Source: an uncultured Lachnospiraceae bacterium (GTDB lineage Bacteria; Bacillota; Clostridia; Lachnospirales; Lachnospiraceae). From it: 47,051 nucleotides of DNA. This document shows, one piece after another, positions 1 to 47,051 of the stretch. The notes below the pieces were generated by a model. The model did no database searches. It was not told the origin of the DNA and saw nothing but the letters and a program-made list of their open reading frames with translations. The DNA lies in assembly GCA_946405625.1 (NCBI GenBank), contig CAMJHQ010000026.1, positions 1 to 47,051 on the forward strand, given 5' to 3'. Position numbers and translations under genes: made by a program. How positions within the stretch are numbered: the first letter of the stretch is position 1; each line of letters begins with the position of its first letter.

Positions 1-1157
1 GCATTTTCAATGAATCCATATGCATCCTGTCTCAGCTTTGCAAGACGTCTCTCAACCTTATCGAAATCAATCTCCGTATCGATAAGCTTTTCGACTCTGC
101 CCAATTCCGGCTTCGAATATCTCGATTCTATATCAAGCTGTTTCAGCAGGCTCTCTATACGGGAATTTCTCGAATGTGCCCCCTCCGCATATCTTCCGAA
201 GGTAACAAATGGTCTTCTGTTGAGTATGGAGAATACTGTCCCATGGAAGGAATCAGTGATCACATACTCCGCTCCCCTTATAAGATTAAGAAACTCCGCA
301 GGTCCTACATCAAATCTCTTATGATCTCCGAATTCCAGATCTTCCTTAACAAAGTCATCAAGATGCGGACATGTAACTATCGGAAGATTTCTACTCTTTG
401 CAAATTCTTCTGCAGTCTTTCTATGCGCTGAATTTGTTCCGAGAAAATATGCAAAGATATATTTACCTTCCTCAAGGCGTTTAGGTGGGAATGCTTCATC
501 CCATTCTTCCTTCGTAAGCCAGAGCGTAGGATCCAGAACAACCTTTGCGGTTCTTCCCGTTAGTTTCTTTACAATCTTAGCACCCGAAATTTCTCTGACA
601 CTTAAATGTTCTATCCTGTTCAGATATTCCTGAGTGGTTTTTATCTGATTTCTCGGTATTCTTGTTACACCGAAGCTTGTTGCAAGCGATATTTTTTTAA
701 TCTTATCCGGAACAAAAAGAAGATTATAGAACCTGCTCTTAATGCCGGCAGGGGTCCAAAGCTGATCGCTTCCGACCATAACGGCATCATATTTATCCGT
801 TCCCTTTACAAGATTCTTCTCACCCTTATAAACATCCGAATAAGGTCCTATATACTCTTTCCTGAATGAGCCAAAGAGTTGTTTTCTTTCGGCATCTCCC
901 TGCTTTACCTCCGGGTACTTCGAAGCCCTCATAGCCTTTTTAAGATTCATTATCTTACCGCTCATAAAGTAGGGATTAAAAAGCCTCGTGACATTCTTTA
1001 TCATGAATCCCACAGTCTTCTTGTCATAACGTATATGTTCATAATCCCAGCCCGCATTCTTCACGATTCTCTGCGTAGCATAAATCTGAAGCATGCTTCC
1101 GTAATTATTGCAGTCATATCTGACGCAAATGCCTAATTTCTTCATCTCATCAACCAT
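1..1157 (-). CDS. Polysaccharide pyruvyltransferase family protein (partial, C-terminus beyond window)
   Basis: Read on the minus strand, the frame stays open from ATG at 1157 to the window edge, about 385 codons, so the C-terminus is missing. The N-terminus (KKLGICVRYDCNNYGSMLQ), an internal VMVGSDQLW and a late ITDSFHGTVFSILN with RPFV after it are typical of the polysaccharide pyruvyltransferase family (PF04230), which adds pyruvate ketals to surface glycans. GGAA lies six bases before the 1157 start; ATG 1145 is an alternative. The gene begins just after a terminator-like hairpin behind the licD-like gene, so it may be reached by readthrough or have its own signal. The family assignment is firm; the acceptor glycan is unknown. 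Members of this family (CsaB) are known to modify the glycan bound by SLH surface proteins, but nothing here shows that this one does. Confidence 0.88.
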   Translation of the reverse strand, partial: MVDEMKKLGICVRYDCNNYGSMLQIYATQRIVKNAGWDYEHIRYDKKTVGFMIKNVTRLFNPYFMSGKIMNLKKAMRASKYPEVKQGDAERKQLFGSFRKEYIGPYSDVYKGEKNLVKGTDKYDAVMVGSDQLWTPAGIKSRFYNLLFVPDKIKKISLATSFGVTRIPRNQIKTTQEYLNRIEHLSVREISGAKIVKKLTGRTAKVVLDPTLWLTKEEWDEAFPPKRLEEGKYIFAYFLGTNSAHRKTAEEFAKSRNLPIVTCPHLDDFVKEDLEFGDHKRFDVGPAEFLNLIRGAEYVITDSFHGTVFSILNRRPFVTFGRYAEGAHSRNSRIESLLKQLDIESRYSKPELGRVEKLIDTEIDFDKVERRLAKLRQDAYGFIEN

Positions 1158-1164
1158 CTTCTAT

Positions 1165-1201
1165 TCCATAAAAATGTAGGGGCAAAAATATTCTGCCCCT
1201 A
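1165..1201 (-). terminator. Terminator-like hairpin between the LicD and pyruvyltransferase genes
   Basis: Perfect 8-bp arms at 1177-1184 and 1194-1201 (TAGGGGCA/TGCCCCTA), followed on the minus strand by CATTTTTAT. It sits three nucleotides behind the LicD stop and about 20 nt before the next start, so it should end or weaken transcription of the upstream glycan operon. The other strand reads out AAATTTAAT, so some bidirectional use is possible. Confidence 0.7.
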
Positions 1202-1204
1202 AAT

Positions 1205-2056
1205 TTAATCATTTTTTCTATAAATTTTGTAACAATGATGTCCGACCCTGTCGCTTTCCGGCGGCAGCTGCATATAATCCCCGTAAATATGTCTTAGTAT
1301 CCTGTCATATTTCTTGGGTATCCTGAATTCACTATCTTCGTATGGAGCCATAATGTAATCATCAAACCAGCTTCTCTTGAAGATATCCTTTATACCTCCT
1401 GACAGCCATACAACACATCCGACATACTCACTCTTGTCATAAGGATGCTTCCCAACAAGTTTTTCCAGCTTCTTCTGAAAGAATTTATATCCGAAAGCTT
1501 TTGAAACATGATATACCGGAAGCTTCATCATATACTTGATCTTAGACGTTGTGGTTTCCTTCTGAAAACTTTTTCTTGATGCCTGATAACAGAAGGATGA
1601 TATTCTGTCCCCCTTAAGTCCGAACTTTATAGACTTCTTCTTATCAGTTCCGAGCCCATCGAAGGGATATATATCTATAAATACACCGGCACCGTAATCA
1701 ATCTCGTTATCGGCAATCATCTCATATCTGTCATCGCTTACCCTTGTGATCATATATGGATATTTATCCGAAGTATCAGGATTTAATATCTTCAGATTCG
1801 GAATCTCATGAGTTTTCATATACTCCAGAAATCTGTCATAATCGGGACGAGGCATCATTATATCAAGGTCGTCATCCCAAGGAATAAATCCCTTATGTCT
1901 TATAGCTCCTATAAGAGTTCCGTACATCAGAAGATACCTGAAATCGTTCTCCTCACAGATAGCAGCTACTTTTTTAAGAATATCCAGGGCTACATCCTGA
2001 ATCTCCTTCTGAGTTAATTCCTGTCTCATATATATCACGCTCTCAGTATTTATCAT
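1205..2056 (-). CDS. LicD family protein (phosphocholine/phospho-sugar transferase-like)
   Basis: A 283-residue cytoplasmic protein with the LicD signature LMYGTLIGAIRHKGF followed by IPWDDDLDIMM at about residues 43-70; the DDDLD acidic cluster is the metal-binding part of this nucleotidyltransferase-fold family. Family members transfer phosphocholine, or in relatives other phospho-alditols, to surface glycans. In pneumococcus, LicD-made phosphocholine is what choline-binding repeat proteins hold on to. Three giant proteins with such repeats lie just upstream, so a phosphocholine role is plausible here, but this is inference. The first ATG is at 2056; an internal ATG at 2029 has a GAGAG eight bases ahead and may be the real start. 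It follows the glycosyltransferase gene by 45 nt and is probably in the same operon. Confidence 0.88.
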   Translation of the reverse strand: MINTESVIYMRQELTQKEIQDVALDILKKVAAICEENDFRYLLMYGTLIGAIRHKGFIPWDDDLDIMMPRPDYDRFLEYMKTHEIPNLKILNPDTSDKYPYMITRVSDDRYEMIADNEIDYGAGVFIDIYPFDGLGTDKKKSIKFGLKGDRISSFCYQASRKSFQKETTTSKIKYMMKLPVYHVSKAFGYKFFQKKLEKLVGKHPYDKSEYVGCVVWLSGGIKDIFKRSWFDDYIMAPYEDSEFRIPKKYDRILRHIYGDYMQLPPESDRVGHHCYKIYRKND

Positions 2057-2101
2057 ATCATCGTCCGATTCACGCAGTAAATCCGACCTACAACCACAAT
2101 G

Positions 2102-3049
2102 TCAAGATCTGAGAATATGACTCAGATAATCATCATTTGTTTTTGATTTTGCAAGCTTATATGTAAGCTTGTGGAAAGGTGTCATACCCGTAACTGCATT
2201 CCACAACTCTTCATCGTATTTCTCGTTTATACGAAGAAGTAAGATATGAGGAATCTCATTGCTTACAGGAATAACCTTTGCCCACTCTTCCGGATACTGT
2301 TCGATTGCCAGCTGAACAAAGCAGTGCACCAGAAAATAATTAACAAGCTTGTTGCTTGTTTTCCAGTAATCCAGAAGCAGCATTCTTGCAAGCTCTATGA
2401 TCTTATTATGCGAATAAGACGAAATGTACCAACTTGAGGTTTTAAGCGACTGTCCGTCCGCTCCCGGTTTCAGAACCTGAAACATAAAAAAAGGGGACTT
2501 TCTCATATAAGAAAACTTATCATCCCATCCGCTGCAGTAAACTGTTCCGTCTATCCATGTTCCACCGTATTGAGACAAAAGCTCGAGTCTCAATATATCA
2601 GAAAAATGAGTTTTGGTAATTATACCCTTCTCATATTTCTCCATGATATAAGATGGCAGTTCAACATAATCATTGATATTCGTTTCATCCAAAACAACTA
2701 TCTTACTGTCTTTGAAATTGTCTTTTATTGATTTATAACACCTTTTGACCAGACTCGGAGCTTTATCGATTCCCTGAAGCCAGCAGATCCAGATCGTGTC
2801 GTTAAAAGCTGATTCCTTATTGCCTGAATCAACAGCCTCCTTAAAAGCCGGAAGCTTCTTCTTATACTGCCTTCTGAGCTTCTTTAAAGCCTTATTATCT
2901 ACCGAAAGCCTGAGGATTTCCATACCGGTCTTATCAAACCCCAGAAGCGGAGATAATACAGCAGCATATGGAGCAAGTCCCTGCTTTACTATATAGCTCA
3001 TCTGGCTCCTGACATTTTCTTTTTTCAGAATTTTCAATCCGCTTCCCAT
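2102..3049 (-). CDS. Capsular polysaccharide synthesis glycosyltransferase (Caps_synth/GT32-like)
   Basis: A 315-residue protein with WICWLQGIDKAPSLVKRCY at about 86-105 and LRLELLSQYGGTWIDGTVYC at about 150-172. The latter is the GGxWxD motif of the capsular-synthesis/GT32-like family (PF05704), which transfers sugars from nucleotide donors during capsule or cell-wall glycan assembly. No signal peptide or membrane segment is evident. It lies 58 nt after the DUF1972 glycosyltransferase and 45 nt before the LicD gene, all one direction. ATG 3049 has no strong ribosome binding site; ATG 3001 is preceded by AGGAG with four bases between, and could be the true start. Donor and acceptor cannot be told from the sequence. 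Confidence 0.82.
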   Translation of the reverse strand: MGSGLKILKKENVRSQMSYIVKQGLAPYAAVLSPLLGFDKTGMEILRLSVDNKALKKLRRQYKKKLPAFKEAVDSGNKESAFNDTIWICWLQGIDKAPSLVKRCYKSIKDNFKDSKIVVLDETNINDYVELPSYIMEKYEKGIITKTHFSDILRLELLSQYGGTWIDGTVYCSGWDDKFSYMRKSPFFMFQVLKPGADGQSLKTSSWYISSYSHNKIIELARMLLLDYWKTSNKLVNYFLVHCFVQLAIEQYPEEWAKVIPVSNEIPHILLLRINEKYDEELWNAVTGMTPFHKLTYKLAKSKTNDDYLSHILRS

Positions 3050-3107
3050 TTACCACGCAACATCCTAAATATAATATTCTTTCAGGCACAGTAATAATAC
3101 TTTTATA

Positions 3108-4310
3108 CTAGCTGAGGAATACCTTGCAGTACTGGTTTACAATCCTTTCCCAGCTATATTTATCACTAATTCTCTTCTGTGCTTTAGCTTCAAGCTCCTT
3201 GATCTCTTCTTCCGAGAGAGTATCACATTTATAGATCAGCCTTGCAAGATTTCCGTCGGACTTATCCCAATACATGGCTGCGCCTTCGGCAACCTCCTGG
3301 TTGAATCCGACCTTATATAACATATTTATCTTAGTACATCCAAGTGCTTCAAGAAGAGAAGGATTGGTACCTCCAACCTCATGTCCGTGAATGTATGCAT
3401 ATGCATTTTTTCTGATATCAAGAAGCAGTTCCTGATCATATACCGTTCCGACAAACTTGATCCTGTCGTCGGATTTGAAATGCAGAGTCTTCTCAAGCTT
3501 TCTGAGGAACTTCACATTTGCTGTTGTTATTATGACAAGATCCTTCTTCGTAGAGCTCTTCATAAACTCCTTAATGATAGTTTCGAAGTTATTCTCCGGA
3601 ACGAATCTTCCTACGATCAGATAATAATTATCAGCTTTAATCTTCTTATCCGCAAACCATTTCTTAAGCTTTGCCTCGTTGGTCTGCTTGCATGCACCAA
3701 GCTCGGCACCATATGATATATAACATGTATCGGGATTAAAGCGTCCGTATGCTCTCTTGATATACTTCTCGATATTTTTGCTGTCACAAATAATCTTATC
3801 GGCGCATTTTACCATTGCCCTCTCAGAGAGTCTCCAATAAAGCTTAACAATAGTGGACCACTTTGCTCTCTTCCACTCATGTCCGTCAGGATTCAGGTAG
3901 AGCTTTCCGCCAAGTGAATGTATTTCCTTCTTAAAGCAGGAAATATATGGTCCGATTCTGCACGCAAGTATATATACAATAGGATTCTTGATATTATTCT
4001 CTCTGATGTAATCGCATACTTTTCGAAGTGCCTTTACATCGTATAATATCGCAGTGGCAGACTTAACATTGAACACCTTTACCTTGAAGCATGAAGCTCC
4101 ATGATATTCAAAACTGCCCTCTTCCTCTCCCATGCATGCAACATGGTATTTAATCTTGCTGTTATCGTTATGCTCCGTCAGCTTATCCACAAAGGTCTCA
4201 AAACCGCCGTAATTGGCAGGTATGCCCTTGCATCCTACTATAAAAACATGCTGTATATCTTTATTTTCACATTCACTGTTACCGTTTTGTGACATCATCA
4301 TCTCATCCAT
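3108..4310 (-). CDS. Glycosyltransferase with DUF1972 domain (rhamnosyltransferase-like, GT4)
   Basis: A 400-residue cytoplasmic glycosyltransferase. Its N-terminus HVFIVGCKGIPANYGGFETF (from about residue 21) is the hallmark of DUF1972 (PF09314), the donor-side domain found in rhamnosyltransferases of capsule and O-antigen clusters. The C-terminal half has the GT-B/GT4 features YYLIVGRFVPENNFETII and HGHEVGGTNPSLLEALGC. Rhamnose is the likely sugar by family precedent and because rmlA occurs further along, but this is inference. It is the first gene of the left glycan operon, with a perfect consensus promoter about 60 nt upstream. Several ATGs lie at the start (4310, 4301, 4298, 4295); the choice is uncertain because no strong Shine-Dalgarno stands out. 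Confidence 0.87.
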   Translation of the reverse strand: MDEMMMSQNGNSECENKDIQHVFIVGCKGIPANYGGFETFVDKLTEHNDNSKIKYHVACMGEEEGSFEYHGASCFKVKVFNVKSATAILYDVKALRKVCDYIRENNIKNPIVYILACRIGPYISCFKKEIHSLGGKLYLNPDGHEWKRAKWSTIVKLYWRLSERAMVKCADKIICDSKNIEKYIKRAYGRFNPDTCYISYGAELGACKQTNEAKLKKWFADKKIKADNYYLIVGRFVPENNFETIIKEFMKSSTKKDLVIITTANVKFLRKLEKTLHFKSDDRIKFVGTVYDQELLLDIRKNAYAYIHGHEVGGTNPSLLEALGCTKINMLYKVGFNQEVAEGAAMYWDKSDGNLARLIYKCDTLSEEEIKELEAKAQKRISDKYSWERIVNQYCKVFLS

Positions 4311-4376
4311 CTATATCAACCCAGATTGTATCATTTTGCATAAAAAAGAAAGGTTTTCTTAAAACCACTCCGCTAT

Positions 4377-4405
4377 ATTATACTTTTAATTCTTCTTACT
4401 GTCAA
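4377..4405 (-). promoter_or_regulatory. Consensus sigma-70/sigmaA promoter of the left glycan operon
   Basis: On the minus strand TTGACA (4400-4405), a 17-nt spacer, then TATAAT (4377-4382), identical to consensus. The start point should be near 4370. The short leader soon forms a 6-bp hairpin GGTTTT/AAAACC (4352-4366) followed by TTTCTTTTTT, which might reduce readthrough into the operon. Confidence 0.82.
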
Positions 4406-4414
4406 ACGATATAA

Positions 4415-4442
4415 GACGGCCCGAGAAGCCTCTCGAGCCGCC
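4415..4442 (-). terminator. Hairpin behind the 1319-residue surface protein gene
   Basis: Arms at 4415-4426 and 4431-4442 pair along 12 positions around an AGCC/GGCT loop. Two positions mismatch if read on the plus strand but become G-U pairs in minus-strand RNA, which supports a minus-strand RNA role. It lies about 22 nt behind the stop at 4464. No strong U-run follows (TTATATCG), so termination may be partial. Confidence 0.55.
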
Positions 4443-4463
4443 CATATTATTACTATTCCGCAG

Positions 4464-7400
4464 CTATCTCATAACCCCGTCAGGACCGATATAATAGCCA
4501 TCTATCCACTCATCAGTGACCATGGTTCCATCCTGTCTGAAATAATACCAGCTTCCATCAATCTTCATCCATCCGGTCTTCATAGCTCCGCTCGATGTAA
4601 AGTAATACCAATCGTCGCCTTCCTTCAACCAGCCTATCTTCATAGCCCCGCTTCCGGAGAAATAATATCTTATATTCCCCTGCTGAATCCAGCCCGTCTG
4701 CATAACTCCCTTATCATCAAAGAAGTACCAAAGGCTGCCAACCTGAAGCCAGCCTGTCTTCATAACTCCGCTCGATGCAAAGTAATACCAATCATCGCCT
4801 TCCTTCAGCCAGCCCGTCTTCATGGCTCCGCTTGGAGCGAAGTAGTATTTATAGCCGCCGATTTCTTTCCAGCCGGTTATCATATTACATTTTTCAGCAT
4901 CAAACAGGAACCAGACCGTTCCCGAATTAAACCAGCCCGTTTTTACTATACCTTTATCATCTATATAGTACCATTCACCGTCATCATCAGTCTGCCACCC
5001 CTTCAGAACACGCTCGCCTTCACGGAAGAAATAGTTCTTTTTAACCGGTTCATAATATGCAATACCCGTATAAGAGGAATCCTTAACGCCATCGGTTATA
5101 TAATACCATTTGCCCTTATACTCTTGGACGCCGTCATGATCAAAAAGGTATATATCAAGCTTGGACGGATCTATTTCTGTTTGTCCGCCGTTATCTATGA
5201 ACAGTCTCTTACAATTATCGCACTGATAATACTCTCTTGTTCCCGCTTTCGTAAGGGTTGCCTCAATCTCCGCATAATGTTTCATAAGATGCGGTTCACT
5301 TGTTATCTTTTCCTCGCGCGTATCTGAGCATATCTTACATGTAAATACTTTAATTCCATCCTCACCGCATCCGACAGGCTCTTTACTTATCACGCCTTCG
5401 TCCCAATCATGTCCCGTAGCAGATATGATCTCCTGTGCCGTAAAGACCTGACCGCATCTTTCACAATGACTTCCTTCCGTAAGTCCTGTTTCCTCACAGC
5501 CCGGTGCTTTATAATGATCGATTACCGGCAGATGTCCGAGAGCCTCGACCGTTTCCTTCTTTTCTCTTCCGCAGTCAAGACAGATATATTTCCTGACTCC
5601 TTCCTTCAGGCATGTCGGAGCATCAACTATAGTTCCTTCATCATATCTATGACTTTCCGTCTGCTCTATATCACATCGATTACATTTTCTCTTATATTCC
5701 GTCTCATTTCCGCTTACATCAACCCAATCCGTAAAGTCATGTCCAAGTGGTGCAATCTCTGTCTGTGCTATAAGGATTTTGCCGCATTCGGAGCAGTGGC
5801 TTCCTTCCGTAAGTCCTGCTGCCTCGCAGGTTGGAGCGACAGCTTCATCAACAACTCCCGTATGCCCCTTTGCCGGAACTTCAGTCTGAGAAGTTATGAT
5901 GAGTCCGCATACCGAGCAGTGGCTTCCTTCTGTAAGTCCCGAAGTTTCGCACGTTGCAGCTTTTGCCTGATCCTTAACTTCAGTATGAGGCAGAAGCGGG
6001 ATATCTTCATCTTTTACTGCCCCACATACAGTACAGACATATCTTACCCTTCCCATATTGGTGCAGCTTGCTGCTTTAAGTACGGTTCCCTCATCATATG
6101 CATGTTCTTTCTCAAGGACTTTAACTTTAACCGTTGCGGTTTTGTTGCTTCCGTCATTTGTCTTTCCTGTCAGTGTTGTTTCTCCGTACTTAACGCCGAC
6201 TATTCGGAGCTTTCCGTCATCTCCTCTGACAGCCTTGGCAACCGCCTCATTTGAACTAGTCCAGTTTACCGTCTTGTCCGTTGCATTTTCCGGAAGAATC
6301 CTCTCTGTTATCTCATAACTTTCCTCTTCCTTGACAGTTATACTTGTCGGCGTAACCGAAAAGCTTGTAACCGGCTGCTTATCTGTCTTAACAGTTACCG
6401 GTCCGTAGGCTGCACTTTCATGATAATAATTCGATGCCCTTTTTCTGGTATAGAAGTTATATTCCGTATCCGGTTTCAGCCCTGAAAATGTACCGGAAAC
6501 CTGCCACGTCTCACCATCCATCGAATATTCCTGTCCGCTGACCGTATTAAGAACAACCTTTGTAGCATTCTTCGAGCTGACCGAGAGACTCGTCGGAGCA
6601 TCATGTGTCCCGTAAACATATATAAAGCATGAAACCTGCGTATTATCCTCATAATTTACGCCGATAGCATATGTATATCCCGGTTCAACTCCTGTAACAG
6701 TTTTTGCATCACGGTCATAAATTGCATGATCGGACATATTGCTTGGCGTATAAAACAATTCCGGAACAGTATTTTCCTGAGGTTCAATGATAAGATATAA
6801 ACTCTTTGTTTCTCCGACGTCCACTCTTATTGGGCTCTCATTAAATTCGAACCTTGTTATCTTATTATAGGCTTTTATATTTTTAGTACGCGTCGTACCG
6901 GAAATATCATTCAATGTACATGTAATCGTACATTCACCCGGCTTCTTTACAGTCACGAGGCCTGTACTGTCTATAGAGAAAGCTTCCTCATTCGATACCG
7001 ACCATGTCACATCCTTATATGTGGCATTTTCGGGTTCTATATTAGCATTAAACTTAACAGTATCTCCGACATAAAAATACTTCTCACTCGAATCCATTGT
7101 TATCGTAAATGTTTTTACGGCAACTCCTCTTTGTATTGTATCTGCTTTTGAAGGATTGGAAATATCTATCGTATTAAAATATTTCTCCACTTCATTCCAA
7201 AAATACCATACTATTTTTCCGTTATATACAATCGGCTGGCAGTCAGACATTTTCGCTTCAAAACTATACAGCTGACCAACCTTATTTCCCGCTCCGTCAA
7301 TCTTCTGATAGAACACGGTGTTTCCCTGTGACCATATTACATAAAAAGAATCATCTGATATTTTTACAAGTTTCGGTATGGATATCTGAGTCTCTCCTGC

Positions 7401-8423
7401 AGCATAATCTGTCAGCCACACATTTTTAACTGCATGTGTCGATCTGTCAACAACGCCTATATATACATCTCTGCAGGTACCGGCTGCCGGAAGCGATGAT
7501 CCGTCCGACTTCTTCATTACAGTACTTGCTGCTATAAGATATGAGCTCGATGAAATCTCAAATCCTCCGACAGAAGTTCCCGTATAATTTGCTCCTGTTT
7601 CTCCCGGGAATTTCAAGACCTCAAGGTATGATATATTAGCCAATGATTTTCCTTTGAGAAATGTTCCGTTTTCCACGGAATCATAAAAACACATAACCAG
7701 TGATCTCGGATGTGCATCTCCGTGATCCAGTGTAACCATCTTCGAGCCATCCATTTTTACAAACTGATTAAAAGAATGGCTGATATATCCATTAGATATA
7801 TTAAATATACCCGTGTACGAATCTGTAATTTCATTTCCTGCTATATCATATTCTATGGTAACATTTGCCTGATGGTCTCCGTACATCTTATGACAGGTTC
7901 TGATCAGAAGATAATTTCCGTACTGAGTCAATCTGCAGCTTCCTGCCTCAAACGGATTTTTTGTATTGCAGTTATAGAGTCCGGCAGAACCGATTCTGTT
8001 CCAGCTCTTGTCATACTTGGTAATACGATATCCTTCGACATCAGCAGACGTCGCCGGATTCGCTGAACCGCTTACGATAAAATAATTATCCGATGATTCA
8101 TAAAATGCCCCGAAGATCGGAAGCTCTTCCGGAATCAGTTTCTGACTTTTCAGATTGAAATTCTGATCATAATATTCAACTAGATACCCATTAATAGAGG
8201 CCCCCGCCTGAACACGCATCAGATCGCCATTTCCGGTACTGCATAGATATGACTTTACAGTACTTGCCCAGTTGTTAGTACTTGATTCGGTATTTTTTCC
8301 CGAGAATTCCATTATCGTCCCCGAATCATCGGCCAGAACAGTCCGCATAGCTAACATCTCTGAAATCCCGAACAATACTATCGATATCAATATGGCAACA
8401 AAGATCTTGATGTTTTTTCTCAT
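4464..8423 (-). CDS. Giant secreted surface protein: Big_2 domains, Cys-pair repeats, choline-binding-type repeats
   Basis: 1319 residues. A signal peptide (about 1-31) is followed by roughly 400 residues of unassigned, possibly propeller-like sequence. Then come a Big_2 Ig-like domain (about 437-514), a further beta domain with fibronectin-III character (about 604-676), and a second Big_2 (about 681-771). About 300 residues follow of repeating HxYDEGT...C...YxCxxCG...H units with paired cysteines (about 771-1081). Eight or more choline-binding-type repeats (GWLKEGDDWYYF, SSGAMKTGW) fill about 1094-1319. These C-terminal repeats should hold the protein on the cell surface. The start has GGAGG 12 nt upstream, partly inside a small AGGC/GCCT hairpin. 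No catalytic domain is evident, so an adhesive or structural role is likely. Confidence 0.9.
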   Translation of the reverse strand: MRKNIKIFVAILISIVLFGISEMLAMRTVLADDSGTIMEFSGKNTESSTNNWASTVKSYLCSTGNGDLMRVQAGASINGYLVEYYDQNFNLKSQKLIPEELPIFGAFYESSDNYFIVSGSANPATSADVEGYRITKYDKSWNRIGSAGLYNCNTKNPFEAGSCRLTQYGNYLLIRTCHKMYGDHQANVTIEYDIAGNEITDSYTGIFNISNGYISHSFNQFVKMDGSKMVTLDHGDAHPRSLVMCFYDSVENGTFLKGKSLANISYLEVLKFPGETGANYTGTSVGGFEISSSSYLIAASTVMKKSDGSSLPAAGTCRDVYIGVVDRSTHAVKNVWLTDYAAGETQISIPKLVKISDDSFYVIWSQGNTVFYQKIDGAGNKVGQLYSFEAKMSDCQPIVYNGKIVWYFWNEVEKYFNTIDISNPSKADTIQRGVAVKTFTITMDSSEKYFYVGDTVKFNANIEPENATYKDVTWSVSNEEAFSIDSTGLVTVKKPGECTITCTLNDISGTTRTKNIKAYNKITRFEFNESPIRVDVGETKSLYLIIEPQENTVPELFYTPSNMSDHAIYDRDAKTVTGVEPGYTYAIGVNYEDNTQVSCFIYVYGTHDAPTSLSVSSKNATKVVLNTVSGQEYSMDGETWQVSGTFSGLKPDTEYNFYTRKRASNYYHESAAYGPVTVKTDKQPVTSFSVTPTSITVKEEESYEITERILPENATDKTVNWTSSNEAVAKAVRGDDGKLRIVGVKYGETTLTGKTNDGSNKTATVKVKVLEKEHAYDEGTVLKAASCTNMGRVRYVCTVCGAVKDEDIPLLPHTEVKDQAKAATCETSGLTEGSHCSVCGLIITSQTEVPAKGHTGVVDEAVAPTCEAAGLTEGSHCSECGKILIAQTEIAPLGHDFTDWVDVSGNETEYKRKCNRCDIEQTESHRYDEGTIVDAPTCLKEGVRKYICLDCGREKKETVEALGHLPVIDHYKAPGCEETGLTEGSHCERCGQVFTAQEIISATGHDWDEGVISKEPVGCGEDGIKVFTCKICSDTREEKITSEPHLMKHYAEIEATLTKAGTREYYQCDNCKRLFIDNGGQTEIDPSKLDIYLFDHDGVQEYKGKWYYITDGVKDSSYTGIAYYEPVKKNYFFREGERVLKGWQTDDDGEWYYIDDKGIVKTGWFNSGTVWFLFDAEKCNMITGWKEIGGYKYYFAPSGAMKTGWLKEGDDWYYFASSGVMKTGWLQVGSLWYFFDDKGVMQTGWIQQGNIRYYFSGSGAMKIGWLKEGDDWYYFTSSGAMKTGWMKIDGSWYYFRQDGTMVTDEWIDGYYIGPDGVMR

Positions 8424-8613
8424 ATCAGGCGAAGGCCTCCGTTTTATTCTTTATTTTCCCCTTGTCATAACGAATAAAACACTTATTTCTTCACTTAAAT
8501 CCATCTTTTATTATTTCTATATTCTGTTTTTATGTTTACAGCTATTTTAATGTGTTCATTTTTCCATGGTTACAAATAAATCTCATGGCTGTACTTATGC
8601 CATGGCCCCACAT
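8424..8613. other. Intergenic region with weak inverted repeat
   Basis: 190 AT-rich bases between two surface-protein genes. The only clear structure is a perfect 6-bp inverted repeat CATGGC/GCCATG (8584-8604), which on the minus strand is followed by AGATTTATTTG and may be a weak terminator of the upstream 1003-residue gene. I find no convincing promoter for the downstream gene. Confidence 0.3.
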
Positions 8614-11600
8614 TTATCTCATAGTTCCGTCTGCATTAAAGTAATGTCCGTTTACCCATTCGGATGCCGCCATGGTTCCATCTGCCTTCATGTAATACTT
8701 CTTGCCTGCAAGATCAAGCCATCCGATATGCATGGTTCCGTCTGCATCCATATAATACCATTCATTCCTGTCATTAACCCAGCCGGTTCTCATCGCTCCG
8801 CTGGTCGAGAAGTAATACCACTTTCCTTTATCATTCAGCCAGCCCGTCTTCATGGCTCCGCTTGATGTAAAGTAGTAATACAGCTTTCCGTCCATATACC
8901 ATCCAGTCTTCATCGAACCGTCTTTCTGGAAGAAGTACCAGTTATTGCCGTCTTTAAACCATCCGGTTCTCATAACTCCGCTGGTCGAGAAGTAATACCA
9001 CTTTCCCTTATCATTCAGCCAGCCCGTTTTCATGGCTCCGCTTGGAGCGAAGTAGTATGAGTAACTTCCTATCTTTTCCCAGCCGGTCTTCATTACACCA
9101 CGTGACTTAGTTGAAGTCTGATCAAAGAAATACCAGATATTTCCAAACTGTTTCCAACCGGTTACCATCTTATAATTTTCAAAATAGTACCAACCCTGTT
9201 CTGTCTGAATCCATCCGTCACAGGCTTTACCGTTCTTTATATACCAGCCCTGTCCACCTTCGTTAACAAGAATGCCTGTGAATGATGTATCTTTGATTCC
9301 TTCCCTGACATAGTAGTATGCACCGTCTGAAGGATCTTCATATACTCCGTCCGTAATAAATACTTTACCGTCAACAAGGTACTTTTCTTCTCCCGAAGAA
9401 TCCTTCACAAAGCCAACAAAACTTGTATCTATTACGCCGTCAACAACTCTGTATACTCCCGGAACACCGTTAATAGTCACTTCGATCAGTTCGGAATCAA
9501 AATCCGTAACGCGCTGATCATCCTTATAGCAGCACCAGAGTCCATCCTCTTCATACCATCCGTTTCTTATAAGCTTAGGTATCGATTCCTGTTTGAAATG
9601 ACCACAGACCGTACATGTATAGAGCATAATTCCTTCGCTGTCATATGTAGGTTCTGCACTTACCACACCTTCATCCCATGTATGGCTTTCGCTTTCCGAA
9701 ATATCTCCGCAAAGCTCACATTCTTTATAATGCTTTTCATCATCCGATTTCCAATCAGAATACTGATGTGTCAGCTTATCAATCCGCTCCGGTGCAGCCA
9801 GAATTTCATTGCATACCTCACAGTGGCTTCCTGCTGTCCATCCGTAATCATTACATGTAGGATCAACCGCCTCATCAGTGACCGGTGAATGACCCTTAGC
9901 CGGAATCTCCTCATCCTTTGTAAGATTGCAATCCGTACATGTATACCTGATCGTACCCGGTTCGGTGCAGGTTGCTGCCTTGACTACAGTACCCTCATCC
10001 CAGAGATGCTCTGCATATTCAACTTCATCGCATCTTGAACATTTTCTGAAATAAGTAACTCCGTCATCACCGGGCTGCCATTCACCGAAATCATGACCAA
10101 GTGCAGGTATCTCAACTCTCGGTTCAAATACCGTATCACATCTGTCACAATGCGACCCTTCAGTATATCCCGGAGCAGTGCAGGTTGCTTCTACTCCCTC
10201 ATCTATAACAGTATTATGTCCGAGCTTCTCTATTATCTCTTCCTTTGTTTCATGACATCCCCTGCATGTATAAGTCTTGATTCCATCCTCAAGACATGTA
10301 GCTTCTTTTGTAACAACACCTGCATTCCAGCGATGCTCCGAAGACTTCTGTGTTAAAATAATGCAATAGTATCTGGTGTTGCAAAAATAATATTTACTTT
10401 TCAATTCAATGGTGTCATCTTCACGATATATACCTGCAACATTACCAATGATACCATTTGCAATATCATTCAGAGTATCTGGATTGATACGCTCCGTCGA
10501 AAGAACATATATACAAAACTCATTGCTCGTATCACTTATACTTTCAAGTATATGTTCCCTGATCAAAGGCTTAATCTCATCAAAATCATTGAAGAATTCG
10601 CTTTCTCTGTAACAATCCTTTACCCAGTAAGAACTGCTGTCGGACATTTCCGGAGCAATATAGAGACTTCCTTCATCCGGATAATTATAGATATCAGTTA
10701 TTGTATGATCCTCATTCATAAAGGTTATAGGTGTATTAAGATACATCTCAAACGGTCTGTCGCTATCACTGTCATACCAGGTTAGATCACTTGCAAACCA
10801 TTCTCCGGCTATCTTAACCGCATTCCATGCATGGCTCTCACCCGCTTTACCTTCTATGATCGTAGTATCTATTCCTATATAATTAAGCAGCATCTGATTG
10901 AGCTTTGCATAACCCTCACATACAGCAAGTCCGCGTTCAAGTCCGCCGACAACATTGTGGCTGTATGATTCATTCATCTCATCACGATTATATGCGACCA
11001 TGTCCGAAATCAGATCAGCTACATATCTTTCCTTTTCATAATCCGTACCAAGCTTATCCGTTTCGTTTTTTACATCTCTACAGATCTGCTCGATTTCACT
11101 TCTTATCTGTTTTCTTCTCGATCCGAGCCTGTAATTATCTATATCATTTGCAAAATCTTCCTTTGATATGATCATAGGGCAGGCGCGCTTTGTCGGACTA
11201 TCATCGTTTCCTATCTGAAGATATCCGCTTATAAAGTAAAAGATCGGCATATCCATCTGTATAGCATAAAATACGGTTTTTACCTCTTCATCCGTCAATC
11301 CCGCTATAAGGGTCGCTTCGTCTATATAATAGAATTTGGGGGCTCCTTCTTTTGCTTGATAGAATTTCTCAAGAGTTACATCAGAATAATAAAATTCCGT
11401 GAGCGTGTCCACAATACTGTCATATACCTGCTGAAGCCTTGCACCGTTTTCCATTTCGGCCAGTCTCATATAATTATATCTGCATGAGGTTGATTCCGGC
11501 GTAACCGCATCTGCCCCATCTGCCGACACTCTTTCTCCGCCATAGAAAAGAAATGCAAACAAAAACGTAAACAAAATCGTCTGAAGTATTAATATATTTC

Positions 11601-11625
11601 GAATTGTCCCGTGTCTTTTATTCAT
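8614..11625 (-). CDS. Secreted transglutaminase-like protein with Cys-pair and choline-binding-type repeats
   Basis: 1003 residues from ATG 11625, which has GGAG seven bases upstream; the longer GTG frame opening at 11661 overlaps its own GGAGG and is unlikely. A signal peptide/anchor (about 1-35) is followed by a transglutaminase-core domain (about 210-292) with the apparent triad Cys in LAVCEGYAKL (about 235), His in GESHAWNAV (about 264) and Asp in FASDLTWYD (about 280). Paired-cysteine repeats WDEGTV...C...YTCxxC...H follow (about 425-685), like those of the 1319-residue neighbour, then about ten choline-binding-type repeats to the end. Such bacterial transglutaminase-like proteins may be cysteine proteases or crosslinking enzymes; which applies here is unknown. 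The leader has an unusual long hairpin (11658-11700). Confidence 0.9.
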   Translation of the reverse strand: MNKRHGTIRNILILQTILFTFLFAFLFYGGERVSADGADAVTPESTSCRYNYMRLAEMENGARLQQVYDSIVDTLTEFYYSDVTLEKFYQAKEGAPKFYYIDEATLIAGLTDEEVKTVFYAIQMDMPIFYFISGYLQIGNDDSPTKRACPMIISKEDFANDIDNYRLGSRRKQIRSEIEQICRDVKNETDKLGTDYEKERYVADLISDMVAYNRDEMNESYSHNVVGGLERGLAVCEGYAKLNQMLLNYIGIDTTIIEGKAGESHAWNAVKIAGEWFASDLTWYDSDSDRPFEMYLNTPITFMNEDHTITDIYNYPDEGSLYIAPEMSDSSSYWVKDCYRESEFFNDFDEIKPLIREHILESISDTSNEFCIYVLSTERINPDTLNDIANGIIGNVAGIYREDDTIELKSKYYFCNTRYYCIILTQKSSEHRWNAGVVTKEATCLEDGIKTYTCRGCHETKEEIIEKLGHNTVIDEGVEATCTAPGYTEGSHCDRCDTVFEPRVEIPALGHDFGEWQPGDDGVTYFRKCSRCDEVEYAEHLWDEGTVVKAATCTEPGTIRYTCTDCNLTKDEEIPAKGHSPVTDEAVDPTCNDYGWTAGSHCEVCNEILAAPERIDKLTHQYSDWKSDDEKHYKECELCGDISESESHTWDEGVVSAEPTYDSEGIMLYTCTVCGHFKQESIPKLIRNGWYEEDGLWCCYKDDQRVTDFDSELIEVTINGVPGVYRVVDGVIDTSFVGFVKDSSGEEKYLVDGKVFITDGVYEDPSDGAYYYVREGIKDTSFTGILVNEGGQGWYIKNGKACDGWIQTEQGWYYFENYKMVTGWKQFGNIWYFFDQTSTKSRGVMKTGWEKIGSYSYYFAPSGAMKTGWLNDKGKWYYFSTSGVMRTGWFKDGNNWYFFQKDGSMKTGWYMDGKLYYYFTSSGAMKTGWLNDKGKWYYFSTSGAMRTGWVNDRNEWYYMDADGTMHIGWLDLAGKKYYMKADGTMAASEWVNGHYFNADGTMR

Positions 11626-11657
11626 AAATAAGCTCCGATACTCTTTGTTAGGTAGTA

Positions 11658-11700
11658 ACACCTCCGATAAATAGATTTTAACCTATCATATCGGAGGTGT
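11658..11700 (-). promoter_or_regulatory. Long stem-loop in the transglutaminase-like gene leader, covering a GGAGG
   Basis: Perfect 12-bp arms, ACACCTCCGATA (minus strand 11700-11689) and TATCGGAGGTGT (11669-11658), with a further 5-bp inner stem after a one-base bulge. The right arm contains GGAGG. The true Shine-Dalgarno lies 25 nt further on within a second TATCGGAG, which the left arm could pair with instead (8 bp). No U-run follows, so a terminator is less likely than a control or stability element. Confidence 0.6.
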
Positions 11701-11727
11701 CCATTATTATGTCATTAAAACGATTTC

Positions 11728-11744
11728 GAGTCCGCCTTCGACTC
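11728..11744 (-). terminator. Possible terminator behind the 1871-residue protein gene
   Basis: A 5-bp hairpin (GAGTC/GACTC, 7-nt loop) 22 nt behind the stop at 11766, followed on the minus strand by GAAATCGTTTTAATG. It is short and the U-run is weak, so it is likely inefficient. Confidence 0.35.
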
Positions 11745-11765
11745 TTCTGTTTATTGCTTAGCTTA

Positions 11766-14700
11766 TTACTTCATTCTTCCGTCAGGACCGATCTGATAAC
11801 CGTCTATAGTTGTATTGACAGCCATAGCACCGTTACTCTTGAAGTAGTACCAATCTTGACCGATCTTCTGCCATCCGACCTTCATAGCTCCCGAAGGAAG
11901 CAGGTAGTACCATGTTGAACCATCCTTAAACCATCCGGTCTTCATCGTTCCGTCTTCATTAAAGTAATAGTAAGTTCCGCCAATATTCTTCCAGCCCTTA
12001 GACTTTGCACCACTTGCAGAGAAGTAATACCATACTCCGTCTATCTGGGCCCAGCCGACCTTCATGGCTCCGCTTGCACTGAAGTAATATGTCTGTCCTG
12101 AAATATCCATCCAGGTGTCACATACCATTATACCGTCACTGTCGAAATAGTACCAGATTCCGCCTATTTCTTCCCAACCGACCTTCATAGCACCGCTCTT
12201 GGTGAAATAATACCAGATATCGCCTATCATCTGCCATCCGGTCTTCATTACTCCGCCTGATGTAAAGTAGTACTTAATGCCTCCGAGCTCCTGAAGTCCT
12301 GTAACCATGATTCCGTCTGAATCGAAGTAATACCAGCTGCTGTTGATTTCAGCCCAGCCCTTCTTCATCTTTCCTTCTGCAGTGAAGTAATACCAGTCAG
12401 AACCTATCTTGTTCCAATCTTTTGCTACAATTCCAGTAGTTTCATCTGCATAGTACTTTGAGCCTTCAATTTCGAGCCATCCATACTTAACTCTGCCATC
12501 TTCTATGAAATACTTATTATTATTAAATTCCACAAAATCATTGATAGGTCTGAGTCTACCGTTCTCAATATAGAAGGTCTCTTCTTTAAAATTGAGCAAT
12601 CCGGTTCTGTTAAAATCAGCTTTACCTTCTTCTACGTACCATACGCCTTTACTTTCCGGAACTTCTTTTTCTACATTTCCTCTCTTATCAACAGCGGCCG
12701 CAACCACTCCTTCAAGAAAGTCAGTAAACGTACTATTGAAAAATCCATCTTCATAATAGTAGTAATCATTCTCTCCAAGTTCTTTATCAACTATAAGTCC
12801 TGTATAATTTCCCTTTTCTGCCGTAAGAACTATCGTATATTCAGATTCCAGTGGTCCGAAATCTATTCTTGCACTGTAATATCCATATCCTTGCTCATGC
12901 CAGTTTTCATCCGGACTCTGATTTGAAAATGTTCCGACATGTATTCCAGGAAGAGAAGCTTCAGCTGGAATTCCATAACTCTCTACCAATCCATTAAAAT
13001 ATGAATCTCTAAAGTCATACAGCTGATCCATAGCACACTTTTCTTCTGTATCGGCAAATTCTACAGTTGAACCATCTGACTTGGTTAAGATAATCTTAGA
13101 CGGACTAATATCATAGCCTTCGAATTCTGTCACTTCATTCCAATACCACACTTCCTGCTGATCATCATAATCTTCAAATCCCTTCATATCATTAATAAGA
13201 TCAAGATCATGGCTTCTATATACCTTTTCAGCCTCAATATCTGTAAATCCGAAAGGCAGGATATATACATCGAATGTAGTCTCAATACCGGCTACTGAGA
13301 AACCAACCTTATATGGATCGCCCGGTTCTGTTGCTGTCCAGCTGGACATACCGTTTTCATCCGGCATCTGATCATCAATAATATTGATTCTTACATCCTC
13401 AGGCTCAATTCCAAGAATCTCAGCGAATTGAACTCTAATTTCATCCCAATCACCTTCTACGATCTGAGGTTCGTTCTCGCCTGCCACCGTAACTTCTATC
13501 GGAGGAATAGGATATCCATATCTTTTCCACTCCTGTTCAACACGGCCTTCCGGAGTATCATATCCATTTTCGGTATATGTATCACCTTCCCAGATATATA
13601 CAGTTTCAGGAATACTTATTGCTTCAATTGAAGCAGTCATGATTGAAACCTGATATTCTGCCGAAGTACCGCAAATAGAGATCGTGCTGACATATGTATT
13701 TCCTACTTCCCATGAAGATATCCATCCACCTTCTCCATCGTCTATAGGCATCTGATCATCATCAAACTTATACTCAACCGAGTAGCTGTCTACTCCCGCA
13801 ATATCAGCGAGTTTCTGATTTACCTGATCACGGATTCCATTCAGATCACCTGTTATTGATGTATCATCGGTAAAGTTAATTGTTACCTCACCCGGCCAGG
13901 TATCATATCTCTGCCAGGTAATCTCCTGTTGATACTCTTCTCTCCAGTCACGATTAGGATATGTATCTCCTTCAAATCTTACGATATCATTGACAGAAAT
14001 AGATTTTATTGGTTTACCGAGAATATTAACCTTATACGCTGCTTCCAGACCGCAGACCTTAAAGATTGCGAAATGCTCTTCTCCCGGTTCCCAGATATTA
14101 TCCGGACCCTGATCTGTTTCCCAATAGAAAATTATATCTCTTTCATCTTCGATTCCGAGAAGATTCATCAGTTCACGTCGAACATATTCTCCGTCTCCTG
14201 AAATCTCGTTTGAACCATAATCCTCTGCGTAGCTGTCACTTAATGTAACTGTCATATGCTGAGGCCACGGATCATAGATCTGATAAGTAATATCGTCATC
14301 CCACTCACCGGTTTCCGGATCTCGATATCCACGTTCCTCACGAGTGTCGCCTTCAAACTTAATAAGATCATCTACACTTATCTCTACAACCGGGCTCTCA
14401 TCAATGATCACATTATATGATGCAGATGCACTACCTATATGTAATGTTACCGGATGTATTCCCGGTCTCCATTCATTATCCGGACTCTGGTCATCTCCTT
14501 CAATCCAGTCATTGATCATAACACCATACTTTTCTCTGATGTAATCTCTGACCTGACCTACATCACCCGTAAAACTTTCCTGTTCATCAGCAAATGTTAC
14601 CGTAACATTTCTGGAATTCGGGTCATATGCCTGCCACTCTTCATCAACAAACTGACGATGTCCTTCATCATCGAAATATTCATAACCATATCTTGTATCT

Positions 14701-17381
14701 GTTTCACCTACATATTTTGAAACATCATCTGCAGTTATAATATAATCTGCTTCAATAACCGTAACAATATATGTATATTCGGCACCGAGTGCGAAAAATC
14801 TTACTTCATGTTCTCCCGGTCCCCAGGTTGATTCAAAATTCTCGTCATACTCCTGACTTGCATCGAAATCTTCACCGAATGACATCGCATTTTCATCTTC
14901 ATATCCAAGTATTTCTGCAAGTCTTCTCTTAACATCTCCCGGATTTCCATCTATCACTTCATTGTCATAGTCTTCAGAAAGAGTAATCTTAACATATTCA
15001 GGCCATGTCTTATATGCTTTTACGCGAATTCTCTCATACTCTCCCGTTTCCGGATTATCTCGTCCTGCTTCCCTGTCTTCCAGGTCTCCCTGTAATACCT
15101 GAAAATCATCAACATACAGATTCACAATCGGACTTGGCTTGATAGTTACCGTATATTCGCATCCTACGCCAAATATATAGAAATATGCTGTATTATCTCC
15201 GATTTCAAAAATATAATCAGGTGACTGATCGGTTTCCCAATGAAAATTCATATCTCTATCATCTTCGAGTCCGAGAAGCCTCATCAATTCTTCACGAACG
15301 AAATCAGGATCACCCGAAATTTCAGGGCTTCCATACGCTTCTGCAAAGCTGTCACTGAGTGTAACCGTCATCATTTCAGGCCATGGGTCGTATATCTGAT
15401 AGGTGATATCATTATTCCACTCATCTGTTTCAGGATCATGATATCCTCGTTCCTCACGAGTATCGCCTTCAAACTTGACAATATTTTCAACACTTATTTC
15501 AGCAATCGGACTTTCCTGAATTATAACGTTATAAGATACAGTTGCATTTCCCAGATGCAAGGTTACCGAATGTGATCCGACTCCCCATTCATTTTCCGGA
15601 CTCTGGTCATCGCCTTCGATCCAGTCACTTAACGTTATGCCGTATTTTTCGGATATAATATCATAAACACGCCAAAAATCATCTGTAATAGGTTCCGATT
15701 CATCATCAAAAGATACAGTGATAGTCTGCGGATAAGTGTTATACGCTTTCCAGTGCACATCCATGAAATCAACGAAATTCCCCTGCTCGTCAAATATATC
15801 ATATCCGTGTCTGTCTTCCGTATTTCCCTGAAATAGTACTACATCATCGACTGACAATGTATATCCGACCTCTACAACATTTACCTTATAAGTTGTTTCT
15901 ATTCCGAATACATGGAATGATACTTCATGAGCACCGACTTCCCAGGTGGATATGTTATTCTCATCATATGTCTGGCTTGCATTAAAGTCCTCACCAAACG
16001 GAATATCATTCTCATTTTCAAATCCCAATATTCTCGCAAGTTCAGTTTTTACTTCACTCGGCCATCCTTCGATAGGCTCATGTTCAAAATCTTCCTTGAA
16101 CTCAATTCTTATTTTATTCGGCCATGTATCATAAGCTTTTACATCGACTCTTTCATGCTCTCCGGTTTCCGGATCATCACGATCTATTGTTCTGTCTACC
16201 AAGTCACCTTCTGCAACGCTCTTATCATCAACAATTATCGAAGCTATAGGGCATTCGTCAATTGTAACACTATAATCAGTCTCTGCTCCAAGCACATGGA
16301 ATTTAACAGGGTAAGTGTTATTAGCTGTCCATGTAGTCATGCCATTTTCTGCCGGCTGATCTGCTTCATCCCAGAAGCTGAGAGCTTCCTCAGGATAATT
16401 GAAATAATCTACCAGACTGCTCTTTACTTCATAAGCATCACCTTCAAACTCTTCACCGTTTACAAGTTTTACATAAACAGATTTAGGCCATGTATTATAA
16501 CTCTTAAATAGATCTACAAGTTCTCCGTCTTCCCATATTTCGGTATTATTATAAATACCTTCATAACAATTCATGTTTGCAACAGTCAATTCCTCGACCG
16601 GTGCCGACAGATCTATATCCTTCTCGAGATCTGCTTCATCAAAGCCTTCTTCCCAGATATATTCGTTATTATCGAAAACATCATATTCGCCATCGATCAT
16701 AAGAAGAGGAATAAACTCCGAATACTCTTCTACAGGTTCCCAGGAAAATCTGATAGGTCTTCCCAATGGAATATTATCAATAAAGAAATTACCATCTTCT
16801 TCCTGAATCTCAACACCTTCAAAATGGTCGCCGTCTTCAGTCAGGCACTCAACTCTGAGAGTAAACTCTTCATTTTCAGTAATAAAAATGTAAGCTTCCG
16901 CGCCGTTTCTTCCGCCGCAGCCTGCTGCATTATTGAATGTCAGCTTTCCGAATTTCTGATTCTCATCGTTCTGCTGTCCCTGCTGCTCGTTCGGCTCAAG
17001 GGCATTTTTGTCATTGGTCAAAACCGCCTTTGTCTCATCCTGCTCAGGTATGATCTCATCATCTGCAGGCTCGCTCTTCGGCTCATCCTGCTCAGGTATG
17101 ATTTCTTCATCTGCAGGCTCGCTCTTTGGCTCATCCTGTTCAGGTATGATCTCATCATCCGCAGGATCATTCTTCGGCTCATCCTGCTCTGATATTATCT
17201 CATCCTCTTTGCCTTCACCCGGGACATCGGTATCCGGGTTCTGAGCATTGTCTCCGGATGTCTCCCCCTGCTGATAACTCTGCGACTCATCACTGCTGTC
17301 TGCACGCACGTCCACACGGTACATTCCGAGAGCCATGAATACAACAAGAATGAGTGCAATTACCCTTCTCATTTTCCTCAT
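11766..17381 (-). CDS. 1871-residue secreted repeat protein with choline-binding-type C-terminus
   Basis: ATG 17381 has AAAGGAG nine bases upstream; the longer frame from 17420 would begin inside the leader hairpin and is rejected. A signal peptide (about 1-33, ending VDVRADS) is followed by an acidic tandem repeat of 16 residues (DEPKSEPADDEIIPEQ type, about 44-115). About ten repeats of roughly 124 residues then run from about 260 to 1514. Each has a start like VDDIVKFEGDT, a central YDTWP, a DDQSP/DDQMP motif and an end like YKVNIxExPI. Two three-repeat blocks are near copies of each other. The last 340 residues are choline-binding-type repeats (YYFxxDGxMxTGW). I do not recognise the 124-residue repeat; an Ig-like stalk that projects from the surface is plausible. 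It follows the LCP gene in the same direction but has its own consensus promoter. Confidence 0.9.
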   Translation of the reverse strand: MRKMRRVIALILVVFMALGMYRVDVRADSSDESQSYQQGETSGDNAQNPDTDVPGEGKEDEIISEQDEPKNDPADDEIIPEQDEPKSEPADEEIIPEQDEPKSEPADDEIIPEQDETKAVLTNDKNALEPNEQQGQQNDENQKFGKLTFNNAAGCGGRNGAEAYIFITENEEFTLRVECLTEDGDHFEGVEIQEEDGNFFIDNIPLGRPIRFSWEPVEEYSEFIPLLMIDGEYDVFDNNEYIWEEGFDEADLEKDIDLSAPVEELTVANMNCYEGIYNNTEIWEDGELVDLFKSYNTWPKSVYVKLVNGEEFEGDAYEVKSSLVDYFNYPEEALSFWDEADQPAENGMTTWTANNTYPVKFHVLGAETDYSVTIDECPIASIIVDDKSVAEGDLVDRTIDRDDPETGEHERVDVKAYDTWPNKIRIEFKEDFEHEPIEGWPSEVKTELARILGFENENDIPFGEDFNASQTYDENNISTWEVGAHEVSFHVFGIETTYKVNVVEVGYTLSVDDVVLFQGNTEDRHGYDIFDEQGNFVDFMDVHWKAYNTYPQTITVSFDDESEPITDDFWRVYDIISEKYGITLSDWIEGDDQSPENEWGVGSHSVTLHLGNATVSYNVIIQESPIAEISVENIVKFEGDTREERGYHDPETDEWNNDITYQIYDPWPEMMTVTLSDSFAEAYGSPEISGDPDFVREELMRLLGLEDDRDMNFHWETDQSPDYIFEIGDNTAYFYIFGVGCEYTVTIKPSPIVNLYVDDFQVLQGDLEDREAGRDNPETGEYERIRVKAYKTWPEYVKITLSEDYDNEVIDGNPGDVKRRLAEILGYEDENAMSFGEDFDASQEYDENFESTWGPGEHEVRFFALGAEYTYIVTVIEADYIITADDVSKYVGETDTRYGYEYFDDEGHRQFVDEEWQAYDPNSRNVTVTFADEQESFTGDVGQVRDYIREKYGVMINDWIEGDDQSPDNEWRPGIHPVTLHIGSASASYNVIIDESPVVEISVDDLIKFEGDTREERGYRDPETGEWDDDITYQIYDPWPQHMTVTLSDSYAEDYGSNEISGDGEYVRRELMNLLGIEDERDIIFYWETDQGPDNIWEPGEEHFAIFKVCGLEAAYKVNILGKPIKSISVNDIVRFEGDTYPNRDWREEYQQEITWQRYDTWPGEVTINFTDDTSITGDLNGIRDQVNQKLADIAGVDSYSVEYKFDDDQMPIDDGEGGWISSWEVGNTYVSTISICGTSAEYQVSIMTASIEAISIPETVYIWEGDTYTENGYDTPEGRVEQEWKRYGYPIPPIEVTVAGENEPQIVEGDWDEIRVQFAEILGIEPEDVRINIIDDQMPDENGMSSWTATEPGDPYKVGFSVAGIETTFDVYILPFGFTDIEAEKVYRSHDLDLINDMKGFEDYDDQQEVWYWNEVTEFEGYDISPSKIILTKSDGSTVEFADTEEKCAMDQLYDFRDSYFNGLVESYGIPAEASLPGIHVGTFSNQSPDENWHEQGYGYYSARIDFGPLESEYTIVLTAEKGNYTGLIVDKELGENDYYYYEDGFFNSTFTDFLEGVVAAAVDKRGNVEKEVPESKGVWYVEEGKADFNRTGLLNFKEETFYIENGRLRPINDFVEFNNNKYFIEDGRVKYGWLEIEGSKYYADETTGIVAKDWNKIGSDWYYFTAEGKMKKGWAEINSSWYYFDSDGIMVTGLQELGGIKYYFTSGGVMKTGWQMIGDIWYYFTKSGAMKVGWEEIGGIWYYFDSDGIMVCDTWMDISGQTYYFSASGAMKVGWAQIDGVWYYFSASGAKSKGWKNIGGTYYYFNEDGTMKTGWFKDGSTWYYLLPSGAMKVGWQKIGQDWYYFKSNGAMAVNTTIDGYQIGPDGRMK
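13990..16230 (-). repeat. Duplicated block of three 124-residue repeats within the coding sequence
   Basis: Repeat units 2-3-4 (about 16230-15110) and 5-6-7 (about 15110-13990) correspond pairwise: FEGDTREERGYHDPETDEW against FEGDTREERGYRDPETGEW, and DWIEGDDQSPENEW against DWIEGDDQSPDNEW. The offset between the matching sites is about 1116 nt (372 codons). This points to duplication of a whole three-repeat block rather than of single repeats. Confidence 0.75.
17033..17200 (-). repeat. 48-nt tandem repeat encoding an acidic Pro/Glu linker
   Basis: Three to four direct copies of a 48-nt unit encoding 16 residues of the type DEPKSEPADDEIIPEQ, close behind the signal peptide of the 1871-residue protein. 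Copies are nearly identical in DNA, so the number may vary between strains. The plus-strand frames across it are shadows of this repeat. Confidence 0.8.
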
Positions 17382-17522
17382 TAAGCAAATCTCCTTTCGT
17401 AAAAAAATTTCGGGCATCACAAGTATTTTTAATCAACTTGTGATACCCGATGTTCGTTAATATTGCTAATTCTTTGTCTTGTTCACTCCTGACGCTGCAT
17501 CACAAAAAATATAACAATTTAT
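17382..17522 (-). promoter_or_regulatory. Leader with terminator and candidate antiterminator (putative attenuator)
   Basis: On the minus strand a stem of CGGGTATCACAAGT with ACTTGTGATGCCCG (17450-17411, 14 bp with one G-U pair) is followed by AAATTTTTTT, a textbook intrinsic terminator placed 16 nt before the Shine-Dalgarno of the 1871-residue gene. The 9-mer TTGTGATGC of its right arm also occurs near the 5' end of the leader (17505-17497). That copy could pair with GTATCACAA of the left arm and so block the terminator. I recognise no known ligand-binding motif. Confidence 0.6.
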
Positions 17523-17528
17523 AAAATT

Positions 17529-17557
17529 ATTATAATTCGTTTTGTGCAAAGTGTCAA
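17529..17557 (-). promoter_or_regulatory. Perfect consensus promoter of the 1871-residue protein gene
   Basis: On the minus strand TTGACA (17552-17557), a 17-nt spacer and TATAAT (17529-17534), matching the sigma-70/sigmaA consensus exactly. The start would be near 17522, giving a leader of about 140 nt that contains the putative attenuator. Confidence 0.88.
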
Positions 17558-17622
17558 AAAGTTTTTACGATTTTGTTAGTATTTTATTAATTTTTTATAT
17601 ATTTTCGGCTTTAAACCGACTA

Positions 17623-18771
17623 TTACTCTTCAACCATCTCCGGATGGACGATAACCGGTCCGTTATCTCCGACTCCCGTTTCCTTGGAAATTTTGGAATC
17701 ATTTTCCTTAACCGCATCAGTCGGCTCATAAGCCACTGTACCGAAAAGATAATTATGAAGAGCAACTACATTCTGAATCAGATTCTTCGGTGCAAGACTT
17801 GAGCCTCTGCTCTCATCCTGACAATATTCAAACTCGAAAGGAAATCCTACCGCGCTTACAAACTTATAATCCTTTACAGCCTTAACGAGTGTGATAAAAT
17901 CATCTTCGCTCAGAGACGTCTCCATATACGGAAATGTTCCTTCAATAAGCTTATCTATCGTACCCATATCGGCCTTCTTCAGCTTACCTACCATAGCCTC
18001 AAGAACCTCTCTCTGTCTCATGGTTCTTGTTATATCTCCCTGATCGGTAGATCTTACTCTTGCATAAGCGGTAGCCTGAACTCCGTTAAGTGTTACATCA
18101 CCGGTTTCACTGACACCGTTTGATACAAGACCGTTTGAAGATATCTGCTCGGCTATATATTCATTCATCTTTTCAAGCTCCTCGGCATTAACATTTACCG
18201 TAACACCTCCGAGTATATCCACCGCTCTTGTCATCGCTTCCCAGTTTACTGTCAGATATTCGCTGACATTCAGATCCAGATTTTGATTGATCATCTGAAT
18301 TCCGAGAACCGGACCTCCGTAATTAAATGCACTATTCGCCTTTGCATTTATACTCTGACCCGGAATACGCAGAAGCGTATCTCTGTAAAGCGATACAACC
18401 TTAACCTCTTTCGTACTGTTGTTTATGCTGATTATCATCATCGAATCACTGTTACTTCCGGATCCGAGAGAATCATCACGCGCATCTATTCCGAAAAAAG
18501 CTATATTGGTGTAATTTGCCATATCAGGGTTTGCCTTCTCGCTTATCATAAGGTCTTCCCCTGAAAGCTCTCTGAAATTGATATTTCCCCACGCTATTTT
18601 TAACTTCAACTGAATGATTGCTGTTATTACAACAACCAATGCTATCAGTTCAAGCAGCAGAGCCACGATCCATTTGGTCATTGACTCCTTTTTCTTCTTT
18701 TGCTTTTTTTCCTCTTTATCATAATCGGCGTAGGTAAACTCGTCTTCATCTTCATCATCTAAAAGACCCAT
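17623..18771 (-). CDS. LCP (LytR-CpsA-Psr) family protein
   Basis: 382 residues: an acidic, lysine-rich cytoplasmic start, one membrane segment at about 33-55 (WIVALLLELIALVVVITAII), then an outside LCP domain. Family motifs are clear: IAFFGIDARDD, NSDSMMIISINNSTKEV, VVSLYRDTLLRIPG and the late ATAYARVRSTDQGDITRTMR with RQREVL. LCP enzymes move lipid-linked glycans (teichoic acid, capsule) onto peptidoglycan at the outer membrane face. The start (AGAGG before ATG 18771) overlaps the glycosyltransferase gene by 17 nt, so the two are probably co-translated. It is the last gene of the gatCAB-GT2-LCP run. No solid terminator follows. Confidence 0.93.
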   Translation of the reverse strand: MGLLDDEDEDEFTYADYDKEEKKQKKKKESMTKWIVALLLELIALVVVITAIIQLKLKIAWGNINFRELSGEDLMISEKANPDMANYTNIAFFGIDARDDSLGSGSNSDSMMIISINNSTKEVKVVSLYRDTLLRIPGQSINAKANSAFNYGGPVLGIQMINQNLDLNVSEYLTVNWEAMTRAVDILGGVTVNVNAEELEKMNEYIAEQISSNGLVSNGVSETGDVTLNGVQATAYARVRSTDQGDITRTMRQREVLEAMVGKLKKADMGTIDKLIEGTFPYMETSLSEDDFITLVKAVKDYKFVSAVGFPFEFEYCQDESRGSSLAPKNLIQNVVALHNYLFGTVAYEPTDAVKENDSKISKETGVGDNGPVIVHPEMVEE

Positions 18772-19504
18772 TCTTTACCTCTCTTTCCGCCTTGGCCAGA
18801 TGCATCTTGATCTTTATCGAATCACAGATCATCTCCGCAATGCTTTTAATTCTGATAGTTGAACGATTATTCTTGTTTCTTGAAAAATTAACCACTACCG
18901 GCATTTCTTCAATCTTATATCCCAGTCTGGTTGAGATAGCAAGTATCTCAATATCAAAGGAGAATCTGCCCGTCTTCATAACCTTAAGTACCGGACGTAT
19001 CTTCTCAGTTCTGAACAGCTTGATACCCGTCTGAGTATCCTTCACCTTCAGTCCGAACAACATTTTCATATAAACATAATAGCCATAGCTGAGCACTCTT
19101 CTGAAGAAAGGATACTCAACCTTGGATTCTTTATGCATCTTAGATCCTATTACTATCTCCGCATCATTCTCCTTAGCCTTCTCAAGCATACCTTCCAGAA
19201 GATATGGAGGTATCTCAAGATCAGCATCAAGAAATGCAGTATATTCGGACTTTGAATTAAGAATGCCTCTTCTTACCGCATAGCCCTTTCCCTTGTTCTT
19301 ATCATAGGAAATGAGCCCGATCCTTTTATCAGCGGCAGCGGCCCTCTCAATCTCCTGCTTTGACTCGTCAGAGCTTCCGTCATTAACCGCTATAATGCGG
19401 AAGGAATCCGAGAATTTCTCTACCTGTGTAACAGTCTCTATTAAGTTTCTGTAAATGCGCTCGCCTTCGTTGTAGACCGGCATTACAATTGTTAATTCAG
19501 TCAT
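18755..19504 (-). CDS. Glycosyltransferase family 2 (dolichyl/polyprenyl-phosphate sugar synthase-like)
   Basis: 249 residues with a GT-A fold start LTIVMPVYNEGERIYRNL, the donor site AVNDGSSDES, the metal motif AFLDADLEIPP and a later DTQTGIKLFR, all like the DPM1/AglJ group that charges polyprenyl phosphate with a sugar. No C-terminal membrane segments are present, so it is the short, soluble form that acts at the inner membrane face. It lies 43 nt after gatB and overlaps the LCP gene, which suggests that it supplies a lipid-linked sugar to cell-envelope glycan assembly. The sugar is unknown. Confidence 0.9.
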   Translation of the reverse strand: MTELTIVMPVYNEGERIYRNLIETVTQVEKFSDSFRIIAVNDGSSDESKQEIERAAAADKRIGLISYDKNKGKGYAVRRGILNSKSEYTAFLDADLEIPPYLLEGMLEKAKENDAEIVIGSKMHKESKVEYPFFRRVLSYGYYVYMKMLFGLKVKDTQTGIKLFRTEKIRPVLKVMKTGRFSFDIEILAISTRLGYKIEEMPVVVNFSRNKNNRSTIRIKSIAEMICDSIKIKMHLAKAEREVKNGSFR

Positions 19505-19547
19505 TTTACTAAACCCATCAATCTTAATTCAACTCTGTAAGTTGATA

Positions 19548-20990
19548 TTATTTTGAAAGCTCATCAGCTATAAGCTTGTTAACCTCGCCCGGATCACACT
19601 TGCCCTTCATCTCTTTCATAACGAATCCGACAATAGCTCCGATTGCCTTCTGCTTTCCGTTTCTAACGTCCTCTACAGCCTTAGGGTTTGCTTCTATAGC
19701 CTTCTTTACAACCTCAAGAAGCTGACCCGAATCAGCCTTTGTGGACATATTATTATCTGCAACATACTTAACAGGATCAAGATCATCCGAGAAGACAGCC
19801 TTTTCAAATACTTCCTTGGCTACACCACCGTTGATCTCCTTAGAGTCAACCAGCTTTATAAGTGCAGCAAGATTCTTCGGACTGAATCTGAGTGACTCGG
19901 CATCAATTCCTGTCTCCTTCATAAGACGCATTGTCTCAACCATAAGCCAGTTAGAAGCCTTCTTCGGATCTGCACCCTCTGCAACAGCTCCCTCGAAGAT
20001 CTCAGACATTTTCTTTGAACCTGTAATCTGATCTATATCATAATCAGGAAGATCATATTCTTCCTTATATCTTGCCTTCTTTGCATCCCTGAATTCAGGC
20101 TGTGCATTTCTTATCTCTTCAATCCACTCATCTGATACTACTATCGGTACAAGATCCGGATCAGGGAAATATCTGTAATCCTGTGCATCCTCCTTAGAAC
20201 GCATCGGATAAGAATATCCCTTCTCATCATCCCAGCGGCGCGTTTCCTGAACAACCTGTCCTCCATCCTCAAGGATATCGATCTGGCGGCCGATCTCGTT
20301 CTCAATACATCTTCTTATAGCCCTGAAGGAATTAAGGTTCTTGGATTCCGTTCTTGTTCCGAACTCTTCCGAACCCTTCTCTCTGATGGAAAGGTTAACG
20401 TCTGCACGCATTGATCCCTCATTCAGCTTACAATCCGATGCTCCGAGATAAATGATCGTCTCTCTGAGCTTCTCGAGATAAGCAACAACCTCATCTGCAG
20501 AACGCATATCAGGTTCTGAAACAATCTCGATAAGCGGAACTCCCGAACGGTTGAAATCTACATATGTGTCGTCTGTAACAGGATCATGTATAAGCTTTCC
20601 AGCGTCCTCTTCCATATGAATCTCATGAATTCTTACAGCCTTCTTTGTTCCATCCTCTGTTTCAATATCAACATGTCCGTTACGGCATATAGGATAATAA
20701 AGCTGTGATATCTGATAATTCTGAGGATTATCAGGATAGAAATAATTCTTTCTGTCAAACTTTGCATTTCTGGTAATGTCACAGTTTGTTGCAAGTCCGA
20801 CCGAAATCGCTTTATTTACAACTTCTCTGTTAAGTACAGGAAGAGATCCCGGCATACCGGCACAAACAGGACATACATGTGTATTCGGTGCTCCGCCGAA
20901 CTCTGTTGAACATCCGCAGAATATCTTTGTCTTTGTATTAAGTTCTACATGAACCTCGAGGCCTATAACAACTTCGTATTCCTTACTCAT
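19548..20990 (-). CDS. gatB: Aspartyl/glutamyl-tRNA amidotransferase subunit B
   Basis: 480 residues, the usual length. The family start YEVVIGLEVHVELNTKTKIF, the zinc-site cysteines FCGC...CPVCAGMPG, DFNRSGVPLIEIVSEPD and the C-terminal YqeY-like tail (IGAIVGFVMKEMKGKCDPG) are all present. GatB binds the misacylated Glu-tRNA-Gln or Asp-tRNA-Asn and carries the kinase site of the GatCAB complex, which amidates it with ammonia from GatA. The order gatC-gatA-gatB on the minus strand, with a 17-nt gap from gatA and a good Shine-Dalgarno (GGGAGG), indicates one operon. Confidence 0.98.
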   Translation of the reverse strand: MSKEYEVVIGLEVHVELNTKTKIFCGCSTEFGGAPNTHVCPVCAGMPGSLPVLNREVVNKAISVGLATNCDITRNAKFDRKNYFYPDNPQNYQISQLYYPICRNGHVDIETEDGTKKAVRIHEIHMEEDAGKLIHDPVTDDTYVDFNRSGVPLIEIVSEPDMRSADEVVAYLEKLRETIIYLGASDCKLNEGSMRADVNLSIREKGSEEFGTRTESKNLNSFRAIRRCIENEIGRQIDILEDGGQVVQETRRWDDEKGYSYPMRSKEDAQDYRYFPDPDLVPIVVSDEWIEEIRNAQPEFRDAKKARYKEEYDLPDYDIDQITGSKKMSEIFEGAVAEGADPKKASNWLMVETMRLMKETGIDAESLRFSPKNLAALIKLVDSKEINGGVAKEVFEKAVFSDDLDPVKYVADNNMSTKADSGQLLEVVKKAIEANPKAVEDVRNGKQKAIGAIVGFVMKEMKGKCDPGEVNKLIADELSK

Positions 20991-21007
20991 TCTTATCTGC
21001 CTCCCTT

Positions 21008-22510
21008 CTAATTTGATGCTCCGGATGATATCGGAGCTTTCTTATATTCAGCAGCAAAGCTCTGTTCAAAGCTGTATGCTGCTCTTATTATCTTCTTCTC
21101 ATCAAAGGTCTGTCCGAGAAGCTGAAGTCCCACAGGAAGACCATTCTTATCATATCCGCAAGGAAGTGTAACTCCCGGAAGGCCGGCAAGATTAACTGCT
21201 ACCGTATAGATATCTCCGAGATACATTTTTATAGGATCGCTGAGTGATTCTCCGCACTTAAGTGCTGTTGTAGGTGCAACAGGTCCGAGGATCACATCAT
21301 ATTTTTCAAATGCTTTATCAAATGCCTGCTTAATAAGAGCCTTTACTCTGAGTGCCTTTACATAGTATGCATCATAATAACCTGATGAAAGAACAAAGCT
21401 TCCGAGCATGATACGACGCTTAACCTCTGCACCGAATCCCTCACTTCTTGACTTCTTGTACATGTTATGAAGGTCGCTGTACTCCGATGTTCTGTAACCA
21501 TACTTAACACCATCGAATCTTTCAAGATTTGAAGATGCTTCCGCACATGCAATTACATAGTAAGCCGGAATTGCATACTCAACCATACCGAGATCAAACT
21601 CTTCAACCTCAGCACCCATTTCTCTGTATTTATCAGCAGCAGCAAGAACGGCTTTCTTCACATCCTCATCGATTCCTTCAAGGAAATAATCGCGAGGAAC
21701 ACCTATCTTCATTCCCTTTACATCATTTACAAGTGCAGATGTAAAGTCCGTTGCAGACTTCTCACTGTCATTGATCGTTGCTTCACTTGCAGAGGTCGAA
21801 TCCTTATCATCATGCTTTGATATGATCTCAAGGATTGTTGCACAGTCTGTAACATCCTTTCCGAGAGGTCCGATCTGGTCAAGAGAAGAACCGTATGCAA
21901 TCAGTCCGTATCTTGAAACTCTTCCGTATGTCGGCTTGATACCTGTAACTCCACAGAATCCTGCAGGCTGTCTGATAGAACCACCTGTATCACTTCCAAG
22001 AGCTACAGCACATTCATCCGCAGCAACGGCAGCAGCCGATCCACCCGAAGAACCACCCGGAACTCTGCTTAAGTCCCAAGGATTATGAGTTGCTCCGAAA
22101 TATGAAGTCTCAGATGTACTTCCCATCGCAAACTCATCCATATTTGTCTTTCCGAGTACCACCGCTCCCGCATCTATCAGATACTGAACTGCAGTTGATG
22201 TATATGTCGGAACAAAATTACCAAGTATCTTTGACGCACATGTTGTAAGTGTACCATCGATACACATATTATCTTTAATTGCAACCGGAACGCCTGCCAG
22301 AGGCCCTGTCAGTTCTCCCGCAGCGATACGTCTGTCAGCTTCAGCAGCTGCCGCAAGTGCCTTATCAGCCTCTATGGTTATATAAGCATGTATATCTCTG
22401 TCAACCTCGCCGATCCTGTCGAGATAAGCTTTCGTAGCTTCGACAGAGGTTACCTCGCCGGCTGCGATCTTCTTTCCTAATTCTACAGCAGTAAGAGATA
22501 AAATATCCAT
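21008..22510 (-). CDS. gatA: Aspartyl/glutamyl-tRNA amidotransferase subunit A
   Basis: 500 residues, normal for the family. It has the amidase signature: VAIKDNMCIDG with the catalytic Lys (about 77), GSSGGSAAAVA and the downstream GSDTGGSIRQPA with the Ser-cisSer-Lys triad serines (about 152 and 176). GatA hydrolyses glutamine and channels the ammonia to GatB. AAGGAG precedes ATG 22510. It lies 36 nt after gatC and 17 nt before gatB. Confidence 0.98.
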   Translation of the reverse strand: MDILSLTAVELGKKIAAGEVTSVEATKAYLDRIGEVDRDIHAYITIEADKALAAAAEADRRIAAGELTGPLAGVPVAIKDNMCIDGTLTTCASKILGNFVPTYTSTAVQYLIDAGAVVLGKTNMDEFAMGSTSETSYFGATHNPWDLSRVPGGSSGGSAAAVAADECAVALGSDTGGSIRQPAGFCGVTGIKPTYGRVSRYGLIAYGSSLDQIGPLGKDVTDCATILEIISKHDDKDSTSASEATINDSEKSATDFTSALVNDVKGMKIGVPRDYFLEGIDEDVKKAVLAAADKYREMGAEVEEFDLGMVEYAIPAYYVIACAEASSNLERFDGVKYGYRTSEYSDLHNMYKKSRSEGFGAEVKRRIMLGSFVLSSGYYDAYYVKALRVKALIKQAFDKAFEKYDVILGPVAPTTALKCGESLSDPIKMYLGDIYTVAVNLAGLPGVTLPCGYDKNGLPVGLQLLGQTFDEKKIIRAAYSFEQSFAAEYKKAPISSGASN

Positions 22511-22546
22511 TTCGATCTCCTTATAATTTTCTAAATCTTTTCTTAG

Positions 22547-22831
22547 TTAAAATGTTTCCGGAACGATATATGCATCATCGTTTCTCTCCGGTGCATTCTT
22601 CAGCATATTCTCCTTATCATCGCCATTTGTGACAACATCCTCACGCATAACGTTTGATACAGGAAATGTATGGCTCATCGGTTCAACTGCGCTTGTATCA
22701 AGCTCATTCAGTTTACCGACATATTCGAGCATTTCGGTCATATCCTTCTTTGCACGTTCCTTCTCTTCATCGGAAAGTTCAAGTTTTGCAAGGATGCCGA
22801 CGTATTCGATTGTTTCGTTTGTTATATCCAT
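22547..22831 (-). CDS. gatC: Aspartyl/glutamyl-tRNA amidotransferase subunit C
   Basis: 94 residues from ATG 22831, which is preceded by AAGGAG at good distance; the longer frame opening at 22864 lacks such a site and runs into the palindromic element, so it is not used. The sequence DITNETIEYVGILAKLELSD and the end RNDDAYIVPETF are typical GatC. It wraps around and stabilises the GatA-GatB pair. It is the first gene of the gatCAB run, with a 139-nt near-palindromic element between it and aspS. Confidence 0.96.
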   Translation of the reverse strand: MDITNETIEYVGILAKLELSDEEKERAKKDMTEMLEYVGKLNELDTSAVEPMSHTFPVSNVMREDVVTNGDDKENMLKNAPERNDDAYIVPETF

Positions 22832-22845
22832 ACTGACTCCTTCTC

Positions 22846-22984
22846 GGCCTTCGACGCAGTACATTGCATTCAGGACGCGGCTCTCGCCTCAGGCCGTAAC
22901 GTAACGGTTCTAAGGCTGCAGAATACGCAGCCTAAGAACCGACGTTACTCTATGGTCCTTCATGCAATTACTGCGTCTACGGCC
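22846..22984 (-). repeat. 139-nt near-palindromic element between aspS and gatC
   Basis: Nested complementary arms span almost the whole gap. From outside in they are GACGCAGTA/TACTGCGTC (22853-22861, 22969-22977), ATTGCAT/ATGCAAT, AGGAC/GTCCT, GTAACGT/ACGTTAC (22896-22902, 22942-22948) and a 15-nt inner stem with one mismatch (22905-22919, 22927-22941). The fold would be one long stem with a side hairpin. It could be a small mobile palindrome (MITE-like) or a structured RNA that tunes gatCAB relative to aspS. There is no U-run as in an ordinary terminator. Confidence 0.7.
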
Positions 22985-23004
22985 TAAACCACTCATACTA
23001 TTGA

Positions 23005-24756
23005 CTACTGTCTGACCTTTATGTGTGTTTCTCTCAGCTGCATCTCTGTAACGTCGCCTGGGGCTCCGCACATAAGGTCCTGTCCGTTTCCGTTCATAGG
23101 GAATGCGATAACCTCACGGATGTTCTCCTCATTTCTGAGAAGCATGATCATTCTGTCTACTCCAGGTGCCATTCCTGCGTGTGGAGGTGCTCCAAACTGG
23201 AATGCTGTATAGAGTGCTCCGAACTTCTGCTCAAGAACTTCCTTGCTGTAGCCTGCTATTTCGAAAGCCTTCTCCATGATCTGCATGTCATGGTTACGAA
23301 CAGCTCCTGATGAAAGCTCAACACCGTTACATACAATATCATACTGATATGCAAGTATATCCAGCGGATCCTTCTCGTTAAGCGCCTCAAGTCCACCCTG
23401 TGGCATAGAGAAAGGATTATGTGTAAATGCAGGCTTCTTTGTCTCTTCATCAAGCTCATACATTGGGAAATCATTGATATAACAGAATCTGTATGCGTTC
23501 TTCTCAAGAAGATCAAGCCTTGCACCAAGTTCATTTCTTATCTGACCTGCATAAGAATTTGCCTGTGCTTCCTTATCTGCAATGAAGAAAATAGTATCGC
23601 CGATATTAAGCGATGCCTTCTCACGAAGCTCTTCCTTCATATCATCAGGAATAAACTTATCGATAGGTCCCTTATAGCTTCCGTCCTCGAGTACCTCGAG
23701 ATATCCGAGACCTCCCATTCCGATTGATGTTGCAAACTTCAGCATCTTCTCATGCTGACCCTTTGAAAGCTTTCTAGGTGCATTGATAGCACGAACTGTC
23801 TTTCCGTGGAATGGCTTAAATGTACATCTCTGGAAGAACTCTGAAAGATCTATTATTCTGAGCGGATTTCTGAGATCCGGCTTATCTGTTCCGAACTGAA
23901 GCATAGCATCCTTGTAGCTGATGATCGGATATGGTGCTTCTGTTACTTCATATCCTTCAGGTGCAAACTCCTTAAATACTGCAGTAAGAACTTCCTCTCC
24001 TACTCTGAAAACATCCTCCTGAGTAGCGTAGCTCATTTCAAAATCGAGCTGATAGAATTCTCCCGGTGAACGGTCAGCTCTTGCATCCTCATCTCTGAAG
24101 CAAGGAGCGATCTGGAAATACTTATCAAATCCCGAAACCATGAGCAGCTGCTTATACTGCTGTGGTGCCTGCGGAAGTGCATAGAACTTGCCCTTGAAAC
24201 GACGTGAAGGAACTATATAATCACGTGCGCCTTCAGGACTTGATGCACAGAGGATAGGAGTCTGAATCTCTACAAATCCGATCTCCTCCATCTTTCTTCT
24301 CATGAAGCTTATAACCTTTGAACGGAAAAGAATATTATCCTTTACCTTCTCATTTCTGAGGTCAAGGAATCTGTACTTAAGACGAACATCTTCTCTTACT
24401 TCTTTGGAAGTCATGATCTCGAATGGCAGCTGCGAATATACCTTTCCGAGAACATCTATTGAATGGGCCTCTATCTCGATTGTTCCTGTAGGAATCTTTG
24501 GATTATATGTTTCTTCATCACGATGCTCAACAAGTCCTTCAACGGATATTGACATCTCCTTAACTATTCCCTCAAGAAGTGTTGTATCACGAAGAACTAT
24601 CTGCATTACTCCGTACTGATCACGAAGATCGATGAATGATACTCCTCCGTGGTCACGGATATTCTCTACCCATCCGGCAAGTCTGACTGTAGATCCTACA
24701 TCAGCTTCGCTCATCTTATCGATTGTTTTGTCTCTGTACTGATTCTTAAACTCCAT
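23005..24756 (-). CDS. aspS: Aspartyl-tRNA synthetase (bacterial type)
   Basis: 583 residues, normal for the bacterial form with its GAD insertion. Landmarks are the anticodon-binding OB fold (about 20-105, RDHGGVSFIDLRD), class II motif 2 (FQIAPCFRDEDARADRSPGE, about 213-232) and motif 3 (GMAPGVDRMIMLLRNEENIR near 530-550). It charges tRNA-Asp, and possibly also tRNA-Asn. The position that is usually Leu in discriminating enzymes (RDLG) is His here (RDHGG), as reported for non-discriminating ones. With gatCAB directly downstream, this fits Asp-tRNA-Asn amidation. AAAAGGAG precedes the start. A T-box leader controls the gene. Confidence 0.98.
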   Translation of the reverse strand: MEFKNQYRDKTIDKMSEADVGSTVRLAGWVENIRDHGGVSFIDLRDQYGVMQIVLRDTTLLEGIVKEMSISVEGLVEHRDEETYNPKIPTGTIEIEAHSIDVLGKVYSQLPFEIMTSKEVREDVRLKYRFLDLRNEKVKDNILFRSKVISFMRRKMEEIGFVEIQTPILCASSPEGARDYIVPSRRFKGKFYALPQAPQQYKQLLMVSGFDKYFQIAPCFRDEDARADRSPGEFYQLDFEMSYATQEDVFRVGEEVLTAVFKEFAPEGYEVTEAPYPIISYKDAMLQFGTDKPDLRNPLRIIDLSEFFQRCTFKPFHGKTVRAINAPRKLSKGQHEKMLKFATSIGMGGLGYLEVLEDGSYKGPIDKFIPDDMKEELREKASLNIGDTIFFIADKEAQANSYAGQIRNELGARLDLLEKNAYRFCYINDFPMYELDEETKKPAFTHNPFSMPQGGLEALNEKDPLDILAYQYDIVCNGVELSSGAVRNHDMQIMEKAFEIAGYSKEVLEQKFGALYTAFQFGAPPHAGMAPGVDRMIMLLRNEENIREVIAFPMNGNGQDLMCGAPGDVTEMQLRETHIKVRQ

Positions 24757-24793
24757 TTTCTATATACTCCTTTTGTTATGATACATATTCATC

Positions 24794-24837
24794 ATTCACT
24801 GTGATGCACATTCGCATTCCGCTTCGCATATGTGAAT
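24794..24837 (-). repeat. Imperfect inverted repeat between the T-box hairpin and aspS
   Basis: Outer arms ATTCAC/GTGAAT (24794-24799 and 24832-24837) enclose a GCATTCGCATT-type core that can pair with itself in more than one way. It lies after the T-box terminator stem and about 38 nt before the aspS start. Function unknown; it lengthens the leader beyond what a T-box needs. Confidence 0.4.
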
Positions 24838-24857
24838 TTGGCTCAACTAACGCACAA

Positions 24858-25116
24858 CGTCCCGGATACATACCAAAGTATGTATCCGGGACGAATATAA
24901 AATCTTATTATTCGCGGTGCCACCCGGCTTCATATCGACATCTCACCTCATCTTATAAAGGTACATCTACCGATATGCTCTCGTGATTCCGAATTAAATT
25001 GTACTATGTCTCATAAGTGTTAAATACTATGGTGTTTCATATGACGGCTCTCAGTCCACGACCATCATTCCCTGTCTGTCTTTACCAAAGTATCGTCTCA
25101 TATCCAACTCGCAGAT
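24858..25116 (-). ncRNA. T-box riboswitch leader of aspS
   Basis: The T-box motif is seen on the minus strand as GGGTGGCACCGCG (its core TGGCACCGCG at 24922-24913), followed by a 16-bp perfect hairpin CGTCCCGGATACATAC/GTATGTATCCGGGACG (24893-24858) with the CGTCCC...GGGACG stem typical of T-box terminators. Upstream, GGGAATGATGG...GACTGAGAGCC (about 25075-25050) looks like the upper part of stem I. T-boxes sense uncharged tRNA and permit readthrough; an Asp (or Asn) tRNA is expected here from the gene it controls. I could not place the specifier codon with confidence. The terminator stem is followed by GTTGTGCGTT rather than a clean U-run. Confidence 0.88.
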
Positions 25117-25122
25117 ATTCGG

Positions 25123-25151
25123 ATTATACTTCATTTAAAGCTTATTGTAAA
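25123..25151 (-). promoter_or_regulatory. Promoter of the T-box/aspS transcript
   Basis: On the minus strand TTTACA (25146-25151), 17-nt spacer, TATAAT (25123-25128). The predicted start near 25116 lies just before the T-box stem I region. It begins only 12 nt after the SGNH-protein stop, so no room is left for a separate terminator. Confidence 0.8.
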
Positions 25152-25163
25152 CACAAATTTGAC

Positions 25164-26741
25164 TCATCGCTGAATAAATCTGTTTAATTTACACTCATTT
25201 ACAGCCCATCTGTGCAATGCCATGCTGGTATTCTCCGAATAGTGCAGGCCGTCATATGCTTCAAATCCGCTACGTGTCATAAATGAATTTGAATCAAGTA
25301 TATACATATCATTTCTGAGACCCTTTTTCATTCTCTCATTGAATACATTTATACTTGCATTTGTCGTATATATTCCGAACTTCTTTCCGACTGCTTCATC
25401 AACCGGGTTAACTGTCATAATGATCACTTTGTTGTCGGCAACAAAATCATCCGGAAGAGTATTATAAAACTCCAGATATCTTTCAATATTACCGAGATCG
25501 TTCACACCCATGTTGATCACGATTTTCTTTCCCTTCTCATTATACAGAGTCGGGAGTTTTGTCTGCAGCCACACAAGTCCCATACCATACTTGCAGACAT
25601 ATGAGCCTTCCATTCCCTCGCAGGCTTCACTCATTAAAACAAACCTTGAATCTCCAACGAAGATTATATCCGAATTCTTATCTTCTATTATCCTGTCTTC
25701 TACGGTTATCGCATTTCTTCTTTCACGCTCACCATATTTCATATAATGAAGATAGTATTGTTTGTTACTCTCAGTTGAAGTTCCGAAGGCTTTTCTAAGG
25801 TCCGCATAATTTGCTTTATATGCCGCCGGGTCAAAAGTGAAGGATGCTCTTCTGCCTTCCTTCATTCCATATTTTATGAAATGTTTCAGTGCAGCCACAT
25901 CATCATTTCCGAATGCTTTCTTCAGATCCGGATGTCTGTCGATATAATAGTAATAATCATAGACCTTACTGTAATCAACTCCGTCAAGTTCCGTAACAGG
26001 ATCCTGAACCACATCCACTCCCTGTGAAACTCTCTGCTCTCTGTAGCCCCAGATCATATAATGCTCATAATACTTTCTGAGATTACCGCCAAAGGCTGTC
26101 CTCAGATCTCTGTATGCATTCTTGTAAGAATAAACATCGAAAGTTTCTTTGGCCTGACGTCCTTCTCTCATTCCGTGAACGATAAAATGCTTTAATGCAG
26201 CAATATCATCATTTCCGAAAGCTTTCTTCAGGTCAGCATATTTTTCGATATAGAAGTAATAATCATATACCTTGCTGTAATCAACTCCGTCCATAACAGT
26301 AACCGGATTCTGAACAACATTTACTCCCTGTGAAACTCTTCGCTCCTTATAACCCCAGATCATATAATGCTCATAATACTTTCTGAGATCATTTCCGAAG
26401 GCTTTCCTCAGATCCTGATTGGCATTCTTATAAGAGAATACATCGAAGGTCTCCTTGGCCTGTCTGCCTTCTCTCATTCCGTATTTGATGAAATGCTTCA
26501 AAGCAGCTACATCATCGTTTCCGAAGGCTTTCTTCAGATCTTCGTATCTATTGATATAATAATCAAAATCATAAACCCTGCTGTAATCAACACCGTTAAA
26601 CTGTGTGATCCTGATCTTATTCTGTGTAATCTCCGCAGCCTTTACGCTGTCACCGGAACTCATAAAACATGAAAACAGAATGATCAGTCCGAGTAAAATC
26701 GCTACGACTCTCTTCTTCTTTTTAAAATCTGATAAATTCAT
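25164..26741 (-). CDS. Secreted SGNH/GDSL-like hydrolase with three surface repeats
   Basis: 525 residues from ATG 26741; a TTG at 26747 has better spacing to AAAAGGA and may be used instead. A signal peptide (ending about 36) is followed by three copies of the roughly 95-residue repeat (GVDYSKVYDYYYYIDRHPDL... then SYKNAYRDLRTAFG...), about 45-345. The C-terminal domain (about 350-525) has SGNH blocks: IIFVGDSRF with the nucleophile Ser (about 363), INMGVNDL with Asn, and YDGLHYS with the Asp/His pair (about 496-499). Such enzymes often remove O-acetyl groups from glycans. The family of the catalytic domain is clear; the substrate is not. It has its own promoter and a leader hairpin. Confidence 0.88.
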   Translation of the reverse strand: MNLSDFKKKKRVVAILLGLIILFSCFMSSGDSVKAAEITQNKIRITQFNGVDYSRVYDFDYYINRYEDLKKAFGNDDVAALKHFIKYGMREGRQAKETFDVFSYKNANQDLRKAFGNDLRKYYEHYMIWGYKERRVSQGVNVVQNPVTVMDGVDYSKVYDYYFYIEKYADLKKAFGNDDIAALKHFIVHGMREGRQAKETFDVYSYKNAYRDLRTAFGGNLRKYYEHYMIWGYREQRVSQGVDVVQDPVTELDGVDYSKVYDYYYYIDRHPDLKKAFGNDDVAALKHFIKYGMKEGRRASFTFDPAAYKANYADLRKAFGTSTESNKQYYLHYMKYGERERRNAITVEDRIIEDKNSDIIFVGDSRFVLMSEACEGMEGSYVCKYGMGLVWLQTKLPTLYNEKGKKIVINMGVNDLGNIERYLEFYNTLPDDFVADNKVIIMTVNPVDEAVGKKFGIYTTNASINVFNERMKKGLRNDMYILDSNSFMTRSGFEAYDGLHYSENTSMALHRWAVNECKLNRFIQR

Positions 26742-26760
26742 AATCAATCGAAATCCTTTT

Positions 26761-26816
26761 CAATATTTGTTTCCGAAACGGTACTGTACTATCTCCGATT
26801 CTTCTCACAAATATTG
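26761..26816 (-). promoter_or_regulatory. 5' stem-loop of the SGNH gene mRNA
   Basis: Perfect 10-bp arms CAATATTTGT/ACAAATATTG (26761-26770 and 26807-26816) enclose about 36 nt with smaller hairpins. The predicted transcription start (about 26812) falls at the beginning of the stem and its end abuts the AAAAGGA ribosome site. It could protect the 5' end or gate translation. Confidence 0.5.
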
Positions 26817-26818
26817 AA

Positions 26819-26847
26819 ATTTTACCTTATTTGGTTCTTTTTGTAAA
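26819..26847 (-). promoter_or_regulatory. Promoter of the SGNH hydrolase gene
   Basis: Minus strand TTTACA (26842-26847), 17-nt spacer, TAAAAT (26819-26824): one mismatch in each hexamer from consensus. It lies just behind the stop of the CAP-protein gene. Confidence 0.65.
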
Positions 26848-26852
26848 CCGCA

Positions 26853-28406
26853 TTATTTACCCGAAAGAGTCTTATCGATAGCCGCCTTCGCCTGCGAATA
26901 AGTCGCATTTCCGGAAGCCGATCTCTTTTCTCTCTTTCCGTTTCTTATAAAATGCAGATAATACGATGCATAATCATACTTATATGTCTGACGCAGATCC
27001 TTATAATTTACGATGTACTGATATACATTGAAATCTGCCTTTGCCTGACGCCTCTCTCTCATACCGTTCTTTATAAAATGGTTGAGAGTTGCTATATCAT
27101 CATTTCCAAAGGCTTTCTTAACATCAGGGTTCTTTGCCTGATAAGTATTGAAATCATAAACCGCGCTGTAATCAACACCGTTCAGTTTTGTAACCGGATT
27201 CTGAACAGTACTGCAGTTCGTTGCAGATCTGCCCTCTCGCTTTCCGTTCTTAACATAGTGCAGATAATACTTAGGAAGGTCATTGCCAAAGGCCAGTCTC
27301 AGATCCTGATATCTGTTCTTATATGCCTTCACATCAAAACCTGCCGATGCCTGACGGCCCTCACGCATTCCGTTATTCAGGAAATGTCTGAACAGTTTGT
27401 CCTGATCATTTCCGAAAGCAGCTTTCAGATCCGGATACTTATTCGCATAATATGCAGCATTAAAAACTGCCGAATAGTCTATACAGACTCTTCCTTCACG
27501 TTTACCGTTCTTAATATAATGCTGATAATACTTAACCAGATCATTACCAAAGGCCTTCCGCAGATCAGCATAATTATTCTTATATGAGATAACATTAAAT
27601 GTACTGTTTCCCTGACGGCCTTCCTTCATGCCGTACTTAAGGAAATGCTGAAAAGCTTTATTCTTATCACTGCCGAATGCTTTCTTAAGATCGGCATAAT
27701 GACTCAGATAATAATCAGCATCAAAAACAACCGAATAATCAAGTCCGTCTACCTTGAGGCTTCCGTTAAAAGCTTCTTCGATAACTCTGTCACCGAAGCA
27801 CTGAGCCCAGTAAATGTAATATCCTCCGTTCATTTTAACACAGCCGATACCCACACTTTTATATGTTTCGTTGAGGATATTCTTTCTGTGTCCGGAAGAA
27901 TTCATCCAGCTATCCATAACAGATGATGCCGTACTCTGCCCTGCCGCAATATTCTCGCCGCATGCAAAAAGTCCGTTCCATCCGTTTTCCTTACTTGCCA
28001 TAGGATATGCAGAAAAGCATTTGCTTCCGTCAGGTCTTATATGATCAAACTTAACGGTAATCTCAGCTGCTCTACCCATAGCAACATCCATAAGTCTCTT
28101 ATCCATAGTAAGCTTCTTAAGACCGTACTTGGCTCTTTCCTTATTCATTATCTCAAGGACCTGCCAGGCCATATTGTCATCTCGCGTAACATTATATGTT
28201 CTTCCGCCGAAGCTTATACTCTTAAGTATCTGACCATCGCCCGATATCACCGGAGCAACAGTCAAGGCTGCATCTACAGTTTCCGTCGTCTTAGGGAGCT
28301 CAGCTGCAAAAACAGCCTGAGCCGGTAAATAAGCTACAATAAGTACTGCTGTAAGCATCAATGCTATGATGCGTCTTATAGCATTCTCTCTTCTCTTAGT
28401 TCCCAT
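26853..28406 (-). CDS. Secreted CAP-domain protein with three surface repeats
   Basis: 517 residues. A signal peptide (about 1-34, ending VFAAE) is followed by a CAP/SCP domain (about 75-215) with MNKERAKYGLKKLTMD, the His of VKFDHIRPDG, GENIAAGQSTASSVMDSW and SSGHRKNILNETYKSVGIG. CAP proteins of bacteria are secreted and mostly of unknown activity. Three copies of the paired repeat follow (about 222-500, e.g. DADYYLSHYADLKKAFGS and SYKNNYADLRKAFGNDLVKY). A short Ser/Lys tail ends the protein. GGAGG lies nine bases before ATG 28406. No clear promoter was found upstream. Confidence 0.9.
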   Translation of the reverse strand: MGTKRRENAIRRIIALMLTAVLIVAYLPAQAVFAAELPKTTETVDAALTVAPVISGDGQILKSISFGGRTYNVTRDDNMAWQVLEIMNKERAKYGLKKLTMDKRLMDVAMGRAAEITVKFDHIRPDGSKCFSAYPMASKENGWNGLFACGENIAAGQSTASSVMDSWMNSSGHRKNILNETYKSVGIGCVKMNGGYYIYWAQCFGDRVIEEAFNGSLKVDGLDYSVVFDADYYLSHYADLKKAFGSDKNKAFQHFLKYGMKEGRQGNSTFNVISYKNNYADLRKAFGNDLVKYYQHYIKNGKREGRVCIDYSAVFNAAYYANKYPDLKAAFGNDQDKLFRHFLNNGMREGRQASAGFDVKAYKNRYQDLRLAFGNDLPKYYLHYVKNGKREGRSATNCSTVQNPVTKLNGVDYSAVYDFNTYQAKNPDVKKAFGNDDIATLNHFIKNGMRERRQAKADFNVYQYIVNYKDLRQTYKYDYASYYLHFIRNGKREKRSASGNATYSQAKAAIDKTLSGK

Positions 28407-28675
28407 AAGCCATGTCCTCCGATAAAATGCATTTATAACTCGTTATAACATTTTTAACCCCCTATTAGTCTCTTTTAATACAATATAATCCTCTGTGTAT
28501 AATTTTACAAAATTCAACTTATCATGTCCATATAAACTTACCCTCAGACACACCAAATCTGATGATCATCCGCCGCACACACGTGACCTTCGTCCTGTGA
28601 GGCTTCACATGGTTTCCGGGCATAATTCCCATGCATAATTCCCATGCATAATTCCCATGCAAATATATGGCATCA
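28407..28675. other. Intergenic region with a short tandem repeat
   Basis: 269 bases between the CAP gene and the upstream NlpC/P60-like gene. It holds three exact tandem copies of the 13-mer CATAATTCCCATG (28621-28659), starting 17 nt from the upstream stop, and a small hairpin TGTGA/TCACA near 28600. I see neither a convincing terminator nor a good promoter. Confidence 0.55.
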
Positions 28676-30805
28676 TCAGTGTTGTGACACCGGCAGAAGA
28701 TATATCCTGTTTTCCGAAGAAACCGGCGTTACATTTGTTATCTGATTTCCCGGATTGCTTCCGTCATAAAGCACCGTGTAACCAAGTCTTCCGAGTCCCG
28801 TCGTGGCAACAGCCGTATGCCACATCTTATCATAGATCACCTCATCGCCCCAGAAGAATCCCATATGATTATCATACATATTTCCGTACTCATCATAATA
28901 TCCGTAAGAGCCTGTACTATCAAAGATCAGAATATCTCCCTTCTTCGCTATGCCGTCACTAAGAAGTTCCGATACAGAGCTGTAGGTATAAACATCTATA
29001 TCGCCTTTCGACCTATGCTCATCCGCAAAAGCGACCCATGTGGATGCCTGATACGGATTAGGATATTCTGAAAGGATTTCCGAGCTGTATGTCGTATCCC
29101 TTATAACTATATCGGTATTGCAGCCTATACTCTGAAGAGCAATGGTCACAAAGCTCGCACACTGAATTCCGTAACTTATGCTGTACTTCTCATAAAACTC
29201 CGGACTATACACATCAATATATGGCTTTCCGAGATAGGCCTTTTGATTTTCGGTAAGATAATCTACCAGATTCCGCTTCCCGCCGAGATAATGATCAATC
29301 GATCTCTTATTATCCTTAGCATATAAAATCCCCGGAGCCACGTCTGCACGAACTCCGAAAAGCTTTATCCATCCGAGGCCCTCAAGTGTATTTATCTCTC
29401 CCTGTTCAGAAGTATATATATACTTCTTCACTTCCGACTTAGCTTTCGGATTGATCAGCGTATAATAATCCTGTCTTGATGTCGGATCAATATACCAGCA
29501 TATTCCTTCGGAACGCCATCCGTTCTTCAGGCAATTATCATATTCGGATTTATGTTGTGTAAATCTGTGCCCATATCCCGGCTTATATATTCTATAGACC
29601 GGAATCCCCGTTCCGTCTCTATAGCTCCATACCATACCTTCGCTTGACCACTCCTTCGATCTGAGAAGCTTATCCTTCTCGGCAATATCAGAAGTCAGAA
29701 GATGCTCTCCTGTCGATCTGTTATAAAGCCTGAAAACATCTCCGGATACAACCTGTCCGTTCAAGGTTTTCTCGCCTGCTGTCTTATCTCCTGCAGCATC
29801 GGTATAAACCGCCTTACGGCCTTCCTTCTTACCATACTTCAGATAATGCATATAATAATCCTTAAAATCATCATTATATTCATTCTGAAGATCTTCATAT
29901 AGATTGGAATATACACGGATATTGAAGTTCTGATTCGCAATCCTCCTCTCCTTCATTCCGTTCTTTATGAAATGTCTAAGAGTCGCGATATCATCATCAC
30001 CGAATGCGTCCTTCACATCCGAATTTCTTTTCTGATATTCACTAAAATCATAAACAGCACTGTAATCCTTACCGTCAAGTCCGGTCACCGGATCCACAAC
30101 TGTTTTCACATTCTCGGAAACACGTTTTTCTTTTGTTCCGTACTTTATATAGTGAAGATAATATTTTGTAAGATCATTTCCGTATGTAAGTCTGAGATCC
30201 TGATAGGCTCTTCGATAAGAGTGAACATCGAAGCTCTGCTTAGCCTGTCTGCCCTCTCTCATTCCGTTTCTTACAAAATGTCTGATTGCAAGAACATCAT
30301 CATCACCGAAAGCCGCTCTGAGATCCGGATATTTAGCAAGATAATAATCGGCATCAAATACCGCGGAATAATCAGTTCCCTTATAAACCGTGATACTGCC
30401 GACCCTCTTATCACAGCCCGTAGCCTTACGTCCCTCACGCAGACCGTATTTCAGATAATGAAGATAATACTTCTTATAATCATCCCCGAATGCTGTACGT
30501 AGATCGGGATATTGCCTCATATACGAATTGATATCAAATTCCCTTGATGCAATTCTCTTTTCAGACATTCCTCGATTTTCAAAATGTCTGTGTGCATTAA
30601 CTCTGTCTTCTGCCGAACCCGAACCGTATACGGCTTTTACATCAGGATTCATTTCCATATAATACTCATAATCATATATGGGTCCGTAAAAATCATCGAT
30701 CGGCTCTTCTTCGGCAGCATAAACCGTCTTTGAATATAGCAATAAAAGCAGCATAAATGAAATCATCATCTCAACTGCTCTTTTTCTTCTTCGTCGTGAC
30801 ACCAT
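28676..30805 (-). CDS. Secreted protein: three surface repeats, DUF5648 domain, NlpC/P60-like C-terminus
   Basis: 709 residues from ATG 30805 (GGAGG four bases upstream); the longer frame to 30847 is not needed and would spoil the signal peptide. The signal (about 1-31) is followed by three paired repeats (about 35-330), a domain with FRLYNRSTGEHLLTSD and VYRIYKPGYGHRFTQ (about 355-490), which matches DUF5648-type repeats from secreted hydrolases, and a C-terminal domain (about 518-709). That last domain has YGIQCASFVTIALQ and YDNHMGFFWGD, so it looks like a remote NlpC/P60 cysteine peptidase with Cys and His in place. A role in cutting peptidoglycan or a related peptide is inferred. Order of modules differs from the other repeat proteins: here the anchor is N-terminal. 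Confidence 0.82.
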   Translation of the reverse strand: MVSRRRRKRAVEMMISFMLLLLLYSKTVYAAEEEPIDDFYGPIYDYEYYMEMNPDVKAVYGSGSAEDRVNAHRHFENRGMSEKRIASREFDINSYMRQYPDLRTAFGDDYKKYYLHYLKYGLREGRKATGCDKRVGSITVYKGTDYSAVFDADYYLAKYPDLRAAFGDDDVLAIRHFVRNGMREGRQAKQSFDVHSYRRAYQDLRLTYGNDLTKYYLHYIKYGTKEKRVSENVKTVVDPVTGLDGKDYSAVYDFSEYQKRNSDVKDAFGDDDIATLRHFIKNGMKERRIANQNFNIRVYSNLYEDLQNEYNDDFKDYYMHYLKYGKKEGRKAVYTDAAGDKTAGEKTLNGQVVSGDVFRLYNRSTGEHLLTSDIAEKDKLLRSKEWSSEGMVWSYRDGTGIPVYRIYKPGYGHRFTQHKSEYDNCLKNGWRSEGICWYIDPTSRQDYYTLINPKAKSEVKKYIYTSEQGEINTLEGLGWIKLFGVRADVAPGILYAKDNKRSIDHYLGGKRNLVDYLTENQKAYLGKPYIDVYSPEFYEKYSISYGIQCASFVTIALQSIGCNTDIVIRDTTYSSEILSEYPNPYQASTWVAFADEHRSKGDIDVYTYSSVSELLSDGIAKKGDILIFDSTGSYGYYDEYGNMYDNHMGFFWGDEVIYDKMWHTAVATTGLGRLGYTVLYDGSNPGNQITNVTPVSSENRIYLLPVSQH

Positions 30806-30960
30806 AAACCCTCCGGCGAAATAGAAAAATGCAGATACCATCCACACATATCAATAGTTACAAATCTCCCAAAATTAACTATCGCTTCGCTATCATTACG
30901 ATACCGTCACAAAAATGATAATTTTATTCAGCTATATTTAATTGTCTTATAATTATGATA

Positions 30961-30990
30961 TAGGGTGCCGCAGCACTCTGTGGCACCCTA
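30961..30990 (-). terminator. Terminator-like hairpin at the end of the dapF-rmlA run
   Basis: 13-bp arms TAGGGTGCCGCAG/CTGTGGCACCCTA with one wobble pair, 21 nt behind the rmlA stop. On the minus strand it is followed by TATCATAATTATAAG, only moderately U-rich. It closes the long unidirectional run. Confidence 0.65.
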
Positions 30991-31010
30991 TTATAAATAC
31001 TTTTTTCAGT

Positions 31011-31880
31011 CTACAGACCGTTTGCTATATCAACAAGATAAGCACCGTATGCAGTCTTCATAAGAGGTTCAGCAAGTTTAAGCAGCTGGTCTCTGTCTAT
31101 AAAACCCTTTCTGAAAGCAATCTCTTCGATACAGGATATATACATACCCTGTCTCTTCTGAAATGCAGCAACAAAGTCCGCAGCATCAAGAAGCATATCA
31201 TGATTGCCTGTATCCAGCCATGCAAATCCGCGGCCGAGAGTTTCGACCATAAGAGTACCTCTGTCGAGATATTCATTATTGATCGATGTAATCTCTATCT
31301 CACCTCTTGCAGAAGGCTTAACATTCTTTGCGATCTCAACTACATCATTATCGTAGAAATAAAGTCCCGGTACTGCATAATTAGATTTCGGATGTTCCGG
31401 CTTCTCCTCTATTGAAAGAGCCTTTCCTTCCGCATCAAACTCTACTACGCCATACTCTCTCGGGTCCTTTACGTAATAACCAAAGATTGTTGCTCCCTTT
31501 TCTCTTTCTGCTGCTCTTGTAAGAACATTTGAGAAATGCTGTCCGTAGAATATATTATCTCCGAGAACAAGTGCTACTCTGTCATTTCCTATAAACTCTT
31601 CACCGATTATAAATGCATCCGCAAGTCCTCTCGGGCTTTCCTGCACTGCATACGAAAAGCTCATTCCAAGCTGTGATCCGTCTCCGAAGAGTTCCTTGAA
31701 TACAGGAAGATCTCTCGGTGTAGAAATGATAAGAACCTCTCTTATCCCTGCAAGCATAAGCGTTGACAGCGGATAATAGATCATCGGCTTATCATAAACC
31801 GGCATGATCTGCTTTGATACCGCCTTTGTAAGCGGATAGAGCCTTGTGCCGGAGCCTCCGGCAAGTATTATTCCCTTCAT
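31011..31880 (-). CDS. rmlA: Glucose-1-phosphate thymidylyltransferase
   Basis: 289 residues, the usual length. The start [18 protein letters not shown], the glucose/nucleotide site [19 protein letters not shown] and the acidic metal site [10 protein letters not shown] are those of RmlA. It makes dTDP-glucose from dTTP and glucose-1-phosphate, the first step toward dTDP-L-rhamnose. The rmlB, rmlC and rmlD genes are not in this window. GGAGG lies six bases before the start, 19 nt behind the autolysin gene. It fits a rhamnose-containing surface glycan exported by the Wzm/Wzt pair in the same run. Confidence 0.96.
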
Positions 31881-31899
31881 GTCATTCCTCCCCTATCTT

Positions 31900-34398
31900 C
31901 TAATATGTCTTGATAGCTGACATAATCTTCTTTATCTTAACTGCATAATCCTTATCGCTTGCCCAGCCCTTACCCCAAGGATTGTTCGGGATAGAAAGGT
32001 ACTCGACATACATACCTGTTCCTCTTGTTACAAGGTGGAATCTCGGATCTACCTGAGGATTCTTAAGAGGATCCTTTGAAGCATAAGCCTTAAGGTGCTG
32101 AACCTGCGCTCTTACACCTTCTCTGACTGTATTGAACTTAGCTACATTTCTGTTGGCTGCACTGTCAGTAGCACCCATTCCCGCGAAGTTCTTATCTTCA
32201 ATGCTTACAAGTCCGCCGTACCTGAGGTAACCTGTTTCAAGAAGCATCTGAGCAAATGCGACCTCAACCTTTACACCTTCGGCCTTACACTCTTCGATAT
32301 ATATCTGGCAGAAAGCTTCGATTGTCGGAGCATCTGTACTCTTATAATAATCAGGGTATTTCGCATTTGCATTAAAATACTTAACCATCTGATTCTTTGT
32401 TACCGATGCAGTACCCATTATCGGATAATAAGCAGCTGTACCCTTAGCCTTTTCTCTAAGATTCTGATAAGTATTCTTATCATAACTTTCCTTAGCCTGG
32501 CGCCACTCCTTGATACCATAGGTTGCAAAATGTTTGATCAGTGCTTCTTCATTATATGCTCCGAAAGCCTTCTGAAGATCGGTATTATGCTCATAATAAT
32601 AATTATAATCATATACCGCACCGTAATCTATTCCGTTATATACAGTCACCGCATTCTGAAGCTTCGGAACACCCGTTGAAACACGATGTTCAAACTGTCC
32701 GTGCTTTATATAATGCGTATAATAAGCTGTCAGATTTCCGCCAAAGGCTTTTCTGAGATCCTGATTTGCATTTCTGTAAGAAACTACATCAAAGGTTGAC
32801 TTTGCCTGTCTTCCTTCTTTCATTCCGTACTGAACAAAATGCTTGAGAAGCTTATACTCATCATATCCGATAGCCTTCTGAAGGTCCTTATACTTATTAT
32901 AATAATAATTCATGTCATAAACGGCACTGAAATCCACATTATTAAATACTGTAAGCGGATTCTGAAGTGTCGGTGCACCTGTTGCCTTACGGCCTTCCTT
33001 TCGGCCGTTCTTTATATAATGCAGATAATACTTTACTAGATTGTTTCCGAAAGCAACTCTGAGGTCGGCATACAGATTTCTGTAAGATTGAACATCGAAG
33101 GTTGCCTTCGCCTGACGTCCCTCTTTCATTCCGTACTGAACGAAATGCTTTATAGCCTTCTGATCGTCATATCCGATTACCGCTCTTAAGTCTGCATACT
33201 TATTAATATAATAATCATACTCATATACAGCACTGTAATCAACGCCGTTATAAACGGTTGTTCCAGAAAGCTTCTGTTTCTTCTTTTCCTCTTCACTCAG
33301 TGCTCCCAGGCCCTTACGTTCCTCTCTGAGTCCGAACTGCTCATAATGCGTATAATACTTCTTCAGATCTCCGCCGAAAGCCTTCTGGAGATCGGTATAA
33401 TTATTCTTATAATCATCGACATTGAAGGTTGCTATAGCCTGACGGCCTTCCTTCATTCCATATCTTGTGAAATGTATAAGTGCTCCGACAGGATCGTTTC
33501 CGTATGCAGCCTTAACATCATCATTATGGCTTATATAATAATTAAAATCATATACATCGCTGTAATCGACTCCTCTGTTGATCGTAACAGCGCCTGTACT
33601 CTGTGAAAAATTATTCAGACCATAGTAATTGATGATTCCTCTTGCATCGGCCTGTGCAAGAGCCTTAAGCTTTGCATCTGTAGATAAGTATTTTGATAAA
33701 TCGGAAGTATTGGTAATAAATGCATGTTCCACAATGATTCCGGGAACATGGTTTAACTTACCCTGTCTTACGATTGAATAATAATCACTTAGCGATCCGT
33801 CCGGATACTTGGTACCATTCGCTGTCAGTCTCATAAAAAGACCCTTGTTAGAAAGCCCAAGCTTTACAAGTTCGTTCAGGATAGACTGTCCGAGACCGTT
33901 TGCTTCTTTATAAACCTGCTTATCATAGTTCGCATTCGGAACACATATCAAAGCACCGTTTGCATCAGTATTATCAGATGCATTATTATGAATACTGATG
34001 AGGGCATCCGCATTTACTGTTGCAGCATATGCACCAATTCTACTAAAGTCAACATTTAGATTTAAACCGGTTCTGGTCATATATACCCTAACATTCGGAT
34101 ACTTCTCAAGTTCAGCCTTTAGATAAGTAGCTATCTTGAGATTTACATCTCTTTCTAAGTAGGTTACACCATTAAGCGTTCCTTTCGCTCCTACATCAGA
34201 CCCATCATGTCCCGGATCGATCAGGAATGTATAAACTGCTCTGTGGTTTGTGTTCGCAAGATCAACAGATGCTGCATCGTTTGTAACTGTTTCGGATGTT
34301 ACTCCCGCTGCCTTTACTGTTGGTACATTAATCATGGAAATCGCTAAGAGTATCACTAAAATCGCTGCAACTACCCTTCTTCCCGATTTTAATTTCAT
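31900..34398 (-). CDS. Bifunctional autolysin: amidase_3, surface repeats, glucosaminidase
   Basis: 832 residues from ATG 34398 (AAAAGGAG upstream); the longer frame to 34455 overlaps the previous gene and is not used. After a signal peptide (about 1-31) comes an N-acetylmuramoyl-L-alanine amidase (amidase_3, about 53-245) with its zinc ligands His in DPGHDG (about 64), Glu in YLERDVNL (about 80) and His in SIHNNA (about 134), and the catalytic Glu in VEHAF (about 222). Three complete paired repeats plus a degenerate half follow (about 265-640), then a glucosaminidase domain (about 655-832) with LLETGYLRYGG (Glu about 719). Both ends cut peptidoglycan while the repeats sit in the middle. The gene starts 13 nt after the methyltransferase gene. 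Confidence 0.94.
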   Translation of the reverse strand: MKLKSGRRVVAAILVILLAISMINVPTVKAAGVTSETVTNDAASVDLANTNHRAVYTFLIDPGHDGSDVGAKGTLNGVTYLERDVNLKIATYLKAELEKYPNVRVYMTRTGLNLNVDFSRIGAYAATVNADALISIHNNASDNTDANGALICVPNANYDKQVYKEANGLGQSILNELVKLGLSNKGLFMRLTANGTKYPDGSLSDYYSIVRQGKLNHVPGIIVEHAFITNTSDLSKYLSTDAKLKALAQADARGIINYYGLNNFSQSTGAVTINRGVDYSDVYDFNYYISHNDDVKAAYGNDPVGALIHFTRYGMKEGRQAIATFNVDDYKNNYTDLQKAFGGDLKKYYTHYEQFGLREERKGLGALSEEEKKKQKLSGTTVYNGVDYSAVYEYDYYINKYADLRAVIGYDDQKAIKHFVQYGMKEGRQAKATFDVQSYRNLYADLRVAFGNNLVKYYLHYIKNGRKEGRKATGAPTLQNPLTVFNNVDFSAVYDMNYYYNKYKDLQKAIGYDEYKLLKHFVQYGMKEGRQAKSTFDVVSYRNANQDLRKAFGGNLTAYYTHYIKHGQFEHRVSTGVPKLQNAVTVYNGIDYGAVYDYNYYYEHNTDLQKAFGAYNEEALIKHFATYGIKEWRQAKESYDKNTYQNLREKAKGTAAYYPIMGTASVTKNQMVKYFNANAKYPDYYKSTDAPTIEAFCQIYIEECKAEGVKVEVAFAQMLLETGYLRYGGLVSIEDKNFAGMGATDSAANRNVAKFNTVREGVRAQVQHLKAYASKDPLKNPQVDPRFHLVTRGTGMYVEYLSIPNNPWGKGWASDKDYAVKIKKIMSAIKTY

Positions 34399-34411
34399 AA
34401 ATTCTCTCCTT

Positions 34412-36310
34412 TTATTGCTTTTTCTGAGAGTTCTTTCCTGACAGCTTACTGTCAACAGAACGCTTCAGTTTTCCTCCGACCAATCCCACACCATATATAG
34501 GATTTCTGATCGCATGTCTCATTTTTTCCACTTTCTCACATAATGCGTTATATTGTGCCTCATACTGTCTTGTCTTTAGGAGAAGCAGATTATCCTTATG
34601 CTGAAGCAGAAGATCTATATCATTAACCGGCTTCAGGTACCCGGATGTATAATTCTTATCCGGATCCGTGCCGTATATTTTTCTCTGGAAGGCCTTCTCA
34701 AGCTCATCGAAAGTCTTTATATCATTCTCCGAGAAGCCCGCCTTCTTCATAAACTCATCATAACCTATCCGTTCTGTCAGGCGGCTCTTATGCTCATAAT
34801 ATGCATAATGATAAATCCTGTAGGTTATGAACCTTATCGGAACAGGGAATTTCATTACCCATTCATAATCGATAACATAAAGCCCATCATCTTCGGTAAC
34901 AATGAAGTTACTCAGTATCTCATCCAGATTAGCGGGACATACAGCTCTCTTATCTTCCATATCCGAAAGCGTTTCGAAGAGTGGTGTATTCTCCTTAACA
35001 TCAAACATTTCGGAGAACTCTTTCGTCAACTCAAAATCCGAAATACATTTCTCATTATAATTCTGTATAAGTCCGGCTGCCTTATTAAGCTTATCAAGTA
35101 TCTTTTCTAAAGGATCATTATCATAATCTATCTCCGAACCGAGAGGTTTTCCCTTTACGTAAGGATAACTGATCCTATTGTCCCGGATCTCGCCCTGAAC
35201 AGACTTAATATCCTTATAAAGAAGTCTCAGTTCTTCTCTGTTATCACGAAGCCTTTCTATACTTCCGTCGCCGTGAAGCATCCTCTTCTCGACATATCTG
35301 GTACCGCTCCGTCTTACGATCCTCGTCTCCATTCTGTAGTCACGGCTTCTGAGACTGTTATACTTCGCATAGAAAACCTCCGGAGCACCGACTTCTCCCT
35401 TATCGCCTGCGATAACGAGGAAAGAGTTTGCAAAGAAAGGAAACATTCCGTCTTCGCATATCGAATCATATGCTTTTACTTCATCAAAGAGAAGATATCT
35501 TTCTCTGTCATAATTCGGTGATATATCCTTGATGCTTCCCTTCTTCGGAAGTCTCTTATCCGAATAGATTTCAACAGGCATCTTATAATCCGGTACCGGA
35601 TAATAGAAAGCCGTATCGGTAAAACCGGTATCTCTCAGCATTTCATCGAGTTTCTGTCTGGAAAATGTTCTTACCCGGTCTACTCCGGCATATCCGATTA
35701 TTCCGTCGAATCTCTTGCCTGTATGATCTTCTGCCGCGCCGGCCCAGTACTTGAGACCATATTTGTTCTCAATGGCGATTATAAGCTTTCCGCCCGGTGC
35801 AAGATAATCCTTTGCCCGCTCGAGCATTTCCATGAAAGGATTCTCTCCGCCGACATAATATATCGAATATTCAAGCACACCGATAAGTGTTACATAATCA
35901 AACTTTTGTTCCAGCTTGATATCCTTGAAATTACCGACATAGATCGTGATATTTTTCTTATCGCCGTTTCTGTTTGCATTTATCAGCGAACGTTTCTTTG
36001 AAAGATCGATGCATGTCACCGAAGCAGCTTTATCGGCAAGCACACCTGTAACAGCTCCGCATCCGGAACCTATTTCGAGTACCGTTGCTCCTTCCTTCAT
36101 GTCATACCACTCCAGGATATTTCGTCTTATATCCGAGAAATGATACAGCACCGCCCAATCTTTCTCTTCGGCTATTCTTTTTTCAAGTTCTGTCTCAGAA
36201 TTATTTTCAGCTATTTCAAGAAGTCTGTCTTCTATATCTCCATCACTGTAGCTGTCACTTCCGCGATAGAAGTCATAATTCAGTGTGACATTTCCTACTA
36301 TCTCTTCCAT
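34412..36310 (-). CDS. SAM methyltransferase with kinase-like domain and coiled coil (WbdD-like)
   Basis: 632 residues, no signal peptide. Residues about 40-250 form a class I methyltransferase with the SAM site ATVLEIGSGCGAVTGVLA. Residues about 315-545 look like a divergent protein-kinase fold: a beta-3-like Lys in RYVEKRML, an Asn in ILSNFIV and a DFG-like Asp in YVIDYEWVMKF. Residues near 575-605 (LLLQHKDNLLLLKTRQYEAQ) look like a coiled coil. This order is that of WbdD, which in E. coli O9a caps a polymannan with methyl and phosphate and so sets chain length. The gene sits seven nt behind the Wzt-like gene, as expected for that job. The capping role is inference; the methyltransferase call is secure. 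Confidence 0.78.
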   Translation of the reverse strand: MEEIVGNVTLNYDFYRGSDSYSDGDIEDRLLEIAENNSETELEKRIAEEKDWAVLYHFSDIRRNILEWYDMKEGATVLEIGSGCGAVTGVLADKAASVTCIDLSKKRSLINANRNGDKKNITIYVGNFKDIKLEQKFDYVTLIGVLEYSIYYVGGENPFMEMLERAKDYLAPGGKLIIAIENKYGLKYWAGAAEDHTGKRFDGIIGYAGVDRVRTFSRQKLDEMLRDTGFTDTAFYYPVPDYKMPVEIYSDKRLPKKGSIKDISPNYDRERYLLFDEVKAYDSICEDGMFPFFANSFLVIAGDKGEVGAPEVFYAKYNSLRSRDYRMETRIVRRSGTRYVEKRMLHGDGSIERLRDNREELRLLYKDIKSVQGEIRDNRISYPYVKGKPLGSEIDYDNDPLEKILDKLNKAAGLIQNYNEKCISDFELTKEFSEMFDVKENTPLFETLSDMEDKRAVCPANLDEILSNFIVTEDDGLYVIDYEWVMKFPVPIRFITYRIYHYAYYEHKSRLTERIGYDEFMKKAGFSENDIKTFDELEKAFQRKIYGTDPDKNYTSGYLKPVNDIDLLLQHKDNLLLLKTRQYEAQYNALCEKVEKMRHAIRNPIYGVGLVGGKLKRSVDSKLSGKNSQKKQ

Positions 36311-36317
36311 ATAAAAC

Positions 36318-37613
36318 TCACTCTACCGTTATAACCGAATTCATATCATAGAATCCGACCGTATTTTTTGCAGAAACAATCGCAAGTGAACATACATCAT
36401 ACAGTCTGTGATATACTCTGAAATCGTTATTTTCATATCTCGTACAGCCCAGCGAAAGTATATACTGTCCGCCCTGCATATCTGCATTCTGTGTAAAGCT
36501 CACGGTTCTTTCATCTCCCGGAGACATGTTTCCAAGATTCACTCCCTCAAACATGGTATTGGTTCCCGAGATATCCGTGCCCTTTGTATCCTTTATTGTT
36601 ACTGCAACGATCGGATCACTCGTCGGAATATTTGTCCTGATCTTCACCTTAACAGTAAACTCTTCACCCTTCATAAGGGTTCCCGTGATCTTGCCGGATC
36701 CGTCAACCACAGCAAAATCAATTATCTCTATCAGCCTGTCTCCATATTCCTGCAGATCCGGATTAAGCTGAAGTTTATCCTTCATAAGGCCGCTGCTTTC
36801 CGACTCTCTTTCCGACTTACTTTCCGACTTGCTTGAAGTTTCATCACCCGGATTCTTCTGAGGCGTGTCATCGTCATCCAGCATTCCGACCATTGCTTTC
36901 TTATATAGATCAATTATCTGAAACGGCTTTCCTTCGCCGATTTTCTTTCCTTTATCAAGAAGTATAGCCTTATCACAGTATTTCTGTATACTCGACAGAT
37001 CGTGGCTTACAAATACTATGGTCTTTCCGGCTTCCTTAAACTCTTCGAATTTCTTATAGCACTTAGCCTGGAAGAATACATCTCCTACAGAAAGTGCCTC
37101 ATCAACTATCAGTATCTCGGGATCGATATTTATAGCAACCGCAAAAGCAAGTCTTACGAACATTCCCGAGGAATAAGATTTAACGGGCTGATTAACAAAT
37201 TCACCGATATCGGCAAAATCAAGTATCGACTGAAGTCTTGAATCTATCTCCTCCTTGGAGAAGCCCATCATGGTTCCGTTGAGATATACATTTTCAATTC
37301 CTGTATATTCCATATTGAAGCCGGCACCCAGCTCCAGAAGTGCACTTACTCTTCCGTCAATCTCAACCTCACCCGAGGTAGGAGTAAGAACCCCTGTAAT
37401 GATCTTGAGTATCGTCGATTTACCTGCACCGTTGGTTCCTATTATTCCTATGCACTCGCCCTTATTAATATCAAAGGACAGATTCCTTAGGGCATAATGC
37501 TCTTTATATTTTCCACTTCCAAACCCGAGAGAATCCCTGAGCCTGTCAATGTTTCTGTCATATAATTTATAAAGTTTTGTTACATCCTTTACACGAATGG
37601 CATATTCGCTCAT
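36318..37613 (-). CDS. Polysaccharide ABC transporter ATP-binding protein with C-terminal glycan-binding domain (Wzt-like)
   Basis: 431 residues. The ATPase half (about 1-240) has Walker A GIIGTNGAGKST, the signature YSSGMFVRLAFA, Walker B ILIVDEALSVGD and the switch His in VFVSHD. A Ser/Glu-rich linker (about 250-280) leads to a C-terminal beta domain (about 285-431) of the Wzt_C type (PF14524), which in O8/O9a systems recognises the capped chain end before export. GAGG lies nine bases upstream of the start. It forms an exporter with the permease gene 54 nt upstream, and is followed within seven nt by the WbdD-like gene. Teichoic-acid transporters (TagH) have a similar ATPase but lack this kind of C-terminal domain. 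Confidence 0.93.
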   Translation of the reverse strand: MSEYAIRVKDVTKLYKLYDRNIDRLRDSLGFGSGKYKEHYALRNLSFDINKGECIGIIGTNGAGKSTILKIITGVLTPTSGEVEIDGRVSALLELGAGFNMEYTGIENVYLNGTMMGFSKEEIDSRLQSILDFADIGEFVNQPVKSYSSGMFVRLAFAVAINIDPEILIVDEALSVGDVFFQAKCYKKFEEFKEAGKTIVFVSHDLSSIQKYCDKAILLDKGKKIGEGKPFQIIDLYKKAMVGMLDDDDTPQKNPGDETSSKSESKSERESESSGLMKDKLQLNPDLQEYGDRLIEIIDFAVVDGSGKITGTLMKGEEFTVKVKIRTNIPTSDPIVAVTIKDTKGTDISGTNTMFEGVNLGNMSPGDERTVSFTQNADMQGGQYILSLGCTRYENNDFRVYHRLYDVCSLAIVSAKNTVGFYDMNSVITVE

Positions 37614-37667
37614 CTATACAAACCTCTCTCAGTTCCGTCCGGATATCCGATTCCCGTTTTCGACCTT

Positions 37668-38465
37668 CTATAATACATCCGCAAAATGTATCTTGAGCTT
37701 CTTAAAAACTCTCATTCCCAGAAACAGGATCAGCAGCGTCACTGCCCAGAAGTAAAGAGTCCACAGACCTTTTCCTTCCCATACCCATCTTCTGAAGAGC
37801 AGGCTGTCTCTGAAACCGTCAACGATATAGTAAACCGGATTGAGCTTAAATACCTTAAGCAGTACCGGATGATCCTTCAATCTGTCTGCCGCATTCCACA
37901 TGATCGGCGTAAGCCATATTCCAAGCTGCAGCACGAAGATATTTACAAACTGGAACATATCCTTGAAAAATGCTGTGATCGCAGATGTAAGATGAATAAG
38001 TCCCAGGAGCAGCACTATATTGCAGATGATGTAATACGGTATCTGCAATATATGTATGCTCGGAAAGTACCCGTAGCAGATATGTATTACAATCGACAGA
38101 ACTATAAAAAAGATATGTACGAAAAATGCAGAGATTATCTTAACAAGCGGCAGAATATCAATATTGAAAACAACCTTCTTTACCAGATAGCTGTATTCAA
38201 TAAGGCTGTTGGTTCCGCTTGATAAAGCATCCGAAAGGAAAAACCATGGAACAATACCTGAAACCAGATACAGCACAAACGGGTATCCGGTACTGTCACC
38301 CGACTTAAATCCAACCTCAAAGATCAGCCAGTAAACAAGTACTGTCACGATCGGCTGGATAAAAGCCCAGACAATACCGAGATACGATCCCGCGAATTTA
38401 TTTCTAATATCATTTTTAGCCAGTCTTAGTGCTGTGCCTCTGTTGTTCCAGATAGATGCTATCAT
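37668..38465 (-). CDS. Polysaccharide ABC transporter permease (Wzm-like)
   Basis: 265 residues with about six membrane segments. The start ALRLAKNDIRNKFAGSYLGI with VWAFIQPIVTVLVYWLIFEV after it, and the late NIFVLQLGIWLTPIMWNA and KLNPVYYIVDGFRDSLL, are typical of Wzm/TagG-type ABC-2 permeases that export lipid-linked glycans. Its ATG overlaps the stop of the NlpC/P60 gene by four bases (ATGA), so the secreted hydrolase and the exporter are likely translated together. The ATPase gene follows after 54 nt. Confidence 0.94.
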   Translation of the reverse strand: MIASIWNNRGTALRLAKNDIRNKFAGSYLGIVWAFIQPIVTVLVYWLIFEVGFKSGDSTGYPFVLYLVSGIVPWFFLSDALSSGTNSLIEYSYLVKKVVFNIDILPLVKIISAFFVHIFFIVLSIVIHICYGYFPSIHILQIPYYIICNIVLLLGLIHLTSAITAFFKDMFQFVNIFVLQLGIWLTPIMWNAADRLKDHPVLLKVFKLNPVYYIVDGFRDSLLFRRWVWEGKGLWTLYFWAVTLLILFLGMRVFKKLKIHFADVL

Positions 38466-40039
38466 TTCGATGCTTTTCTCTTCTCCCTGTATCCATACTT
38501 AATATAATGAATATAGTATTGTCTGTTATCATTTCCGAACGCAGCTCTGAGATCGCCGTTACGTCCGCTGTTCTTATAGAATACGATGTTGAAGGATTCC
38601 TTTGCGATTCTTCCTTCTCTCATACCATTCTTGACGAAATGTTCAAGTACAGCCTTATCATCGTTTCCGAATGCACGCTTAATATCAGGATATCTGTTTA
38701 TATAATAATTATAATCATATACCAGGCTGTAATCTAAGTGCGGTCCGTACTTTCCTGTATAAACCGTCTCATAATCATTCAGCTGAGTCACACCTGTCGC
38801 AACTCTCTTTTCCCTGATACCATACTTCATATAATGTTTATAATATGATTCTGTATTGCTTCCGAAGGCACGACGAAGATCTCTGTAATTGTACATATAT
38901 GACTGAACATCGAAGTTCTTCTTCGCTATTCTTCCTTCCTTCATACCTCTGGTTACGAAATGCTTGAGTGTCTGCTCATCTTCCTCACCGAAGTACGCTT
39001 TGATATCCGGATTCATCTCCTGATAATATCTGAAGTCATATACAGCCGAATAATCAACACCGTTATATACTGTAACAGGATTGAGAACCTTTACGGCATT
39101 TCTCTGTTCTCTGATTCCATACTTAAGATAGTGCAGATAATACTGCTTCTGAGATGTACCGAAGGCCTTTCTCAGATCTTCATAATTTCTTCTGTAAGCT
39201 GTGACGTTGAATCTTTCGCTTGCCTGACGTCCCTCACGCATTCCGTAATTTATGAAATGTGTAAGATACTGCTCTGCAAGCTTAGCATTTTCTTCCTTTG
39301 AATTATTAGCAGACGGTAAACCGAGTACTGCAACAACATCAGGATGATGCTCTCTGTAATACTTATAATCATAAACCGGTGAATAATCCACACCTAAGAG
39401 AACTCCGTTTTCCGGATCATAGAATACATTATTTGATGATACACCGTATGGTCTTACGATGATCCATCCGCCGCCCGCATCATATCCTCCGAAATATGAA
39501 GATGCCCAAGGTGAAAGAAGACTATGCTCCTGTACACCGACACCCGGATTAAGTGCGGAAACCGCATTTCCGTCACCGGTTGCGATTGCAACATGATCAG
39601 TAGTGATAATGAGATCACCGGCCTGAGCAAGCTTCGGATCCTTACCTACATATGTGCCGAACTGCTTATAGCTGTAAAACATCCAGCCGTTTGTCTCACT
39701 TTCAGAATCGTTTCTGTAAGGCCACAGATTAATTCCGAACTTCTCGAAAATAGCACATACGAAACCGGAGCAGTCAACTCCCGTTTCAAGATTCTTTCCG
39801 GCATATACATAATCAACCTTACCGATATAGGATCTTGCCATTGCAACTATTTCATCGCCCTTGGTCTTTCTGCCGTTATTCTGATTCTGCTGATTCTGGT
39901 TCTGATCTGTTGTCTCTTTTGTCTCATCAGCTCTAACAGTACTTGCCGCAGGTGTTGTAAATGCAAGCGACGCACCAATGGCAAATGCCATAGCAAAGCT
40001 GATCACTCTGGTTCCTATTCTGCGTTTTTTCAAATTCAT
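38462..40039 (-). CDS. Secreted NlpC/P60 peptidase with three surface repeats
   Basis: 525 residues. A signal peptide (about 1-37, ending TVRADE) and a Gln/Asn linker precede an NlpC/P60 domain (about 62-195) with the catalytic Cys in GVDCSGFVC (about 88) and His in TTDHVAIATG (about 148). It should cut peptide stems of peptidoglycan. Three paired repeats (about 212-523) follow; the first carries an insert of about ten residues (LPSANNSKEENAK). GGAG lies eight bases before the start. The stop overlaps the Wzm-like start. A weak promoter candidate lies in the 139-nt gap upstream. Confidence 0.93.
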   Translation of the reverse strand: MNLKKRRIGTRVISFAMAFAIGASLAFTTPAASTVRADETKETTDQNQNQQNQNNGRKTKGDEIVAMARSYIGKVDYVYAGKNLETGVDCSGFVCAIFEKFGINLWPYRNDSESETNGWMFYSYKQFGTYVGKDPKLAQAGDLIITTDHVAIATGDGNAVSALNPGVGVQEHSLLSPWASSYFGGYDAGGGWIIVRPYGVSSNNVFYDPENGVLLGVDYSPVYDYKYYREHHPDVVAVLGLPSANNSKEENAKLAEQYLTHFINYGMREGRQASERFNVTAYRRNYEDLRKAFGTSQKQYYLHYLKYGIREQRNAVKVLNPVTVYNGVDYSAVYDFRYYQEMNPDIKAYFGEEDEQTLKHFVTRGMKEGRIAKKNFDVQSYMYNYRDLRRAFGSNTESYYKHYMKYGIREKRVATGVTQLNDYETVYTGKYGPHLDYSLVYDYNYYINRYPDIKRAFGNDDKAVLEHFVKNGMREGRIAKESFNIVFYKNSGRNGDLRAAFGNDNRQYYIHYIKYGYREKRKASK

Positions 40040-40144
40040 AAATCACTCTCCGTAAAACTCACAATATCATTTATCCAACCCGGCTCAGTTGAGCCTGATC
40101 ATATACTTGAAAGCGTTAACACTTCTTAAAAAACAACTCACAAC

Positions 40145-40173
40145 ATACTAACAAAGCCTTTACAAAAAATCAA
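40145..40173 (-). promoter_or_regulatory. Possible promoter before the NlpC/P60-wzm-wzt segment
   Basis: Minus strand TTGATT (40168-40173), 17-nt spacer, TAGTAT (40145-40150). It is a moderate match but sits in the only gap above 100 nt within the dapF-rmlA run. The leader then forms GGCTC/GAGCC around AACT (near 40090). Confidence 0.35.
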
Positions 40174-40178
40174 CTTTA

Positions 40179-42149
40179 TTAATATGCCTTACGCTTTTCC
40201 TTGCTGCCCCACTTGATATAGTGCATGTAGTAAGATTTGTTGTCTCCTCCGTAAGCAGCTCTGAGATCCGCATAATTTGCTTTATAAACCTTAAGATTGA
40301 AGGTCTTTATCGCCTGTCGGCCTTCCCTCATTCCATGTGTTACAAAATGTCTGAGTACGGCCACTTCGTCATTGCCGTAAGCTCTCTTAACATCGGGATT
40401 ATTATTCACATAGTACGTATAATCATATACCTTGCTGTAATCCACTCCGTTATATACCGTAGTTCCCTGCCTCAGCTCTGTGATTCCTGTGGTTATGCGG
40501 TTTTCTTTATATCCTCTTCTGATATAGTGCATATAATATGCAGTATTATCATTTCCGAAAGCAGCTCTCAGATCCCTGTAGCCGAGCTTATAGGATTTTA
40601 CATCAAAGGTTTCTATAGCTCTTCGGCCTTCCTTCATTCCATACTTAATGAAATGTCTGAGTACGGCAACATCATCTGCTCCGTAAGCCTTCTTAACATC
40701 AGGATTATTCTTCAGATAATAATAGAAGTTATATACCTTGCTGTAATCCACTCCGTCCAGCTTGGTAACAGGATTCATAAGAGTCGTAACTCCCACAGCC
40801 TTACGGCCTTCCTTATAACCTCTTCTTATAAAATGCAGATAATACTGCGGCAGATCTCCGCCAAATGCAATCCTGAGATCGGCATTTGCATTTCTGTAAG
40901 ACTTGACATCAAAATCAGCCTTTGCCTGTCTGCCTTCCTTCATTCCGTGTGTTACGAAATGCCTCAGTACTGCAAGATAATCATTTCCGAATGCCTTCTT
41001 CACATCGGCATGATGACTTACATAATAGTTATAATCAAATACTCTTGCGTAATCGACTCCGTTATATACAGTAACCGGACCCGTAGGCTTTTCCTTTGCC
41101 GCACGGTCAAGACAGGTCTTCTTGAACCATGAACCTGTCGTTGTAAGATCCGAGTCTGTCCAGCCCGAACGCTTGCTGCAGCTTGTCTTCAGATAAGCTG
41201 AGCTTTCTCCCTTGTTGGAGAGATGCCAGCAGAAGAAGCTGATACTGTACTGATCAAAAAGTGCCATCCATTTGTTTGCACTGTCTGTATTGTAGCTTCC
41301 GTTACCGCTTGCATCACATATTCCGAATTCGGAACAGAATACCGGCACTCCACTATTGAGCGCAGACTTAACATTGTCATAAACCCAATTTCCGTCTCCG
41401 CCTATATGCGTAGCAGAGTAGAAATGTACCGTATACATCGTATTTGAATAAGAAAGCTTATGAGCCGCAACCTCATCCGGTTCCTGCGACCAGGTATTCG
41501 TACCTACGATGACTACTGCCTGAGTATATTTCCTTATAACAGGAAGAATCTGATTGGCATAGGAATACAGATCATTTCCGCTTCCGTTATACCACTCGGT
41601 ATTGACCGGTTCGTTGCATATCTCATAAAGTACATTTCCGTAGCTTCTGTACTTTGAAGCATATTTATCGAAAAAGCTTATCGCACTGCTCTTCCAAGTA
41701 TTCGGATTTGCAGTTCCTCCGTAAGCATCATGTACATGCCAGTCTATCAGCACATACATTCCCAGGTCCTTCGCTATCGATACAGCCTTGTCTATATAGC
41801 CATCCATCCGTGATGCGGCTCCTTCAGTATATCCTCCCTGTGTAACATACACCGGAAGTCTTACCGCATTTACTCCGAAGCTGTCCCGGAGTGTTTTGAA
41901 GGATTCTGTGGAAATATAGTTATATCCGACATCCCACTGAAGGCCGTGCAGCGACGCGCCTCTCAGCTGAAACTTCTCATTATGAGAATCCTTCAGATAT
42001 ATTCCGTCAACATGGAGTTCTCCGTGTTTTCCGAAAGGTGTACTATTATAATCTTCAGCAGCTTTTACATTTTCCCCTCCCGGTACTATGAAAATACCGG
42101 CTATAAATACCATTAACGAAAGCAGTAAGCTTATTACTCTTTTCTTCAT
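40179..42149 (-). CDS. Secreted GH5 endoglucanase-like enzyme with three surface repeats
   Basis: 656 residues. The signal peptide (about 1-31) precedes a glycoside hydrolase family 5 domain (about 35-345) with FQLRGASLHGLQW, NAVRLPVYV, LIDWHVHD, the acid/base Glu in YEICNEPVN (about 179), YTVHFYSATH and the nucleophile Glu in PVFCSEFGI (about 271). It most resembles bacterial beta-1,4-endoglucanases (GH5_2-like), so cellulose or a related beta-glucan is the likely substrate. Three paired repeats (about 362-656) follow to the very end. It starts 24 nt after the CAP gene, with GAGG upstream. A plant-fibre enzyme held on the surface suits a gut or rumen lifestyle. Confidence 0.94.
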   Translation of the reverse strand: MKKRVISLLLSLMVFIAGIFIVPGGENVKAAEDYNSTPFGKHGELHVDGIYLKDSHNEKFQLRGASLHGLQWDVGYNYISTESFKTLRDSFGVNAVRLPVYVTQGGYTEGAASRMDGYIDKAVSIAKDLGMYVLIDWHVHDAYGGTANPNTWKSSAISFFDKYASKYRSYGNVLYEICNEPVNTEWYNGSGNDLYSYANQILPVIRKYTQAVVIVGTNTWSQEPDEVAAHKLSYSNTMYTVHFYSATHIGGDGNWVYDNVKSALNSGVPVFCSEFGICDASGNGSYNTDSANKWMALFDQYSISFFCWHLSNKGESSAYLKTSCSKRSGWTDSDLTTTGSWFKKTCLDRAAKEKPTGPVTVYNGVDYARVFDYNYYVSHHADVKKAFGNDYLAVLRHFVTHGMKEGRQAKADFDVKSYRNANADLRIAFGGDLPQYYLHFIRRGYKEGRKAVGVTTLMNPVTKLDGVDYSKVYNFYYYLKNNPDVKKAYGADDVAVLRHFIKYGMKEGRRAIETFDVKSYKLGYRDLRAAFGNDNTAYYMHYIRRGYKENRITTGITELRQGTTVYNGVDYSKVYDYTYYVNNNPDVKRAYGNDEVAVLRHFVTHGMREGRQAIKTFNLKVYKANYADLRAAYGGDNKSYYMHYIKWGSKEKRKAY

Positions 42150-42173
42150 GGTTTTTCCTCGCTACTCTATAAA

Positions 42174-44384
42174 TTATTTACCGTTTCTCTTCTCTTTATA
42201 TCCCCACTTAATATAATGCATATAGTAGGATCTGTTATCATTTCCGAAAGCCTGTCTCAGGTCTGCATATCTGGCCTTATATCTCTGCATGTTGAATTCG
42301 GCAGAGCCCTGTCTTCCTTCTCTCATTCCGTTGTTTACGAAATGGCGGATGACAGCCTGTTCATTGTTTCCAAAGGCTTTCTTTACATCAGGATTGTTAT
42401 TTACATAGTATGTATAATTATATACCCTGCTGTAATCTACCCCGTTATATATCGTGGTGCCCTGCTGCAGTTCGGTTATTCCGGTAGCCTTACGCTTTTC
42501 TCTGTAGCCCCATCCGATATAATGCAGATAATATGACTTGTTATTGTTTCCGTATACAGCTCTGAGGTCGCCGTAGCCGAGAATATATGATCTTACATCG
42601 AAATTCTCACTGGCTCTTCTTCCCTCTCTCATTCCACTGTTAATGAAATGTCTGAGAGTTGCAATATCGTCTTCTCCGAAGGCCTTCTTTACGTCAGGAT
42701 TATGATTCACATAATAGTTGTAATCATATACTCTGCTGTAATCTACACCGTCCAGCTTGGTAACAGGATTGACTACATGCGGAACGCCTGTTGCTATACG
42801 GCCTTCTCTGCTTCCGTACTTGATATAATGTTCATAATACTTCGGAAGACTGTTTCCGAATGCAAGTCTGAGATCCTGATATGCATTCTTGTAGGAATTA
42901 ACATCGAAGTTACCCTTTGCCTGTCTTCCTTCTCTCATTCCGTTTGTAACGAAATGCTTGATGGCTCCTTCAGGATTTCCGTTAAATGCAGCCATAAGAT
43001 CCGGATACTTCTTTAAATAATATACATAGTCATAAACCTTGCTGTAATCAACTCCGTTATAGACTGTAGTTCCCTTTATATTAGATTCGGACGGGTCGCT
43101 GATCTTCGACATGTCCTCTCCCATACTGAAGAAATCTACAGAATAATTAATTATAACAGCATTTCCGTTCTTATCCTTGAGTCCCTCAACTTTTACATTA
43201 TATCTTCCGCTGTAAGCAAATGCTCCGAGCTTTGATGAACCGATCTGGAACATTATGCAGTTTCCGATACCATAACTGTTTGTATCAACATGGAAATATG
43301 ATCCTGTCATATCAGACATTACAGGTGATGACTTATCATATGCCGATGTCAGTACCCAGCTCTTTCCGTCGAGCGGTCTTGTGATCGTAATCTTTGCGGA
43401 ATTAAGCACACTTTTGGATGTATTAAACTTGCTTGGGTTAAGTGTGATAGTCCACGGCGTATTGATGTTGAAGATATCATTCGGGAAGTTGCCGCTTGCC
43501 GGCCATGATATAAAATCATAATCCGATACAGAGGCACTTGAATCAAATATCTTTGATACCATATAGCTATGACCGTCTGTACTCTCGGCATATCCCAGAC
43601 CTATCTTTCCGAGATAAGGATACAGGAACCATCTCCTGTGTCCGGCAGTTGTAAGATTCTGTGTCGAATTATTATCATTCATACATCCGTAAATGGACTG
43701 CTGAAGCGAATACTTCGGATCATAACCCGCCCTCATAGATATATTGCTGCTTGAAGTTGCATCATATCCATAAGAATAGAATGTTGAATCCATATCCGAA
43801 GGTCTCGGAGGATAATGCGACAGACTGAAGCTCGGATCTGCATTTCTGCTTGCCGCAAGAAGTACCGCACCATACTGTGCTCCGTAGCTTCCGTAGCAGG
43901 AATCATAATCCAATGTTACGCTTCCGAGTCCTGCAACATATCTATAGAAATTAATGAAATAATATCCCGAATTGGTAAAGTTGGTATCAAGTTTTCCGAT
44001 GGAATACGGATATACCGTTGAAGGAGCAACCTGAAATATCCTGGATACGGTATTTGACTTAACTGTTCCGTACTTAGATATGATCTGCTGCTGAGTAGGC
44101 TTCTTTATACTATTTACTCCACTCTGTGTATATGTAGTTACGGCAAGGTCCTGTGATTCACCGTATCCTATGGTCGGAGCCGCATCATACGCACTGTAAT
44201 CTTCAGCAAATTCATGTGTTACAGGCTCGGCTTCTTCAGACTCCGGATCATCGGAATTTTCAGCCGCATATACTACCGATGCATATTTCTCACCCGCAAA
44301 TCCGTCAATAAAAGGTACAGCTGCACCCGTTGAGAAAATAAGTGATGCCGCAAGAATAATGCCTCTTAAAAATCTCTTTCTCAT
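42174..44384 (-). CDS. Secreted CAP-domain protein with extra beta domain and three surface repeats
   Basis: 736 residues. A signal peptide (about 1-40, ending VVYAAE) and a Glu-rich stretch come first. A divergent CAP domain (about 115-280) follows with YYFINFYRYVAGLGSV, the His in FSLSHYPPRPSD and LTTAGHRRWFLYPYLGKIGLG. A beta-rich region (about 290-425) of the kind that often follows CAP in Clostridia comes next, then three paired repeats (about 440-733). Its start overlaps the dapF stop by four bases. The activity is unknown. Confidence 0.88.
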   Translation of the reverse strand: MRKRFLRGIILAASLIFSTGAAVPFIDGFAGEKYASVVYAAENSDDPESEEAEPVTHEFAEDYSAYDAAPTIGYGESQDLAVTTYTQSGVNSIKKPTQQQIISKYGTVKSNTVSRIFQVAPSTVYPYSIGKLDTNFTNSGYYFINFYRYVAGLGSVTLDYDSCYGSYGAQYGAVLLAASRNADPSFSLSHYPPRPSDMDSTFYSYGYDATSSSNISMRAGYDPKYSLQQSIYGCMNDNNSTQNLTTAGHRRWFLYPYLGKIGLGYAESTDGHSYMVSKIFDSSASVSDYDFISWPASGNFPNDIFNINTPWTITLNPSKFNTSKSVLNSAKITITRPLDGKSWVLTSAYDKSSPVMSDMTGSYFHVDTNSYGIGNCIMFQIGSSKLGAFAYSGRYNVKVEGLKDKNGNAVIINYSVDFFSMGEDMSKISDPSESNIKGTTVYNGVDYSKVYDYVYYLKKYPDLMAAFNGNPEGAIKHFVTNGMREGRQAKGNFDVNSYKNAYQDLRLAFGNSLPKYYEHYIKYGSREGRIATGVPHVVNPVTKLDGVDYSRVYDYNYYVNHNPDVKKAFGEDDIATLRHFINSGMREGRRASENFDVRSYILGYGDLRAVYGNNNKSYYLHYIGWGYREKRKATGITELQQGTTIYNGVDYSRVYNYTYYVNNNPDVKKAFGNNEQAVIRHFVNNGMREGRQGSAEFNMQRYKARYADLRQAFGNDNRSYYMHYIKWGYKEKRNGK

Positions 44385-45256
44385 AAAATACCACTCTCCC
44401 TATCAAAAACACCTTCAAAAACCGTTGTTGCAGGTCCGGTCATAAAGACCGTATTGGAATTTCTATCCCATTTAATAGTTAAGTCTCCCCCCAGCAAAGA
44501 GACAGTTACTTCATCTTCTGTATAATTGTTCAGAATACTTGCGACAACTGATGCACATGCACCTGTTCCGCATGCAAGGGTCTCTCCCGAGCCTCGCTCC
44601 CAAACTCTCATTTTTATATGTTTTCTGTCTATGATCTGAATAAACTCAGTATTTACACGATTCGGAAACATAGGACTGTTTTCGAAATCCGGACCGATGT
44701 CTTCAAGATCAAGACTCTCAGTATCTTCAACGAAGAGTATATTATGAGGATTACCCATAGATACTGCAGTTGTCTTATACACCTCACCTCTGACAGTCAG
44801 AGGTACAGATATAAGTGCACCCGTAGCTTCATCGATTTCCTGTCCCGGCTGAACAACGGCCGGAATATCCTCCGGCTTAAAAATCGGTGCTCCCATATCG
44901 ACCGTGACACTCTCGGTAAGTCCGTTATCTCCTATATGGAGCGAAAGCTTCTTGATTCCCGCAAGTGTCTCAACCGTAATCTCATTCTTTTTTACAATGC
45001 CTTTATCATATGCGAACTTTCCTACACATCGTATTCCGTTGCCGCACATTTCACCTCTGGAGCCATCAAGGTTGTACATATCCATTCTTACATCGGCTAC
45101 ATCACTCGGACATATAAGTATAAGTCCATCCGATCCTATTCCGAAGTGTCTGTCACTGACACGGACTGCAAGTCCTGACGGATCATCCACCTGCTCCTCA
45201 AAACAATTGATATATACATAATCGTTTCCGATTCCATGCATCTTGGTAAACTTCAT
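44381..45256 (-). CDS. dapF: Diaminopimelate epimerase
   Basis: 291 residues from ATG 45256, with GGAGG five bases upstream; a TTG one codon earlier is unlikely. The start MKFTKMHGIGNDYVYINCF, the first catalytic Cys in GEMCGNGIRC and the second in ETLACGTGACA are diagnostic. It turns LL- into meso-diaminopimelate for peptidoglycan and lysine. It opens the long run that ends with rmlA and overlaps the following CAP gene by four bases, an unusual coupling of cytoplasmic cell-wall precursor synthesis with a secreted surface protein. Confidence 0.97.
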   Translation of the reverse strand: MKFTKMHGIGNDYVYINCFEEQVDDPSGLAVRVSDRHFGIGSDGLILICPSDVADVRMDMYNLDGSRGEMCGNGIRCVGKFAYDKGIVKKNEITVETLAGIKKLSLHIGDNGLTESVTVDMGAPIFKPEDIPAVVQPGQEIDEATGALISVPLTVRGEVYKTTAVSMGNPHNILFVEDTESLDLEDIGPDFENSPMFPNRVNTEFIQIIDRKHIKMRVWERGSGETLACGTGACASVVASILNNYTEDEVTVSLLGGDLTIKWDRNSNTVFMTGPATTVFEGVFDRESGIL

Positions 45257-45440
45257 CAAAACCTCCTGAAATCACAAATTTCACCAAAATATATTTTACC
45301 ACAAAATGTCTTGATATAGAAGAAAAAATATTAAAAATGTGTGAAAGATTTGTAACATAATTGTAATAATTATATTTTACAAAAACGAAAATTATAAATG
45401 AAACGATTCTGTTCAAACCCTCAGATTGATAAATCTTTTT
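45257..45440. other. AT-rich gap upstream of dapF
   Basis: About 180 very AT-rich bases. The best promoter candidate on the minus strand is TTACAA (45350-45355), 16-nt spacer, TAATAT (45328-45333), a modest match, which would give a leader of about 70 nt for dapF. The small frame that could be drawn across it has no coding features. Confidence 0.3.
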
Positions 45441-45481
45441 AATGAACAAAAACAGTCCCGTATAGAAAATACACGGGACTG
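45441..45481 (-). terminator. Terminator of the rpsF-ssb-rpsR operon
   Basis: Perfect 9-bp arms CAGTCCCGT/ACGGGACTG (45453-45461, 45473-45481) followed on the minus strand by TTTTTGTTCATT. It is a canonical intrinsic terminator 34 nt behind the rpsR stop. Confidence 0.92.
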
Positions 45482-45514
45482 TAATGATATCAATTATTAA
45501 ACTGACTGAATAGA

Positions 45515-45781
45515 TTACTCTACTACGTAAGGGATAAGAGCGATCTGTCTTGCTCTCTTAAGAGCAACTGTAAGCTCTCTCTGATGCTTAGCGCAGTTAC
45601 CTGTAATTCTTCTAGGAAGGATCTTTCCTCTCTCAGAGATATACTTTCTGAGTAAGTTTACATCCTTGTAATCTATAACCTGATCCTTCTCTGCACAGAA
45701 TACACAAACTTTCTTTCTTCTATGCATCGGTCTTCTTCTCATAGGAGCGGCACCGGCCTGCTCTGACTTATTAAAAGGCAT
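45515..45781 (-). CDS. rpsR: 30S ribosomal protein S18
   Basis: 88 residues, usual for the family. The stretch [20 protein letters not shown] and the later [20 protein letters not shown] are diagnostic. The CxxC plus a third Cys and a His suggest the zinc-binding (C+) version common in Clostridia. S18 binds S6 on the 30S platform. AGGAGG lies at a normal distance before the ATG, 17 nt behind ssb. Confidence 0.97.
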
Positions 45782-45798
45782 TTCTAATTCCTCCTCTT

Positions 45799-46263
45799 CT
45801 ACTTAAATGGAAGGTCGTTTTCAATACCGGTCGGAATATTCATAAATCCGTCTGCACTTGCGTCTGAAGGACTACCTGCCGGCTGCTGAGGCTGATAAGA
45901 TGAACCCTCAGAACCAGAAGAAGCATTCTTGCTCTCTGCGAACTCCTGCTCTTCAACAACAACGTCTGTTGTATAAACCTTCTGTCCTTCTTTATTGGTA
46001 TAAGAACCTGTCTGAATACGGCCTGTAATTGCAATCTTGGTACCCTGATGTAAGTACTTCTCTGCAAACTCACCCTGCTTACCGAATGCTACACATCCGA
46101 TGAAATCAGCAGTCTGCTCGCTTCCATCCTGTCCACGTCTTGCAACTCTTCTATCAACTGCAAGAGTATATCTTGCTATACACATCTGATCCCCATTTTG
46201 ACCCTGAGAATATCTTACATCCGGATTTCTCGTAAGTCGACCCATCAAAATTACTTTATTCAT
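45799..46263 (-). CDS. ssb: Single-stranded DNA-binding protein
   Basis: 154 residues: an OB fold (about 1-108, [19 protein letters not shown]) and a flexible Gln/Ser/Pro tail. It coats single-stranded DNA and recruits repair and replication proteins through its C-terminal tip. Here the tip reads ENDLPFK with the stop right after Lys, while the usual tip ends in Phe (DDIPF). That extra Lys is unusual because the terminal Phe carboxylate normally docks into partners. It is in the classic rpsF-ssb-rpsR order. Confidence 0.96.
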
Positions 46264-46289
46264 TATTAGACACCCCCTAAATGAAAAAC

Positions 46290-46577
46290 TTAAGCGTCCT
46301 GTCTAACAATTAAGAATCTGATGACAGAATCCATGATACGAAGCTTCTTCTCGATACGAGCAGGAGCATCTACCGGACCCTCGAAAGTTATGAAGTAGTA
46401 GTATCCTTCCTTCATATCCTGGATCTCGTAAGCCATTCTCTTCTTACCCTGATCGTCAACATTGACTACAGAGCCCTGGTATCTGTCAACATATGACTTT
46501 ACCTTCTCGAGAGCGGCATTTCTCTGGTCGTCATCAATCCTTGTGCTGACAACTAACGCGATCTCATACTTATTCAT
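46290..46577 (-). CDS. rpsF: 30S ribosomal protein S6
   Basis: 95 residues from ATG 46577, preceded by AAGGAGG with eight bases between; a GTG three codons earlier overlaps the Shine-Dalgarno and is rejected. MNKYEIALVVSTRIDDDQRN and the EGYYYFITFEGPVDAPARIE core are typical S6. It pairs with S18 on the ribosome. In many bacteria the S6:S18 pair represses this operon through its leader, and a structured element sits just upstream here. Confidence 0.97.
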   Translation of the reverse strand: MNKYEIALVVSTRIDDDQRNAALEKVKSYVDRYQGSVVNVDDQGKKRMAYEIQDMKEGYYYFITFEGPVDAPARIEKKLRIMDSVIRFLIVRQDA

Positions 46578-46604
46578 CTCTTGCACCTCCTTATGGACTA
46601 TTTG

Positions 46605-46710
46605 GGTTCTTCATAAAACACAGCTTATGGATAGCATTCGCCACGGACTTTCGTCCGAAACTGCAGTGCATTAATAGGATAAAACACTGTCTCATCCCTG
46701 TTGAAGAACC
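46605..46710 (-). promoter_or_regulatory. Structured leader upstream of rpsF (possible autoregulatory element)
   Basis: A 9-bp closing stem GGTTCTTCA/TGAAGAACC (46702-46710 and 46605-46613) encloses about 90 nt. Within it are a CGGAC/GTCCG hairpin with a GAAA tetraloop (46644-46657) and a GGATGAGA/TTTTATCC hairpin with wobble pairs (about 46676-46696). It ends about 20 nt before the rpsF Shine-Dalgarno, where S6:S18-binding leaders are found in other bacteria. I could not match the published S6:S18 motif with certainty. Confidence 0.5.
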
Positions 46711-46732
46711 AAGGATATTAAATATATCACAG

Positions 46733-46761
46733 AAAAACCCCGAGAGAGAACTCTCTCAGGG
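46733..46761 (-). terminator. Terminator behind tRNA-Phe
   Basis: A 10-bp stem CCCTGAGAGA/TCTCTCGGGG (one G-U pair, GTTC loop) at 46738-46761, followed on the minus strand by TTTTTCTG. Canonical intrinsic terminator directly behind the tRNA gene. Confidence 0.93.
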
Positions 46762-46765
46762 TTAG

Positions 46766-46838
<73 letters not shown>

Positions 46839-46853
46839 GAATGACTTTGATAA

Positions 46854-46986
46854 GTAAATCGCTAAGTGAGTTAAAACAGACTGTGCAAGCTTGCTTGCTA
46901 AAGGCTGTTATAACGAACGTAAGTAGATTTGCTTTAGCGAATCTACGGTCATCGGCGAAATGAAATGGAGCCGATGGGCGATTTAC
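46854..46986 (-). repeat. Multi-hairpin element between two tRNA genes
   Basis: A 9-bp closing stem GTAAATCGC/GCGATTTAC (46854-46862, 46978-46986) encloses three hairpins: GTTAAAACAG/CTGTTATAAC (about 46870-46913), GTAGATT/AATCTAC (46924-46930, 46940-46946) and CATCGGC/GCCGATG (46950-46956, 46970-46976). It fills almost the entire tRNA spacer. It could be a processing signal, a small RNA or a palindromic repeat; no gene is seen. Confidence 0.6.
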
Positions 46987-46998
46987 GAACTACCTTAG

Positions 46999-47051
46999 TA
47001 GCGGGGATAGGATTTGAACCTATGACCTTCGGGTTATGAGCCCGACGAGCT
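46999..47051 (-). tRNA. tRNA-Met (CAT), probably initiator, 5' part beyond window
   Basis: The T-arm (ATAGG, TTCAAAT, CCTAT), variable loop and anticodon arm TCGGG-CTCATAA-CCCGA are complete; the D-arm and acceptor 5' strand are cut off by the window end. Three consecutive G-C pairs (GGG/CCC) in the anticodon stem are the initiator hallmark. The acceptor 3' strand is CCCCGCT with A73; CCA is not encoded. Confidence 0.85.

What the first reader, a model, noticed from the sequence alone, without database searches (positions are those of the whole stretch)
25164..44384. Seven secreted proteins share a three-fold, two-part repeat that may be an undescribed cell-surface anchor
Seven proteins (25164-26741, 26853-28406, 28676-30805, 31900-34398, 38462-40039, 40179-42149, 42174-44384) with unrelated catalytic domains carry the same module. 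One half-unit reads like GVDYSxVYDYxYYxxxxPDLKKAFG, then HFIKYGMKEGRQAK; the second like SYKNxxxDLRKAFG, then YYxHYIKYGYKEGR. A pair is about 95 residues. Six proteins have exactly three pairs and the autolysin three and a half. A constant number of three, free choice of enzyme and a shift from C- to N-terminal or central position are what one expects of an anchor, as with three SLH or three CWB2 units. It is neither of these in sequence. I know of no described function for it.
Basis: partly seen in the sequence, partly recalled or inferred. Interest (0 to 1): 0.88.

Follow-up and report, generated by a model that had tools for sequence, protein, structure and literature searches.

The report
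Helical repeat that sticks enzymes to wall
Seven neighbouring, apparently secreted proteins of a bacterium related to rumen Lachnospiraceae share a helical repeat without a family name that very probably fastens them to the cell's own wall, and some phages carry the same repeat on their lysis enzymes.

Summary
All seven genes lie on the minus strand and carry 43 copies of a ~39-residue half-unit (three pairs in six proteins, 3.5 in the autolysin), 44 bits or more each against 9.1 for the best shuffled stretch. No Pfam or NCBIfam model above its cut-off, and no PDB sequence, covers it. AlphaFold gives a confident all-helical chain, three helices per half-unit (pLDDT 94.5).

Six endolysins on viral contigs carry the array behind the catalytic domain, where a wall-binding domain sits. 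Array genes lie beside a Wzm/Wzt glycan exporter in this genus and three others and co-occur with it (18 of 22 versus 8 of 29 genomes). Wall enzymes are the commonest partners.

Missed: the half-unit is homologous to a repeat in RTX-type proteins and glycosyltransferases of Proteobacteria and Cyanobacteria, also without a model in the six proteins scanned.

Binding and ligand are inferred, not shown.

The parts
25704..26597 (-). array of 6 half-units (3 pairs) in ORF 25164-26747; C-terminal domain unassigned, SGNH-like by eye
26910..27749 (-). array of 6 half-units in ORF 26853-28406 (N-terminal CAP)
29804..30700 (-). array of 6 half-units in ORF 28676-30847 (array near the N-terminus; DUF5648 and a sub-cut-off CHAP behind it)
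32488..33576 (-). array of 7 half-units in ORF 31900-34455 (between Amidase_3 and Glucosaminidase)
38465..39397 (-). array of 6 half-units in ORF 38462-40039 (N-terminal NlpC/P60)
40182..41063 (-). array of 6 half-units in ORF 40179-42149 (N-terminal GH5 cellulase); the array that was modelled
42177..43058 (-). array of 6 half-units in ORF 42174-44384 (sub-cut-off CAP)
37668..38465 (-). Wzm-type ABC-2 permease; its start overlaps the end of the array gene 38462-40039 by 4 bases
36318..37613 (-). Wzt-type ATPase with C-terminal Wzt_C domain
34412..36310 (-). 632-aa methyltransferase-containing protein; relatives lie beside wzm/wzt in other genomes
31011..31880 (-). nucleotidyltransferase, RmlA-like (named by my reading; Pfam NTP_transferase)
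17623..18771 (-). LytR-CpsA-Psr (LCP) protein, candidate glycan ligase

Best explanation
The array is a non-covalent cell-wall-binding module. Each ~39-residue half-unit folds as three helices, and 2 to 12 half-units follow one another in a tyrosine-rich, in the seven window proteins basic, chain that holds secreted wall hydrolases, deacetylases, transpeptidases and some plant-polysaccharide hydrolases on the cell's own surface. The most likely ligand is the glycan exported by the neighbouring Wzm/Wzt transporter, presumably rhamnose-containing and presumably joined to peptidoglycan by an LCP ligase. Phages use the same module on endolysins. Shown here: repeat, fold prediction, architectures, linkage, co-occurrence. 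Inferred: binding to the wall (about 0.85), the exported glycan as ligand (about 0.55), rhamnose and LCP attachment (about 0.4).
For: Endolysins: array queries brought in ten distinct viral contigs; six encode a PHROG endolysin with the array behind the catalytic domain: amidase-type in L127, L131, L134; another type (CHAP-like by eye) in L129, L132, L133. Tail, tape-measure or terminase genes were found beside L127, L129, L131 and L133; the one neighbour scanned in L132 had no match and no neighbour of L134 was scanned. Census of 103 non-array parts: Amidase_3 12, NlpC/P60 9, Glucosaminidase 8, transglutaminase-like 8, polysaccharide deacetylase 7, CAP 7, GH25 4, YkuD 4, phage lysozyme 3 (many are orthologues, so not independent). 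Linkage: wzm/wzt within 10 kb of an array gene in 7 of 10 array-rich genomes of the genus, and in G395, G139 and G091 of other genera, whose Wzm is 26-54% identical to ours. Co-occurrence: 10 of 10 array-rich genomes hold the Wzm orthologue against 26 of 51 overall; any array 18 of 22, none 8 of 29, Fisher p = 1.9e-4. RmlA-like genes lie near arrays in several loci, and in L087 a full dTDP-rhamnose-type set. Fold: pLDDT 94.5, pTM 0.73. Arrays of the seven: pI 8.2-9.6, 11-13% tyrosine.
Against: No binding data. Statistics are not corrected for kinship, and the 250-bit orthologue limit and the 'array-rich' limit were set after seeing the scores. No Wzm was found near arrays in the fetched stretches of G056, G010, G070, G084 or G047; in G491, G453 and G478 it lies on another contig. 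4 of 22 array genomes lack the orthologue and 8 of 29 array-free genomes have it. Array divergence follows the exporter only weakly (Mantel, 5 genomes: Wzm r 0.73, reached by 7 of 120 permutations; Wzt_C 14; methyltransferase protein 13; catalytic parts r 0.42, 8), and RUG222, with a fairly close exporter, has background-level arrays. Four of six endolysins also carry LysM, so the array need not be their main binder. Plant-type or other partners fit less well: GH5 5, GH53 4 (weak), GH9 3, GH127 1, papain-type peptidase 4, subtilase 1. Arrays of C21 and C9 are near neutral (pI 7.3, 8.0). pTM 0.73 leaves the overall shape uncertain.
Confidence: 0.75

Rival explanations
1. The array binds peptidoglycan itself, not the exported glycan; the linkage with the exporter only reflects a shared surface locus.
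For: Commonest partners cut or modify peptidoglycan; endolysins use it; several array genomes have no exporter near the arrays.
Against: Repeated physical linkage with wzm/wzt in four genera and co-occurrence within the genus; only 32 of 150 genomes of the family sample have any match, patchier than a ligand as universal as peptidoglycan predicts.
Confidence: 0.2
2. The array is a substrate-binding (plant polysaccharide) module, like a CBM.
For: Carried by GH5 and GH9 enzymes.
Against: Commoner on wall enzymes, and present on phage endolysins, for which plant binding makes little sense.
Confidence: 0.07
3. The array is a protein-protein scaffold that assembles the enzymes into a surface complex.
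For: Helical repeat chains often bind proteins (general knowledge); several array proteins per genome.
Against: Phage endolysins would need the same partner; the wider family sits in unrelated glycosyltransferases and RTX-type proteins.
Confidence: 0.08
4. The array is a structural spacer with no ligand.
For: Variable copy number.
Against: Invariant Y6, G32, R37 and near-invariant D12, H27, E35; the array ends the protein in 53 of 83 cases, where a spacer has nothing to space.
Confidence: 0.04

Closest known systems
CWB2 (PF04122) of C. difficile cell wall proteins with polysaccharide PSII (PMC4973711, passages seen)
   Same: ~90-residue unit in threes at either end of proteins with varied domains; glycan ligand; a homologous domain also serves a phage endolysin (PMC9045149, abstract and outline seen)
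   Different: No PF04122 match in this genome. CWB2 needs all three motifs; here the count runs from 2 to 12 half-units including odd numbers, so an additive chain is likelier
SLH domain (PF00395)
   Same: non-covalent wall-glycan anchor, usually three (recalled)
   Different: no match in this genome
Choline-binding repeat CWB1 (PF01473) on polysaccharidases of Butyrivibrio proteoclasticus (PMC2914790, passages seen)
   Same: same idea in a rumen bacterium: wall-binding repeats on plant-polysaccharide enzymes
   Different: a ~20-residue repeat (PMC5817068, passages seen); in this window on three other proteins, with no match on the seven
Unnamed ~33-41-residue repeat of RTX/T1SS-type proteins (Azospirillum, Sphingobium, Rhodospirillum, cyanobacteria) and of glycosyltransferases (Acuticoccus, Roseovarius, Enterobacter)
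   Same: homologous: tblastn E down to 6e-34; profile-profile probability 98.2; a profile of 14 glycosyltransferase-type units finds 48 domains over 8 bits in ten array proteins, none in 2000 shuffles (the 14 units were first picked with the array profile, so the reverse test is not fully independent)
   Different: no A/B alternation noticed; other secretion route, or presumably cytosolic; function equally unknown; only sub-cut-off Pfam/NCBIfam matches on the repeats of six proteins scanned

Membership tests
SLH (PF00395) | sequence match to the SLH profile | tested here: not met
   0 matches in the genome at E 0.001 (assembly 97.8% complete); none in the seven proteins
CWB2 (PF04122) | sequence match to the CW_binding_2 profile | tested here: not met
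   0 matches in the genome at E 0.001; none
CWB2 (PF04122) | obligatory triplet | tested here: not met
   2-12 half-units detected, 40 of 83 proteins not six
Choline-binding repeat (PF01473) | sequence match | tested here: not met
   none in the seven array proteins, though three other window proteins match
Unnamed ~40-residue repeat of RTX-type proteins and glycosyltransferases | significant homology of the half-unit, both directions | tested here: met
   (reverse direction not fully independent)
Endolysin cell-wall-binding domain (functional class) | non-catalytic region attached to the enzymatic domain of a phage endolysin | tested here: met
   L127, L129, L131, L132, L133, L134
Endolysin cell-wall-binding domain (functional class) | demonstrated wall binding | not testable with these tools
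   needs protein
Carbohydrate-binding module | demonstrated carbohydrate binding | not testable with these tools
   needs protein; one sub-cut-off match CBM-like_2, 13.3 bits of 27 needed, on one array
Sortase-anchored (LPXTG) protein | C-terminal sorting signal on the array proteins | tested here: not met
   by reading the C-termini only; three sortase genes exist in the genome
Known solved fold | structural match in the PDB | not tested

The most novel reading that the evidence does not exclude
The half-unit is a pan-bacterial glycan-reading helical repeat: glycosyltransferases use it to hold the growing surface glycan, and secreted proteins and phage endolysins use it to dock on the finished glycan. 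In Lachnospiraceae it became a stackable wall anchor matched to the strain's exported polymer.
Probability: 0.3. Interest if true: 0.85.

Novelty: new variant of a known kind. Interest (0 to 1): 0.72.

Why it matters
It would add another non-covalent wall anchor beside SLH and CWB2 in a large gut and rumen family, explain how these bacteria hold polysaccharidases and autolysins that show no other known anchor, give a ready-made binding domain from phage endolysins, and offer a first testable function for a repeat found in Proteobacteria and Cyanobacteria for which the curated libraries searched here gave no model.

Tried and rejected
Constant number three: rejected. Record MT836085.1 as phage evidence: not used; it is marked UNVERIFIED, has no annotation, and its two array proteins carry DUF5722 and a choline-binding repeat, so it may be a bacterial contig; it is the only match in the phage collection. 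Weak library matches lying on or beside the arrays (CBM-like_2, PG_binding_5, NF003342, NF003344, NF047376, DUF7342, PF21393; all below cut-off) were taken as chance. Eubacterium cellulosolvens Cel5A as an earlier sight of the module: recalled lead; the 2005 paper is not held and PMC4725902 only cites it, so it stays unchecked and could lower novelty. WbdD-like capping by the 632-aa protein: only its methyltransferase part matched anything. Amphipathicity was read as two helices per half-unit; the model shows three. Co-divergence with the exporter: inconclusive. The linkage probability rests on assumed cluster sizes and independence and is not relied on. The statement that nothing describing the repeat was recognised in print rests on search listings 29, 41, 50, 51, 81, 88, 123, 137 of an open-access library only (one search returned no papers).

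Dropped rows: of 88 array ORFs, 5 that touch a stretch end were left out; the census used the 79 complete proteins with 4 or more half-units (103 non-array parts of 80 or more residues). The orthologue comparison used proteins with 5 or more half-units. L128 is the same contig as L127; L135 and L136 encode the same 241-residue protein; the array proteins of L130 and L135-L137 were not scanned against a family library. One search used 52 of 61 half-units, 19 pairs, 28 arrays.
Full report
OBSERVATION. The seven proteins lie on the minus strand. A half-unit profile finds 43 copies in them, each at 44 bits or more, against 9.1 bits for the best of 2000 shuffled sequences. Six proteins have six half-units, the Amidase_3/Glucosaminidase protein seven. 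Types A and B alternate. Ten proteins of the genome carry the repeat at the limits used. No Pfam or NCBIfam model above its cut-off covers it; profile searches of PDB sequences returned nothing for half-units and one chance-like match (VpsR, E 0.28) for pairs.

FOLD. AlphaFold2 on the GH5 array with 28 aligned arrays gives mean pLDDT 94.5 with no residue under 70, pTM 0.73, and 18 helices: per half-unit two of 7 residues and one of 12-15, with short strands or bridges between. Fold comparison could not be run.

DISTRIBUTION. Pair profile, own genome counted in each: 32 of 150 genomes of the family sample, 4 of 299 of the phylum sample, 22 of 51 of the genus sample. Genus genomes fall into three groups: 29 with no match, 12 with 1-4 pair matches, 10 with 12-55. 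Named relatives are Eubacterium, Lachnospiraceae and Clostridia(les) records, several from rumen, the record YSB2008 and one MAG labelled Saccharibacteria (14 loci, 10 of which hold arrays; the other 4 matched by their GH5 part). The Saccharibacteria array (6 half-units) lies beside dTDP-rhamnose-type genes; mis-binning was not tested.

WIDER FAMILY. tblastn of one array against plasmids hits 78 records at E up to 1; in the 40 rows listed the best E is 6e-34, and hosts include Azospirillum, Bradyrhizobium, Sphingobium, Rhodospirillum and the cyanobacteria Trichormus and Euhalothece; annotated products include calcium-binding or hemolysin-type proteins, an M10 peptidase, glycosyltransferases, an FkbM methyltransferase. 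Units from all seven plasmid loci fetched align to the same motif. The reverse test with 14 glycosyltransferase-type units is significant in 9 of 10 own proteins (E 1.3e-15 or better; C9 E 0.006) while the best shuffle has E 0.53; these units had been picked with the array profile. Six of these proteins were scanned: Pfam and NCBIfam matches on the repeats were weak and below cut-off.

FUNCTION. (1) Endolysins: six viral-contig scans (113 found nothing) gave ten distinct contigs; six encode PHROG endolysins with 2 or 4 half-units behind the catalytic domain. C. difficile offers the precedent: an endolysin binding domain related to the host's CWB2 anchor (PMC9045149, abstract seen). (2) Wall enzymes are the commonest partner domains. 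(3) Exporter linkage: wzm/wzt, in most cases with a relative of the 632-aa protein, lie beside arrays in OWN, RGIG9269, bin186, RUG222, YSB2008, RGIG4867, G470, G395, G139 and G091; not found in the fetched stretches of G056, G010, G070, G084, G047. UBA2864 (G491), G453 and G478 have the exporter on another contig. Wzt_C was tested by profile in the window protein only; elsewhere that region aligns at 46-95% identity. (4) Co-occurrence within the genus, orthologue limit of 250 bits set after seeing the scores: 18 of 22 with arrays, 8 of 29 without. Not kinship-corrected.

EVOLUTION. OWN and RGIG9269 share 73% in catalytic parts and 71% in orthologous arrays (6 pairs); RUG222 and UBA2864 also share 73% in catalytic parts but only 50% in arrays (4 pairs), near the non-orthologous level of 48%, while arrays inside RUG222 average 57%. 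This hints at concerted change within a strain, as a common ligand, or plain gene conversion, would give. A Mantel test on five genomes does not settle it.

COMPARISON. It works like CWB2 and SLH but matches neither profile. Unlike CWB2, where removing any one of three motifs abolishes anchoring (PMC4973711, passages seen), unit number here varies, so an additive chain is likelier. The review PMC5817068 (passages seen) lists known wall-binding domains in a table of which I saw part; this repeat is not in that part.

VERDICT. A real, patchily widespread repeat without a curated model; a cell-wall anchor in Lachnospiraceae with good confidence; the exported glycan as ligand is the best guess.

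Noticed in passing
4464-17420 and 1205-2056: Three large proteins with choline-binding repeats, in the same locus as a LicD-family gene: a second likely wall-anchor system (phosphocholine).
   Followed up: partly
L093 3774-8598: Enterobacter hormaechei IncY plasmid: two adjacent genes (hypothetical protein, glycosyltransferase) with the wider repeat downstream of a polysaccharide export and ABC transporter gene set.
   Followed up: no
L130 3369-8714: A 1782-residue protein on a viral contig, upstream of a minor tail protein gene, carries one A-B pair; by position and size perhaps a tape measure protein (not scanned).
   Followed up: no
L087 7080-8891: A MAG labelled Candidatus Saccharibacteria has a 603-residue protein with three full pairs about 49% identical to this array, beside dTDP-rhamnose-type genes; transfer or mis-binning.
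   Followed up: partly
L079 and L115 (RUG222): The RUG222 arrays in alignment A3 share signature wording (HFVEHGMxEGR) whatever the attached domain, as if homogenised within the strain.
   Followed up: partly
L033 2233-7851: Own-genome protein of about 1870 residues with subtilase-like and SpaA-like parts by eye, one A-B pair in the middle and a possible sorting signal at the end.
   Followed up: no
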